From positions 12,828,704-12,892,703 of the forward strand of contig OZ038452.1 of assembly GCA_964036195.1 (NCBI GenBank): a DNA stretch of 64,000 nt. The letters run 5' to 3'. The DNA comes from Sphaerolaimus hirsutus. Taxonomy: Eukaryota; Nematoda; Chromadorea; Monhysterida; Sphaerolaimidae. A model generated the notes under the pieces. That model was not told the origin of the DNA, made no database searches, and saw only the letters and a list, made by a program, of their open reading frames with translations. The stretch's first letter is position 1. Each line of letters opens with the position of its first letter. The position numbers and the translations under genes were made by a program. This document shows, in pieces, positions 1 to 64,000 of the stretch.

Positions 1-3000
1 ACGGTGCCATTTTCATGGAGTGGCACCATGTACTCCAAAACGGCACCATTTTTATGGAGTGGCATCATCTACTCCAAAACGGCGCCATTTTCGTGGAGTG
101 GCACCATCTACTCCAAAATGGCGCCATTTTTGTGGAGTGGCGTCATCTACTCCAAAACGGTGCCATTTTCATGGAGTGGCACCATGTACTCCAAAACAAC
201 ACCATTTTTGTGGAGTGGCGTCATCTACTCCAAAATGGCGCCATTTTTATGGAGTGGCGTCATCTACTCCAAAACAGCGCCATTTTTATGGAGTGGCGTC
301 ATCTACTCCAAAATGGCACCATTTTTGTGGTGTGGCACCATCTACTCCAAAATGGCGCCATTTTTATGGAGTGGCACTATCTACTCCAAAACAGCGCCAT
401 TTTCGTGGAGTGGCACCATCTACTCCAAAATGGTGCCATTTTTATGGAGTGGTGTCATCTACTCTAAAACAGCGCCATCTTTGTGGAGTGGCACCATCTA
501 CTCCAAAATGGCGCCATTTTTATGGAGTGGCATCATCTACTCCAAAACAGTGCCATTTTCATGGAGTGGCACCATCTACTCCAAAACAGCGCTATTATCA
601 TGGAGTGGCACCATCTACACAAAATGGCGCCATTTTTATGGAGTGGCGTCATCTACTCCAAAACAGCACCATATTCGTGGAGTGGCACCATCTACTCCAA
701 AATGGTGCCATTTTTATGGAGTGGCATCATCTACTCCAAAACAGGCACCATTAAGTGGAGTGGCAAAATCTACTCCAAAATGGTGCCATTTTTATGGAGT
801 GGCGTCATCTACTCCAAAACGGCACCATTAAGTGGAGTGGCACCATCTACTCCAAAATGGTGCCATTTTTATGGAGTGGCACCATCTACTACAAAATGGC
901 TCCATTTTTATGGAGTGGCATCATCTACTCCAAAATGGCGCCATTTTCGTGGAGTGGCACCATCTACTCCAAAATGGTGCCATTTTTATGGAGTGGCACT
1001 ATCTACTCCAAAACAGCGCCATTTTCGTGGAGTGGCACCATCTACTCCAAAATGGCGCCATTTTTGTGGAGTGGCGTCATCTACTCCAAAACGGTGCCAT
1101 TTTCATGGAGTGGCACCATGTACTCCAAAACAACACCATTTTTGTGGAGTGGCGTCATCTACTCCAAAATGGCGCCATTTTTATGGAGTGGCGTCATCTA
1201 CTCCAAAACAGCGCCATTTTTATGGAGTGGCGTCATCTACTCCAAAATGGCACCATTTTTGTGGTGTGGCACCATCTACTCCAAAATGGTGCCATTTTTA
1301 TGGAGTGGTGTCATCTACTCTAAAACAGCGCCATCTTTGTGGAGTGGCACCATCTACTCCAAAATGGCGCCATTTTTATGGAGTGGCATCATCTACTCCA
1401 AAACAGTGCCATTTTCATGGAGTGGCACCATCTACTCCAAAACAGCGCTATTATCGTGGAGTGGCACCATCTACACAAAATGGCGCCATTTTTATGGAGT
1501 GGCGTCATCTACTCCAAAACAGCGCCGTCTTCGTGGAGTGGCGCCATCTACTCCAAAATGACCCATTTTTGTGGAGTGGCACCATCTACTCCAAAATGGC
1601 GCCATTTTTATGGAGTGGCGTCATCTACTCCAAAACAGCGCCATTTTTATGGAGTGGTGTCATCTACTCCAAAACGGTGCCATTTTCATGGAGTGGCACC
1701 ATGTACTCCAAAACGGCACCATTTTTATGGAGTGGCATCATCTACTCCAAAACGGCGCCATTTTCGTGGAGTGGCACCATCTACTCCAAAATGGCGCCAT
1801 TTTTGTGGAGTGGCGTCATCTACTCCAAAACGGTGCCATTTTCATGGAGTGGCACCATGTACTCCAAAACAACACCATTTTTGTGGAGTGGCGTCATCTA
1901 CTCCAAAATGGCGCCATTTTTATGGAGTGGCGTCATCTACTCCAAAACAGCGCCATTTTTATGGAGTGGCGTCATCTACTCCAAAATGGCACCATTTTTG
2001 TGGTGTGGCACCATCTACTCCAAAATGGCGCCATTTTTATGGAGTGGCACTATCTACTCCAAAACAGCGCCATTTTCGTGGAGTGGCACCATCTACTCCA
2101 AAATGGTGCCATTTTTATGGAGTGGTGTCATCTACTCTAAAACAGCGCCATCTTTGTGGAGTGGCACCATCTACTCCAAAATGGCGCCATTTTTATGGAG
2201 TGGCATCATCTACTCCAAAACAGTGCCATTTTCATGGAGTGGCACCATCTACTCCAAAACAGCGCTATTATCATGGAGTGGCACCATCTACACAAAATGG
2301 CGCCATTTTTATGGAGTGGCGTCATCTACTCCAAAACAGCACCATATTCGTGGAGTGGCACCATCTACTCCAAAATGGTGCCATTTTTATGGAGTGGCAT
2401 CATCTACTCCAAAACAGGCACCATTAAGTGGAGTGGCAAAATCTACTCCAAAATGGTGCCATTTTTATGGAGTGGCGTCATCTACTCCAAAACGGCACCA
2501 TTAAGTGGAGTGGCACCATCTACTCCAAAATGGTGCCATTTTTATGGAGTGGCACCATCTACTACAAAATGGCTCCATTTTTATGGAGTGGCATCATCTA
2601 CTCCAAAATGGCGCCATTTTCGTGGAGTGGCACCATCTACTCCAAAATGGTGCCATTTTTATGGAGTGGCACTATCTACTCCAAAACAGCGCCATTTTCG
2701 TGGAGTGGCACCATCTACTCCAAAATGGCGCCATTTTTGTGGAGTGGCGTCATCTACTCCAAAACGGTGCCATTTTCATGGAGTGGCACCATGTACTCCA
2801 AAACAACACCATTTTTGTGGAGTGGCGTCATCTACTCCAAAATGGCGCCATTTTTATGGAGTGGCGTCATCTACTCCAAAACAGCGCCATTTTTATGGAG
2901 TGGCGTCATCTACTCCAAAATGGCACCATTTTTGTGGTGTGGCACCATCTACTCCAAAATGGTGCCATTTTTATGGAGTGGTGTCATCTACTCTAAAACA

Positions 3001-4300
3001 GCGCCATCTTTGTGGAGTGGCACCATCTACTCCAAAATGGCGCCATTTTTATGGAGTGGCATCATCTACTCCAAAACAGTGCCATTTTCATGGAGTGGCA
3101 CCATCTACTCCAAAACAGCGCTATTATCGTGGAGTGGCACCATCTACACAAAATGGCGCCATTTTTATGGAGTGGCGTCATCTACTCCAAAACAGCGCCG
3201 TCTTCGTGGAGTGGCGCCATCTACTCCAAAATGACCCATTTTTGTGGAGTGGCACCATCTACTCCAAAATGGCGCCATTTTTATGGAGTGGCGTCATCTA
3301 CTCCAAAACAGCGCCATTTTTATGGAGTGGTGTCATCTACTCCAAAACGGTGCCATTTTCATGGAGTGGCACCATGTACTCCAAAACGGCACCATTTTTA
3401 TGGAGTGGCATCATCTACTCCAAAACGGCGCCATTTTCGTGGAGTGGCACCATCTACTCCAAAATGGCGCCATTTTTGTGGAGTGGCGTCATCTACTCCA
3501 AAACGGTGCCATTTTCATGGAGTGGCACCATGTACTCCAAAACAACACCATTTTTGTGGAGTGGCGTCATCTACTCCAAAATGGCGCCATTTTTATGGAG
3601 TGGCGTCATCTACTCCAAAACAGCGCCATTTTTATGGAGTGGCGTCATCTACTCCAAAATGGCACCATTTTTGTGGTGTGGCACCATCTACTCCAAAATG
3701 GCGCCATTTTTATGGAGTGGCACTATCTACTCCAAAACAGCGCCATTTTCGTGGAGTGGCACCATCTACTCCAAAATGGTGCCATTTTTATGGAGTGGTG
3801 TCATCTACTCTAAAACAGCGCCATCTTTGTGGAGTGGCACCATCTACTCCAAAATGGCGCCATTTTTATGGAGTGGCATCATCTACTCCAAAACAGTGCC
3901 ATTTTCATGGAGTGGCACCATCTACTCCAAAACAGCGCTATTATCGTGGAGTGGCACCATCTACACAAAATGGCGCCATTTTTATGGAGTGGCGTCATCT
4001 ACTCCAAAACAGCACCATATTCGTGGAGTGGCACCATCTACTCCAAAATGGTGCCATTTTTATGGAGTGGCATCATCTACTCCAAAACAGGCACCATTAA
4101 GTGGAGTGGCAAAATCTACTCCAAAATGGTGCCATTTTTATGGAGTGGCGTCATCTACTCCAAAACGGCACCATTAAGTGGAGTGGCACCATCTACTCCA
4201 AAATGGTGCCATTTTTATGGAGTGGCACCATCTACTACAAAATGGCTCCATTTTTATGGAGTGGCATCATCTACTCCAAAATGGCGCCATTTTCGTGGAG
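1..4300 (+). repeat. 1673-bp higher-order repeat, two full copies plus a partial
   Basis: The same ordered series of monomer variants restarts at 1, 1674 and 3347, a period of 1673 bp (about 43 monomers). The third copy departs from the pattern near 4300. Within each copy, a diagnostic 38-bp monomer with the core gcgctattatc recurs at spacings of about 855 and 818 bp, so the unit is itself a doubled block. Copies differ by single bases, for example tatcatgg near 598 and 2271 against tatcgtgg near 1453 and 3126. This near identity points to recent amplification of whole blocks. Confidence 0.9.
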
Positions 4301-7300
4301 TGGCACCATCTCCAAAATGGTGCCATTTTTATGGAGTGGCACTATCTACTCCAAAACAGCGCCATTTTCGTGGAGTGGCACCATCTACTCCAAAATGGTG
4401 CCATTTTTATGGAGTGGCGTCATCTACTCCAAAACAGTGCCATTTTCATGGAGTGGCACCATCTACTCCAAAATGGCGCCATTTTTATGGAGTGGCGTCA
4501 TCTACTCCAAAACAGCACCATTTTCATGGAGTGGCGTCATCTACTCCAAAATGGCGCCATTTTTTATGGAGTGGCGTCATCTACTCCAAAACAGCGCCAT
4601 TTTTATGGAGTGGCATCATCTACTCCAAGATGGCGCCGTTTTCGTGGAGTGGCACCATCTACTCCAAAATGGCGCCATTTTTATGGAGTGGCATTATCTA
4701 CTCCAAAATGGTGCCATTTTTATGGAGTGGCGTCATCTACTCCAAAACAGCGCCGTCTTCGTGGAGTGGCGCCATCTACTCCAAAATGACCCATTTTTGT
4801 GGAGTGGCACCATCTACTCCAAAATGGCACCATTTTTATGGAGTGGCATCATCTACTCCAAGATGGCGCCGTTTTCGTGGAGTGGCACCATCTACTCCAA
4901 AATGGCGCCATTTTTATGGAGTGGCATTATCTACTCCAAAATGGTGCCATTTTTATGGAGTGGCATCATCTACTCCAAAACAGCGCCATCTTCCTGGAGT
5001 GGCACCATCTACTCCAAAATGGCGCCATTTTTATGGAGTCGCATCATCTGCTCCAAAACGGTGCCATTTCCGTGGAGTGGCACCATCTACTCCAAAATGG
5101 CGCCATTTTTGTAGAGTGGTGTCATCTCCAAAACGGTGCCATTTTCATGGAGTGGCGTCATCTACTCCAAAACGGCGCCATTTTTATGGAGTGGCGTCAT
5201 CTACTCCAAAATGGCACCATTTTTGTGGAGTGGCACCATCTACTCCAAAATGGCGCCATTTTTATGGAGTGGCATCATCTACTCCAAGATGGCGCCGTTT
5301 TCGTGGAGTGGCACCATCTACTCCAAAATGGCGCCATTTTTATGGAGTGGCATTATCTACTCCAAAATGGTGCCATTTTTATGGAGTGGCGTCATCTACT
5401 CCAAAACAGTGCCATTTTCATGGAGTGGCACCATCTACTCCAAAATGGCGCCATTTTTATGGAGTGGCGTCATCTACTCCAAAACAGCACCATTTTTATG
5501 GAGTGGCGTCATCTACTCCAAAATGGCGCCATTTTTATGGAGTGGCGTCATCTACTCCAAAACAGCGCCATTTTTATGGAGTGGCATCATCTACTCCAAG
5601 ATGGCGCCGTTTTCGTGGAGTGGCACCATCTACTCCAAAATGGCGCCATTTTTATGGAGTGGCATTATCTACTCCAAAATGGTGCCATTTTTATGGAGTG
5701 GCGTCATCTACTCCAGAACAGCGCCGTCTTCGTGGAGTGGCGCCATCTACTCCAAAATGACCCATTTTTGTGGAGTGGCACCATCTACTCCAAAATGGCA
5801 CCATTTTTATGGAGTGGCATTATCTACTCCAAAATGGTGCCATTTTTATGGAGTGGCGTCATCTACTCCAAAACAGCGCCATCTTCCTGGAGTGGCACCA
5901 TCTAATCCAAAACGGCGCCATTTTTGTAGAGTGGCGTCATCTCCAAAACGGTGCCATTTTCATGGAGTGGCGTCATCTACTCCAAAACGGCGCCATTTTT
6001 ATGGAGTGGCGTCATCTACTCCAAAATGGCACCATTTTTGTGGAGTGGCACCATCTACTCCAAAATGGCGCCATTTTTATGGAGTGGCGTCATCTACTCC
6101 AAAACAGCACCATTTTTATGGAGTGGCGTCATCTACTCCAAAATGGCGCCATTTTTATGGAGTGGCGTCATCTACTCCAAAACAGCACCATTTTTATGGA
6201 GTGGCGTCATCTACTCCAAAATGGCGCCATTTTTATGGAGTGGCGTCATCTACTCCAAAATGGTGCCATTTTTATGGAGTGGCACCATCTACTCCAAAAT
6301 GGCGCCATTTTTGTAGAGTGGCGTCATCTACTCCAAAACGGTGCCATTTTCATGGAGTGGCATCATCTACTCCAAAACGGCGCCATTTTTATGGAGTGGC
6401 GTCATCTACTCCAAAATGGCACCATTTTTGTGGAGTGGCACCATCTACTCCAAAATGGCGCCATTTTTATGGAGTGGCGTCATCTACTCCAAAACAGCAC
6501 CATTTTTATGGAGTGGCGTCATCTACTCCAAAATGGTGCCATTTTTATGGAGTGGCGTCATCTACTCCAAAACAGTGCCATTTTCATGGAGTGGCACCAT
6601 CTACTCCAAAATGGCACCATTTTTATGGAGTGGCATCATCTACTCCAAGATGGCGCCATTTTCGTGGAGTGGCACCATCTACTCCAAAATGGCGCCATTT
6701 TTATGGAGTGGCATTATCTACTCCAAAATGGTGCCATTTTTATGGAGTGGCGTCATCTACTCCAAAACAGCGCCATCTTCCTGGAGTGGCACCATCTACT
6801 CCAAAATGGCGCCATTTTTATGGAGTCGCATCATCTGCTCCAAAACGGTGCCATTTCCGTGGAGTGGCACCATCTACTCCAAAATGGCGCCATTTTTGTA
6901 GAGTGGCGTCATCTACTCCAAAACGGTGCCATTTTCATGGAGTGGCGTCATCTACTCCAAAACGGCGCCATTTTTATGGAGTGGCGTCATCTACTCCAAA
7001 ATGGCACCATTTTTGTGGAGTGGCACCATCTACTCCAAAATGGCGCCATTTTTATGGAGTGGCGTCATCTACTCCAAAACAGCACCATTTTTATGGAGTG
7101 GCGTCATCTACTCCAAAATGGCGCCATTTTTATGGAGTGGCGTCATCTACTCCAAAATGGCACCATTTTTGTGGAGTGGCACCATCTACTCCAAAATGGC
7201 GCCATTTTTATGGAGTGGCGTCATCTACTCCAAAACAGCACCATTTTTATGGAGTGGCGTCATCTACTCCAAAATGGCGCCATTTTTATGGAGTGGCGTC

Positions 7301-9630
7301 ATCTACTCCAAAATGGTGCCATTTTTATGGAGTGGCACCATCTACTCCAAAATGGCGCCATTTTTGTAGAGTGGCGTCATCTACTCCAAAACGGTGCCAT
7401 TTTCATGGAGTGGCATCATCTACTCCAAAACGGCACCATTTTTATGGAGTGGCGTCATCTACTCCAAAATGGCACCATTTTTGTGGAGTGGCACCATCTA
7501 CTCCAAAATGGCGCCATTTTTATGGAGTGGCGTCATCTACTCCAAAATGGCACCATTTTTGTGGAGTGGCACCATCTACTCCAAAATGGTGCCATTTTTA
7601 TGGAGTGGCGTCATCTACTCCAAAACAGCACCATTTTTATGGAGTGGCGTCATCTACTCCAAAATGGTGCCATTTTTATGGAGTGGCGTCATCTACTCCA
7701 AAACAGTGCCATTTTCATGGAGTGGCACCATCTACTCCAAAATGGCGCCATTTTTATGGAGTGGCGTCATCTACTCCAAAACAGCGCCATCTTCGTGGAG
7801 TGGCGCCATCTACTCCAAAATGACCCATTTTTGTGGAGTGGCACCATCTACTCCAAAATGGCACCATTTTTATGGAGTGGCATCATCTACTCCAAGATGG
7901 CGCCGTTTTCGTGGAGTGGCACCATCTACTCCAAAATGGCGCCATTTTTATGGAGTGGCATTATCTACTCCAAAATGGTGCCATTTTTATGGAGTGGCGT
8001 CATCTACTCCAAAACAGCGCCATCTTCCTGGAGTGGCACCATCTACTCCAAAATGGCACCATTTTTATGGAGTCGCATCATCTGCTCCAAAACGGTGCCA
8101 TTTCTGTGGAGTGGCACCATCTACTCCAAAATGGCGCCATTTTTGTAGAGTGGCGTCATCTACTCCAAAACGGTGCCATTTTCATGGAGTGGCGTCATCT
8201 ACTCCAAAACGGCGCCATTTTTATGGAGTGGCGTCATCTACTCCAAAATGGCACCATTTTTGTGGAGTGGCACCATCTACTCCAAAATGGCACCATTTTT
8301 ATGGAGTGGCACTATCTACTCCAAAACAGCGCCATTTTCGTGGAGTGGCACCATCTACTCCAAAATGGTGCCATTTTTATGGAGTGGCGTCATCTACTCT
8401 AAAACAGCGCCATCTTTGTGGAGTGGCACCATCTACTCCAAAATGGTGCCACTTTTATGGAGTGGCGTCATCTACTCCAAAACAGGCACCATTAAGTGGA
8501 GTGGCATCATCTACTCCAAAATGGTGCCATTTTTATGGAGTGGCGTCATCTACTCCAAAACAGCGCCATCTTCCTGGAGTGGCACCATCTACTCCAAAAT
8601 GGCGCCATTTTTATGGAGTGGCATCATCTGCTCCAAAACGGCGCCATTTCTGTGGAGTGGCACCATCTACTCCAAAATGGCGCCATTTTTGTGGACTGGC
8701 GTCATCTACTCCAAAACGGTGCCATTTTCATGGAGTGGCACCATGTACTCCAAAATGGCACCATTTTTATGGAGTGGCGTCATCTACTCCAAAATGGCGC
8801 CATTTTTATGGAGTGGCGTCATCTACTCCAAAATGGCACCATTTTTGTGGAGTGGCACCATCTACTCCAAAATGGCACCATTTTTATGGAGTGGCACTAT
8901 CTACTCAAAAACAGCGCCATTTTCGTGGATTGGCACCATCTACTCCAAAATGGTGCCATTTTTATGGAGTGGCGTCATCTACTCTAAAACAGCGCCATCT
9001 TTGTGGAGTGGCACCATCTACTCCAAAATGGTGCCATTTTTATGGAGTGGCGTCATCTACTTTAAAACAGGCACCATTAAGTGGAGTGGCAACATCTACT
9101 CCAAAATGGTGCCATTTTTATGGAGTGGCGTCATCTACTCCAAAACACCACCATTAAGTGGAGTGGCACCATCTACTCCAAAATGGTGCCATTTTTATGG
9201 AGTGGCACCATCTACTACAAAATGGCGCCATTTTTATGGAGTGGCACCATCTACTACAACATGGCGCCATTTTTATGGAGTGGCATCATCTACTCCAAAA
9301 TGGCGCAATTTTCGTGGAGTGGCACCATCTACTCCAAAATGGTGCCATTTTTATGGAGTGGTGTCATCTACTCCAAAACGGTGCCATTTTCATGGAGTGG
9401 CACCATGTACTCCAAAACGGCACCATTTTTATGGAGTGGCGTCATCTACTCCAAAACGGCGCCATTTTCGTGGAGTGGCACCATCTACTCCAAAATGGCG
9501 CCATTTTTGTGGAGTGGTGTCATCTACTCCAAAACAGTGCTATTTTCATGGAGTGGCACCATGTACTCCAAAACGGCACCATTTTTATGGAGTGGCGTCA
9601 TCTACTCCAAAATGGCGCCATTTTTATGGA
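1646..9630 (+). repeat. About 8-kb intra-array segmental duplication, copy A
   Basis: The order of monomer variants matches 20060-27968. The offset is 18414 bp at the left end, 18417 after a 3-bp deletion in this copy near 4310, then 18495, and finally 18339 bp. The steps after the first are multiples of 39 (78 and 156), so whole monomers were gained or lost in register. Shared landmarks include the paired 1673-bp repeat end, monomers carrying GTAGAGTGG in place of GTGGAGTGG (near 5111, 6313 and 6898), and the TAGTGG-flanking CACCACCATTAAG monomer near 9150. Boundaries are placed where the variant order stops matching and are accurate to about one monomer. Confidence 0.85.
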
Positions 9631-12600
9631 GTGGTGTCATCTACTCCAAAACAGCGCTATCTTCGTGGAGTGGCGCCATCTACTCCAAAATGACCCATTT
9701 TTGTGGAGTGGCACCATCTACTCCAAAATGGCACCATTTTTATGGAGTGGCATCATCTACTCCAAAATGGTGCCATTTAAATGGAGTGGCGTCATCTACT
9801 CCAAAACAGCGCCATCTTCCTGGAGTGGCACCATCTACTCCAAAATGGTGCCATTTTTGTGGAGTGGTGTCATCTACTCCAAAACAGTGCCATTTTCATG
9901 GAGTGGCACCATGTACTCCAAAACGGCATCATTTTTATGGAGTGGCGTCATCTACTCCAAAATGGTGCCATTTTTATGGAGTGGCATCATCTGCTCCAAA
10001 ACGGCACCATTTCTGTGGAGTGGCACCATCTACTCCAAAATGGTGCCATTTTTGTGGAGTGGCGTCATCTACTCCAAAACGGCACCATTTTCATTGAGTG
10101 GCACCATCTACTCCAAAATGGTGCCATTTTTATGGAGTGGCGTCATCTACTCCAAAACGGCACCATTTTCATTGAGTGGCACCATCTACTCCAAAATGGT
10201 GCCATTTTTATGGAGTGGCGTCATCTACTCCAAAACAGCGCCATCTTCCTGGAGTGGCACCATCTACTCCAAAATGGTGCCATTTTTATGGAGTGGCGTC
10301 ATCTACTCCAAAACAGTGCCATTTTCATGGAGTGGCACCATCTACTCCAAAATGGCGCCATTTTTATGGAGTGGCGTCATCTACTCCAAAACAGCGTTAT
10401 TTTTATGGAGTGGCGTCATCTACTCCAAAATGGCGCCATTTTTATGGAGTGGCGTCATCTACTCCAAAACAGCGCCATCTTCCTGGAGTGGCACCATCTA
10501 CTCCAAAATGGTGCCATTTTTATGGAGTGGCGTCATCTACTCCAAAACAGTGCCATTTTCATGGAGTGGCACCATCTACTCCAAAATGGCGCCATTTTTA
10601 TGGAGTGGCGTCATCTACTCCAAAACAGCATTATTTTTATGGAGTGGCGTCATCTACTCCAAAATGGCGCTATTTTTATGGAGTGGCGTCATCTACTCCA
10701 AAACAGCGCCATTTTTATGGAGTGGCGTCATCTACTCAAAAATGGCACCATTTTCGTGGAGTGGCACTATCTACTCCAAAATGGTGCCATTTTTATGGTA
10801 TGGTGTCATCTACTCCAAAACAGCGCCATCTTCGTGGAATGGCGCCATCTACTCCAAAATGACCCATTTTTGTGGAGTGGCGTCATCTACTCCAAAATGG
10901 CGCCATTTTTATGGAGTGGCGTCATCTACTCCAAAATGGCGCCATTTTTATGGAGTGGCGTCATCTACTCAAAAATGGCACCATTTTTGTGGAGTGGCAC
11001 CATCTACTCCAAAATGGCACCATTTTTATGGAGTGGCACTATCTACTCCAAAACAGCACCATTTTCATGGAGTGGCACCATCTACTCCAAAATGGCACCA
11101 TTTTTATGGAGTGGCATCATCTTCTCCAAAACGGCACCATTTTCATTGAGTGGCACCATCTACTCCAAAATGGTGCCATTTTTATGGAGTGGCGTCATCT
11201 ACTCCAAAACAGCGCCATCTTCCTGGAGTGGCACCATCTACTCCAAAATGGTGCCATTTTTATGGAGTGGCGTCATCTACTCCAAAACAGCGCCATTTTT
11301 ATGGAGTGGCGTCATCTACTCAAAAATGGCACCATTTTCGTGGAGTGGCACCATCTACTCCAAAATGGTGCCATTTTTATGGAGTGGCGTCATCTACTCC
11401 AAAACAGCGCCATCTTCCTGGAGTGGCACCATCTACTCCAAAATGGCGCCATTTTTATGGAGTGGCGTCATCTACTCCAAAACAGCGTTATTTTTATGGA
11501 GTGGCGTCATCTACTCCAAAATGGCGCCATTTTTATGGAGTGGCGTCATCTACTCCAAAACAGCGCCATTTTTATGGAGTGGCGTCATCTACTCAAAAAT
11601 GGCACCATTTTCGTGGAGTGGCACTATCTACTCCAAAATGGTGCCATTTTTATGGAGTGGCATCATCTTCTCCAAAACGGCACCATTTTCATTGAGTGGC
11701 ACCATCTACTCCAAAATGGTGCCATTTTTATGGAGTGGCGTCATCTACTCCAAAACAGCGCCATCTTCCTGGAGTGGCACCATCTACTCCAAAATGGCGC
11801 CATTTTTATGGAGTGGCGTCATCTACTCCAAAACAGCGTTATTTTTATGGAGTGGCGTCATCTACTCCAAAATGGCGCCATTTTTATGGAGTGGCGTCAT
11901 CTACTCCAAAACAGCGCCATTTTTATGGAGTGGCGTCATCTACTCAAAAATGGCACCATTTTCGTGGAGTGGCACTATCTACTCCAAAATGGTGCCATTT
12001 TTATGGTATGGTGTCATCTACTCCAAAACAGCGCCATCTTCGTGGAATGGCGCCATCTACTCCAAAATGACCCATTTTTGTGGAGTGGCACCATCTACTC
12101 CAAAATGGCACCATTTTTATGGAGTGGCATCATCTACTCCAAAATGGTGCCATTTTTATGGAGTGGCGTCATCTACTCCAAAACAGCGCCATCTTCCTGG
12201 AGTGGCATCATCTACTCCAAAATGGTGCCATTTTTATGGAGTGGCGTCATCTACTCCAAAACAGCGCCATCTTCCTGGAGTGGCACCATCTACTCCAAAA
12301 TGGCGCCTTTTTTATGGAGTGGCATCATCTGCTCCAAAACGGCACCATTTCTGTGGAGTGGCACCATCTACTCCAAAATGGTGCCATTTTTGTGGAGTGG
12401 CGTCATCTACTCCAAAACGATGCCATTTTCATGGAGTGGCACCATGTACTCCAAAATGGCACCATTTTTATGGAGTGGCGTCATCTACTCCAAAATGGCG
12501 CCATTTTTATGGAGTGGCGTCATCTACTCCAAAACGGCGCCATTTTTATGGAGTGGCGTCATCTACTCCAAAATGGCACCATTTTTGTGGAGTGGCACCA

Positions 12601-12846
12601 TCTACTCCAAAATGGTGCCATTTTTATGGAGTGGCGTCATCTACTCTAAAACAGCGCCATCTTTGTGGAGTGGCACCATCTACTCCAAAATGGTGCCATT
12701 TTTATGGAGTGGCGTCATCTACTCCAAAACAGGCACCATTTTTATGGAGTGGCATCATCTACTCCAAAATGGCGCAATTTTCGTGGAGTGGCACCATCTA
12801 CTCCAAAATGGTGCCATTTTTATGGAGTGGTGTCATCTACTCCAAA

Positions 12847-13840
12847 ACGGTGCCATTTTCATGGAGTGGCACCATGTACTCCAAAACGGCACCATTTTTA
12901 TGGAGTGGCATCATCTACTCCAAAACGGCGCCATTTTCGTGGAGTGGCACCATCTACTCCAAAATGGCGCCATTTTTGTGGAGTGGCGTCATCTACTCCA
13001 AAACGGTGCCATTTTCATGGAGTGGCACCATGTACTCCAAAACAACACCATTTTTATGGAGTGGCGTCATCTACTCCAAAATGGCGCCATTTTTATGGAG
13101 TGGCGTCATCTACTCCAAAACAGCGCCATTTTTATGGAGTGGCGTCATCTACTCCAAAATGGCACCATTTTTGTGGTGTGGCACCATCTACTCCAAAATG
13201 GCGCCATTTTTATGGAGTGGCACTATCTACTCCAAAACAGCGCCATTTTCGTGGAGTGGCACCATCTACTCCAAAATGGTGCCATTTTTATGGAGTGGTG
13301 TCATCTACTCTAAAACAGCGCCATCTTTGTGGAGTGGCACCATCTACTCCAAAATGGCGCCATTTTTATGGAGTGGCATCATCTACTCCAAAACAGTGCC
13401 ATTTTCATGGAGTGGCACCATCTACTCCAAAACAGCGCTATTATCGTGGAGTGGCACCATCTACACAAAATGGCGCCATTTTTATGGAGTGGCGTCATCT
13501 ACTCCAAAACAGCACCATATTCGTGGAGTGGCACCATCTACTCCAAAATGGTGCCATTTTTATGGAGTGGCATCATCTACTCCAAAACAGGCACCATTAA
13601 GTGGAGTGGCAAAATCTACTCCAAAATGGTGCCATTTTTATGGAGTGGCGTCATCTACTCCAAAACGGCACCATTAAGTGGAGTGGCACCATCTACTCCA
13701 AAATGGTGCCATTTTTATGGAGTGGCACCATCTACTACAAAATGGCTCCATTTTTATGGAGTGGCATCATCTACTCCAAAATGGCGCCATTTTCGTGGAG
13801 TGGCACCATCTACTCCAAAATGGTGCCATTTTTATGGAGT
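12847..13840 (+). repeat. Third copy of a 1-kb monomer block
   Basis: This block repeats the variant order of 1674-2667 at an offset of 11173 bp, including the gcgctattatcg monomer, the 38-bp ctacacaaaatgg monomer and the two CATTAAGTGG monomers. The same block is found again inside 20060-27968. The upstream context (caggcaccattttta, then gcgcaattttcg) is shared with the segment just before 20060. The 20-kb duplication was therefore probably copied from a relative of this block and not directly from the 1.6-kb one. The junction history is inferred. Confidence 0.8.
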
Positions 13841-16800
13841 GGTGTCATCTACTCCAAAACAGCGCTATCTTCGTGGAGTGGCGCCATCTACTCCAAAATG
13901 ACCCATTTTTGTGGAGTGGCACCATCTACTCCAAAATGGCACCATTTTTATGGAGTGGCATCATCTACTCCAAAATGGTGCCATTTAAATGGAGTGGCGT
14001 CATCTACTCCAAAACAGCGCCATCTTCCTGGAGTGGCACCATCTACTCCAAAATGGTGCCATTTTTGTGGAGTGGTGTCATCTACTCCAAAACAGTGCCA
14101 TTTTCATGGAGTGGCACCATGTACTCCAAAACGGCATCATTTTTATGGAGTGGCGTCATCTACTCCAAAATGGTGCCATTTTTATGGAGTGGCGTCATCT
14201 ACTCCAAAACGGCGCCATTTTTATGGAGTGGCGTCATCTACTTAAAAATGGCACCATTTTTGTGGAGTGGCACCATCTACTCCAAAATGGCACCATTTTT
14301 ATGGAGTGGCACTATCTACTCCAAAACAGCGCCATTTTCGTGGAGTGGCACCATCTACTCCAAAATGGTGCCATTTTTATGGAGTGGCGTCATCTACTCC
14401 AAAACAGTGCCATTTTCATGGAGTGGCACCATCTACTCCAAAATGGCGCCATTTTTATGGAGTGGCGTCATCTACTCCAAAACAGCACCATTTTTATGGA
14501 GTGGCGTCATCTACTCCAAAATGGCGCCATTTTTATGGAGTGGCGTCATCTACTCCAAAACAGTGCCATTTTTATGGAGTGGCATCATCTACTCCAAGAT
14601 GGCGCCGTTTTCGTGGAGTGGCACCATCTACTCCAAAATGGCGCCATTTTTATGGAGTGGCCTTATCTACTCCAAAATGGTGCCATTTTTATGGAGTGGC
14701 GTCATCTACTCCAAAACGGCACCATTAAGTGGAGTGGCACCATCTACTCCAAAATGGTGCCATTTTTATGGAGTGGCACCATCTACTACAAAATGGCTCC
14801 ATTTTTATGGAGTGGCATCATCTACTCCAAAATGGCGCCATTTTTGTGGAGTGGCACCATCTACTCCAAAATGGTGCCATTTTTATGGAGTGGTGTCATC
14901 TACTCCAAAACAGCGCTATCTTCGTGGAGTGGCGCCATCTACTCCAAAATGACCCATTTTTGTGGAGTGGCACCATCTACTCCAAAATGGCACCATTTTT
15001 ATGGAGTGGCATCATCTACTCCAAAATGGTGCCATTTAAATGGAGTGGCGTCATCTACTCCAAAACAGCGCCATCTTCCTGGAGTGGCACCATCTACTCC
15101 AAAATGGTGCCATTTTTGTGGAGTGGTGTCATCTACTCCAAAACAGTGCCATTTTCATGGAGTGGCACCATGTACTCCAAAACGGCATCATTTTTATGGA
15201 GTGGCGTCATCTACTCCAAAATGGTGCCATTTTTATGGAGTGGTGTCATCTACTCCAAAACGGCGCCATTTTTATGGAGTGGCGTCATCTACTTAAAAAT
15301 GGCACCATTTTTGTGGAGTGGCACCATCTACTCCAAAATGGCACCATTTTTATGGAGTGGCACTATCTACTCCAAAACAGCGCCATTTTCGTGGAGTGGC
15401 ACCATCTACTCCAAAATGGTGCCATTTTTATGGAGTGGCGTCATCTACTCCAAAACAGTGCCATTTTCATGGAGTGGCACCATCTACTCCAAAATGGCGC
15501 CATTTTTATGGAGTGGCGTCATCTACTCCAAAACAGCACCATTTTTATGGAGTGGCGTCATCTACTCCAAAATGGCGCCATTTTTATGGAGTGGCGTCAT
15601 CTACTCCAAAACAGCGCCATTTTTATGGAGTGGCATCATCTACTCCAAGATGGCGCCGTTTTCGTGGAGTGGCACCATCTACTCCAAAATGGCGCCATTT
15701 TTATGGAGTGGCCTGATCTACTCCAAAATGGTGCCATTTTTATGGAGTGGCGTCATCTACTCCAAAACAGCGCCGTCTTCGTGGAGTGGCGCCATCTACT
15801 CCAAAATGACCCATTTTTGTGGAGTGGCACCATCTACTCCAAAATGGCACCATTTTTATGGAGTGGCATCATCTACTCCAAGATGGCGCCGTTTTCGTGG
15901 AGTGGCACCATCTACTCCAAAATGGCGCCATTTTTATGGAGTGGCATTATCTACTCCAAAATGGTGCCATTTTTATGGAGTGGCATTATCTACTCCAAAA
16001 TGGTGCCATTTTTATGGAGTGGCATCATCTACTCCAAGATGGCGCCGTTTTCGTGGAGTGGCACCATCTACTCCAAAATGGCGCCATTTTTATGGAGTGG
16101 CCTTATCTACTCCAAAATGGTGCCATTTTTATGGAGTGGCGTCATCTACTCCAAAACGGCACCATTAAGTGGAGTGGCACCATCTACTCCAAAATGGTGC
16201 CATTTTTATGGAGTGGCACCATCTACTACAAAATGGCTCCATTTTTATGGAGTGGCATCATCTACTCCAAAATGGCGCCATTTTTGTGGAGTGGCACCAT
16301 CTACTCCAAAATGGTGCCATTTTTATGGAGTGGTGTCATCTACTCCAAAACAGCGCTATCTTCGTGGAGTGGCGCCATCTACTCCAAAATGACCCATTTT
16401 TGTGGAGTGGCACCATCTACTCCAAAATGGCACCATTTTTATGGAGTGGCATCATCTACTCCAAAATGGTGCCATTTAAATGGAGTGGCGTCATCTACTC
16501 CAAAACAGCGCCATCTTCCTGGAGTGGCACCATCTACTCCAAAATGGTGCCATTTTTGTGGAGTGGTGTCATCTACTCCAAAACAGTGCCATTTTCATGG
16601 AGTGGCACCATGTACTCCAAAACGGCATCATTTTTATGGAGTGGCGTCATCTACTCCAAAATGGTGCCATTTTTATGGAGTGGTGTCATCTACTCCAAAA
16701 CGGCGCCATTTTTATGGAGTGGCGTCATCTACTTAAAAATGGCACCATTTTTGTGGAGTGGCACCATCTACTCCAAAATGGCACCATTTTTATGGAGTGG

Positions 16801-19800
16801 CACTATCTACTCCAAAACAGCGCCATTTTCGTGGAGTGGCACCATCTACTCCAAAATGGTGCCATTTTTATGGAGTGGCGTCATCTACTCCAAAACAGTG
16901 CCATTTTCATGGAGTGGCACCATCTACTCCAAAATGGCGCCATTTTTATGGAGTGGCGTCATCTACTCCAAAACAGCACCATTTTTATGGAGTGGCGTCA
17001 TCTACTCCAAAATGGCGCCATTTTTATGGAGTGGCGTCATCTACTCCAAAACAGCGCCATTTTTATGGAGTGGCATCATCTACTCCAAGATGGCGCCGTT
17101 TTCGTGGAGTGGCACCATCTACTCCAAAATGGCGCCATTTTTATGGAGTGGCCTGATCTACTCCAAAATGGTGCCATTTTTATGGAGTGGCGTCATCTAC
17201 TCCAAAACAGCGCCGTCTTCGTGGAGTGGCGCCATCTACTCCAAAATGACCCATTTTTGTGGAGTGGCACCATCTACTCCAAAATGGCGCCATTTTTGTG
17301 GAGTGGCACCATCTACTCCAAAATGGTGCCATTTTTATGGAGTGGTGTCATCTACTCCAAAACAGCGCTATCTTCGTGGAGTGGCGCCATCTACTCCAAA
17401 ATGACCCATTTTTGTGGAGTGGCACCATCTACTCCAAAATGGCACCATTTTTATGGAGTGGCATCATCTACTCCAAAATGGTGCCATTTAAATGGAGTGG
17501 CGTCATCTACTCCAAAACAGCGCCATCTTCCTGGAGTGGCACCATCTACTCCAAAATGGTGCCATTTTTGTGGAGTGGTGTCATCTACTCCAAAACAGTG
17601 CCATTTTCATGGAGTGGCACCATGTACTCCAAAACGGCATCATTTTTATGGAGTGGCGTCATCTACTCCAAAATGGTGCCATTTTTATGGAGTGGTGTCA
17701 TCTACTCCAAAACGGCGCCATTTTTATGGAGTGGCGTCATCTACTTAAAAATGGCACCATTTTTGTGGAGTGGCACCATCTACTCCAAAATGGCACCATT
17801 TTTATGGAGTGGCACTATCTACTCCAAAACAGCGCCATTTTCGTGGAGTGGCACCATCTACTCCAAAATGGTGCCATTTTTATGGAGTGGCGTCATCTAC
17901 TCCAAAACAGTGCCATTTTCATGGAGTGGCACCATCTACTCCAAAATGGCGCCATTTTTATGGAGTGGCGTCATCTACTCCAAAACAGCACCATTTTTAT
18001 GGAGTGGCGTCATCTACTCCAAAATGGCGCCATTTTTATGGAGTGGCGTCATCTACTCCAAAACAGCGCCATTTTTATGGAGTGGCATCATCTACTCCAA
18101 GATGGCGCCGTTTTCGTGGAGTGGCACCATCTACTCCAAAATGGCGCCATTTTTATGGAGTGGCCTGATCTACTCCAAAATGGTGCCATTTTTATGGAGT
18201 GGCGTCATCTACTCCAAAACAGCGCCGTCTTCGTGGAGTGGCGCCATCTACTCCAAAATGACCCATTTTTGTGGAGTGGCACCATCTACTCCAAAATGGC
18301 ACCATTTTTATGGAGTGGCATCATCTACTCCAAGATGGCGCCGTTTTCGTGGAGTGGCACCATCTACTCCAAAATGGCGCCATTTTTATGGAGTGGCATT
18401 ATCTACTCCAAAATGGTGCCATTTTTATGGAGTGGCATTATCTACTCCAAAATGGTGCCATTTTTATGGAGTGGCATCATCTACTCCAAGATGGCGCCGT
18501 TTTCGTGGAGTGGCACCATCTACTCCAAAATGGCGCCATTTTTATGGAGTGGCCTTATCTACTCCAAAATGGTGCCATTTTTATGGAGTGGCGTCATCTA
18601 CTCCAAAACGGCACCATTAAGTGGAGTGGCACCATCTACTCCAAAATGGTGCCATTTTTATGGAGTGGCACCATCTACTACAAAATGGCTCCATTTTTAT
18701 GGAGTGGCATCATCTACTCCAAAATGGCGCCATTTTTGTGGAGTGGCACCATCTACTCCAAAATGGTGCCATTTTTATGGAGTGGTGTCATCTACTCCAA
18801 AACAGCGCTATCTTCGTGGAGTGGCGCCATCTACTCCAAAATGACCCATTTTTGTGGAGTGGCACCATCTACTCCAAAATGGCACCATTTTTATGGAGTG
18901 GCATCATCTACTCCAAAATGGTGCCATTTAAATGGAGTGGCGTCATCTACTCCAAAACAGCGCCATCTTCCTGGAGTGGCACCATCTACTCCAAAATGGT
19001 GCCATTTTTGTGGAGTGGTGTCATCTACTCCAAAACAGTGCCATTTTCATGGAGTGGCACCATGTACTCCAAAACGGCATCATTTTTATGGAGTGGCGTC
19101 ATCTACTCCAAAATGGTGCCATTTTTATGGAGTGGTGTCATCTACTCCAAAACGGCGCCATTTTTATGGAGTGGCGTCATCTACTTAAAAATGGCACCAT
19201 TTTTGTGGAGTGGCACCATCTACTCCAAAATGGCACCATTTTTATGGAGTGGCACTATCTACTCCAAAACAGCGCCATTTTCGTGGAGTGGCACCATCTA
19301 CTCCAAAATGGTGCCATTTTTATGGAGTGGCGTCATCTACTCCAAAACAGTGCCATTTTCATGGAGTGGCACCATCTACTCCAAAATGGCGCCATTTTTA
19401 TGGAGTGGCGTCATCTACTCCAAAACAGCACCATTTTTATGGAGTGGCGTCATCTACTCCAAAATGGCGCCATTTTTATGGAGTGGCGTCATCTACTCCA
19501 AAACAGCGCCATTTTTATGGAGTGGCATCATCTACTCCAAGATGGCGCCGTTTTCGTGGAGTGGCACCATCTACTCCAAAATGGCGCCATTTTTATGGAG
19601 TGGCCTGATCTACTCCAAAATGGTGCCATTTTTATGGAGTGGCGTCATCTACTCCAAAACAGCGCCGTCTTCGTGGAGTGGCGCCATCTACTCCAAAATG
19701 ACCCATTTTTGTGGAGTGGCACCATCTACTCCAAAATGGCACCATTTTTATGGAGTGGCATCATCTACTCCAAGATGGCGCCGTTTTCGTGGAGTGGCAC

Positions 19801-20059
19801 CATCTACTCCAAAATGGCGCCATTTTTATGGAGTGGCATTATCTACTCCAAAATGGTGCCATTTTTATGGAGTGGCGTCATCTACTCCAAAACAGCGCCA
19901 TCTTCCTGGAGTGGCACCATCTACTCCAAAATGGCGCCATTTTTATGGAGTGGCGTCATCTACTCCAAAACAGGCACCATTTTTATGGAGTGGCATCATC
20001 TACTCCAAAATGGCGCAATTTTCGTGGAGTGGCACTATCTACTCCAAAATGGTGCCATT
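13841..20059 (+). repeat. Higher-order repeat domain with 1012-, 1051- and 1440-bp periods
   Basis: A diagnostic monomer containing ctacttaaaaatggc marks equivalent points at about 14250, 15301, 16741, 17753 and 19193, giving spacings of 1051, 1440, 1012 and 1440 bp. The last two pairs form a 2452-bp compound unit. The difference 1051-1012 is exactly one 39-bp monomer, which fits unequal exchange in register. Other constant landmarks in each unit are a gccatttaaatggag monomer, a ccaagatggcgccg monomer and an acccatttttgtgg monomer. Copies are almost identical, so this is one of the youngest parts of the array. Confidence 0.88.
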
Positions 20060-23000
20060 TTTATGGAGTGGTGTCATCTACTCCAAAACGGTGCCATTTT
20101 CATGGAGTGGCACCATGTACTCCAAAACGGCACCATTTTTATGGAGTGGCATCATCTACTCCAAAACGGCGCCATTTTCGTGGAGTGGCACCATCTACTC
20201 CAAAATGGCGCCATTTTTGTGGAGTGGCGTCATCTACTCCAAAACGGTGCCATTTTCATGGAGTGGCACCATGTACTCCAAAACAACACCATTTTTGTGG
20301 AGTGGCGTCATCTACTCCAAAATGGCGCCATTTTTATGGAGTGGCGTCATCTACTCCAAAACAGCGCCATTTTTATGGAGTGGCGTCATCTACTCCAAAA
20401 TGGCACCATTTTTGTGGTGTGGCACCATCTACTCCAAAATGGCGCCATTTTTATGGAGTGGCACTATCTACTCCAAAACAGCGCCATTTTCGTGGAGTGG
20501 CACCATCTACTCCAAAATGGTGCCATTTTTATGGAGTGGTGTCATCTACTCTAAAACAGCGCCATCTTTGTGGAGTGGCACCATCTACTCCAAAATGGCG
20601 CCATTTTTATGGAGTGGCATCATCTACTCCAAAACAGTGCCATTTTCATGGAGTGGCACCATCTACTCCAAAACAGCGCTATTATCGTGGAGTGGCACCA
20701 TCTACACAAAATGGCGCCATTTTTATGGAGTGGCGTCATCTACTCCAAAACAGCACCATATTCGTGGAGTGGCACCATCTACTCCAAAATGGTGCCATTT
20801 TTATGGAGTGGCATCATCTACTCCAAAACAGGCACCATTAAGTGGAGTGGCAAAATCTACTCCAAAATGGTGCCATTTTTATGGAGTGGCGTCATCTACT
20901 CCAAAACGGCACCATTAAGTGGAGTGGCACCATCTACTCCAAAATGGTGCCATTTTTATGGAGTGGCACCATCTACTACAAAATGGCTCCATTTTTATGG
21001 AGTGGCATCATCTACTCCAAAATGGCGCCATTTTCGTGGAGTGGCACCATCTACTCCAAAATGGTGCCATTTTTATGGAGTGGCACTATCTACTCCAAAA
21101 CAGCGCCATTTTCGTGGAGTGGCACAATCTACTCCAAAATGGCGCCATTTTTGTGGAGTGGCGTCATCTACTCCAAAACGGTGCCATTTTCATGGAGTGG
21201 CACCATGTACTCCAAAACAACACCATTTTTGTGGAGTGGCGTCATCTACTCCAAAATGGCGCCATTTTTATGGAGTGGCGTCATCTACTCCAAAACAGCG
21301 CCATTTTTATGGAGTGGCGTCATCTACTCCAAAATGGCACCATTTTTGTGGTGTGGCACCATCTACTCCAAAATGGTGCCATTTTTATGGAGTGGTGTCA
21401 TCTACTCTAAAACAGCGCCATCTTTGTGGAGTGGCACCATCTACTCCAAAATGGCGCCATTTTTATGGAGTGGCATCATCTACTCCAAAACAGTGCCATT
21501 TTCATGGAGTGGCACCATCTACTCCAAAACAGCGCTATTATCGTGGAGTGGCACCATCTACACAAAATGGCGCCATTTTTATGGAGTGGCGTCATCTACT
21601 CCAAAACAGCGCCGTCTTCGTGGAGTGGCGCCATCTACTCCAAAATGACCCATTTTTGTGGAGTGGCACCATCTACTCCAAAATGGCGCCATTTTTATGG
21701 AGTGGCGTCATCTACTCCAAAACAGCGCCATTTTTATGGAGTGGTGTCATCTACTCCAAAACGGTGCCATTTTCATGGAGTGGCACCATGTACTCCAAAA
21801 CGGCACCATTTTTATGGAGTGGCATCATCTACTCCAAAACGGCGCCATTTTCGTGGAGTGGCACCATCTACTCCAAAATGGCGCCATTTTTGTGGAGTGG
21901 CGTCATCTACTCCAAAACGGTGCCATTTTCATGGAGTGGCACCATGTACTCCAAAACAACACCATTTTTGTGGAGTGGCGTCATCTACTCCAAAATGGCG
22001 CCATTTTTATGGAGTGGCGTCATCTACTCCAAAACAGCGCCATTTTTATGGAGTGGCGTCATCTACTCCAAAATGGCACCATTTTTGTGGTGTGGCACCA
22101 TCTACTCCAAAATGGCGCCATTTTTATGGAGTGGCACTATCTACTCCAAAACAGCGCCATTTTCGTGGAGTGGCACCATCTACTCCAAAATGGTGCCATT
22201 TTTATGGAGTGGTGTCATCTACTCTAAAACAGCGCCATCTTTGTGGAGTGGCACCATCTACTCCAAAATGGCGCCATTTTTATGGAGTGGCATCATCTAC
22301 TCCAAAACAGTGCCATTTTCATGGAGTGGCACCATCTACTCCAAAACAGCGCTATTATCGTGGAGTGGCACCATCTACACAAAATGGCGCCATTTTTATG
22401 GAGTGGCGTCATCTACTCCAAAACAGCACCATATTCGTGGAGTGGCACCATCTACTCCAAAATGGTGCCATTTTTATGGAGTGGCATCATCTACTCCAAA
22501 ACAGGCACCATTAAGTGGAGTGGCAAAATCTACTCCAAAATGGTGCCATTTTTATGGAGTGGCGTCATCTACTCCAAAACGGCACCATTAAGTGGAGTGG
22601 CACCATCTACTCCAAAATGGTGCCATTTTTATGGAGTGGCACCATCTACTACAAAATGGCTCCATTTTTATGGAGTGGCATCATCTACTCCAAAATGGCG
22701 CCATTTTCGTGGAGTGGCACCATCTACTCCAAAATGGTGCCATTTTTATGGAGTGGCACTATCTACTCCAAAACAGCGCCATTTTCGTGGAGTGGCACCA
22801 TCTACTCCAAAATGGTGCCATTTTTATGGAGTGGCGTCATCTACTCCAAAACAGTGCCATTTTCATGGAGTGGCACCATCTACTCCAAAATGGTGCCATT
22901 TTTATGGAGTGGCGTCATCTACTCCAAAACAGCACCATTTTCATGGAGTGGCGTCATCTACTCCAAAATGGCGCCATTTTTTATGGAGTGGCGTCATCTA

Positions 23001-26000
23001 CTCCAAAACAGCGCCATTTTTATGGAGTGGCATCATCTACTCCAAGATGGCGCCGTTTTCGTGGAGTGGCACCATCTACTCCAAAATGGCGCCATTTTTA
23101 TGGAGTGGCATTATCTACTCCAAAATGGTGCCATTTTTATGGAGTGGCGTCATCTACTCCAAAACAGCGCCGTCTTCCAGGAGTGGCGCCATCTACTCCA
23201 AAATGACCCATTTTTGTGGAGTGGCACCATCTACTCCAAAATGGCAACATTTTTATGGAGTGGCATCAACTACTCCAAGATGGCGCCGTTTTCGTGGAGT
23301 GGCACCATCTACTCCAAAATGGCGCCATTTTTATGGAGTGGCATTATCTACTCCAAAATGGTGCCATTTTTATGGAGTGGCATCATCTACTCCAAAACAG
23401 CGCCATCTTCCTGGAGTGGCACCATCTACTCCAAAATGGCGCCATTTTTATGGAGTCGCATCATCTGCTCCAAAACGGTGCCATTTCCGTGGAGTGGCAC
23501 CATCTACTCCAAAATGGCGCCATTTTTGTAGAGTGGTGTCATCTCCAAAATGGTGCCATTTTCATGGAGTGGCGTCATCTACTCCAAAACGGCGCCATTT
23601 TTATGGAGTGGCGTCATCTACTCCAAAATGGCACCATTTTTGTGGAGTGGCACCATCTACTCCAAAATGGCGCCATTTTTATGGAGTGGCATCATCTACT
23701 CCAAGATGGCGCCGTTTTCGTGGAGTGGCACCATCTACTCCAAAATGGCGCCATTTTTATGGAGTGGCATTATCTACTCCAAAATGGTGCCATTTTTATG
23801 GAGTGGCGTCATCTACTCCAAAACAGTGCCATTTTCATGGAGTGGCACCATCTACTCCAAAATGGCGCCATTTTTATGGAGTGGCGTCATCTACTCCAAA
23901 ACAGCACCATTTTTATGGAGTGGCGTCATCTACTCCAAAATGGCGCCATTTTTATGGAGTGGCGTCATCTACTCCAAAACAGCGCCATTTTTATGGAGTG
24001 GCATCATCTACTCCAAGATGGCGCCGTTTTCGTGGAGTGGCACCATCTACTCCAAAATGGCGCCATTTTTATGGAGTGGCATTATCTACTCCAAAATGGT
24101 GCCATTTTTATGGAGTGGCGTCATCTACTCCAAAACAGCGCCGTCTTCGTGGAGTGGCGCCATCTACTCCAAAATGACCCATTTTTGTGGAGTGGCACCA
24201 TCTACTCCAAAATGGCACCATTTTTATGGAGTGGCATCATCTACTCCAAGATGGCGCCGTTTTCGTGGAGTGGCACCATCTACTCCAAAATGGCGCCATT
24301 TTTATGGAGTGGCATTATCTACTCCAAAATGGTGCCATTTTTATGGAGTGGCGTCATCTACTCCAAAACAGCGCCATCTTCCTGGAGTGGCACCATCTAC
24401 TCCAAAATGGCGCCATTTTTGTAGAGTGGCGTCATCTCCAAAACGGTGCCATTTTCATGGAGTGGCGTCATCTACTCCAAAACGGCGCCATTTTTATGGA
24501 GTGGCGTCATCTACTCCAAAATGGCACCATTTTTGTGGAGTGGCACCATCTACTCCAAAATGGCGCCATTTTTATGGAGTGGCGTCATCTACTCCAAAAC
24601 AGCACCATTTTTATGGAGTGGCGTCATCTACTCCAAAATGGCGCCATTTTTATGGAGTGGCGTCATCTACTCCAAAATGGTGCCATTTTTATGGAGTGGC
24701 ACCATCTACTCCAAAATGGCGCCATTTTTGTAGAGTGGCGTCATCTACTCCAAAACGGTGCCATTTTCATGGAGTGGCATCATCTACTCCAAAACGGCGC
24801 CATTTTTATGGAGTGGCGTCATCTACTCCAAAATGGCACCATTTTTGTGGAGTGGCACCATCTACTCCAAAATGGCGCCATTTTTATGGAGTGGCGTCAT
24901 CTACTCCAAAATGGCACCATTTTTGTGGAGTGGCACCATCTACTCCAAAATGGCGCCATTTTTATGGAGTGGCGTCATCTACTCCAAAACAGCACCATTT
25001 TTATGGAGTGGCGTCATCTACTCCAAAATGGTGCCATTTTTATGGAGTGGCGTCATCTACTCCAAAACAGTGCCATTTTCATGGAGTGGCACCATCTACT
25101 CCAAAATGGCACCATTTTTATGGAGTGGCATCATCTACTCCAAGATGGCGCCATTTTCGTGGAGTGGCACCATCTACTCCAAAATGGCGCCATTTTTATG
25201 GAGTGGCATTATCTACTCCAAAATGGTGCCATTTTTATGGAGTGGCGTCATCTACTCCAAAACAGCGCCATCTTCCTGGAGTGGCACCATCTACTCCAAA
25301 ATGGCGCCATTTTTATGGAGTCGCATCATCTGCTCCAAAACGGTGCCATTTCCGTGGAGTGGCACCATCTACTCCAAAATGGCGCCATTTTTGTAGAGTG
25401 GCGTCATCTACTCCAAAACGGTGCCATTTTCATGGAGTGGCGTCATCTACTCCAAAACGGCGCCATTTTTATGGAGTGGCGTCATCTACTCCAAAATGGC
25501 ACCATTTTTGTGGAGTGGCACCATCTACTCCAAAATGGCGCCATTTTTATGGAGTGGCGTCATCTACTCCAAAACAGCACCATTTTTATGGAGTGGCGTC
25601 ATCTACTCCAAAATGGCGCCATTTTTATGGAGTGGCGTCATCTACTCCAAAATGGCACCATTTTTGTGGAGTGGCACCATCTACTCCAAAATGGCGCCAT
25701 TTTTATGGAGTGGCGTCATCTACTCCAAAACAGCACCATTTTTATGGAGTGGCGTCATCTACTCCAAAATGGCGCCATTTTTATGGAGTGGCGTCATCTA
25801 CTCCAAAATGGTGCCATTTTTATGGAGTGGCACCATCTACTCCAAAATGGCGCCATTTTTGTAGAGTGGCGTCATCTACTCCAAAACGGTGCCATTTTCA
25901 TGGAGTGGCATCATCTACTCCAAAACGGCACCATTTTTATGGAGTGGCGTCATCTACTCCAAAATGGCACCATTTTTGTGGAGTGGCACCATCTACTCCA

Positions 26001-27968
26001 AAATGGCGCCATTTTTATGGAGTGGCGTCATCTACTCCAAAATGGCACCATTTTTGTGGAGTGGCACCATCTACTCCAAAATGGTGCCATTTTTATGGAG
26101 TGGCGTCATCTACTCCAAAACAGCACCATTTTTATGGAGTGGCGTCATCTACTCCAAAATGGTGCCATTTTTATGGAGTGGCGTCATCTACTCCAAAACA
26201 GTGCCATTTTCATGGAGTGGCACCATCTACTCCAAAATGGCGCCATTTTTATGGAGTGGCGTCATCTACTCCAAAACAGCGCCATCTTCGTGGAGTGGCG
26301 CCATCTACTCCAAAATGACCCATTTTTGTGGAGTGGCACCATCTACTCCAAAATGGCACCATTTTTATGGAGTGGCATCATCTACTCCAAGATGGCGCCG
26401 TTTTCGTGGAGTGGCACCATCTACTCCAAAATGGCGCCATTTTTATGGAGTGGCATTATCTACTCCAAAATGGTGCCATTTTTATGGAGTGGCGTCATCT
26501 ACTCCAAAACAGCGCCATCTTCCTGGAGTGGCACCATCTACTCCAAAATGGCACCATTTTTATGGAGTCGCATCATCTGCTCCAAAACGGTGCCATTTCT
26601 GTGGAGTGGCACCATCTACTCCAAAATGGCGCCATTTTTGTAGAGTGGCGTCATCTACTCCAAAACGGTGCCATTTTCATGGAGTGGCGTCATCTACTCC
26701 AAAACGGCGCCATTTTTATGGAGTGGCGTCATCTACTCCAAAATGGCACCATTTTTGTGGAGTGGCACCATCTACTCCAAAATGGCACCATTTTTATGGA
26801 GTGGCACTATCTACTCCAAAACAGCGCCATTTTCGTGGAGTGGCACCATCTACTCCAAAATGGTGCCATTTTTATGGAGTGGCGTCATCTACTCTAAAAC
26901 AGCGCCATCTTTGTGGAGTGGCACCATCTACTCCAAAATGGTGCCACTTTTATGGAGTGGCGTCATCTACTCCAAAACAGGCACCATTAAGTGGAGTGGC
27001 ATCATCTACTCCAAAATGGTGCTATTTTTATGGAGTGGCGTCATCTACTCCAAAACAGCGCCATCTTCCTGGAGTGGCACCATCTACTCCAAAATGGCGC
27101 CATTTTTATGGAGTGGCACCATCTACTACAAAATGGCACCATTTTTATGGAGTGGCGTCATCTACTCCAAAATGGCACCATTTTTGTGGAGTGGCACCAT
27201 CTACTCCAAAATGGCACCATTTTTATGGAGTGGCACTATCTACTCAAAAACAGCGCCATTTTCGTGGATTGGCACCATCTACTCCAAAATGGTGCCATTT
27301 TTATGGAGTGGCGTCATCTACTCTAAAACAGCGCCATCTTTGTGGAGTGGCACCATCTACTCCAAAATGGTGCCATTTTTATGGAGTGGCGTCATCTACT
27401 TTAAAACAGGCACCATTAAGTGGAGTGGCAACATCTACTCCAAAATGGTGCCATTTTTATGGAGTGGCGTCATCTACTCCAAAACACCACCATTAAGTGG
27501 AGTGGCACCATCTACTCCAAAATGGTGCCATTTTTATGGAGTGGCACCATCTACTACAAAATGGCGCCATTTTTATGGAGTGGCACCATCTACTACAACA
27601 TGGCGCCATTTTTATGGAGTGGCATCATCTACTCCAAAATGGCGCAATTTTCGTGGAGTGGCACCATCTACTCCAAAATGGTGCCATTTTTATGGAGTGG
27701 TGTCATCTACTCCAAAACGGTGCCATTTTCATGGAGTGGCACCATGTACTCCAAAACGGCACCATTTTTATGGAGTGGCGTCATCTACTCCAAAACGGCG
27801 CCATTTTCGTGGAGTGGCACCATCTACTCCAAAATGGCGCCATTTTTGTGGAGTGGTGTCATCTACTCCAAAACAGTGCTATTTTCATGGAGTGGCACCA
27901 TGTACTCCAAAACGGCACCATTTTTATGGAGTGGCGTCATCTACTCCAAAATGGCGCCATTTTTATGG
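20060..27968 (+). repeat. About 8-kb intra-array segmental duplication, copy B
   Basis: Partner of 1646-9630. It keeps the full-length monomer at about 22725 that has lost three bases in copy A. It also carries private changes, such as a cttccaggagtgg variant near 23174 and an atcaactactcc variant near 23267. Gains and losses relative to copy A are in units of 39 bp. A few hundred bases present in copy A near 8.5-8.8 kb are shortened here near 27.1 kb, where a ctacaaaatgg monomer joins two distant parts of the copy A order. Confidence 0.85.
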
Positions 27969-30900
27969 AGTGGCGTCATCTACTCCAAAACGGCGCCATT
28001 TTTATGGAGTGGCGTCATCTACTCCAAAATGGCACCATTTTTGTGGAGTGGCACCATCTACTCCAAAATGGCACCATTTTTATGGAGTGGCACTATCTAC
28101 TCAAAAACAGCGCCATTTTCGTGGATTGGCACCATCTACTCCAAAATGGTGCCATTTTTATGGAGTGGAGTCATCTACTCTAAAACAGTGCCATCTTTGT
28201 GGAGTGGCACCATCTACTCCAAAATGGTGCCATTTTTATGGAGTGGCGTCATCTACTCCAAAACAGGCACCATTAAGTGGAGTGGCAACCTCTACTCCAA
28301 AACGGTGCCATTTTCATGGAGTGGCACCATGTACTCCAAAACGGCACCATTTTTATGGAGTGGCGTCATCTACTCCAAAACGGCGCCATTTTTATGGAGT
28401 GGCATTATCTACCACAAAATGGTGCCATTTTTATGGAGTGGTGTCATCTACTCCAAAACGGTGCCATTTTCATGGAGTGGCACCATGTACTCCAAAACGG
28501 CACCATTTTTATGGAGTGGCGTCATCTACTCCAAAACGGCGCCATTTTCGTGGAGTGGCACCATCTACTACAACATGGCGCCATTTTTATGGAGTGGCAT
28601 CATCTACTCCAAAATGGCGCAATTTTTGTGGAGTGGCACCATCTACTCCAAAATGGTGCCATTTTTATGGAGTGGCGTCATCTACTCCAAAACACCACCA
28701 TTAAGTGGAGTGGCACCATCTACTCCAAAATGGTGCCATTTTTATGGAGTGGCACCATCTACTACAAAATGGCGCCATTTTTATGGAGTGGCACCATCTA
28801 CTACAACATGGCGCCATTTTTATGGAGTGGCATCATCTACTCCAAAATGGCGCAATTTTCGTGGAGTGGCACCATCTACTCCAAAATGGTGCCATTTTTA
28901 TGGAGTGGTGTCATCTACTCCAAAACGGTGCCATTTTCATGGAGTGGCACCATGTACTCCAAAACGGCACCATTTTTATGGAGTGGCGTCATCTACTCCA
29001 AAACAGCGCCATTTTTATGGAGTGGCGTCATCTACTCCAAAACGGCGCGATTTTTATGGAGTGGCGTCATCTACTCCAAAATGGCACCATTTTTGTGGAG
29101 TGGCACCATCTACTCCAAAATGGCACCATTTTTATGGAGTGGCACTATCTACTCAAAAACAGCGCCATTTTCGTGGATTGGCACCATCTACTCCAAAATG
29201 GTGCCATTTTTATGGAGTGGAGTCATCTACTCTAAAACAGTGCCATCTTTGTGGAGTGGCACCATCTACTCCAAAATGGTGCCATTTTTATGGAGTGGCG
29301 TCATCTACTCCAAAACAGGCACCATTAAGTGGAGTGGCAACCTCTACTCCAAAACGGTGCCATTTTCATGGAGTGGCACCATGTACTCCAAAACGGCACC
29401 ATTTTTATGGAGTGGCGTCATCTACTCCAAAACGGCGCCATTTTTATGGAGTGGCACCATCTACCACAAAATGGTGCCATTTTTATGGAGTGGTGTCATC
29501 TACTCCAAAACGGTGCCATTTTCATGGAGTGGCACCATGTACTCCAAAACGGCACCATTTTTATGGAGTGGCACCATCTACTACAACATGGCGCCATTTT
29601 TATGGAGTGGCATCATCTACTCCAAAATGGCGCAATTTTTGTGGAGTGGCACCATCTACTCCAAAATGGCGCAATTTTTGTGGAGTGGCACCATCTACTC
29701 CAAAATGGTGCCATTTTTATGGAGTGGTGTCATCTACTCCAAAACGGTGCCATTTTCATGGAGTGGCACCATGTACTCCAAAACGGCACCATTTTTATGG
29801 AGTGGCGTCATCTACTCCAAAACGGCGCCATTTTCGTGGAGTGGCACCATCTACTACAACATGGCGCCATTTTTATGGAGTGGCATCATCTACTCCAAAA
29901 TGGCGCCATTTTTATGGAGTGGCGTCATCTACTCCAAAACGGCGCCATTTTTATGGAGTGGCATTATCTACCACAAAATGGTGCCATTTTTATGGAGTGG
30001 TGTCATCTACTCCAAAACGGTGCCATTTTCATGGAGTGGCACCATGTACTCCAAAACGGCACCATTTTTATGGAGTGGCGTCATCTACTCCAAAACGGCG
30101 CCATTTTCGTGGAGTGGCACCATCTACTACAACATGGCGCCATTTTTATGGAGTGGCATCATCTACTCCAAAATGGCGCAATTTTTGTGGAGTGGCACCA
30201 TCTACTCCAAAATGGTGCCATTTTTATGGAGTGGCGTCATCTACTCCAAAACACCACCATTAAGTGGAGTGGCACCATCTACTCCAAAATGGTGCCATTT
30301 TTATGGAGTGGCACCATCTACTACAAAATGGCGCCATTTTTATGGAGTGGCACCATCTACTACAACATGGCGCCATTTTTATGGAGTGGCATCATCTACT
30401 CCAAAATGGCGCAATTTTCGTGGAGTGGCACCATCTACTCCAAAATGGTGCCATTTTTATGGAGTGGTGTCATCTACTCCAAAACGGTGCCATTTTCATG
30501 GAGTGGCACCATGTACTCCAAAACGGCACCATTTTTATGGAGTGGCGTCATCTACTCCAAAACAGCGCCATTTTTATGGAGTGGCGTCATCTACTCCAAA
30601 ACGGCGCGATTTTTATGGAGTGGCGTCATCTACTCCAAAATGGCACCATTTTTGTGGAGTGGCACCATCTACTCCAAAATGGCACCATTTTTATGGAGTG
30701 GCACTATCTACTCAAAAACAGCGCCATTTTCGTGGATTGGCACCATCTACTCCAAAATGGTGCCATTTTTATGGAGTGGAGTCATCTACTCTAAAACAGT
30801 GCCATCTTTGTGGAGTGGCACCATCTACTCCAAAATGGTGCCATTTTTATGGAGTGGCGTCATCTACTCCAAAACAGGCACCATTAAGTGGAGTGGCAAC

Positions 30901-33900
30901 CTCTACTCCAAAACGGTGCCATTTTCATGGAGTGGCACCATGTACTCCAAAACGGCACCATTTTTATGGAGTGGCGTCATCTACTCCAAAACGGCGCCAT
31001 TTTTATGGAGTGGCACCATCTACCACAAAATGGTGCCATTTTTATGGAGTGGTGTCATCTACTCCAAAACGGTGCCATTTTCATGGAGTGGCACCATGTA
31101 CTCCAAAACGGCACCATTTTTATGGAGTGGCACCATCTACTACAACATGGCGCCATTTTTATGGAGTGGCATCATCTACTCCAAAATGGCGCAATTTTTG
31201 TGGAGTGGCACCATCTACTCCAAAATGGCGCAATTTTTGTGGAGTGGCACCATCTACTCCAAAATGGTGCCATTTTTATGGAGTGGTGTCATCTACTCCA
31301 AAACGGTGCCATTTTCATGGAGTGGCGTCATCTACTCCAAAACGGCGCCATTTTTATGGAGTGGCATCATCTACTCCAAAATGGCACCATTTTTGTGGAG
31401 TGGCACCATCTACTCCAAAATGGCACCATTTTTATGGAGTGGCACTATCTACTCCAAAACAGCGCCATTTTCGTGGAGTGGCACCATCTACTCCAAAATG
31501 GTGCCATTTTTATGGAGTGGCGTCATCTACTCTAAAACAGCGCCATCTTTGTGGAGTGGCACCATCTACTCCAAAATGGCGCCATTTTTATGGAGTGGCA
31601 TCATCTGCTCCAAAACGGCGCCATTTCTGTGGAGTGGCACCATCTACTCCAAAATGGCGCCATTTTTGTGGACTGGCGTCATCTACTCCAAAACGGTGCC
31701 ATTTTCATGGAGTGGCACCATGTACTCCAAAATGGCACCATTTTTATGGAGTGGCGTCATCTACTCCAAAATGGCGCCATTTTTATGGAGTGGCGTCATC
31801 TACTCCAAAACGGCGCCATTTTTATGGAGTGGCGTCATCTACTCCAAAATGGCACCATTTTTGTGGAGTGGCACCATCTACTCCAAAATGGCACCATTTT
31901 TATGGAGTGGCACTATCTACTCAAAAACAGCGCCATTTTCGTGGATTGGCACCATCTACTCCAAAATGGTGCCATCTTTATGGAGTGGCGTCATCTACTC
32001 TAAAACAGCGCCATCTTTGTGGAGTGGCACCATCTACTCCAAAATGGTGCCATTTTTATGGAGTGGCATCATCTACTCCAAAACAGGCACCATTAAGTGG
32101 AGTGGCAACCTCTACTCCAAAACGGTGCCATTTTCATGGAGTGGCACCATGTACTCCAAAACGGCACCATTTTTATGGAGTGGCGTCATCTACTCCAAAA
32201 CGGTGCCATTTTTATGGAGTGGCATTATCTACCACAAAATGGTGCCATTTTTATGGAGTGGTGTCATCTACTCCAAAACGGTGCCATTTTCATGGAGTGG
32301 CACCATGTACTCCAAAACGGCACCATTTTTATGGAGTGGCGTCATCTACTCCAAAACGGCGCCATTTTCGTGGAGTGGCACCATCTACTACAACATGGCG
32401 CCATTTTTATGGAGTGGCATCATCTACTCCAAAATGGCGCAATTTTTGTGGAGTGGCACCATCTACTCCAAAATGGTGCCATTTTTATGGAGTGGCGTCA
32501 TCTACTCCAAAACACCACCATTAAGTGGAGTGGCACCATCTACTCCAAAATGGTGCCATTTTTATGGAGTGGCACCATCTACTACAAAATGGCGCCATTT
32601 TTATGGAGTGGCACCATCTACTACAACATGGCGCCATTTTTATGGAGTGGCATCATCTACTCCAAAATGGCGCAATTTTCGTGGAGTGGCACCATCTACT
32701 CCAAAATGGTGCCATTTTTATGGAGTGGTGTCATCTACTCCAAAACGGTGCCATTTTCATGGAGTGGCACCATGTACTCCAAAACGGCACCATTTTTATG
32801 GAGTGGCGTCATCTACTCCAAAACGGCGCCATTTTTATGGAGTGGCGTCATCTACTCCAAAACGGCGCGATTTTTATGGAGTGGCGTCATCTACTCCAAA
32901 ATGGCACCATTTTTGTGGAGTGGCACCATCTACTCCAAAATGGCACCATTTTTATGGAGTGGCACTATCTACTCAAAAACAGCGCCATTTTCGTGGATTG
33001 GCACCATCTACTCCAAAATGGTGCCATTTTTATGGAGTGGAGTCATCTACTCTAAAACAGTGCCATCTTTGTGGAGTGGCACCATCTACTCCAAAATGGT
33101 GCCATTTTTATGGAGTGGCGTCATCTACTCCAAAACAGGCACCATTAAGTGGAGTGGCAACCTCTACTCCAAAACGGTGCCATTTTCATGGAGTGGCACC
33201 ATGTACTCCAAAACGGCACCATTTTTATGGAGTGGCGTCATCTACTCCAAAACGGCGCCATTTTTATGGAGTGGCACCATCTACCACAAAATGGTGCCAT
33301 TTTTATGGAGTGGTGTCATCTACTCCAAAACGGTGCCATTTTCATGGAGTGGCACCATGTACTCCAAAACGGCACCATTTTTATGGAGTGGCGTCATCTA
33401 CTCCAAAACGGCGCCATTTTCGTGGAGTGGCACCATCTACTACAACATGGCGCCATTTTTATGGAGTGGCATCATCTACTCCAAAATGGCGCAATTTTTG
33501 TGGAGTGGCACCATCTACTCCAAAATGGTGCCATTTTTATGGAGTGGTGTCATCTACTCCAAAACGGTGCCATTTTCATGGAGTGGCGTCATCTACTCCA
33601 AAACGGCGCCATTTTTATGGAGTGGCGTCATCTACTCCAAAATGGCACCATTTTTGTGGAGTGGCACCATCTACTCCAAAATGGCACCATTTTTATGGAG
33701 TGGCACTATCTACTCCAAAACAGCGCCATTTTCGTGGAGTGGCACCATCTACTCCAAAATGGTGCCATTTTTATGGAGTGGCGTCATCTACTCTAAAACA
33801 GCGCCATCTTTGTGGAGTGGCACCATCTACTCCAAAATGGTGCCACTTTTATGGAGTGGCGTCATCTACTCCAAAACAGGCACCATTAAGTGGAGTGGCA

Positions 33901-36900
33901 TCATCTACTCCAAAATGGTGCCATTTTTATGGAGTGGCGTCATCTACTCCAAAACAGCGCCATCTTCCTGGAGTGGCACCATCTACTCCAAAATGGCGCC
34001 ATTTTTATGGAGTGGCATCATCTGCTCCAAAACGGCGCCATTTCTGTGGAGTGGCACCATCTACTCCAAAATGGCGCCATTTTTGTGGACTGGCGTCATC
34101 TACTCCAAAACGGTGCCATTTTCATGGAGTGGCACCATGTACTCCAAAATGGCACCATTTTTATGGAGTGGCGTCATCTACTCCAAAATGGCGCCATTTT
34201 TATGGAGTGGCGTCATCTACTCCAAAACGGCGCCATTTTTATGGAGTGGCGTCATCTACTCCAAAATGGCACCATTTTTGTGGAGTGGCACCATCTACTC
34301 CAAAATGGCACCATTTTTATGGAGTGGCACTATCTACTCAAAAACAGCGCCATTTTCGTGGATTGGCACCATCTACTCCAAAATGGTGCCATCTTTATGG
34401 AGTGGCGTCATCTACTCTAAAACAGCGCCATCTTTGTGGAGTGGCACCATCTACTCCAAAATGGTGCCATTTTTATGGAGTGGCATCATCTACTTTAAAA
34501 CAGGCACCATTAAGTGGAGTGGCAACATCTACTCCAAAATGGTGCCATTTTTATGGAGTGGCGTCATCTACTCCAAAACACCACCATTAAGTGGAGTGGC
34601 ACCATCTACTCCAAAATGGTGCCATTTTTATGGAGTGGCACCATCTACTACAAAATGGCGCCATTTTTATGGAGTGGCACCATCTACTACAACATGGCGC
34701 CATTTTTATGGAGTGGCATCATCTACTCCAAAATGGCGCAATTTTCGTGGAGTGGCACCATCTACTCCAAAATGGTGCCATTTTTATGGAGTGGTGTCAT
34801 CTACTCCAAAACGATGCCATTTTCATGGAGTGGCACCATGTACTCCAAAACGGCACCATTTTTATGGAGTGGCGTCATCTACTCCAAAACGGCGCCATTT
34901 TCGTGGAGTGGCACCATCTACTCCAAAATGGCGCCATTTTTGTGGAGTGGCGTCATCTACTCCAAAACAGTGCTATTTTCATGGAGTGGCACCATGTACT
35001 CCAAAATGGCACCATTTTTATGGAGTGGCGTCATCTACTCCAAAATGGCGCCATTTTTATGGAGTGGCGTCATCTACTCCAAAACGGCGCCATTTTTATG
35101 GAGTGGCGTCATCTACTCCAAAATGGCACCATTTTTGTGGAGTGGCACCATCTACTCCAAAATGGCACCATTTTTATGGAGTGGCACTATCTACTCAAAA
35201 ACAGCGCCATTTTCGTGGATTGGCACCATCTACTCCAAAATGGTGCCATTTTTATGGAGTGGCGTCATCTACTCTAAAACAGTGCCATCTTTGTGGAGTG
35301 GCACCATCTACTCCAAAATGGTGCCATTTTTATGGAGTGGCGTCATCTACTCCAAAACAGGCACCATTAAGTGGAGTGGCAACCTCTACTCCAAAACGGT
35401 GCCATTTTCATGGAGTGGCACCATGTACTCCAAAACGGCACCATTTTTATGGAGTGGCGTCATCTACTCCAAAACGGCGCCATTTTTATGGAGTGGCACC
35501 ATCTACTCCAAAACGGCACCATTTTTGTGGAGTGGCACCATCTACTCCAAAATGGTGCCATTTTTATGGAGTGGTGTCATCTACTCCAAAACGGTGCCAT
35601 TTTCATGGAGTGGCACCATGTACTCCAAAACGGCACCATTTTTATGGAGTGGCGTCATCTACTCCAAAACGGCGCCATTTTTATGGAGTGGCACCATCTA
35701 CCACAAAATGGCGCCATTTTTATGGAGTGGCACCATCTACTACAACATGGCGCCATTTTTATGGAGTGGCATCATCTACTCCAAAATGGCGCAATTTTTG
35801 TGGAGTGGCACCATCTACTACAACATGGCGCCATTTTTATGGAGTGGCATCATCTACTCCAAAATGGCGCAATTTTTGTGGAGTGGCACCATCTACTCCA
35901 AAATGGTGCCATTTTTATGGAGTGGTGTCATCTACTCCAAAACGGTGCCATTTTCATGGAGTGGCACCATGTACTCCAAAACGGCACCATTTTTATGGAG
36001 TGGCGTCATCTACTCCAAAACGGCGCCATTTTTATGGAGTGGCACCATCTACCACAAAATGGCGCCATTTTTATGGAGTGGCACCATCTACTACAACATG
36101 GCGCCATTTTTATGGAGTGGCATCATCTACTCCAAAATGGCGCAATTTTTGTGGAGTGGCACCATCTACTCCAAAATGGTGCCATTTTTATGGAGTGGTG
36201 TCATCTACTCCAAAACGGTGCCATTTTCATGGAGTGGCACCATGTACTCCAAAACGGCACCATTTTTATGGAGTGGCGTCATCTACTCCAAAACGGCGCC
36301 ATTTTCGTGGAGTGGCACCATCTACTCCAAAATGGCGCCATTTTTGTGGAGTGGTGTCATCTACTCCAAAACGGTGCTATTTTCATGGAGTGGCACCATG
36401 TACTCCAAAACGGCACCATTTTTATGGAGTGGCGTCATCTACTCCAAAATGGCGCCATTTTTATGGAGTGGCGTCATCTACTCCAAAACAGCGCCATTTT
36501 TATGGAGTGGCATCATCTACTCCAAAATGGCACCATTTTTGTGGAGTGGCACCATCTACTCCAAAATGGCACCATTTTTATGGAGTGGCACTATCTACTC
36601 CAAAACAGCGCCATTTTCGTGGATTGGCACCATCTACTCCAAAATGGTGCCATTTTTATGGAGTGGCGTCATCTACTCTAAAACAGCGCCATCTTTGTGG
36701 AGTGGCACCATCTACTCCAAAATGGTGCCATTTTTATGGAGTGGCGTCATCTACTCCAAAACAGGCACCATTAAGTGGAGTGGCAACATCTACTCCAAAA
36801 TGGTGCCATTTTTATGGAGTGGCGTCATCTACTCCAAAACACCACCATTAAGTGGAGTGGCACCATCTACTCCAAAATGGTGCCATTTTTATGGAGTGGC

Positions 36901-39900
36901 ACCATCTACTACAAAATGGCGCCATTTTTATGGAGTGGCATCATCTACTCCAAAATGGCACCATTTTTGTGGAGTGGCACCATCTACTCCAAAATGGCAC
37001 TATTTTTATGGAGTGGCACTATCTACTCCAAAACAGCGCCATTTTCGTGGATTGGCACCATCTACTCCAAAATGGTGCCATTTTTATGGAGTGGCGTCAT
37101 CTACTCTAAAACAGCGCCATCTTTGTGGAGTGGCACCATCTACTCCAAAATGGTGCCATTTTTATGGAGTGGCGTCATCTACTCCAAAACAGGCACCATT
37201 AAGTGGAGTGGCAACATCTACTCCAAAATGGTGCCATTTTTATGGAGTGGCGTCATCTACTCCAAAACACCACCATTAAGTGGAGTGGCACCATCTACTC
37301 CAACATGGTGCCATTTTTATGGAGTGGCACCATCTACTACAAAATGGCGCCATTTTTATGGAGTGGCACCATCTACTACAAAATGGCGCCATTTTTATGG
37401 AGTGGCATCATCTACTCCAAAATGGCGCAATTTTCGTGGAGTGGCACCATCTACTCCAAAATGGTGCCATTTTTATGGAGTGGTGTCATCTACTCCAAAA
37501 CGGTGCCATTTTCATGGAGTGGCACCATGTACTCCAAAACGGCACCATTTTTATGGAGTGGCGTCATCTACTCCAAAACGGCGCCATTTTCGTGGAGTGG
37601 CACCATCTACTCCAAAATGGCGCCATTTTTGTGGAGTGGCGTCATCTACTCCAAAACGGTGCCATTTTCATGGAGTGGCACCATGTACTCCAAAACGGCA
37701 CCATTTTTATGGAGTGGCGTCATCTACTCCAAAATGGCGCCATTTTTATGGAGTGGCGTCATCTACTCCAAAACAGTGCCATTTTTATGGAGTGGCGTCA
37801 TCTACTCCAAAACGGCGCCATTTTCGTGGAGTGGCACCATCTACTACAACATGGCGCCATTTTTATGGAGTGGCATCATCTACTCCAAAATGGCGCAATT
37901 TTTGTGGAGTGGCACCATCTACTCCAAAATGGTGCCATTTTTATGGAGTGGTGTCATCTACTCCAAAACGGTGCCATTTTCATGGAGTGGCGTCATCTAC
38001 TCCAAAACAGCGCCATTTTTATGGAGTGGCGTCATCTACTCCAAAATGGCACCATTTTTGTGGAGTGGCACCATCTACTCCAAAATGGCACCATTTTTAT
38101 GGAGTGGCACTATCTACTCCAAAACAGCGCCATTTTCGTGGAGTGGCACCATCTACTCCAAAATGGTGCCATTTTTATGGAGTGGCGTCATCTACTCTAA
38201 AACAGCGCCATCTTTGTGGAGTGGCACCATCTACTCCAAAATGGTGCCACTTTTATGGAGTGGCGTCATCTACTCCAAAACAGGCACCATTAAGTGGAGT
38301 GGCATCATCTACTCCAAAATGGTGCCATTTTTATGGAGTGGCGTCATCTACTCCAAAACAGCGCCATCTTCCTGGAGTGGCACCATCTACTCCAAAATGG
38401 CGCCATTTTTATGGAGTGGCATCATCTGCTCCAAAACGGCGCCATTTCTGTGGAGTGGCACCATCTACTCCAAAATGGCACCATTTTTGTGGACTGGCGT
38501 CATCTACTCCAAAACGGTGCCATTTTCATGGAGTGGCACCATGTACTCCAAAATGGCACCATTTTTATGGAGTGGCGTCATCTACTCCAAAATGGCGCCA
38601 TTTTTATGGAGTGGCGTCATCTACTCCAAAACGGCGCCATTTTTATGGAGTGGCGTCATCTACTCCAAAATGGCACCATTTTTGTGGAGTGGCACCATCT
38701 ACTCCAAAATGGCACCATTTTTATGGAGTGGCACTATCTACTCAAAAACAGCGCCATTTTCGTGGATTGGCACCATCTACTCCAAAATGGTGCCATCTTT
38801 ATGGAGTGGCGTCATCTACTCTAAAACAGCGCCATCTTTGTGGAGTGGCACCATCTACTCCAAAATGGTGCCATTTTTATGGAGTGGCATCATCTACTTT
38901 AAAACAGGCACCATTAAGTGGAGTGGCAACATCTACTCCAAAATGGTGCCATTTTTATGGAGTGGCGTCATCTACTCCAAAACACCACCATTAAGTGGAG
39001 TGGCACCATCTACTCCAAAATGGTGCCATTTTTATGGAGTGGCACCATCTACTACAAAATGGCGCCATTTTTATGGAGTGGCACCATCTACTACAACATG
39101 GCGCCATTTTTATGGAGTGGCATCATCTACTCCAAAATGGCGCAATTTTTGTGGAGTGGCACCATCTACTCCAAAATGGTGCCATTTTTATGGAGTGGTG
39201 TCATCTACTCCAAAACGATGCCATTTTCATGGAGTGGCACCATGTACTCCAAAACGGCACCATTTTTATGGAGTGGCGTCATCTACTCCAAAACGGCGCC
39301 ATTTTCGTGGAGTGGCACCATCTACTCCAAAATGGCGCCATTTTTGTGGAGTGGCGTCATCTACTCCAAAACAGTGCTATTTTCATGGAGTGGCACCATG
39401 TACTCCAAAACGGCACCATTTTTATGGAGTGGCGTCATCTACTCCAAAATGGCGCCATTTTTATGGAGTGGCGTCATCTACTCCAAAACGGCGCCATTTT
39501 TATGGAGTGGCGTCATCTACTCCAAAATGGCACCATTTTTGTGGAGTGGCACCATCTACTCCAAAATGGCACCATTTTTATGGAGTGGCACTATCTACTC
39601 AAAAACAGCGCCATTTTCGTGGATTGGCACCATCTACTCCAAAATGGTGCCATTTTTATGGAGTGGCGTCATCTACTCTAAAACAGTGCCATCTTTGTGG
39701 AGTGGCACCATCTACTCCAAAATGGTGCCATTTTTATGGAGTGGCGTCATCTACTCCAAAACAGGCACCATTAAGTGGAGTGGCAACCTCTACTCCAAAA
39801 CGGTGCCATTTTCATGGAGTGGCACCATGTACTCCAAAACGGCACCATTTTTATGGAGTGGCGTCATCTACTCCAAAACGGCGCCATTTTTATGGAGTGG

Positions 39901-39904
39901 CACC
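27969..39904 (+). repeat. Mosaic higher-order repeat domain
   Basis: A landmark monomer with aaaacaccaccattaag is found before about 27497, 28705, 30264, 32525, 34591, 36852, 37280 and 38995. Several spacings (1208, 1559, 2261 and 2066 bp) differ by whole multiples of 39. A long block, 34514-35500, is repeated at 38918-39904 with an offset of 4404 bp. The ctactacaacatgg and ctaccacaaaatgg monomers are specific to this domain and the right part of the array and are absent from the first 9 kb, so array subregions have homogenised separately. Confidence 0.82.
35493..35500 (+). other. Paralogous empty site for the hAT insertion
   Basis: GTGGCACC here lies in a stretch of variant monomers whose left and right context matches the two sides of the transposon at 39905-40972. 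The left side continues as ...ggcgccatttttatggagtggcacc and the right side as atctactccaaaacggcacc followed by a tttttgtgg monomer. The surrounding block is the 4404-bp-offset partner of the disrupted copy. It shows the pre-insertion sequence exactly, with one copy of the octamer where the occupied site has two. Confidence 0.9.
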
Positions 39905-39920
39905 TAGGGTGGCAGAATTT

Positions 39921-40092
39921 ACCGTACCGTACCGTACCGTACCGCATTTTTGGAAAAATTACCGTACCGTACCGTACCGTTTACCACATTTTTAGAAATT
40001 TACCGTACCGTACCGCGTACCGCATTTTCCAAAATTTACCGTACCGTACCGCGTACCGCACTCATTTACCGCGGAAAATGCGGTAAATTTTA
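39921..40092 (+). repeat. Left subterminal ACCGTACCG repeat cluster of the hAT element
   Basis: Four blocks, each of 2-4 tandem TACCG pentamers, are separated by A/T-rich spacers such as catttttggaaaaatt. The cluster closes with taccgcggaaaatgcggtaa, an imperfect palindrome. Subterminal repeats like these commonly act as transposase binding sites in hAT elements; that role is inferred here. Confidence 0.85.
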
Positions 40093-40814
40093 CTCAGATT
40101 GACCCTAAAAATGCACCTTAAATTGACTTTAAAATGTGGTGTTCTGCAAATTTTTTGCGCGCAAGCGCGCAAGTTTGACAAAATTGTTTCAACTGATTTG
40201 AAGCTTTTCCATTTGCATATGCAATATGGCTGTAACTCTTCATTTACATTAGTATTATGTGTTTTTAAAATCAAGCCATGTGCTTCAAATCGCACTGTAG
40301 GTGTTTTACATCACCCTCAATGTTTTGAGCTTATTTGTTGTAGGTACATATGTTTGATGTAGGGTAGTATACAAAAGGTAATCAAAAGAAAAATGAATGT
40401 TTGAATGAAATGACAACTTTGTTGTTGAATTGAAATCTGTTGCTTTGAAATCTGTGGCAAATTGAAATCTAATGGCTACACAGCAGGGGTCTCCAATGGG
40501 GGGTTGAAGTGTGTCCCCAAATTGAATTCATGGCTTATTGCCATATACACTTATATACGTTTTTTTTACCATTTTCACCCACTTTTAGCAATTTTTCACC
40601 CACTTTTAGCAATTTTTCTCCATTTCTTCCTTCTGAACCTTGAAAAAGCCTATATATTGAACCACTGCATTGTGGTTAATGTAATTCTATGTTATCGCAC
40701 TGTTATTGTGTTCTAAAGTCCATTAACACATTGCATAATTCAATTTAGTGTCAATTCATGAAGTAAAAGTTGTCTGTAGTCCAGCATTGGTACATTTCTG
40801 ACAAGCAAAAATTT

Positions 40815-40960
40815 ACCGTACCGTACCGTACCGCGAACCGCACTTTTCAGATTTACCGTACCGTACCGTTTACCGCAAAATTGAAGATTTACCGTACCGT
40901 ACCGTTTACCGCAAAAGAGAAAATTTACCATACCGTACGGTTTACCGCAAGACCGTACCG
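40815..40960 (+). repeat. Right subterminal ACCGTACCG repeat cluster of the hAT element
   Basis: Four further TACCG pentamer blocks with TTTACCGCAAAA-type endings lie close to the right terminus. They have the same orientation as the left cluster instead of being inverted, so only the outer 12 bp and not the subterminal repeats form the terminal inverted repeat. One block carries taccataccgtacgg, a decayed copy. Confidence 0.85.
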
Positions 40961-41903
40961 TCTGCCACCCTAGTGGCACCATCTACTCCAAAACGGCACC
41001 ATTTTTGTGGAGTGGCACCATCTACTCCAAAATGGTGCCATTTTTATGGAGTGGTGTCATCTACTCCAAAACGGTGCCATTTTCATGGAGTGGCACCATG
41101 TACTCCAAAACGGCACCATTTTTATGGAGTGGCGTCATCTACTCCAAAACGGCGCCATTTTTATGGAGTGGCACCATCTACCACAAAATGGCGCCATTTT
41201 TATGGAGTGGCACCATCTACTACAACATGGCGCCATTTTTATGGAGTGGCATCATCTACTCCAAAATGGCGCTATTTTTGTGGAGTGGCACCATCTACTC
41301 CAAAATGGTGCCATTTTTATGGAGTGGTGTCATCTACTCCAAAACGGTGCCATTTTCATGGAGTGGCACCATGTACTCCAAAACGGCACCATTTTTATGG
41401 AGTGGCGTCATCTACTCCAAAACGGCGCCATTTTCGTGGAGTGGCACCATCTACTCCAAAATGGCGCCATTTTTGTGGAGTGGTGTCATCTACTCCAAAA
41501 CGGTGCTATTTTCATGGAGTGGCACCATGTACTCCAAAACGGCACCATTTTTATGGAGTGGCGTCATCTACTCCAAAATGGCGCCATTTTTATGGAGTGG
41601 CGTCATCTACTCCAAAACGGCGCCATTTTTATGGAGTGGCGTCATCTACTCCAAAATGGCACCATTTTTGTGGAGTGGCACCATCTACTCCAAAATGGCA
41701 CCATTTTTATGGAGTGGCACTATCTACTCCAAAACAGCGCCATTTTCGTGGATTGGCACCATCTACTCCAAAATGGTGCCATTTTTATGGAGTGGCGTCA
41801 TCTACTCTAAAACAGCGCCATCTTTGTGGAGTGGCACCATCTACTCCAAAATGGTGCCATTTTTATGGAGTGGCGTCATCTACTCCAAAACAGGCACCAT
41901 TAA

Positions 41904-44565
41904 GTGGAGTGGCAACATCTACTCCAAAATGGTGCCATTTTTATGGAGTGGCGTCATCTACTCCAAAACACCACCATTAAGTGGAGTGGCACCATCTACT
42001 CCAAAATGGTGCCATTTTTATGGAGTGGCACCATCTACTACAAAATGGCGCCATTTTTATGGAGTGGCATCATCTACTCCAAAATGGCACCATTTTTGTG
42101 GAGTGGCACCATCTACTCCAAAATGGCACTATTTTTATGGAGTGGCACTATCTACTCCAAAACAGCGCCATTTTCGTGGATTGGCACCATCTACTCCAAA
42201 ATGGTGCCATTTTTATGGAGTGGCGTCACCTACTCTAAAACAGCGCCATCTTTGTGGAGTGGCACCATCTACTCCAAAATGGTGCCATTTTTATGGAGTG
42301 GCGTCATCTACTCCAAAACAGGCACCATTAAGTGGAGTGGCAACATCTACTCCAAAATGGTGCCATTTTTATGGAGTGGCGTCATCTACTCCAAAAAACC
42401 ACCATTAAGTGGAGTGGCACCATCTACTCCAACATGGTGCCATTTTTATGGAGTGGCACCATCTACTACAAAATGGCGCCATTTTTATGGAGTGGCACCA
42501 TCTACTACAAAATGGCGCCATTTTTATGGAGTGGCATCATCTACTCCAAAATGGCGCAATTTTCGTGGAGTGGCACCATCTACTCCAAAATGGTGCCATT
42601 TTTATGGAGTGGTGTCATCTACTCCAAAACGGTGCCATTTTCATGGAGTGGCACCATGTACTCCAAAACGGCACCATTTTTATGGAGTGGCGTCATCTAC
42701 TCCAAAACGGCGCCATTTTTGTGGAGTGGCACCATCTACTCCAAAATGGCGCCATTTTTGTGGAGTGGCGTCATCTACTCCAAAACGGTGCCATTTTCAT
42801 GGAGTGGCACCATGTACTCCAAAACGGCACCATTTTTATGGAGTGGCGTCATCTACTCCAAAACGGCGCCATTTTTATGGAGTGGCACCATCTACCACAA
42901 AATGGCGCCATTTTTATGGAGTGGCACCATCTACTACAACATGGCGCCATTTTTATGGAGTGGCATCATCTACTCCAAAATGGCGCAATTTTTGTGGAGT
43001 GGCACCATCTACTCCAAAATGGTGCCATTTTTATGGAGTGGTGTCATCTACTCCAAAACGGTGCCATTTTCATGGAGTGGCACCATGTACTCCAAAACGG
43101 CACCATTTTTATGGAGTGGCGTCATCTACTCCAAAACGGCGCCATTTTCGTGGAGTGGCACCATCTACTCCAAAATGGCGCCATTTTTGTGGAGTGGTGT
43201 CATCTACTCCAAAACGGTGCTATTTTCATGGAGTGGCACCATGTACTCCAAAACGGCACCATTTTTATGGAGTGGCGTCATCTACTCCAAAATGGCGCCA
43301 TTTTTATGGAGTGGCGTCATCTACTCCAAAACGGCGCCATTTTTATGGAGTGGCGTCATCTACTCCAAAATGGCACCATTTTTGTGGAGTGGCACCATCT
43401 ACTCCAAAATGGCACCATTTTTATGGAGTGGCACTATCTACTCCAAAACAGCGCCATTTTCGTGGATTGGCACCATCTACTCCAAAATGGTGCCATTTTT
43501 ATGGAGTGGCGTCATCTACTCTAAAACAGCGCCATCTTTGTGGAGTGGCACCATCTACTCCAAAATGGTGCCATTTTTATGGAGTGGCGTCATCTACTCC
43601 AAAACAGGCACCATTAAGTGGAGTGGCAACATCTACTCCAAAATGGTGCCATTTTTATGGAGTGGCGTCATCTACTCCAAAACACCACCATTAAGTGGAG
43701 TGGCACCATCTACTCCAAAATGGTGCCATTTTTATGGAGTGGCACCATCTACTACAAAATGGCGCCATTTTTATGGAGTGGCATCATCTACTCCAAAATG
43801 GCACCATTTTTGTGGAGTGGCACCATCTACTCCAAAATGGCACTATTTTTATGGAGTGGCACTATCTACTCCAAAACAGCGCCATTTTCGTGGATTGGCA
43901 CCATCTACTCCAAAATGGTGCCATTTTTATGGAGTGGCGTCACCTACTCTAAAACAGCGCCATCTTTGTGGAGTGGCACCATCTACTCCAAAATGGTGCC
44001 ATTTTTATGGAGTGGCGTCATCTACTCCAAAACAGGCACCATTAAGTGGAGTGGCAACATCTACTCCAAAATGGTGCCATTTTTATGGAGTGGCGTCATC
44101 TACTCCAAAAAACCACCATTAAGTGGAGTGGCACCATCTACTCCAACATGGTGCCATTTTTATGGAGTGGCACCATCTACTACAAAATGGCGCCATTTTT
44201 ATGGAGTGGCACCATCTACTACAAAATGGCGCCATTTTTATGGAGTGGCATCATCTACTCCAAAATGGCGCAATTTTCGTGGAGTGGCACCATCTACTCC
44301 AAAATGGTGCCATTTTTATGGAGTGGTGTCATCTACTCCAAAACGGTGCCATTTTCATGGAGTGGCACCATGTACTCCAAAACGGCACCATTTTTATGGA
44401 GTGGCGTCATCTACTCCAAAACGGCGCCATTTTTGTGGAGTGGCACCATCTACTCCAAAATGGCGCCATTTTTGTGGAGTGGCGTCATCTACTCCAAAAC
44501 GGTGCCATTTTCATGGAGTGGCACCATGTACTCCAAAACGGCACCATTTTTATGGAGTGGCGTCA
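41904..44565 (+). repeat. 1714-bp higher-order repeat pair
   Basis: 41904-42850 matches 43618-44565 at a constant offset of 1714 bp, including rare variants such as a gcgtcacctactct monomer (near 42228 and 43940) and a ctccaaaaaaccacc monomer (near 42391 and 44105). A 428-bp sub-period (41981 to 42409 and 43695 to 44123) is also seen at 36852 to 37280, linking this segment to the array left of the transposon. Confidence 0.85.
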
Positions 44566-47500
44566 TCTACTCCAAAATGGCGCCATTTTTATGGAGTGGC
44601 GTCATCTACTCCAAAACAGTGCCATTTTTATGGAGTGGCGTCATCTACTCCAAAATGGCACCATTTTTGTGGAGTGGCACCATCTACTCCAAAATGGCAC
44701 CATTTTTATGGAGTGGCACTATCTACTCCAAAATGGTGCCATTTTTATGGAGTGGCGTCATCTACTCTAAAACAGCGCCATCTTTGTGGAGTGGCACCAT
44801 CTACTCCAAAATGGTGCCATTTTTATTGAGTGGCGTCATCTACTCCAAAACAGGCACCTTTAAGTGGAGTGGCAACATCTACTCCAATATGGTGCCATTT
44901 TTATGGAGTGGCGTCATCTACTCCAAAACACCACCATTAAGTGGAGTGGCACCATCTACTCCAAAATGGTGCCATTTTTATGGAGTGGCATCATCTACTC
45001 CAAAATGGCGCAATTTTTGTGGAGTGGCACCATCTACTCCAAAATGGTGCCATTTTTATAGAGTGGTGTCATCTACTCCAAAACGGTGCCATTTTCATGG
45101 AGTGGCACCATGTACTCCAAAACGGCACCATTTTTATGGAGTGGCATCATCTACTCCAAAACGGCGCCATTTTCGTGGAGTGGCACCATCTACTCCAAAA
45201 TGGTGCCATTTTTATGGAGTGGCGTCATCTACTCTAAAACAGCGCCATCTTTGTGGAGTGGCACCATCTACTCCAAAATGGTGCCATTTTTATGGAGTGG
45301 CACTATCTACTCCAAAACAGCGCTATTATCGTGGAGTGGCAACATCTACTCCAAAATGGTGCCATTTTTATGGAGTGGCGTCATCTACTCCAAAACACCA
45401 CCATTAAGTGGAGTGGCACCATCTACTCCAACATGGTGCCATTTTTATGGAGTGGCACCATCTACTACAAAATGGCGCCATTTTTATGGAGTGGCACCAT
45501 CTACTACAAAATGGCGCCATTTTTATGGAGTGGCATCATCTACTCCAAAATGGCGCAATTTTCGTGGAGTGGCACCATCTACTCCAAAATGGTGCCATTT
45601 TTATGGAGTGGTGTCATCTACTCCAAAACGGTGCCATTTTCATGGAGTGGCACCATGTACTCCAAAACGGCACCATTTTTATGGAGTGGCGTCATCTACT
45701 CCAAAACGGCGCCATTTTCGTGGAGTGGCACCATCTACTCCAAAATGGCGCCATTTTTGTGGAGTGGCGTCATCTACTCCAAAACGGTGCCATATTCATG
45801 GAGTGGCACCATGTACTCCAAAACGGCACCATTTTTATGGAGTGGCGTCATCTACTCCAAAATGGCGCCATTTTTATGGAGTGGCGTCATCTACTCCAAA
45901 ACAGTGCCATTTTTATGGAGTGGCGTCATCTACTCCAAAATGGCACCATTTTTGTGGAGTGGCACCATCTACTCCAAAATGGCACCATTTTTATGGAGTG
46001 GCACTATCTACTCCAAAATGGTGCCATTTTTATGGAGTGGCGTCATCTACTCTAAAACAGCGCCATCTTTGTGGAGTGGCACCATCTACTCCAAAATGGT
46101 GCCATTTTTATTGAGTGGCGTCATCTACTCCAAAACAGGCACCTTTAAGTGGAGTGGCAACATCTACTCCAATATGGTGCCATTTTTATGGAGTGGCGTC
46201 ATCTACTCCAAAACACCACCATTAAGTGGAGTGGCACCATCTACTCCAAAATGGTGCCATTTTTATGGAGTGGCATCATCTACTCCAAAATGGCGCAATT
46301 TTTGTGGAGTGGCACCATCTACTCCAAAATGGTGCCATTTTTATGGAGTGGCACTATCTACTCCAAAACAGCGCTATTATCGTGGAGTGGCAACATCTAC
46401 TCCAAAATGGTGCCATTTTTATGGAGTGGCGTCATCTACTCCAAAACACCACCATTAAGTGGAGTGGCACCATCTACTCCAACATGGTGTCATTTTTATG
46501 GAGTGGCACCATCTACTACAAAATGGCGCCATTTTTATGGAGTGGCACCATCTACTACAAAATGGCGCCATTTTTATGGAGTGGCATCATCTACTCCAAA
46601 ATGGCGCAATTTTCGTGGAGTGGCACCATCTACTCCAAAATGGTGCCATTTTTATGGAGTGGTGTCATCTACTCCAAAACGGTGCCATTTTCATGGAGTG
46701 GCACCATGTACTCCAAAACGGCACCATTTTTATGGAGTGGCGTCATCTACTCCAAAACGGCGCCATTTTCGTGGAGTGGCACCATCTACTCCAAAATGGC
46801 GCCATTTTTGTGGAGTGGCGTCATCTACTCCAAAACGGTGCCATTTTCATGGAGTGGCACCATGTACTCCAAAACGGCACCATTTTTATGGAGTGGCGTC
46901 ATCTACTCCAAAATGGCGCCATTTTTATGGAGTGGCGTCATCTACTCCAAAACAGTGCCATTTTTATGGAGTGGCGTCATCTACTCCAAAATGGCACCAT
47001 TTTTGTGGAGTGGCACCATCTACTCCAAAATGGCACCATTTTTATGGAGTGGCACTATCTACTCCAAAATGGTGCCATTTTTATGGAGTGGCGTCATCTA
47101 CTCTAAAACAGCGCCATCTTTGTGGAGTGGCACCATCTACTCCAAAATGGTGCCATTTTTATTGAGTGGCGTCATCTACTCCAAAACAGGCACCTTTAAG
47201 TGGAGTGGCAACATCTACTCCAATATGGTGCCATTTTTATGGAGTGGCGTCATCTACTCCAAAACACCACCATTAAGTGGAGTGGCACCATCTACTCCAA
47301 AATGGTGCCATTTTTATGGAGTGGCATCATCTACTCCAAAATGGCGCAATTTTTGTGGAGTGGCACCATCTACTCCAAAATGGTGCCATTTTTATAGAGT
47401 GGTGTCATCTACTCCAAAACGGTGCCATTTTCATGGAGTGGCACCATGTACTCCAAAACGGCACCATTTTTATGGAGTGGCGTCATCTACTCCAAAACGG

Positions 47501-47843
47501 CGCCATTTTCGTGGAGTGGCACCATCTACTCCAAAATGGTGCCATTTTTATGGAGTGGCGTCATCTACTCTAAAACAGCGCCATCTTTGTGGAGTGGCAC
47601 CATCTACTCCAAAATGGTGCCATTTTTATGGAGTGGCACTATCTACTCCAAAACAGCGCTATTATCGTGGAGTGGCAACATCTACTCCAAAATGGTGCCA
47701 TTTTTATGGAGTGGCGTCATCTACTCCAAAACACCACCATTAAGTGGAGTTGCACCATCTACTCCAACATGGTGCCATTTTTATGGAGTGGCACCATCTA
47801 CTACAAAATGGCGCCATTTTTATGGAGTGGCACCATCTACTAC
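44123..47843 (+). repeat. Higher-order repeat with 1285- and 1051-bp periods
   Basis: Equivalent landmark monomers (aacaccaccattaag followed by ctactccaacatgg) fall near 44123, 45408 and 46459, giving periods of 1285 and 1051 bp. A second landmark, ggcacctttaagtgg, falls at about 44853, 46138 and 47189 with the same spacings. The difference, 234 bp, is six monomers. The first unit differs from the others by whole-monomer losses. Confidence 0.85.
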
Positions 47844-48082
47844 CAACACGAATTTTAGACATTTGAAAAATTTGTGAGCAAAAAAATTCACATTATCTTT
47901 GTAATAAAGCGTATTTTGCAAAATGAATTGACAGAAACATGCTTGAAAACTTTCACGAAATAATAATCCCCCCTCGAATAATTCCCCCCCCCCTCAGAAA
48001 ATCTGACGAAATAATAATTCCACAGGGGGATTATTCAAGCAAATACAGTATGTAGGTATTCGATATTTTATATATACCAAGT
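47844..48082. other. Array border, AT-rich with C-run transposon debris
   Basis: No coding potential. It holds one pair of short inverted motifs, aataatcccccctcgaataattcc and ccacagggggattattcaagc, ending in aaatacagta at about 48048. These resemble the right half of the small element at 63233-63335 and are probably a decayed relative. Nothing else is recognised. Confidence 0.5.
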
Positions 48083-48258
48083 GGAGCGCATACTTTACGC
48101 AGAATCCTACCATAATTTAAGGAAAAAAATCTTGTGATAAATTTCGTAATTGATTATTCCATACTAAAAACGAAATATTATGATAAAAAACTGTATAATT
48201 TTTGGTTCATTACTCAGATGTGTTATGGTAGGTCTCCATACTAAGTGTGATGTCCGCC
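48083..48258 (+). repeat. Dispersed repeat module, copy 1 of 3
   Basis: About 175 bp containing gcagaatcctaccata, aaaaacgaaatattatgat and ccatactaagtgtgatgtccgc. Diverged copies lie at 51297-51470 and 54737-54862 in the same orientation. No open frame runs through it. Each copy lies inside or beside an element of the TACCGTA...TACGGTA type, so it may be part of the longer version of that element. Confidence 0.75.
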
Positions 48259-48261
48259 GAG

Positions 48262-49044
48262 TACCGTAAATCCTCGAATAAGTCCTCCTCCTCGAATAAC
48301 TCCCCCCTATTAGCTGACTGAGGAAAAAATAACCCCCCCCTCGATTAACTCCCCCTACTTTTTGTGGTGGGAAAGACGTAATGTATAAAAACGCTGTAAA
48401 GATATGTGTATATTTAAAAGAATGTATTCTTTTGCACCTAATGTTCACTAGCATTGATGTCATCGCATTAAATACGGATTCATGAATGAATTTAACCCCA
48501 TTCATATCAGGGACATAGCCAGGATTTTTGAGCGGGGGGGGGGCGGATTGTATACGGAGCCCGGCAAACGGAGGGGGTGATGCCCCCCCCTAAATTTTGA
48601 CCCCAGCGGTAAAGAATGGCGCCATGGCGCCAGCGCCATTCGTAGGCGCCACGCCATGGCGCCAAACACTGCTATACATGTATGTATTTTACATGCATAT
48701 ACTGTGACGGCGACAGATTTTTAGTGTTTTTTTGGTCCCAAACTATAGGTATGAACAAAATATACTCCGCGGTGACGAAATGCGCGCTTGCCCGCCAAAT
48801 TTTTGCGTACTACCAACAAAATCGCTTTACGGAAGTGGCATTTCTGGCATATATTTTTGTTCGACCCGGGAAGGGGGGGCGGCCGCCCCCCCCCGCTCCC
48901 CCTGGCTACATCATATAATAAACTGATAATGTATTTTACGTAATATTCTAACGAAATAATAACTCCTCCCCTCGAATAAGTCCCCCCTCATAAAATTCTG
49001 ACGAAAAAATAACTCCCCGGGGACTTATTCGAGGATTTACGGTA
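48262..49044. mobile_element. TA-flanked MITE with 24-bp perfect terminal inverted repeats
   Basis: The left end begins TACCGTAAATCCTCGAATAA (continuing GTCC) and the right end, 49021-49044, is its exact reverse complement over 24 bp. The outer TA at each end is a plausible TA target duplication, as in Tc1/mariner-type insertion, though the family is not certain. Internal C-rich motifs such as cgaataactcccccc and gacgaaaaaataactcccc repeat the end sequence in degenerate form. No transposase is visible. It has been interrupted by the element at 48508-48912. Confidence 0.85.
48508..48912. mobile_element. hAT-like MITE with GTAGCCAGG ends, nested copy A
   Basis: It starts CAGGGACATAGCCAGG and ends CCTGGCTACATC, and is nearly collinear with the better preserved copy at 50793-51243. 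Shared internal parts are the gagcggggggg run, ggattgtatacggagcccgg, a cluster of four GGCGCC-containing palindromes at about 48616-48662, the atgcgcgcttgc motif near 48780, and the cccgggaaggggggg run. The last bases of the right terminus are altered and no clean 8-bp target duplication is present, so this copy is older or damaged. It sits inside the element at 48262-49044. Confidence 0.8.
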
Positions 49045-49445
49045 TATTGTATTGTAATTTCGACATTCGACGGTTTCGGTGGTTGCGTTTATCAACTTTG
49101 TTTCAAAAAGCATTGGCCACTGGTCCTCCGTAGTGTTAATATTCCAATGAGACAGGAGACACGTTTTATTGTGCCCTTTGCATGTATGCTAGAACATTCG
49201 CAGATGCCATCTACAGCAGATTGCGCCAGTCAGCGGCGGGCCAACGTGCAGCCACAGCGCGCACCTCTGCAAGGGATTCGATGGCCAACGCGCACAGCGG
49301 CCGCATCTCCGCCAGCGCATTGGCTCAAACGCACGCGACTCGAGTGAACGTCCAGCAGGCTCTATACTACCGTCAGTTTAGTAGATGCACTTATCAATGC
49401 GTCCCGCGCACTAGTTGATCAAGTTGCATATTTACTGCGGCTAGG
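49045..49445. other. Mostly unique DNA with a GC-rich island, no gene recognised
   Basis: The stretch 49200-49430 is much richer in G+C and CpG (gcggcgggccaacg, cgcacagcggccgc) than its surroundings. Short frames are open on both strands (plus 49182-49418, for example), but none has a recognisable domain, start context or splice signals. It could be an exon remnant, a CpG-rich regulatory piece, or part of an old transposon. I cannot decide between these. Confidence 0.35.
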
Positions 49446-49785
49446 GCCCATTCCGCATCAAAGCCCATTCCGCATGTAGACCCATTATAGACACATTATG
49501 CCTGCAGGGGTAAGAAAGGGGGGTGGGTAACACCACCCCAAACCGCCCAGCTATCTATCTATCCCTGGCGCAAATGTTTTTGGCTACATTCCCTCGAACA
49601 CCCCCACACCCGCAAATTGCCTAGCTATCTAGCTATCTGGAGCGCTTTTGAGCAATTTTACCCTAATTTTCACCAAATTATTATAGGATTTATAGGTCAT
49701 GTGTTTTATTACCTATTTTAAACATGCCAGGTATAATTAAATGTGTTCCGGGTCAACATGCGGAATGGGTTTAGATGCGGAATAG
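49446..49785. mobile_element. Inverted-repeat element with CATTCCGCAT motifs
   Basis: The left arm at 49446-49483 has two CCCATTCCGCAT motifs separated by 16 bp, followed by GTAGACCC. The right arm at 49750-49785 is its inverse, GGGTCAACATGCGGAATGGG then ATGCGGAATAG. The 260-bp middle contains tatctatctatcc-type microsatellite and no open frame of note. The layout, arms made of a short motif repeated at 16-bp spacing, resembles the larger element at 62350-62955 with a different motif. No target duplication was identified. Confidence 0.7.
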
Positions 49786-50616
49786 TGCACTGCCATTTAC
49801 TGCGTGGTTCAGCTGCGTAATAAAAATTTATTATGCACGTTTGCCTGAAATTTTGGTGTGATGGTGGGGTTCAAATGGGATCTGGATCGGGATTGGTTTG
49901 TAGATCAACTTTCAGAAATAACACTTGGGATGAGATTCTTAAACCTGGGATCAGGAATTTTGACAAAGTTCTGGTATTCGGGGGGGGGGGGGTCCGTACT
50001 TTTTCACAAAAACGTCTAAAAACACACTCAGATGCAAAGAAGTTGCATAAAATGCACACTGCTTTCCATTCATCTCAGTGTAAAAAAAGTGATTTGGCTA
50101 ATTTTTTCGCTATGGGGTTTTGGATTGAGGAAATTTTATCAAGATCGAGATTGGGATTTTCAAATTTTGAGGATATGGAATATGGATTAAAACCTGCACA
50201 GCGATCCACCAGCGTTTTGACATGTAGAAACAACGTTGGGGCATGATCACCAGCAAGACAATTGGTGCAGCAGTCAACGGTGCGCCAGCTGGCTTCTTTA
50301 CGATCACCTGCAGTGAAGGAGGGCAAGCGGACAGCCCACGCACCCACTCGCGGACGACTCACGCCCAGTCAGTTGACATTGTCCATGACATTGCTCTTGG
50401 TTTTAGTGCACTCAAATCAGCAGCTGGTTATGTGTTGGCATTTTCCAGGCACAAAAGTATCCCATCATATTTATTTTACAAAAGGTAATGGCGCGGTGCT
50501 AGGGACTTGTATTTAGATTTGGAGACCTGCGTGGGTTCAGATAGATGTATAGTATTTACTTTGCTTCCTTGAGGGACAGCTTTTCTGGGAAACAAATTTC
50601 TGAGGTATATACAATA
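49786..50616. other. Low-complexity and unassigned DNA
   Basis: A plus-strand frame of 137 codons (49833-50246) is rich in low-complexity stretches, crosses a 12-G run at about 49980-49991 and matches nothing I recognise, so I do not call it a gene. The region 50243-50420 has more balanced composition and an open plus-strand frame of 81 codons (50243-50488) that could hold part of an exon, again unrecognised. No RNA gene was seen. Confidence 0.35.
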
Positions 50617-50792
50617 TACCGTATATTCTTGAATAAGACCCCATGAAGTTATTTTTTCGTCAGAGTTCTTGAGGGGGGAGTTATTCATGGGGGGGGGGGG
50701 GTATTTTTCTCAAAATTGCATTATGTATCTGCTGATCCTTGCTGTAGGCTAATGATCGTTTGTATTTTTCGCTTCACACAGTGTACTGCATT

Positions 50793-51243
50793 CAGGGACG
50801 TAGCCAGGATTTTTGAGCGGGGGGGGGGCGGATTGTATACGGAGCCCGGCGAACGGGGGGGGGCGGCGCCCCCCCCCCCTAAAATTTTACCCCTGTTCTA
50901 GGGGAATGGCGCCATGGCGCTGGCGCCATTGGTAGGCGCCAAGCCATGGCGCCACTGGCGTTGGCATTGGCGCCAAAACAGCAGTATACGTCTGTATTTT
51001 ACAGGCATATACAGCGACATGGACAGAAATTGAGTCTATTTTCACTCGCTTTTAGGCCGTGGAAACTGGCCAACCAAAAAGATATGTTGTGGAGGGAGAA
51101 TGCGCGCTTGCGCGCAAAAATTTTCCAAACTGTCGACAAAATCGTCGTCTGAAAGTGCCATTTCTGGCACATTTTTTGGTCCGGCCCGGGAAGGGGGGGG
51201 GGGGCGGCAGCCCCCCCCCGCCCCCCCCCTGGCTACGTCCTTG
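50793..51243. mobile_element. hAT-like MITE with GTAGCCAGG ends and 8-bp target duplication
   Basis: The left end is CAGGGACGTAGCCAGG and the right end CCTGGCTACGTCCTTG, inverted repeats with one mismatch. The flanks are a perfect 8-bp duplication, ACTGCATT, at 50785-50792 and 51244-51251, which supports the hAT superfamily. The element has G-runs near the left end and matching C/G-runs near the right, allowing a long hairpin. In the middle, 50904-50974 is a dense cluster of GGCGCC palindromes (aatggcgccatggcgc and relatives), and 51101-51120 is TGCGCGCTTGCGCGCAAAAA. At 451 bp it encodes no transposase. Confidence 0.92.
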
Positions 51244-51296
51244 ACTGCATTTGCAGTCAGGCTTTATTCTGCCTGACTTCGTTGATTGTTATACTC

Positions 51297-51470
51297 GGTG
51301 GAACCATAATTAAACAACCTATCATAAAAAAACCTAGTGATAAATTTCGTAATCAATTATTCCATAGTAAAAACGAAATATTTTGATGAAAAAAAATTGT
51401 ATAATTTTTGGTTCATTTTTCAAATAGGGTTTTGGTAGGTTTCCATACTAAGTGTGATGTCCGCTGAGTG
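51297..51470 (+). repeat. Dispersed repeat module, copy 2 of 3
   Basis: Shares gtgataaatttcgtaat, attattccata, aaaacgaaatatt, gtataatttttggttcat and ccatactaagtgtgatgtccgc with 48083-48258, with scattered substitutions and small indels. It lies in the right part of the element 50617-51563. Confidence 0.75.
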
Positions 51471-51563
51471 TAATATTTTCAATATTTTGATTGACCGAAT
51501 ATCTTTTCCACCTATCACAGATGAGCAGTTTTTGAGGGGGATTTTATTGGAGGATATACGGTA

Positions 51564-52169
51564 GGTACACAATAGGTACATATGAACATATAATTCTAAA
51601 AATAGCTGAAAATAGGCAATAAGGTAGATTGATTAGCGATGTTGATGGGTAAAAATGTATGGAACTGGTCAATTTTGAGCAAAATTTTGTGCAAAATTTG
51701 AGCAAAAGCAAAAAATGAGCGAAATGAGCAAAAAAAAGGGGGGTTATTTGGGGGGAGTTGTTTTTTGTCAGAATTTTCTGTAAAATGTATGATTAATTTA
51801 CTGCACAAATGGGGTAAGCGCTTTAGTGCTAAAGTTCCATGATTCCGGAATAAGGTTCCATACATGCAAGAAAATGCACTGAAGTATACTCACTGGTTAT
51901 TATGATTATTAGTATTATTATTACTCAAGTATACTCACTTGAACGACATGCACGAATTATCTGCAAATTGACAGGTGTGTACACTCAACTATCACTGCTT
52001 TGTTTTGCAGATATGGAACTTTATTCTGAAATTATGGAACTTTTTGTCTGCTTTTTTTCCTGGCACAAACTTCGGTGTAAACGTAGCTTAACATAAATAA
52101 TTTGTAGGAAAACAAAACCTAAATACAATTCAAGCAATGAAATCAATGTTAGCTGAAAGATAATTAGTA
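51564..52169. other. AT-rich DNA, no gene recognised
   Basis: It contains a short run of gagcaaaa-type repeats at about 51675-51735 and a duplicated phrase, agtatactcactggttattatgattatta / caagtatactcacttgaacg, near 51890-51945. Open frames are short and on both strands without domain features. No inverted repeat longer than about 12 bp was found by eye. Confidence 0.4.
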
Positions 52170-53439
52170 TAATGTATTTCTTACAGAATTACATTCTATT
52201 TTTTTCATCAACTTTTTTTACCTGCCGTTCTATTGGAGGTGCCATTCTATTGGAGGCTGCTGTTCTATTTTTTTCACCAATTTGCTGCAAAAATATTACA
52301 TATGAAGAGTGTGCTTCTAAATGTACTGATCTACAAATTTTTCAAATTTGAGTTAGGACCATTTTGGGGTCCCCATAAAAACGCGCTTCAAAAAAATATA
52401 TAATATGTGGGGGCTGCGATATATTTTGAGACATGGGGGGTCGAAAAATAAATATATATATCAAAATACAGTTAATGTAATTTAAAAAAGTACCAATCTA
52501 CAAGCTTTTGTCAGCTTTTGTACCTTAAAAAGTACCGATCTACACACTTTTTTTCAAAATTGTACTTTGAAAGGTACTGATCTGCACAATATTTTTTGTA
52601 CGTCTAAAAGTACCAGATGTCAGATCGACACTTTCAGTGCAAAAACTAACTTTGTGTTTTTTATGGGTAAAAGTACCGATCTACATCTATCTGATTTTGT
52701 GCTTTTAAGGGTACCGACCTTCATGCGCTTCACAAATTGTACAATTAAAAGTAGTGATCTACAATGGAGGCAATTCACTTAATGTTATATAGCTAGTAAC
52801 ACAAGTGTCACTCAAAGACTATACCATGCATAACAATAACCAACAATATACTCCAAGTACCCATACTCAAAATACCCATACCCAATACTCATGTGTGGGA
52901 ATTGCATACTCCAAACTTTGAATTGCGATTATCTCAAAATCGATTCTTTGTAGATTGGTACTTTTAGAAGCACACCCTTCATAATTCATATATAGACATA
53001 ATAAATACATAAAACGTTTTTTGTAAATGTGAAATTTTCTGAAATGTTTTCTATGCGTCAAACTGGGTAGGCAGGGTATTTAAGTGGGGGAGTTAGTTTT
53101 TACTGATGCTCACAAGAGGGGGGCTTATTCGAGGATATACGGTAGATAGATAGCTGGAGCGTTTGGAGGGTAACCCCCTACCATCCCTATCACCTATCAC
53201 GATCCCTATCGCCGCGCCTGTATTTTATTTGTGTCATTGTTCGAATTTCTAACGACATTGCAATCTAAACTTCGAATGACATAGGCCGATCTGATAACAA
53301 CCGTATTGTGTTGCGTGCTTGGCAAGTGCTCATCCACCCGCAGGTGCGACATGCGTGTTGACTCGGATTGCCCCGCTGCGAGTGGGCGTGCCCTTCTATG
53401 GGAGGTAAGGTATGCCGTTCTACTAGAAGAAATAAGGTA
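52170..53439. mobile_element. Decayed element of the TTCTATTAGAAGAAATACGGTA family
   Basis: The left end (taatgtatttcttacagaat followed by ttctatttttttcatcaac) and right end (ccgttctactagaagaaataaggta) are diverged versions of the intact element at 61000-61344, including the internal phrases ttttacctgccgttctattggagg and ctatttttttcacc. The middle is enlarged by the separate inverted-repeat element at 52301-52980 and by other sequence, including one C-rich TACCGTA-type end (cttattcgaggatatacggta) near 53144. The assignment rests on paired ends more than 1.2 kb apart, so the two ends could belong to different copies. Confidence 0.5.
52301..52980. mobile_element. Inverted-repeat element with internal GTACCGATCTACA repeats
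   Basis: 37-bp ends at 52301-52337 and 52944-52980 are inverted copies with about four mismatches (core GTGTGCTTCTAAA and ATCTACAAA). Between them, at 52485-52765, the phrase AAAAGTACCGATCTACA recurs about six times at irregular 45-65 bp spacing, with T-rich filler between copies. The end repeats contain the same phrase, so the whole element seems built by copying its own terminal motif. There is no coding capacity. Confidence 0.75.
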
Positions 53440-53495
53440 AGAGCTAGATAAATTACTGTTTGAATTGTAATTTTGCTGGACAATCTATTTTTAAA

Positions 53496-54324
53496 TACCG
53501 TTTTCCTCGAAATACCCCCAGGGGGTTTATTATTTCGCCAGAAATTTTCGGAAATTTCCCATACTCAGATGTCGAAAAATGCAACAATGTCACAGACGTC
53601 TTAGTGTTTATAGGCATAAATATATGACTGAGGCGTCTGTATAATTCTAGAAGTCGACAAGTCCAGAAAATGCGATTTTGAGGAAATCACATTTTAAGCT
53701 TCAAACCCAATTCCAGGCCCTAGGTGCATGTCGAATTTGGCTCTCTCATGTTTTTCATTATATTCCATATGTTGACAATAGTCAAATTTTCAACCCCTAA
53801 TCTCAACCTATATGTGAAAAATGGGGTGTCCATAATATTCCATGCGGTCAGAGCAAAACTGTTTTGGGGAGGGAAATGGAATTGTCGCCTTCTTGCACGC
53901 GAGAACATTTTTGTTCCCGCCCGCGTTGGTCCTGCCTTATGGGAAATTTATGGACTTGTCGACTTTTAGAAACTGGTGCTCATGGTGGACTTATCACATT
54001 TCTTGCCTTTTTCCCATAAAATAGGACGCGTAGGATGGACTTGTCAACTTTTAGCCCAAAACTAAGTGGACATGTCGACTTGCTCGAATTTTTTTGTTGC
54101 ATTTTTTCCCAAAAATGTCAAATTTGGCACTTGTATATACCGTACACATAAACCCTTCCATAACGTCAATCAGTCATGGGTTTTAACGTGTGTTCTGCAT
54201 TATACAGATCACAAACTATGGTATTTGTCATGTACGTTCTCTTTAGTGGTGGGGGTATTTCGAGGGGGGGTTATTTTTTCCCCAGCGAAATTTTAGGGAG
54301 GGTTTAATTTGAGGAAATACGGTA
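53496..54324. mobile_element. TACCGTATTTCCTC-type MITE, diverged
   Basis: It begins TACCGTTTTCCTCGAAATAC and ends with ttgaggaaatacggta, inverted repeats with several mismatches. C-rich (acccccagggggtttattatttcgcc) and G-rich (gggggtatttcgagggggggtta) motifs mirror each other inside the two ends. The middle has several GACTTGTCGACTTTT-type phrases: ctagaagtcgacaagtcc near 53647, ggacttgtcgacttttag near 53953, ggacttgtcaacttttag near 54035 and ggacatgtcgacttg near 54069. No transposase is seen. Confidence 0.65.
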
Positions 54325-54363
54325 AGTAGCATTACTGTATTTGAGATCAAAATTTACTTGCAT

Positions 54364-55031
54364 ACCCTTAATCCTCGAATAAGACCCCAGGGGAGTTATT
54401 TTTTCCTCAGACGTTTTGGAGGGGGGAGTTATTCAAGGGGGGGGGGGAGTTATTCAAGGGGGGGGGGGGAGTTATTGTTTCCTCAGAAAACGTTAACTTA
54501 ATTTATTGCATTGATGTAGTCTGTACACTCATGTAATTCATACCTAGTACTGTCCAACAACAACAAAAAGAGTGTATACATTGCATACACATCATTTATC
54601 TGCTTTCGCTGCTGTAGGCTAGTATTCTTTTGTGTTTTTGTATTGTATCATTTTCAACCAAAGGGGGGAGTTATTCAAGAGGGGGGAGTTATTTTTTCCT
54701 CGCCTCGCCAACAGGGGGGAGTTATTCAAGGTGGAGTTATGCAAAGTATGTGCAGAATCCTACCATAATAAAAACGAAATATTATGATGAAAAAAACTAC
54801 ATTTTTGGTTTGTTATTCAGATGGGTAATGGTAGGTTTTCATACTGAGTTTGATGTCCGCCGTACAGTTATAAATGCCTATAAACACTTAGACGTAGAAA
54901 AATACTACAATGTCAGAGACATATGAGTATGAGGAATCTGGCAAAATAATAGACCCCCCTCGCAGTAACCCCGCCCTCAAATTTTGCTGGCGAAATGCAA
55001 ACCCCCTGGGGGTATTTCTGGGTAATACGGT
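54364..55031. mobile_element. Composite of TACCGTA-family element parts
   Basis: The left part (taatcctcgaataagacccc, agttattttttcctcag and G-runs at 54421-54470) matches the left part of 50617-51563 without its nested insertion, including a shared tgctgtaggcta phrase near 54612. Copy 3 of the dispersed module follows. The right part (acccccctcgcagtaaccccgccc ... gggtaatacggta) is another element end. This is a mosaic of related insertions rather than one clean element. Confidence 0.5.
54737..54862 (+). repeat. Dispersed repeat module, copy 3 of 3
   Basis: Contains gcagaatcctaccataat, aaaaacgaaatattatgatgaaaaaa, atttttggtttgttattcag, atggtaggttttcatactgag and tttgatgtccgccg in the same order as the other two copies, with one internal deletion of about 35 bp relative to 48083-48258. 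Confidence 0.75.
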
Positions 55032-56142
55032 AAAAAGAATTTACAGGGTCTGTGAGTATACTTGGCCAACTTGATACTCTGCACTCACACTGATTTATGT
55101 CTCACGTTGGAAGTGTGCCAATGTTTGTGCAAGCATGCGATCTTTGTAAAAAGCTAAAACGTTTAGTTTTGTAAATACAACAATGTATAATATTGCAACA
55201 TAAATTATTTTTTCAACTTTTTATGAAAATCGCTCGCGTTATAGAATATTGGCATGCTTCCAGCGAGAACATCGCGTGCAAGGTGTAAAGTAGCTGAGCA
55301 CCTAGTTGCTAGTTCAAAATGAAAAATGGTACCTTTACATGGCATATTCAGTATCTGCATTTCAGGCCAATAATTTGCGTTTTAAGAATGCATACAATAT
55401 TTCTTGAAAATACAACCAAAGGTTTTATTGAGTGCAGTGTCATTTTATCACTTTCATAATTTCAGCATTTCATCATCATGTAAACCTGTAATTCCATTTA
55501 ATGAAACTACATTCGTCTATTTCAGGTGTGCAATTATTTCTATGGTATCATCATTGGTGATTGTATGGCTGCGATGGTAATCTGCGGAAACAACGTGGTG
55601 TAAATAATGCAAGAAAGTGCAACAGGATCTTTGATTTTCCTGTGAAGACCTGTGATCTCTGATGCCTGTGTGATTTCATCACTGTGATCTGTGATTAACC
55701 TGCGTGATTCCACTGTGATCGCTGTTTCTCTGCTGTGATGGCTGTTGCATGCCCAGTTGCCTTGCTGGTTGTGTCAGTGCTGCAGTGCTGACTTGTCGCA
55801 GGTGGCGTCGATGGCGGCTCGCTGCTGACTCACTGCCTCCCGAGTCCGTGTTCTGTTCGATGGCAGCTGCTGCTCTGCCCTGGCTTGGTGCTCGTCCGTG
55901 CCACCGGGTGCCTCTGTGCAGCCCAGCTGTGGCTGCCACGCCACCAGAGCGACTTCTGAGTGCTGATGTGCCAGCGCATCACGTGCCATGGCACTTTTCT
56001 GACCCTATGCACCAAGTGTTTTGTTTCTCCCAGAGGCGAAATGGCACCAGTGCCACAGCAGTTTAACATCGTTACTTCTGAGTTGTGGGTGGACTTTCGT
56101 GTCCTGGCTAGGTGCTTGCCAGAGTTGTTGAGGTACAGAACT
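55032..56142. other. Unassigned DNA with a GC-rich segment
   Basis: 55032-55600 is AT-rich with no recognisable feature. 55625-55745 is rich in tgtgat repeats of irregular spacing. 55745-56020 is GC-rich (gctgctgctctgccctgg, gtgccaccgggtgcc) with overlapping open frames on both strands, the longest 105 codons on the plus strand (55749-56066). None shows a conserved motif. The composition would suit a first exon or a regulatory region, but I see no start or splice evidence that decides it. Confidence 0.35.
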
Positions 56143-56410
56143 GTTTGAAAGTATACGTAAGGAGCTGCTGTATTTGCTTGAATAATTTAACAGGAAATAA
56201 TTTTTTGTCCCACTTTTTTGGGGGAACTGTTCAAGCAGAGGGATTGCTATTTCCTCAAGCTTTCAGCCATGTTTCACAACAAATTGATCATATGTTCATT
56301 CATAAAATCATATGTTCAAAGGGGAATCATCCAAGAGGGGATAATTGTTTTGTTCCTTGCTCATTGAACAGGGGCATTATTTTCAACTGACATTTTCAAC
56401 CCAAAGTACC
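56143..56410. mobile_element. Degenerate small element related to 63233-63335
   Basis: The left part has gctgtatttgcttgaataat, a relative of the TACTGTATTTGCTTGAATAA terminus at 63233. The right part has ttgaacaggggcattatttt followed by gtaccgtaatatttt. The inside has ggggaactgttcaagcag and ggggaatcatccaagagggg, imperfect copies of the end sequence. Termini are too diverged for exact limits. Confidence 0.45.
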
Positions 56411-56952
56411 GTAATATTTTGAAAATAGTTGTTTAATTTCCAAATAAGAGATTTTTCAATGGTGGAATAAAAATTTGAAAATTCAGTGGTTTTCAAATTT
56501 TTGTTTTCTATCACCACTGTTTTCTATCAAGTTTCGCATATATGATCTTTATGGTGGCAGTGCATTAAGGTAGGGTAGGGCATTGTGCAACTAATGATCA
56601 AGTGCTACTACTGCTACAAATACTCTGAGTAGGGATACTGGTCTCAGCATTGAAGTGCAATGCAGCGCTGCTGTGTGGTGGCACAATGATTCTTTGGTGT
56701 GGAAGGTGGCAGCTGCATCACATGTCTTTGTAACAAACAAACAAAAATGGACACTTCACTGTGGCCTGTGGATGTGTCATTGGGAGGCAGCTGTAACAAA
56801 CAAAATTGATAATCTCTGGGTTCAAAATGTGTCATCTATATGGGTTGTCCAGTGACTTTGCCCAGAAAATGTGAAAGTTGCACAGCCATCAAATACAAAA
56901 ACCTGAAAGCAAAGGCACCAAAACAAGCCATTGGCATAGGTTCCCTTGTATA
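56411..56952. other. AT-rich DNA, no gene recognised
   Basis: Contains a doubled phrase ttttctatcaccactgttttctatca near 56505 and a pair of gtaacaaacaaaa phrases near 56732 and 56792. No open frame above 66 codons, no strong inverted repeat and no tRNA-like structure was noticed. Confidence 0.4.
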
Positions 56953-57661
56953 CCAGGTGCCGGTTCCGCAAGTGGACAAGTTAAGAGTTAAAAGTTAAGA
57001 GTTGAGTAAAATGACAAATGGCGAGTTAAGAGTAAAGTTAAAGTTTAAGAGAAAAGTTAAAATTTAAGAGTTGAGTGAAATGTTAAGAGTGGAGTTAAAA
57101 GTTGAGTTAAGAGTTGAGTTAAAAGTTGAGTTAAGAGTTGAGTTGAGAGTTAAGAGACAAGTGGAAAATGATGGTAAAAATATAAAAATGTGAAATTGGT
57201 ATTGATAAGGCTGTTCGCTGGCATGCTGCCAATGTTGTATGCACGACATTTGAAAATAACGTATCCAAAAAAATTATCGCTAAAAAAATAATCGCGGAAC
57301 GTTGTTTCAAAATGGCCCTGCGGGGACAAAATATGATTGAAGATCAGCGTATCGCGCTTCTGCAACGAATGACCCATTTGTCTTTTAAATCAACTTTTAA
57401 CTCACATTTTAACCTTTAACTCAACTCTTAACATTTAACTCAACTTTTAACCTTTAACTCAACTCTTAACTTTTAACTCAACTTTTGACTCAACTTTTAA
57501 CCTTTAACTCAACTCTTAACTTTTAACTCAACTTTTGTCTCAACTTTTAACCTTTAACTCAACTCTTAACTTTTAACTCAACTTTTGTCTCAACTTTTAA
57601 CCTTTAACTCAACTCTTAACTTTTAACTCTTAACTTGTCTACTTGCGGAACTGGCCCCAGG
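56953..57661. mobile_element. Fold-back-like element with AGTTAAGAGTTGA arms
   Basis: The ends are long inverted repeats: left CCAGGTGCCGGTTCCGCAAG, right CTTGCGGAACTGGCCCCAGG, followed inward by matching GACAAGTTAAGAGTTAAAAG. The arms (about 56975-57162 and 57383-57640) are degenerate tandem arrays of GAGTTAAAAGTTAA-type units, pointing in opposite directions. The 220-bp centre holds no clear gene. Long inverted repeats made of short tandem units are the defining layout of fold-back elements; family membership here is by architecture only. Confidence 0.8.
57441..57630 (-). repeat. 50-bp tandem repeat inside the right arm
   Basis: Exact 50-bp periodicity with unit starts at 57441, 57491, 57541 and 57591. 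Each unit begins caacttttaacctttaactc and ends acttttgact or acttttgtct; the last is truncated. The left arm of the element lacks this regular expansion, so it arose after the inverted arms were formed. Confidence 0.92.
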
Positions 57662-57931
57662 TCAGCCAGGGCCAGTCACTGAAGTATTCTGGTCCTGCAC
57701 AGTTGACTTAACACTGCGGGATGTGGGACTGGAACCTGGCAGATCACATTTTTTCTTATTGCTTGAAGGTATAGGGTGCACTAAAAGGATGCTGCCCTCA
57801 TCGTCCCTCTGGTATATTTTACACCACAACTTTTGGAACCACTCCGCGCTTCTCTCAAACTGCTGGTTTGCCTCTCCACATCCACGGTTTGCATAGTGGA
57901 AGTGGCACCTGTGACAGTCGGTCGACTCCAC
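57662..57931 (-). other. Open minus-strand frame, possible exon remnant, unrecognised
   Basis: A 90-codon minus-strand frame begins after a stop codon just upstream and contains a Cys/His-rich stretch (CHRCHFHY near the start, then a further Cys a few residues on) followed by a charged segment with EWFQKLWCKIY. The amino-acid make-up is protein-like and the plus strand of the same DNA is less so. I know no family that fits, and no ATG or splice acceptor fixes a start. It ends where the fold-back element begins, so it may be a broken coding fragment. Chance remains possible. Confidence 0.2.
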
Positions 57932-58348
57932 TCGATCTGTGTTCAGTTCTCATCGGTGCTCTGCTCCAACTGCAGTATGGTGTTGTGGATGGTTCGGTTT
58001 GGTTATTGACAAATGGTTTGGTTATAATTGACACTAATGGCCTCATCGCTTCCTCGAGATGCCCTCAGGGGGGTTATTATTTCACCAGCAAATTTTGTGC
58101 AAAACTTCAGAAATAACCCATGGTATGTGGAATCAAATGACACGTTCTGTATACGATATTTCCTTGAAATACCAGTAATGCTAAATTTAGTGCTGGGATG
58201 TCAATAACTTTCTGGTGAAATAATGTCCCCCTCGTTTAACCCCCCTCAAAATTTCCACTCTGAAAAAACTTCCCAGAGGGGTATTTGAGGAAATATGGAA
58301 ATATTTTTTTTACCAATTGTTACTGATTGGTTTTAAGCTGCTTTGCCC
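57932..58348. other. Unassigned DNA with TACCGTA-family debris
   Basis: 58060-58110 (ccctcaggggggttattatttcaccagc), 58155-58180 (tacgatatttccttgaaata) and 58220-58300 (cccctcgtttaacccccctc ... ggtatttgaggaaata) are scattered end fragments of the C-rich MITE family. There is no coding frame with recognisable features. Confidence 0.45.
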
Positions 58349-58540
58349 ATAGGCTTAGACTTAACTTTGAGCATGGGCTTAGGCTTAACTTTGATCATAG
58401 GCTTAGGCTTAACTTTGATCATAGGCTTAGACTTAACTTTGATCATAGGCTTAGGCTTAACTTTGATCATAGGCTTAGGCTTAACTTTGATCATAGGCTT
58501 AGGCTTAACTTTGATCATAGACGTAGGCTTAACTTTGATC
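58349..58540 (+). repeat. 24-bp minisatellite, 8 copies
   Basis: AACTTTGA recurs at exactly 24-bp spacing at 58363, 58387, 58411, 58435, 58459, 58483, 58507 and 58531. The unit reads ataggcttaggcttaacttt plus gatc. Because 24 is a multiple of 3, frames stay open on both strands and encode 8-residue repeats, which is a by-product of the period. The last copy abuts the hAT-like element at 58541 without a gap. Confidence 0.95.
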
Positions 58541-59115
58541 TAGTGATGGAAAAGCGCCAGAAAAAAGGGTGCCAGGTGCCAAGCGCACCACAGAAAGTGG
58601 GCGCCATGGTGCCATTTGAAAAATAGGGTGCCAGGCGCCAATGGCGCCAGGATAATAAAGTACATAGAGTACCTTTCCTCTCCCAAAAAAAAGAAGATTT
58701 CAAGCCCTGAAATGAACAGATTCTCCAGGATAAAAGCGAACACATTCTCCAGGATAAAAGCGACAAAAATGAGAGTAGACATCAATAATTTTATCATAAA
58801 ATCATACTTAATGCAATCATGATGTTCAATGCAAGCCTCTGCAAGCCATTAGCCATCGTTATTAGCTTGGTCCATCAGGACAGATCCTTAAGACGCGTTG
58901 GATGAGATATTTTTTGTCCGCTTGCTCCACTTCGTCCATTTTTCCAACGAATTTCACTCATCCACAGGCCTGTTTTTAAATTTTTTCCATTCGCGAAGCA
59001 CTCACCTTGAAACCGTGCTGGCGCCATTTTGGCGCCCTTTCAAGGCAGGGCGCCAATGGCGCCAAAGAAAAAGGGCGCCAAGCGCCAATGGCGGCATGGC
59101 GGCATTCCATCACTA
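58541..59115. mobile_element. hAT-like element with TAGTGATGGAA ends and GGCGCC clusters
   Basis: It begins TAGTGATGGAAAAGCGCCAG and ends GGCATTCCATCACTA, matching the termini of the better supported element at 59855-60529. GGCGCC or its one-step variants are dense just inside both ends (58555-58655 and 59020-59100). No 8-bp target duplication is present: the left flank ctttgatc and right flank ctagaatt differ. The left flank is a minisatellite that may have turned over since insertion, or the two ends may come from different copies. No transposase is visible. Confidence 0.65.
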
Positions 59116-59148
59116 CTAGAATTTTGATGTAAAAATGTAAAAGATGGA

Positions 59149-59441
59149 CTTTCAATAAAATACACTGTAAATCTAAATCCGTGTCAGGTTTAGTCAGTTC
59201 TCATTTTGCAGAACTTTGTGGCTTTTGCTTTGTGTGATGCCAGGAACAAAGGCAAAATGTCTGGCGCTTGGCGCAATTTTTCTCTGGCGCCATGGGCTAT
59301 TACCACTGACTTTACCTGACACGGATTTAGATTTACAGTGTATTTTATTGAAAGTTCAAATTCGTGGCAGGTGTAGTCAGTAGTAATGGCCCATGGCGCC
59401 AGAGAAAAATTGCGCCAAGTGCCAGACATTTTGTCTTTGTG
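59149..59441. repeat. Interleaved inverted duplications
   Basis: 59149-59190 (ctttcaataaaatacactgt...) is the exact inverse of 59317-59358. 59246-59313, containing tggcgcttggcgcaattttt and ctggcgccatgg, is the near inverse of 59374-59441. The two pairs overlap in order X-Y-X'-Y', so a piece was copied in inverted orientation next to itself and then partly repeated. A direct pair, ctttgtgtgatgccaggaac, occurs at about 59228 and 59449. Confidence 0.8.
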
Positions 59442-59460
59442 GCTTTCGCTTTGTGTGATG

Positions 59461-59668
59461 CCAGGAACAAAGTTCTGCAAAATGAGAAGTGACATGGAAA
59501 ATGCGAAGTAAAAGCGCAAAGGCGAAGTGAAACGGCAAGTGAGTTGAGAAGGAAATTGGCAAAAGCGAAGGAAAATTACTTCTTTTTTTACTTCGCTTGT
59601 GCCAATTCACTTGTCATTTCACTTCGCCTTTACCATTTCACTTCTCATTTTGCGGAACTGGCACCAGG
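59461..59668. mobile_element. Small fold-back-like element with AAGTGAAA arms
   Basis: The left end, CCAGGAACAAAGTTCTGCAA, is an imperfect inverse of the right end, TTGCGGAACTGGCACCAGG. Inside, both arms are made of gaagtgaaa/caagtgag-type units facing each other around a central attacttcttttttta. The outer 20 bases are shared with the fold-back-like element at 56953-57661, but the arm filler is a different short repeat. At 208 bp it cannot code for anything. Confidence 0.7.
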
Positions 59669-59674
59669 TCCACA

Positions 59675-59692
59675 GCGCTTTTCCATCACCTA
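59675..59692 (-). other. Solo terminal repeat of the TAGTGATGGAA hAT-like family
   Basis: gcgcttttccatcaccta is the inverse of the terminus TAGTGATGGAAAAGCGC with one change. I found no partner end with a matching 8-bp flank (right flank gcaatata), so it is either one end of a rearranged copy or the outer edge of the neighbouring fold-back unit. Confidence 0.6.
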
Positions 59693-59854
59693 GCAATATA
59701 GTCAACTGCTTGCACACTATAAATATGTGTCATTATATTTGTTTTCGGAATATGGTAGCTTTTATCATTAAGTGTCCAGTCGGGTGACTATATTGCTGAA
59801 GTAGACCCGATTGTTGATCCACCCATATACTAATTTTACTAACTCACTACTCAC

Positions 59855-60529
59855 TAGTGATGGAAAAGCGCCAGGAAAAATGGCGCCAACTATAAAAGTC
59901 ACTATTTTAGCATGTATATCATAACAGAAGCTTTTTTAGAAGAGCAATATGTTACCATATTTCCTCCAAACACCCCTTGAATTAACCCCCTTTTGAAATA
60001 CCCCCAGGTCTGAGGAGGAAAAATAACCCCCACTCGACACTCCCGTCTGTAATTTGTACATCATGTTTGCAATGAACATGATGTTTAAATGGCTGCCAAT
60101 TTACATCGCAGCTATACCGTATTTCCTTGAAATACCCATAGGGGGTTTATTTTTCGGAGTGCAAACTTATGTCACAGTTCGAGGAGGGGCGGTTCGAGGG
60201 AGTGGGGTTTATTAGAGGGGTGGTTGTATTATTTCCCCAGAAATTTTCGAGAGAGATCGTAGTAAAGATGGGCTCTTACATCCCAAAAACTGGTAATAAA
60301 CTTGACAAAACAGGATATAGGTATTTTATTGCGCATTTATTCACCAAATTTTGGCGCCATTTCTGGCGCCATCCAAAACAATGGCGCCAAGCCAAGGGCG
60401 CCATGGCGCCATTCGAAATAATGGCGCCAGGCGCCAGAGAAAAGGGTGCCAAGCGCCAATGGCGCCATGGCACTGGCGCCCTTTGGCGCCATTAAAGGGC
60501 CCCAGCGCCATGGCGCCATTCCATCACTA
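59855..60529. mobile_element. hAT-like MITE with TAGTGATGGAA ends and perfect 8-bp target duplication
   Basis: The ends are TAGTGATGGAA and TTCCATCACTA, flanked by a perfect duplication CTACTCAC at 59847-59854 and 60530-60537. The 8-bp length points to the hAT superfamily. The element is 675 bp and codes for no transposase. Its right 180 bp (60350-60525) contain about ten GGCGCC palindromes, several in the ATGGCGCCAT context of the giant minisatellite. The middle carries C-rich TACCGTATTTCC motifs (59955-60030 and 60118-60245), suggesting a nested or captured MITE. Read on the minus strand, the duplicated target is GTGAGTAG, which follows a possible exon end (see 60538-60628). Confidence 0.92.
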
Positions 60530-60537
60530 CTACTCAC

Positions 60538-60628
60538 CTTTGCATGAAAACGTTCGACCAGAAGTCCGGATACGGGACGAGTCGATGGCCACACGAACAG
60601 CAGCCATACGCGAACCACGATTAGCGTT
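60538..60628 (-). CDS. Possible 91-bp internal exon, function unknown
   Basis: On the minus strand this segment is preceded by gagatttttag, an acceptable 3' splice site, and followed by AAAG|GTGAGT, a near-consensus 5' splice site. It is richer in G+C than its AT-rich neighbours, and two of the three minus frames are open throughout; one begins ANRGSRMAAVRVAID. No domain is recognisable at 30 residues. The hAT-like element at 59855-60529 inserted exactly at the would-be donor, and its target duplication keeps GTGAGTAG intact next to the exon. No partner exon was identified, so this may be chance. Confidence 0.25.
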
Positions 60629-60800
60629 CTAAAAATCTCTGGGAGATTTATATTTAAAAAATCATAAATCAGAAAATATAATTAAATGGTAATTTAATTA
60701 TATGTACCTATATTTTTTTCTGAGATTTTTCAGAGAGATTACCTAAATTACATTTTTTTGTTTTTGTGGGATAAAATATAAAAAAATCTCTCTGAAGTCA
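60629..60800. repeat. AATATAATTAAAT / AATCTCTCTGA inverted-repeat sequence, copy 1
   Basis: An AT-rich stretch built from aaaatctctgggagattt, aaaatataattaaat, taatttaattatat and tttttctgagatttttcagagagatt, many of which face each other. Similar stretches lie at 63085-63227 and 63844-63969. The outer aatctct motifs point inward from both sides, so the unit could fold on itself. It looks like a palindromic MITE-like repeat, with no coding capacity. Confidence 0.6.
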
Positions 60801-60999
60801 CCTTTTTGAAAAAAAATTGCCCCAATTTTCATACTGGGGGCTTATTTTTGACTTTATTTTTATGTTTTGGCCTTATTTTGACAGTACGAGAAGCGATTTA
60901 CGTATAAAATTTCAGTGTGATGGAAAAATGCAGAAAATTTGGCCTACATGCGCACCGGGTTTACATGCGCACCGGCACAGACCCATTAAAAATACCGTA
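60801..60999. other. Unassigned DNA
   Basis: It contains a tandem pair of catgcgcaccgg phrases (about 60948-60976) and T-rich sequence. A plus-strand frame crosses it but matches nothing known and runs into the element at 61000. Confidence 0.35.
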
Positions 61000-61344
61000 T
61001 ACCGTATTTCTTCTAATAGAATGACACCCTTCTATTTTTTTCGTCAACTTTTTTACCTGCCCTTCTATTGGAGACCGCCCTTCTATTTTTTTCGCCATTG
61101 TTTGCGAGTTTTTTCACGTTCTGCCAAGGTTTTTCCAAAGTGTTACGTCACAGAAAGGTCATAAAATTACGGATACATAGAGTTCGTTCAATATTCGACG
61201 CTAAAATAACATCAAATTAATGGACCAAAGTCACTAAATCACAGCATTCGATGATATTTTTTATTTTGTAGTCATTTGGCACAATTCCAGCACTTTGTGT
61301 ACCTTCTATTGGAAACCCGCCCTTCTATTAGAAGAAATACGGTA
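61000..61344. mobile_element. MITE with TACCGTATTTCTTCTAATAGAA ends
   Basis: The left end, TACCGTATTTCTTCTAATAG followed by AA, is exactly mirrored at the right (61323-61344), a 22-bp perfect terminal inverted repeat whose outer TA may be the target duplication. Next to each end are cccttctat-type phrases, and the left part repeats ttctatttttttcg twice. The 345-bp element has no coding frame. A decayed relative spans 52170-53439. Confidence 0.88.
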
Positions 61345-61416
61345 TCCTTGATTCACTCCCACTGTTGGCCGAGTGAGGAAAAACTTCCCCCCCCCTTGAA
61401 AAACTCCGCGTGGCGC
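61345..61416. other. C-rich MITE fragment
   Basis: actcccactgttggccgagtgaggaaaaacttccccccccct is a variant of the internal phrase of 48262-49044 (attagctgactgaggaaaaaataacccccccc), left without its ends. Confidence 0.5.
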
Positions 61417-61542
61417 TACCAACTGTTGACGCGGGTGTGGAACCTCTGGTCCATGCCGCACCACTCGGCTATGCGCACGCCGTTCTCGCGCTGATAGTAC
61501 TCTTCGCAGCACACGCGACGCGGCGCCATCGGGCAGAATCCA
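61417..61542 (-). CDS. Possible coding exon fragment, cysteine-containing, function unknown
   Basis: On the minus strand, 41 codons from 61542 to a TAG at 61419-61417 have G or C in the third position in about 35 codons, unlike the AT-rich surroundings. Part of the product reads RRVCCEEYYQRENGVRIAEW, followed closely by a Cys-Gly and an Arg/His-rich tail ending in Trp. An internal ATG lies at 61530-61528. The upstream side has no AG acceptor and runs within about 15 bp into repeat sequence starting near 61560, so the exon may have been cut off by an insertion. The TAG could also be part of a weak donor (TTG|GTAGCG). I recognise no family. Confidence 0.3.
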
Positions 61543-61559
61543 CATCGGGCAGAATTCAC

Positions 61560-61704
61560 AGTTGTTAAAACATATTTACATTTACTCAAAAATAACGTAT
61601 TCTCGAGTACTGAGTAAATACGTTTACGTATACTTTGAAAAAGTATCTGTACTCGCTCTAATGTATACTTTTTAAAGTACTCGAGTGCAGAAAACGTACT
61701 TCAT
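61560..61704 (+). repeat. hAT-type subterminal repeat stretch, copy 1
   Basis: It begins CAGTTGTTAAAAC and continues with many TTTACTC, GAGTAC and AAGTAC motifs (acgtattctcgagtactgag, actttttaaagtactcgag). Termini of the form CAGAGTTGTTAAA with such motifs are familiar from hAT elements. A diverged direct copy is at 63524-63665. No matching inverted end was found, so complete limits are not known. Confidence 0.6.
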
Positions 61705-62108
61705 GGTGTAAAACTATGGTGTGGCGCTATTAAAGGCTTGGCTTGCGACATATCTTTCAACGTAAAATTGACTGCATACACCAACAAGAGGGAACTCGCT
61801 GTCTGGCGTCACAGCGATTGAGGTGGACGCTGGTGGTTTCATTTAAACGAGACCATGCGTCTATGAGAACTAAAGTCAGCATTCAAGTGATTCAGCAGGC
61901 CAGCGGCATATCGGCAGCATATCTGAGCTGCACTTCAAAGCGTTATGTCCAGTGACCATGGATATAAATGTTTTAAAATAAATATTAGCGACTAATTCTG
62001 GCGATTTTTCTCCCTTTTTCCTTAAACACCTTGAAAAGGTATATGTATATTGTGCTTACACACACTAGTTTTCATCGTGACTTTTTTCAACTTTTCAAGG
62101 TGAAAACC
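61705..62108. other. Unassigned DNA with balanced composition
   Basis: 61740-61955 has protein-like open frames on both strands (plus 70 codons from 61743; a minus frame over the same bases). I could not match either to a family or find convincing splice sites. The rest is AT-rich with a repeated phrase ccttgaaaaggtata / aacttttcaaggtgaa near 62030 and 62090. Confidence 0.35.
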
Positions 62109-62270
62109 AGAGTTGTTAAAATACCGGTATTTTTGGAAAGCATAAGCGTAAGCGTAAATACACTTTCCAAATTTTGAGTATGGATACTAAAAGCGTAAGG
62201 TATCTTTAAAATACCTAGGAAAGTGTAAAATAAAGTGAAAGCGTAAAATTTTTCCTAGAATGTATTTACT
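62109..62270 (+). repeat. hAT-type end with AAGCGTAA repeats
   Basis: It begins CCAGAGTTGTTAAAATACC, a typical hAT-like terminus, then a perfect 16-bp palindrome AAAATACCGGTATTTT at 62118-62133, followed by several AAGCGTAA or AGCGTAA motifs (62147-62247) mixed with aaaatacctagg-type sequence. A matching opposite end was not located. Confidence 0.55.
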
Positions 62271-62349
62271 CTTGTTGTTGAACATCGGAAAACACCCTAG
62301 CTTCCACTTTTAGATGATATTATACATCATTCCTAACGGGTCAGGCCTA

Positions 62350-62955
62350 AATGGCATCTAATCCGCTTGGCATCTGGACCCGGATAGCATGGATTTCTGC
62401 CTGCTTGGCATCTAGACCTGCTTGGCATCTATCCAATGCTGGATGCTAAGCGGGCGGTGGCGTAGGTGCCAAGCGGACTAGATGCCCTCCGGGCGCGCGG
62501 GTGGGTGGCGCGGGGAGGTATGTGAACTCAGGCGGCAAACACAAAGGGCAAAGAAGAATGAAAGTACACATAACAATGGATGTCCCTTTGTGTTTGGCTT
62601 CTGAGCTCGATGTTTGACGCATACCCCCCCCCCCACTCCCAGCGGGAACCACGCGTGCAGGGTGTAAAGTAACCAGAGTATAAGTATAATGATATGCACA
62701 TTCAAAGCCTAAAATCGGCTGGGGGGGGGGGTCAGATGCATACATGTGCCGTCTCGTGGGTGTGTGGCGGGGGGAGGGGGGTTCAGCCTGCTTGGCATCT
62801 ACACCCACACGGCATGGAGACCGCATGGCATGTGCCGGCATGTAGCCCGCTTGGCATCTATGGGACGATAGATGCCAAGCAGGTCTAGATGCCAAGCAGG
62901 CAGAAATCCATGCTATCCAGGTCCAGATGCCATGCAGGTTTAGATGCCGAGCAGT
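62350..62955. mobile_element. Inverted-repeat element with GCTTGGCATCTA motifs
   Basis: 62382-62433 is the perfect 52-bp inverse of 62867-62918, and similarity extends outward to about 62350 and 62955. The arms are made of the dodecamer GCTTGGCATCTA and variants (CGGCATCTA, GCATGGCATCTG), with further copies inside the element at 62790-62865. The centre has G- and C-runs (12 C near 62622, 10 G near 62721) and no convincing gene. Perfect arms imply recent origin or ongoing gene conversion. Confidence 0.85.
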
Positions 62956-63084
62956 GCAGACTCATTCCTAACTACCTATCTTTCAATTATATTATATTTC
63001 AATGATTTCTCTGCATGCTGGCATATGTGCTGCTTATCATTGCACAAAAACTGCACCAGTATTAGCATTAAAAAACGACCGATT
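62956..63084. other. Unassigned AT-rich DNA
   Basis: Nothing recognisable. Short open frames only. Confidence 0.4.
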
Positions 63085-63227
63085 TTGAGAAAATATAATT
63101 AAATATTATCTCAGAAAATCTCTCAAGAAAAAAATATAATTAAATCTCTTGGGTCATTTTCAAAAATATAATTAAATCTCTGAGAAAATCTCTCGCAGTT
63201 CAAAAAATCTCATAAAATCTCTCAACT
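63085..63227. repeat. AATATAATTAAAT / AATCTCTC repeat, copy 2
   Basis: aaaatataattaaat occurs three times within 100 bp, interleaved with aaaatctctc motifs in one main orientation. Related to 60629-60800 and 63844-63969. Confidence 0.6.
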
Positions 63228-63232
63228 TAAGG

Positions 63233-63335
63233 TACTGTATTTGCTTGAATAATCCCACTGAGGGATTATTATTACGTCAGACTTTTTTCAGGTGGGGATT
63301 TTTCAAGGGGGCGAATTATTCAAGCAAATACGGTA
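63233..63335. mobile_element. Minimal 103-bp MITE
   Basis: The left end is TACTGTATTTGCTTGAATAA and the right end TTATTCAAGCAAATACGGTA, differing at one position. Inside, cccactgagggattattatt and ggtggggatttttcaaggggg repeat the C/G-rich motifs of the larger TACCGTA family. The outer TA on each side may be the target duplication. This appears to be a complete, very short member. Confidence 0.85.
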
Positions 63336-63523
63336 TGATTCAATCGATATTTCAAGGTGTTTGAACAATTGAGACTAGATATTAAGCACATTATTATGAT
63401 TTAGGTACATTTTTCCTCATTATAGAATACATTACTTTCACGTGTGATAATCACCACAGAATTCATCAGATGACTTTTACAAACTTTGTTAGTTATATTT
63501 TCAAAACATGAAGTCAACTCTAT
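63336..63523. other. Unassigned AT-rich DNA
   Basis: No open frame with recognisable features. It contains acagaattcatc near 63455, which by chance resembles the sequence next to 61552. Confidence 0.4.
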
Positions 63524-63665
63524 AGTCGTTAAACCACATTTATGTTTACTCAACAATACATACACTTGAGTACTAAGTAAATACATTTGAACTTCCTCTG
63601 AAAAAAGTACCAGTACTCTCTTTTATATATACTTTTTGAAAGTACTTGAGTACATCAAATGTATT
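63524..63665 (+). repeat. hAT-type subterminal repeat stretch, copy 2
   Basis: Direct, diverged copy of 61560-61704: tagtcgttaaaccacattta, tgagtactaagtaaatacat, actttttgaaagtacttgagtac. Many of the differences from copy 1 are C-to-T or G-to-A at CpG (acgtattctcgag against acatacacttgag), consistent with methylation-driven decay. Confidence 0.6.
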
Positions 63666-63843
63666 TTGCATAGACTTTTTTGTTGGCTCTTTCATGCCAT
63701 AGAACAGAAAAATGGGAGAAAGAACTAAAAAATTGGAAAACAGCCAAAAATGGGTATATAGGCACATATATAGTTAAAAATAGATGAAAATTGGCAAAAC
63801 AACATATGAACTAGTGAATTTGAAAGTGAAAATGGGCAAATAT
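63666..63843. other. AT-rich DNA, no gene recognised
   Basis: A-rich on the plus strand with tatatag microsatellite-like stretches. No features. Confidence 0.4.
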
Positions 63844-63969
63844 AGAGAGATTTTCTCAATCAGAAGAAAATATAATTAATCTCTCTGGAAAATTATGGAA
63901 AAAATATAAATCACAGAAAATCTTATATTTTCTGAGATTTTTAAAATATTTATCTCCCAGAGATTTTTC
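63844..63969. repeat. AATATAATTAAT / AATCTCTC repeat, copy 3
   Basis: agagagattttctcaatcag, aaaatataattaatctctctgg, aaaatcttatattttctgag and tctcccagagattttt face each other across about 125 bp, so this copy can form an imperfect hairpin, closest in layout to 60629-60800. Confidence 0.6.
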
Positions 63970-64000
63970 AATGCTAACCAGTATACACCAATGTACCAAT

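Follow-up and report, generated by a model that had tools for sequence, protein, structure and literature searches.

How a 39-bp unit came to fill tens of kilobases at one site in Sphaerolaimus hirsutus, and whether the resulting array serves the chromosome, are the questions raised by the window (the whole 64,000-nucleotide stretch analysed). TRF reported a single array of period 39 at window positions 6-47846, with 83% matches, 1% indels and 1,227.8 copies, a copy number that covers a span including a 1,068-bp insert. Parsing the window without the insert yielded 1,200 monomers of 134 types, of which 1,133 were 39 bp long, 58 were 38 bp, five were 36 bp and four were 40 bp. Searches of the window array and of two 10-kb pieces on its left side detected no reverse-strand monomers, and neither the window nor these pieces contain N bases. 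These results bear out the original prediction of a giant array of at least 46.8 kb, with about 1,200 head-to-tail monomers and no orientation switch; that prediction was silent on the insert and on the array start, which lies ~10.3 kb left of the window. As assembled, the whole array measures ~58.1 kb (1,459 anchors, ~1,463 monomers) and occupies 12.82-12.88 of the 31.8 Mb of the chromosome-scale contig C3. Its right end is abrupt and adjoins unrelated sequence. Neither an Rfam search (gathering thresholds) nor tRNA scanning matched anything in the window.

Nested higher-order repeats (HORs) in this 39-bp array are real. The strongest period was 2452 bp, with an identical run of 62 monomers, whereas the longest identical runs in 20 shuffles of the monomer order reached only 3 or 4. 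Every HOR period named in the original prediction was recovered: the longest identical runs comprised 57 monomers at 1673 bp, 40 at 1714 bp, 36 at 1559 bp, 32 at 1440 bp, 25 at 1012 bp, 15 at 2261 bp and 14 at both 1285 and 1051 bp, with weaker signals at 1208 bp (8 monomers) and 2066 bp (6 monomers). Eight HOR pairs showed 95.7-100% identity in register, against ~87-91% for out-of-register matches; with multimeric blocks more alike than monomers, the array is a satellite or minisatellite with HORs. Exact repeated runs of at least 14 monomers take in 1,042 of 1,458 units, and the giant array is built of locally duplicated blocks, each of tens of monomers (Table 1). The 1,068-bp insert is presumably a member of the hAT superfamily, judging from its 8-bp target-site duplication (TSD) and terminal YAGGG features. 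This hAT-like element inserted after one of the array's block duplications.

Table 1. Coordinates of the array, its insertion and its block duplications (window positions unless C3 is given)
Feature	Position	Strand	Evidence
39-bp array, left part	1..39904, continuing ~10.3 kb leftward to ~C3:12818443	+	TRF, monomer parsing, left-hand pieces L032 and L037
39-bp array, right part	40973..47846	+	TRF; abrupt end against unrelated sequence
hAT-like insertion, 1,068 bp, no gene seen	39905..40972	.	12-bp terminal inverted repeat TAGGGTGGCAGA, subterminal TACCG repeats
8-bp TSD GTGGCACC, left copy	39897..39904	+	monomer parsing
8-bp TSD GTGGCACC, right copy	40973..40980	+	monomer parsing
Empty paralogous insertion site, 4.4 kb upstream of insert	35401..35600	+	200/200 bases identical
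1673-bp HOR (43 monomers), two copies	17..3362	+	100% identity over 1673 bp
2452-bp HOR (63 monomers), two copies	14848..19751	+	99.96% identity; 1012- and 1440-bp periods inside
1673-bp HOR, second pair	20065..23410	+	95.7% identity
1559-bp HOR, two copies	28357..31474	+	99.0% identity
1714-bp HOR, two copies	41282..44709	+	99.0% identity
Large-scale duplication	1..28200: ~1-9700 aligned to ~18400-28200	+	93.5% identity

We analyzed the distribution of the unit across the 348.5-Mb assembly. An exact core, TGGAGTGGCNNCATCTACTCCAAAA, gave 1,050 matches, 925 of them at the giant-array locus; the remaining arrays, among the matches listed, were short, lay in both orientations and were spread over eight chromosome-scale contigs as well as some small contigs. 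With 925 of the 1,050 cores at one locus, the unit is not a common centromere repeat, and this search did not show the large arrays that a karyotype-wide centromeric satellite would have on all or nearly all chromosomes. Eleven contigs of 23.9-34.0 Mb were encountered in the assembly. On the mitochondrial contig (C762; 14,754 bp, 17% GC), COX1 reads TGA as Trp, and its AGR and ATA sites fit Ser and Met by eye, as in invertebrate code 5.

At least 26 clusters outside the window were identified by eye among the matches listed, and 19 loci were retrieved at useful length. In 18 of the 19, a short 39-bp array lay inside a transposon, ten belonging to one family (A) and eight to another (B), whose elements are asymmetric and end in hairpins; a single locus, L027, fits neither. 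Of the 18 element loci, 10 displayed the two ends of the element (seven of family A and three of family B: L017, L018 and L022), and the rest displayed one. At least two sharply bounded element families thus carry short 39-bp arrays.

Family A has the make-up of a foldback element, with long inverted arms containing tandem repeats, a terminal inverted repeat (TIR) and a TSD. The outer 388 bp of the ten loci showed 95.7-99.2% pairwise identity, and their termini coincided within a few bases. All seven loci with both ends retrieved (7/10) carried inverted TGAGGCATCTAGTTCCG together with a 2-bp target duplication that matched on the two sides (AT at five loci, TT at two). The 39-bp arrays were oppositely oriented in the two arms at nine of the ten loci; at L024, no array was seen on the far side within the retrieved piece. 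The TIR had 462 exact copies in the assembly, against 0 for a reversed control, and 100 listed rows of copies contained 34 convergent pairs and 0 divergent ones.

Family B has different ends. Its 5' end was ATC(G/A)GGTGGGCG in 8/8 loci, and array orientation relative to this end was constant in all eight. A 5' probe gave 41 matches, in 34 of which the alignment reached the first base of the probe. Slices were taken at 20 of the 34: 20/20 started with ATC and 17/20 with ATCGGGTGGGCG, with flanks that were unrelated by eye, save for one pair. The first 59 nt at the 5' end were predicted to form a hairpin of -27.5 kcal/mol (z -7.0). The insertion context was A^TC in 20/20 slices, and T lay beyond the 3' end in 11/11 independent outer ends, as expected for the 5' TC and A/T insertion without duplication of Helitrons, although A^T insertion without duplication is indistinguishable from a 2-bp AT duplication. 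Helitrons end 3' in CTRR preceded by a short hairpin; family B instead ended in GGA^T, behind a long palindrome, in 9 of the 11 independent outer ends. Helentrons and HINEs have a 5' subTIR with a complementary inverted repeat, and a 3' subTIR; in family B, visual inspection of the retrieved sequences showed no 3' subTIR. A search with the PF14214 profile for a RepHel-encoding partner returned four matches, spread over three unplaced contigs; two of the four lay in open reading frames 2,528 and 2,613 codons long.

Among these element arrays, those of family B are the closest in sequence to the giant array: its consensus agreed at 35-37 of 39 positions with B arrays and at 32-33 of 39 with A arrays. 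Only one monomer type was shared exactly between the giant array and the element arrays (1/26 monomers in L018, 2/52 in L019 and 0 in the other 19 arrays), and the link is therefore one of family, not of donor copy. Searching the window and the 10 kb on its left for two element ends, the A terminus and the B 5' end, detected neither, so the passage from element to array is not visible at the giant locus. When the array edges were compared with the retrieved loci, similarity to other dispersed repeats began only ~57 bases beyond the right edge, and the final 300 bases at the left edge matched none of the loci.

Relative to the B consensus, 2,779 of 5,423 mismatches (51%) were C-to-T or G-to-A changes in six CpG columns of the 39; the other half were not CpG changes and included the third commonest mismatch, C to T at position 10. 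CpG observed/expected was lower in the array (0.50-0.55) than in the right flank (0.76). Element arrays mostly had TA at unit positions 37-38. About half of the monomer differences thus look like CpG decay, a pattern suggesting that the repeat may have been methylated. The TRF consensus folded better than its shuffles (-9.6 kcal/mol, z -4.8), as did one common monomer (z -3.1). Two CpG-rich versions of the unit folded only weakly better (z -1.9 and -1.0), and for this reason we assign no function to the unit hairpin.

Taken together, the locus is probably a stand-alone satellite of a 39-bp family otherwise housed in short transposon arrays; it would have expanded out of a minisatellite inside a transposon and been remodelled through local unequal exchange. 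We favour expansion of a transposon-borne repeat because the other arrays are short, dispersed and, in 18 of 19 loci, within transposons. An array of family-B type, whole or in part, would have been amplified in place, its element ends having been lost or never present at this site. Repeated out-of-register exchange or replication slippage would then have duplicated blocks of 26-63 monomers and, in one instance, nearly 10 kb, to give the HORs.

The reverse order, in which an old 39-bp host array came first and pieces of it were captured by A and B transposons, could explain why two elements with quite unlike ends carry the unit, and Helitron capture of host tandem repeats has been described (PMC12628747). 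We nevertheless regard it as unlikely: the commonest form at positions 6-11 was GGCGCC in 20 of 21 element or partial arrays (the exception, L021, had GGCACC), whereas the giant array holds a mixture of GGCACC, GGCGTC and others, so the element arrays are unlike samples of its present state. An older state of the giant array could have been their source. The original prediction had also hinted at a centromeric or heterochromatic satellite, a suggestion that finds no support in the single-locus concentration of cores and the short arrays elsewhere, transposon-borne in 18 of 19 loci. A chromosomal role limited to the giant-array locus is conceivable. That the array is the centromere or core heterochromatin of C3, a reading compatible with a transposon origin, agrees with its length, HOR richness and inner position, but is very unlikely given the same distribution of cores.

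The assembly itself might be at fault, through a collapsed or wrongly expanded repeat; the first 1673-bp pair and the 2452-bp pair, 100% and 99.96% identical, are hard for assemblers. Against this, there are no N bases, other HOR pairs differ by 1-4%, and the single insert is flanked by an exact target duplication and has an empty paralogue of its site, which makes an artefact highly improbable. We give almost no credence to a repeat protein with a 13-residue unit. Although 39 is divisible by 3, the three forward frames of the consensus are stop-free and open reading frames reach 1,753 codons, a stop-free unit by itself opens three frames at once, 62 of the 67 off-length monomers (58 of 38 bp and four of 40 bp) shift the frame, and half of the mismatches are CpG transitions.

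Transposon-borne arrays with a related stand-alone satellite are of a kind already known. In Drosophila virilis, the non-autonomous foldback transposon Tetris similarly carries tandem repeats (TIR-220) in its inverted arms, and the repeat also forms satellite-like arrays of kilobase size (PMC4079207). The Tetris unit is ~220 bp, as opposed to 39 bp here, and the present unit is also carried by a second, non-foldback element, whose arrays the giant array resembles more. The non-autonomous Helentrons Cg_HINE of Crassostrea gigas (PMC7492417) resemble family B in being dispersed elements that insert without target duplication and carry a central tandem array between conserved ends, but family B inserts at A^T rather than TT and has 3' palindrome arms of ~270 bp. 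Oyster repeats also stand alone, the longest CgiSat01 array having 232 monomers over ~40 kb with an assembly gap (PMC7492417, PMC8268682); the giant array is longer and gap-free. HORs are unmentioned in the passages on Cg_HINE, and the term "higher-order" is absent from PMC8268682. Short element-internal arrays with occasional expansion are likewise described for LTR-retrotransposon-derived satellites of Lathyrus sativus, which differ in belonging to plant LTR elements and expanding mainly at primary constrictions (PMC7004042). Alpha-satellite HOR arrays similarly repeat blocks of diverged monomers at 97-100% identity (PMC8122249), but their monomers are centromeric and 171 bp long (PMC9221937), compared with 39 bp at one locus here.

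We can cite no verified precedent for HORs in a unit of ~39 bp; the term "39-bp" was absent among the listed matches on HOR, satellite and minisatellite literature. Four literal stretches of the unit did not occur in the literature searched, although the unit may belong to an already named satellite.

Satellites have been proposed to originate in short tandem arrays carried within transposons (PMC12628747). More speculatively, and in our view doubtfully, the near-palindromic unit could be a portable module, capable of hairpin formation and amplification, which two transposon families of differing mechanism have acquired and which may escape from them to found giant HOR arrays; the C3 locus would then be a satellite caught at birth and dated by its nested insertion. 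Element-borne relatives, a giant stand-alone array, the history of its block duplications and an insertion that came later are all readable in one gap-free stretch, and the locus is valuable as one at which events can be put in order. Furthermore, the presence of the 39-bp unit in two unlike elements makes repeat exchange between transposon families testable.

Tandem-repeat analysis bore out the original prediction of a head-to-tail 39-bp array in one orientation: TRF returned window positions 6-47846 as a single array of period 39, and a monomer search placed its monomers exclusively on the plus strand. With the insert excluded, parsing of this part yielded 1,200 monomers, which represent 134 types. 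Because the array fills the first 10-kb piece left of the window (256 monomer matches, 0 reversed) and begins in the second, about 260 bases from its right end, it spans approximately C3:12818443 to C3:12876549 on OZ038452.1 (C3), or about 58.1 kb including the insert. The 1,459 anchors found overall correspond to about 1,463 monomers, and the window and both left pieces contain 0 N bases. The three forward frames of the unit consensus are all free of stops, which accounts for ORFs that reach 1,753 codons; among the 67 monomers of deviating length, however, 62 cause a frameshift. Window scans found no Rfam families or tRNAs.

The array is organized into higher-order repeats (HORs). Monomer strings recurred at every period named in the original prediction, at 1208 and 2066 bp in short runs only. 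The longest identical runs comprised 62 monomers at 2452 bp, 57 at 1673, 40 at 1714, 36 at 1559, 32 at 1440, 25 at 1012, 15 at 2261, 14 at both 1285 and 1051, 8 at 1208 and 6 at 2066; after monomer order was shuffled (20 times), the longest run over the full set of offsets was 3 or 4. Eight block pairs were, in their best hits, 100% (1673), 99.96% (2452), 99.9% (1012), 99.1% (4404-bp offset), 99.0% (1714 and 1559), 98.1% (1440) and 95.7% (second 1673 pair) identical in DNA sequence, with out-of-register matches beside these eight pairs at about 87-90%. On a larger scale, the left stretch of just under 10 kb aligned at 93.5% to a region about 18.4 kb further on (next-best register, 90.8%). Exact repeated runs of at least 14 units covered 1,042 of the 1,458 units of the whole array, a count in which five units are of double length.

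A 1,068-bp element interrupts the array (see table); its 8-bp duplication and TAGGG end are reminiscent of hAT elements, a putative assignment. A 200-base probe for the insert-free site matched window 35401-35600 with 0 mismatches (next best, 10). Because this empty site lies in the 99.1%-identical block 4,404 bp upstream, the insertion is younger than the duplication that produced this offset.

Features in the array, in its right flank within the window and on unplaced contigs
Feature	Position	Details
1,068-bp element	39905-40972	12-bp terminal inverted repeats; GTGGCACC flanking both sides
Foldback-like element	56943-57115 + 57499-57671	inverted arms 173 nt, 77% complementary
Small inverted-repeat element	59471-59513 + 59617-59659	arms 43 nt, 88% complementary
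PF14214 N-terminal domain, Helitron-like	C558:9873-10424	open frame 2,613 codons
PF14214 N-terminal domain, Helitron-like	C149:10288-10863	open frame 2,528 codons

Two further elements lie right of the array. The arms of the foldback-like element consist of short GTTAAGAGTTGA-type tandem repeats, and its ends, read by eye, resemble GGTTCCGCAAGTGG / CTACTTGCGGAACTGG; the smaller element carries GAAGTGAAA-type repeats in its arms and similar ends (AGTTCTGCAAAATGAG / CTCATTTTGCGGAACT), and the two are perhaps related. Dispersed-looking stretches rich in GGCGCC/ATGGCGCCAT, a palindrome that is also part of the 39-bp unit, were seen by eye at window 48600-48680, 50905-50980, 58600-58650, 59020-59110 and 60340-60530.

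A 701-bp array probe gave at least 234 genome matches, those listed lying on C1, C2, C3, C4, C7, C9, C14, C15 and small contigs. The exact core occurred 969 times forward and 81 times in reverse across the 348.5-Mb assembly, and 925 of these cores (758 + 162 + 5; 88%) fall in the giant array, so that a single locus dominates. Among the matches listed, 26 other clusters were picked by eye: 19 were fetched at useful length (L013 and L014 being one locus), two on C1 partly, and five were unread. The two partial C1 clusters (L035 and L036, at about 19.29 and 19.49 Mb) carry a third unit variant, its consensus ending CATTCACGT and agreeing with the giant array at 31 of 39 positions; among the matches listed, its clusters reach about 12 kb on C1.

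Family A, a foldback element, accounts for ten of the 19 loci, which share an outer 388 bp (pairwise identity 95.7-99.2%) with the same endpoint, within a few bases, in all ten. In the seven with both ends fetched, terminal TGAGGCATCTAGTTCCG is inverted and the flanking 2 bp are identical (AT in five, TT in two). Nine of the ten carry 39-bp arrays of opposite orientation in their two arms; in L024 no far-side array was found within the fetched piece. Complete copies measure 3.6-8.4 kb (six with computed length). The family A terminal inverted repeat (TIR) has 462 exact copies, against 0 for a reversed control pattern. Among 100 of these 462, 68 face another copy less than 10 kb away, giving 34 convergent pairs mostly spaced near 800-950 bp, and none forms a divergent pair; judging from their length, the short pairs probably lack arrays. 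Another tandem repeat, with a unit of about 90 bp (TTTCACAGCAATTTTGAAAA...GATCAGCAGATG), is present in either orientation within four copies (L012, L023, L030 and L031), and in L024 this repeat adjoins the 39-bp array. The spacer between the two arrays of L012 holds a 429-bp direct repeat (98.6% identical) that begins TG and finishes CA; by eye, its copies are positioned like LTRs of a putative short LTR element nested in the family A copy.

Eight of the 19 loci belong to family B, an asymmetric hairpin-ended element with the common 5' end ATC(G/A)GGTGGGCG. Its first 59 nt fold as a hairpin (-27.5 kcal/mol, z -7.0), and the array lies 3' of this end in the same orientation in 8/8 loci. A probe of the first 293 bases gave at least 41 matches, with scores computed for 40 of 927 candidates; alignment starts at base 1 in 34 of the 41, and 20 of these 34 were sliced, with an ATC start in all and ATCGGGTGGGCG in 17. 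Judged by eye, the sequences preceding these starts are unrelated, apart from those of L041 and L042. These two copies, 8.4 kb apart on C16 (about 11.13 Mb), have a common left flank, which points to a probable duplication of the element along with the DNA around it.

In family B the 3' part forms a palindrome, each arm being roughly 270 bp long. Of the eight loci, L017, L018 and L022 showed its outer end; in the other five it is interrupted, truncated or rearranged. Among 20 3' slices, three (L061, L066 and L074) are inner palindrome arms, five (L068-L072) share one flank and may represent another context, and one flank is common to L064 and L067, leaving eleven independent outer ends. Nine read GGA|T, with GG|T in L058 and GA|T in L062 (bar, end of element). 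Family B thus inserts either at A^T or with a 2-bp AT duplication, the two being alike in sequence. It shares the TC start and A^T with Helitrons, whereas the CTRR end is absent; we describe it as Helitron-like in features and do not assign it as a Helitron. The genome does contain Helitron-type genes: PF14214 had four matches on three unplaced contigs, two of them in open frames above 2,500 codons.

When 39-bp monomers only were compared, 35-37 of the 39 positions in the giant-array consensus agreed with B arrays, 35 with L027, 32-33 with A arrays and 31 with the partial C1 arrays. One exact monomer type is common to the giant array and the element arrays. CpG transitions account for 2,779 of 5,423 mismatches against the B consensus, in six of 39 columns; the remaining half are other changes. 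Nearly every dinucleotide at unit positions 8-9, 25-26 and 28-29 is CG, TG or CA. Searches of the window and of L037, a 10-kb piece to its left, found neither an A terminus nor a B 5' end. The 39-bp unit had no match in the literature searched, a search separate from repeat libraries. We suggest in-place amplification of a B-type array, whose blocks may have been made by out-of-register exchange or slippage. Expansion of short transposon-internal arrays is described as a recognized satellite source in two papers (PMC12628747, PMC7004042), and close parallels appear in reports on Tetris (PMC4079207) and oyster Helentrons (PMC7492417, PMC8268682). Given this literature, the proposed passage from an array within a transposon to a satellite is of a kind already known.
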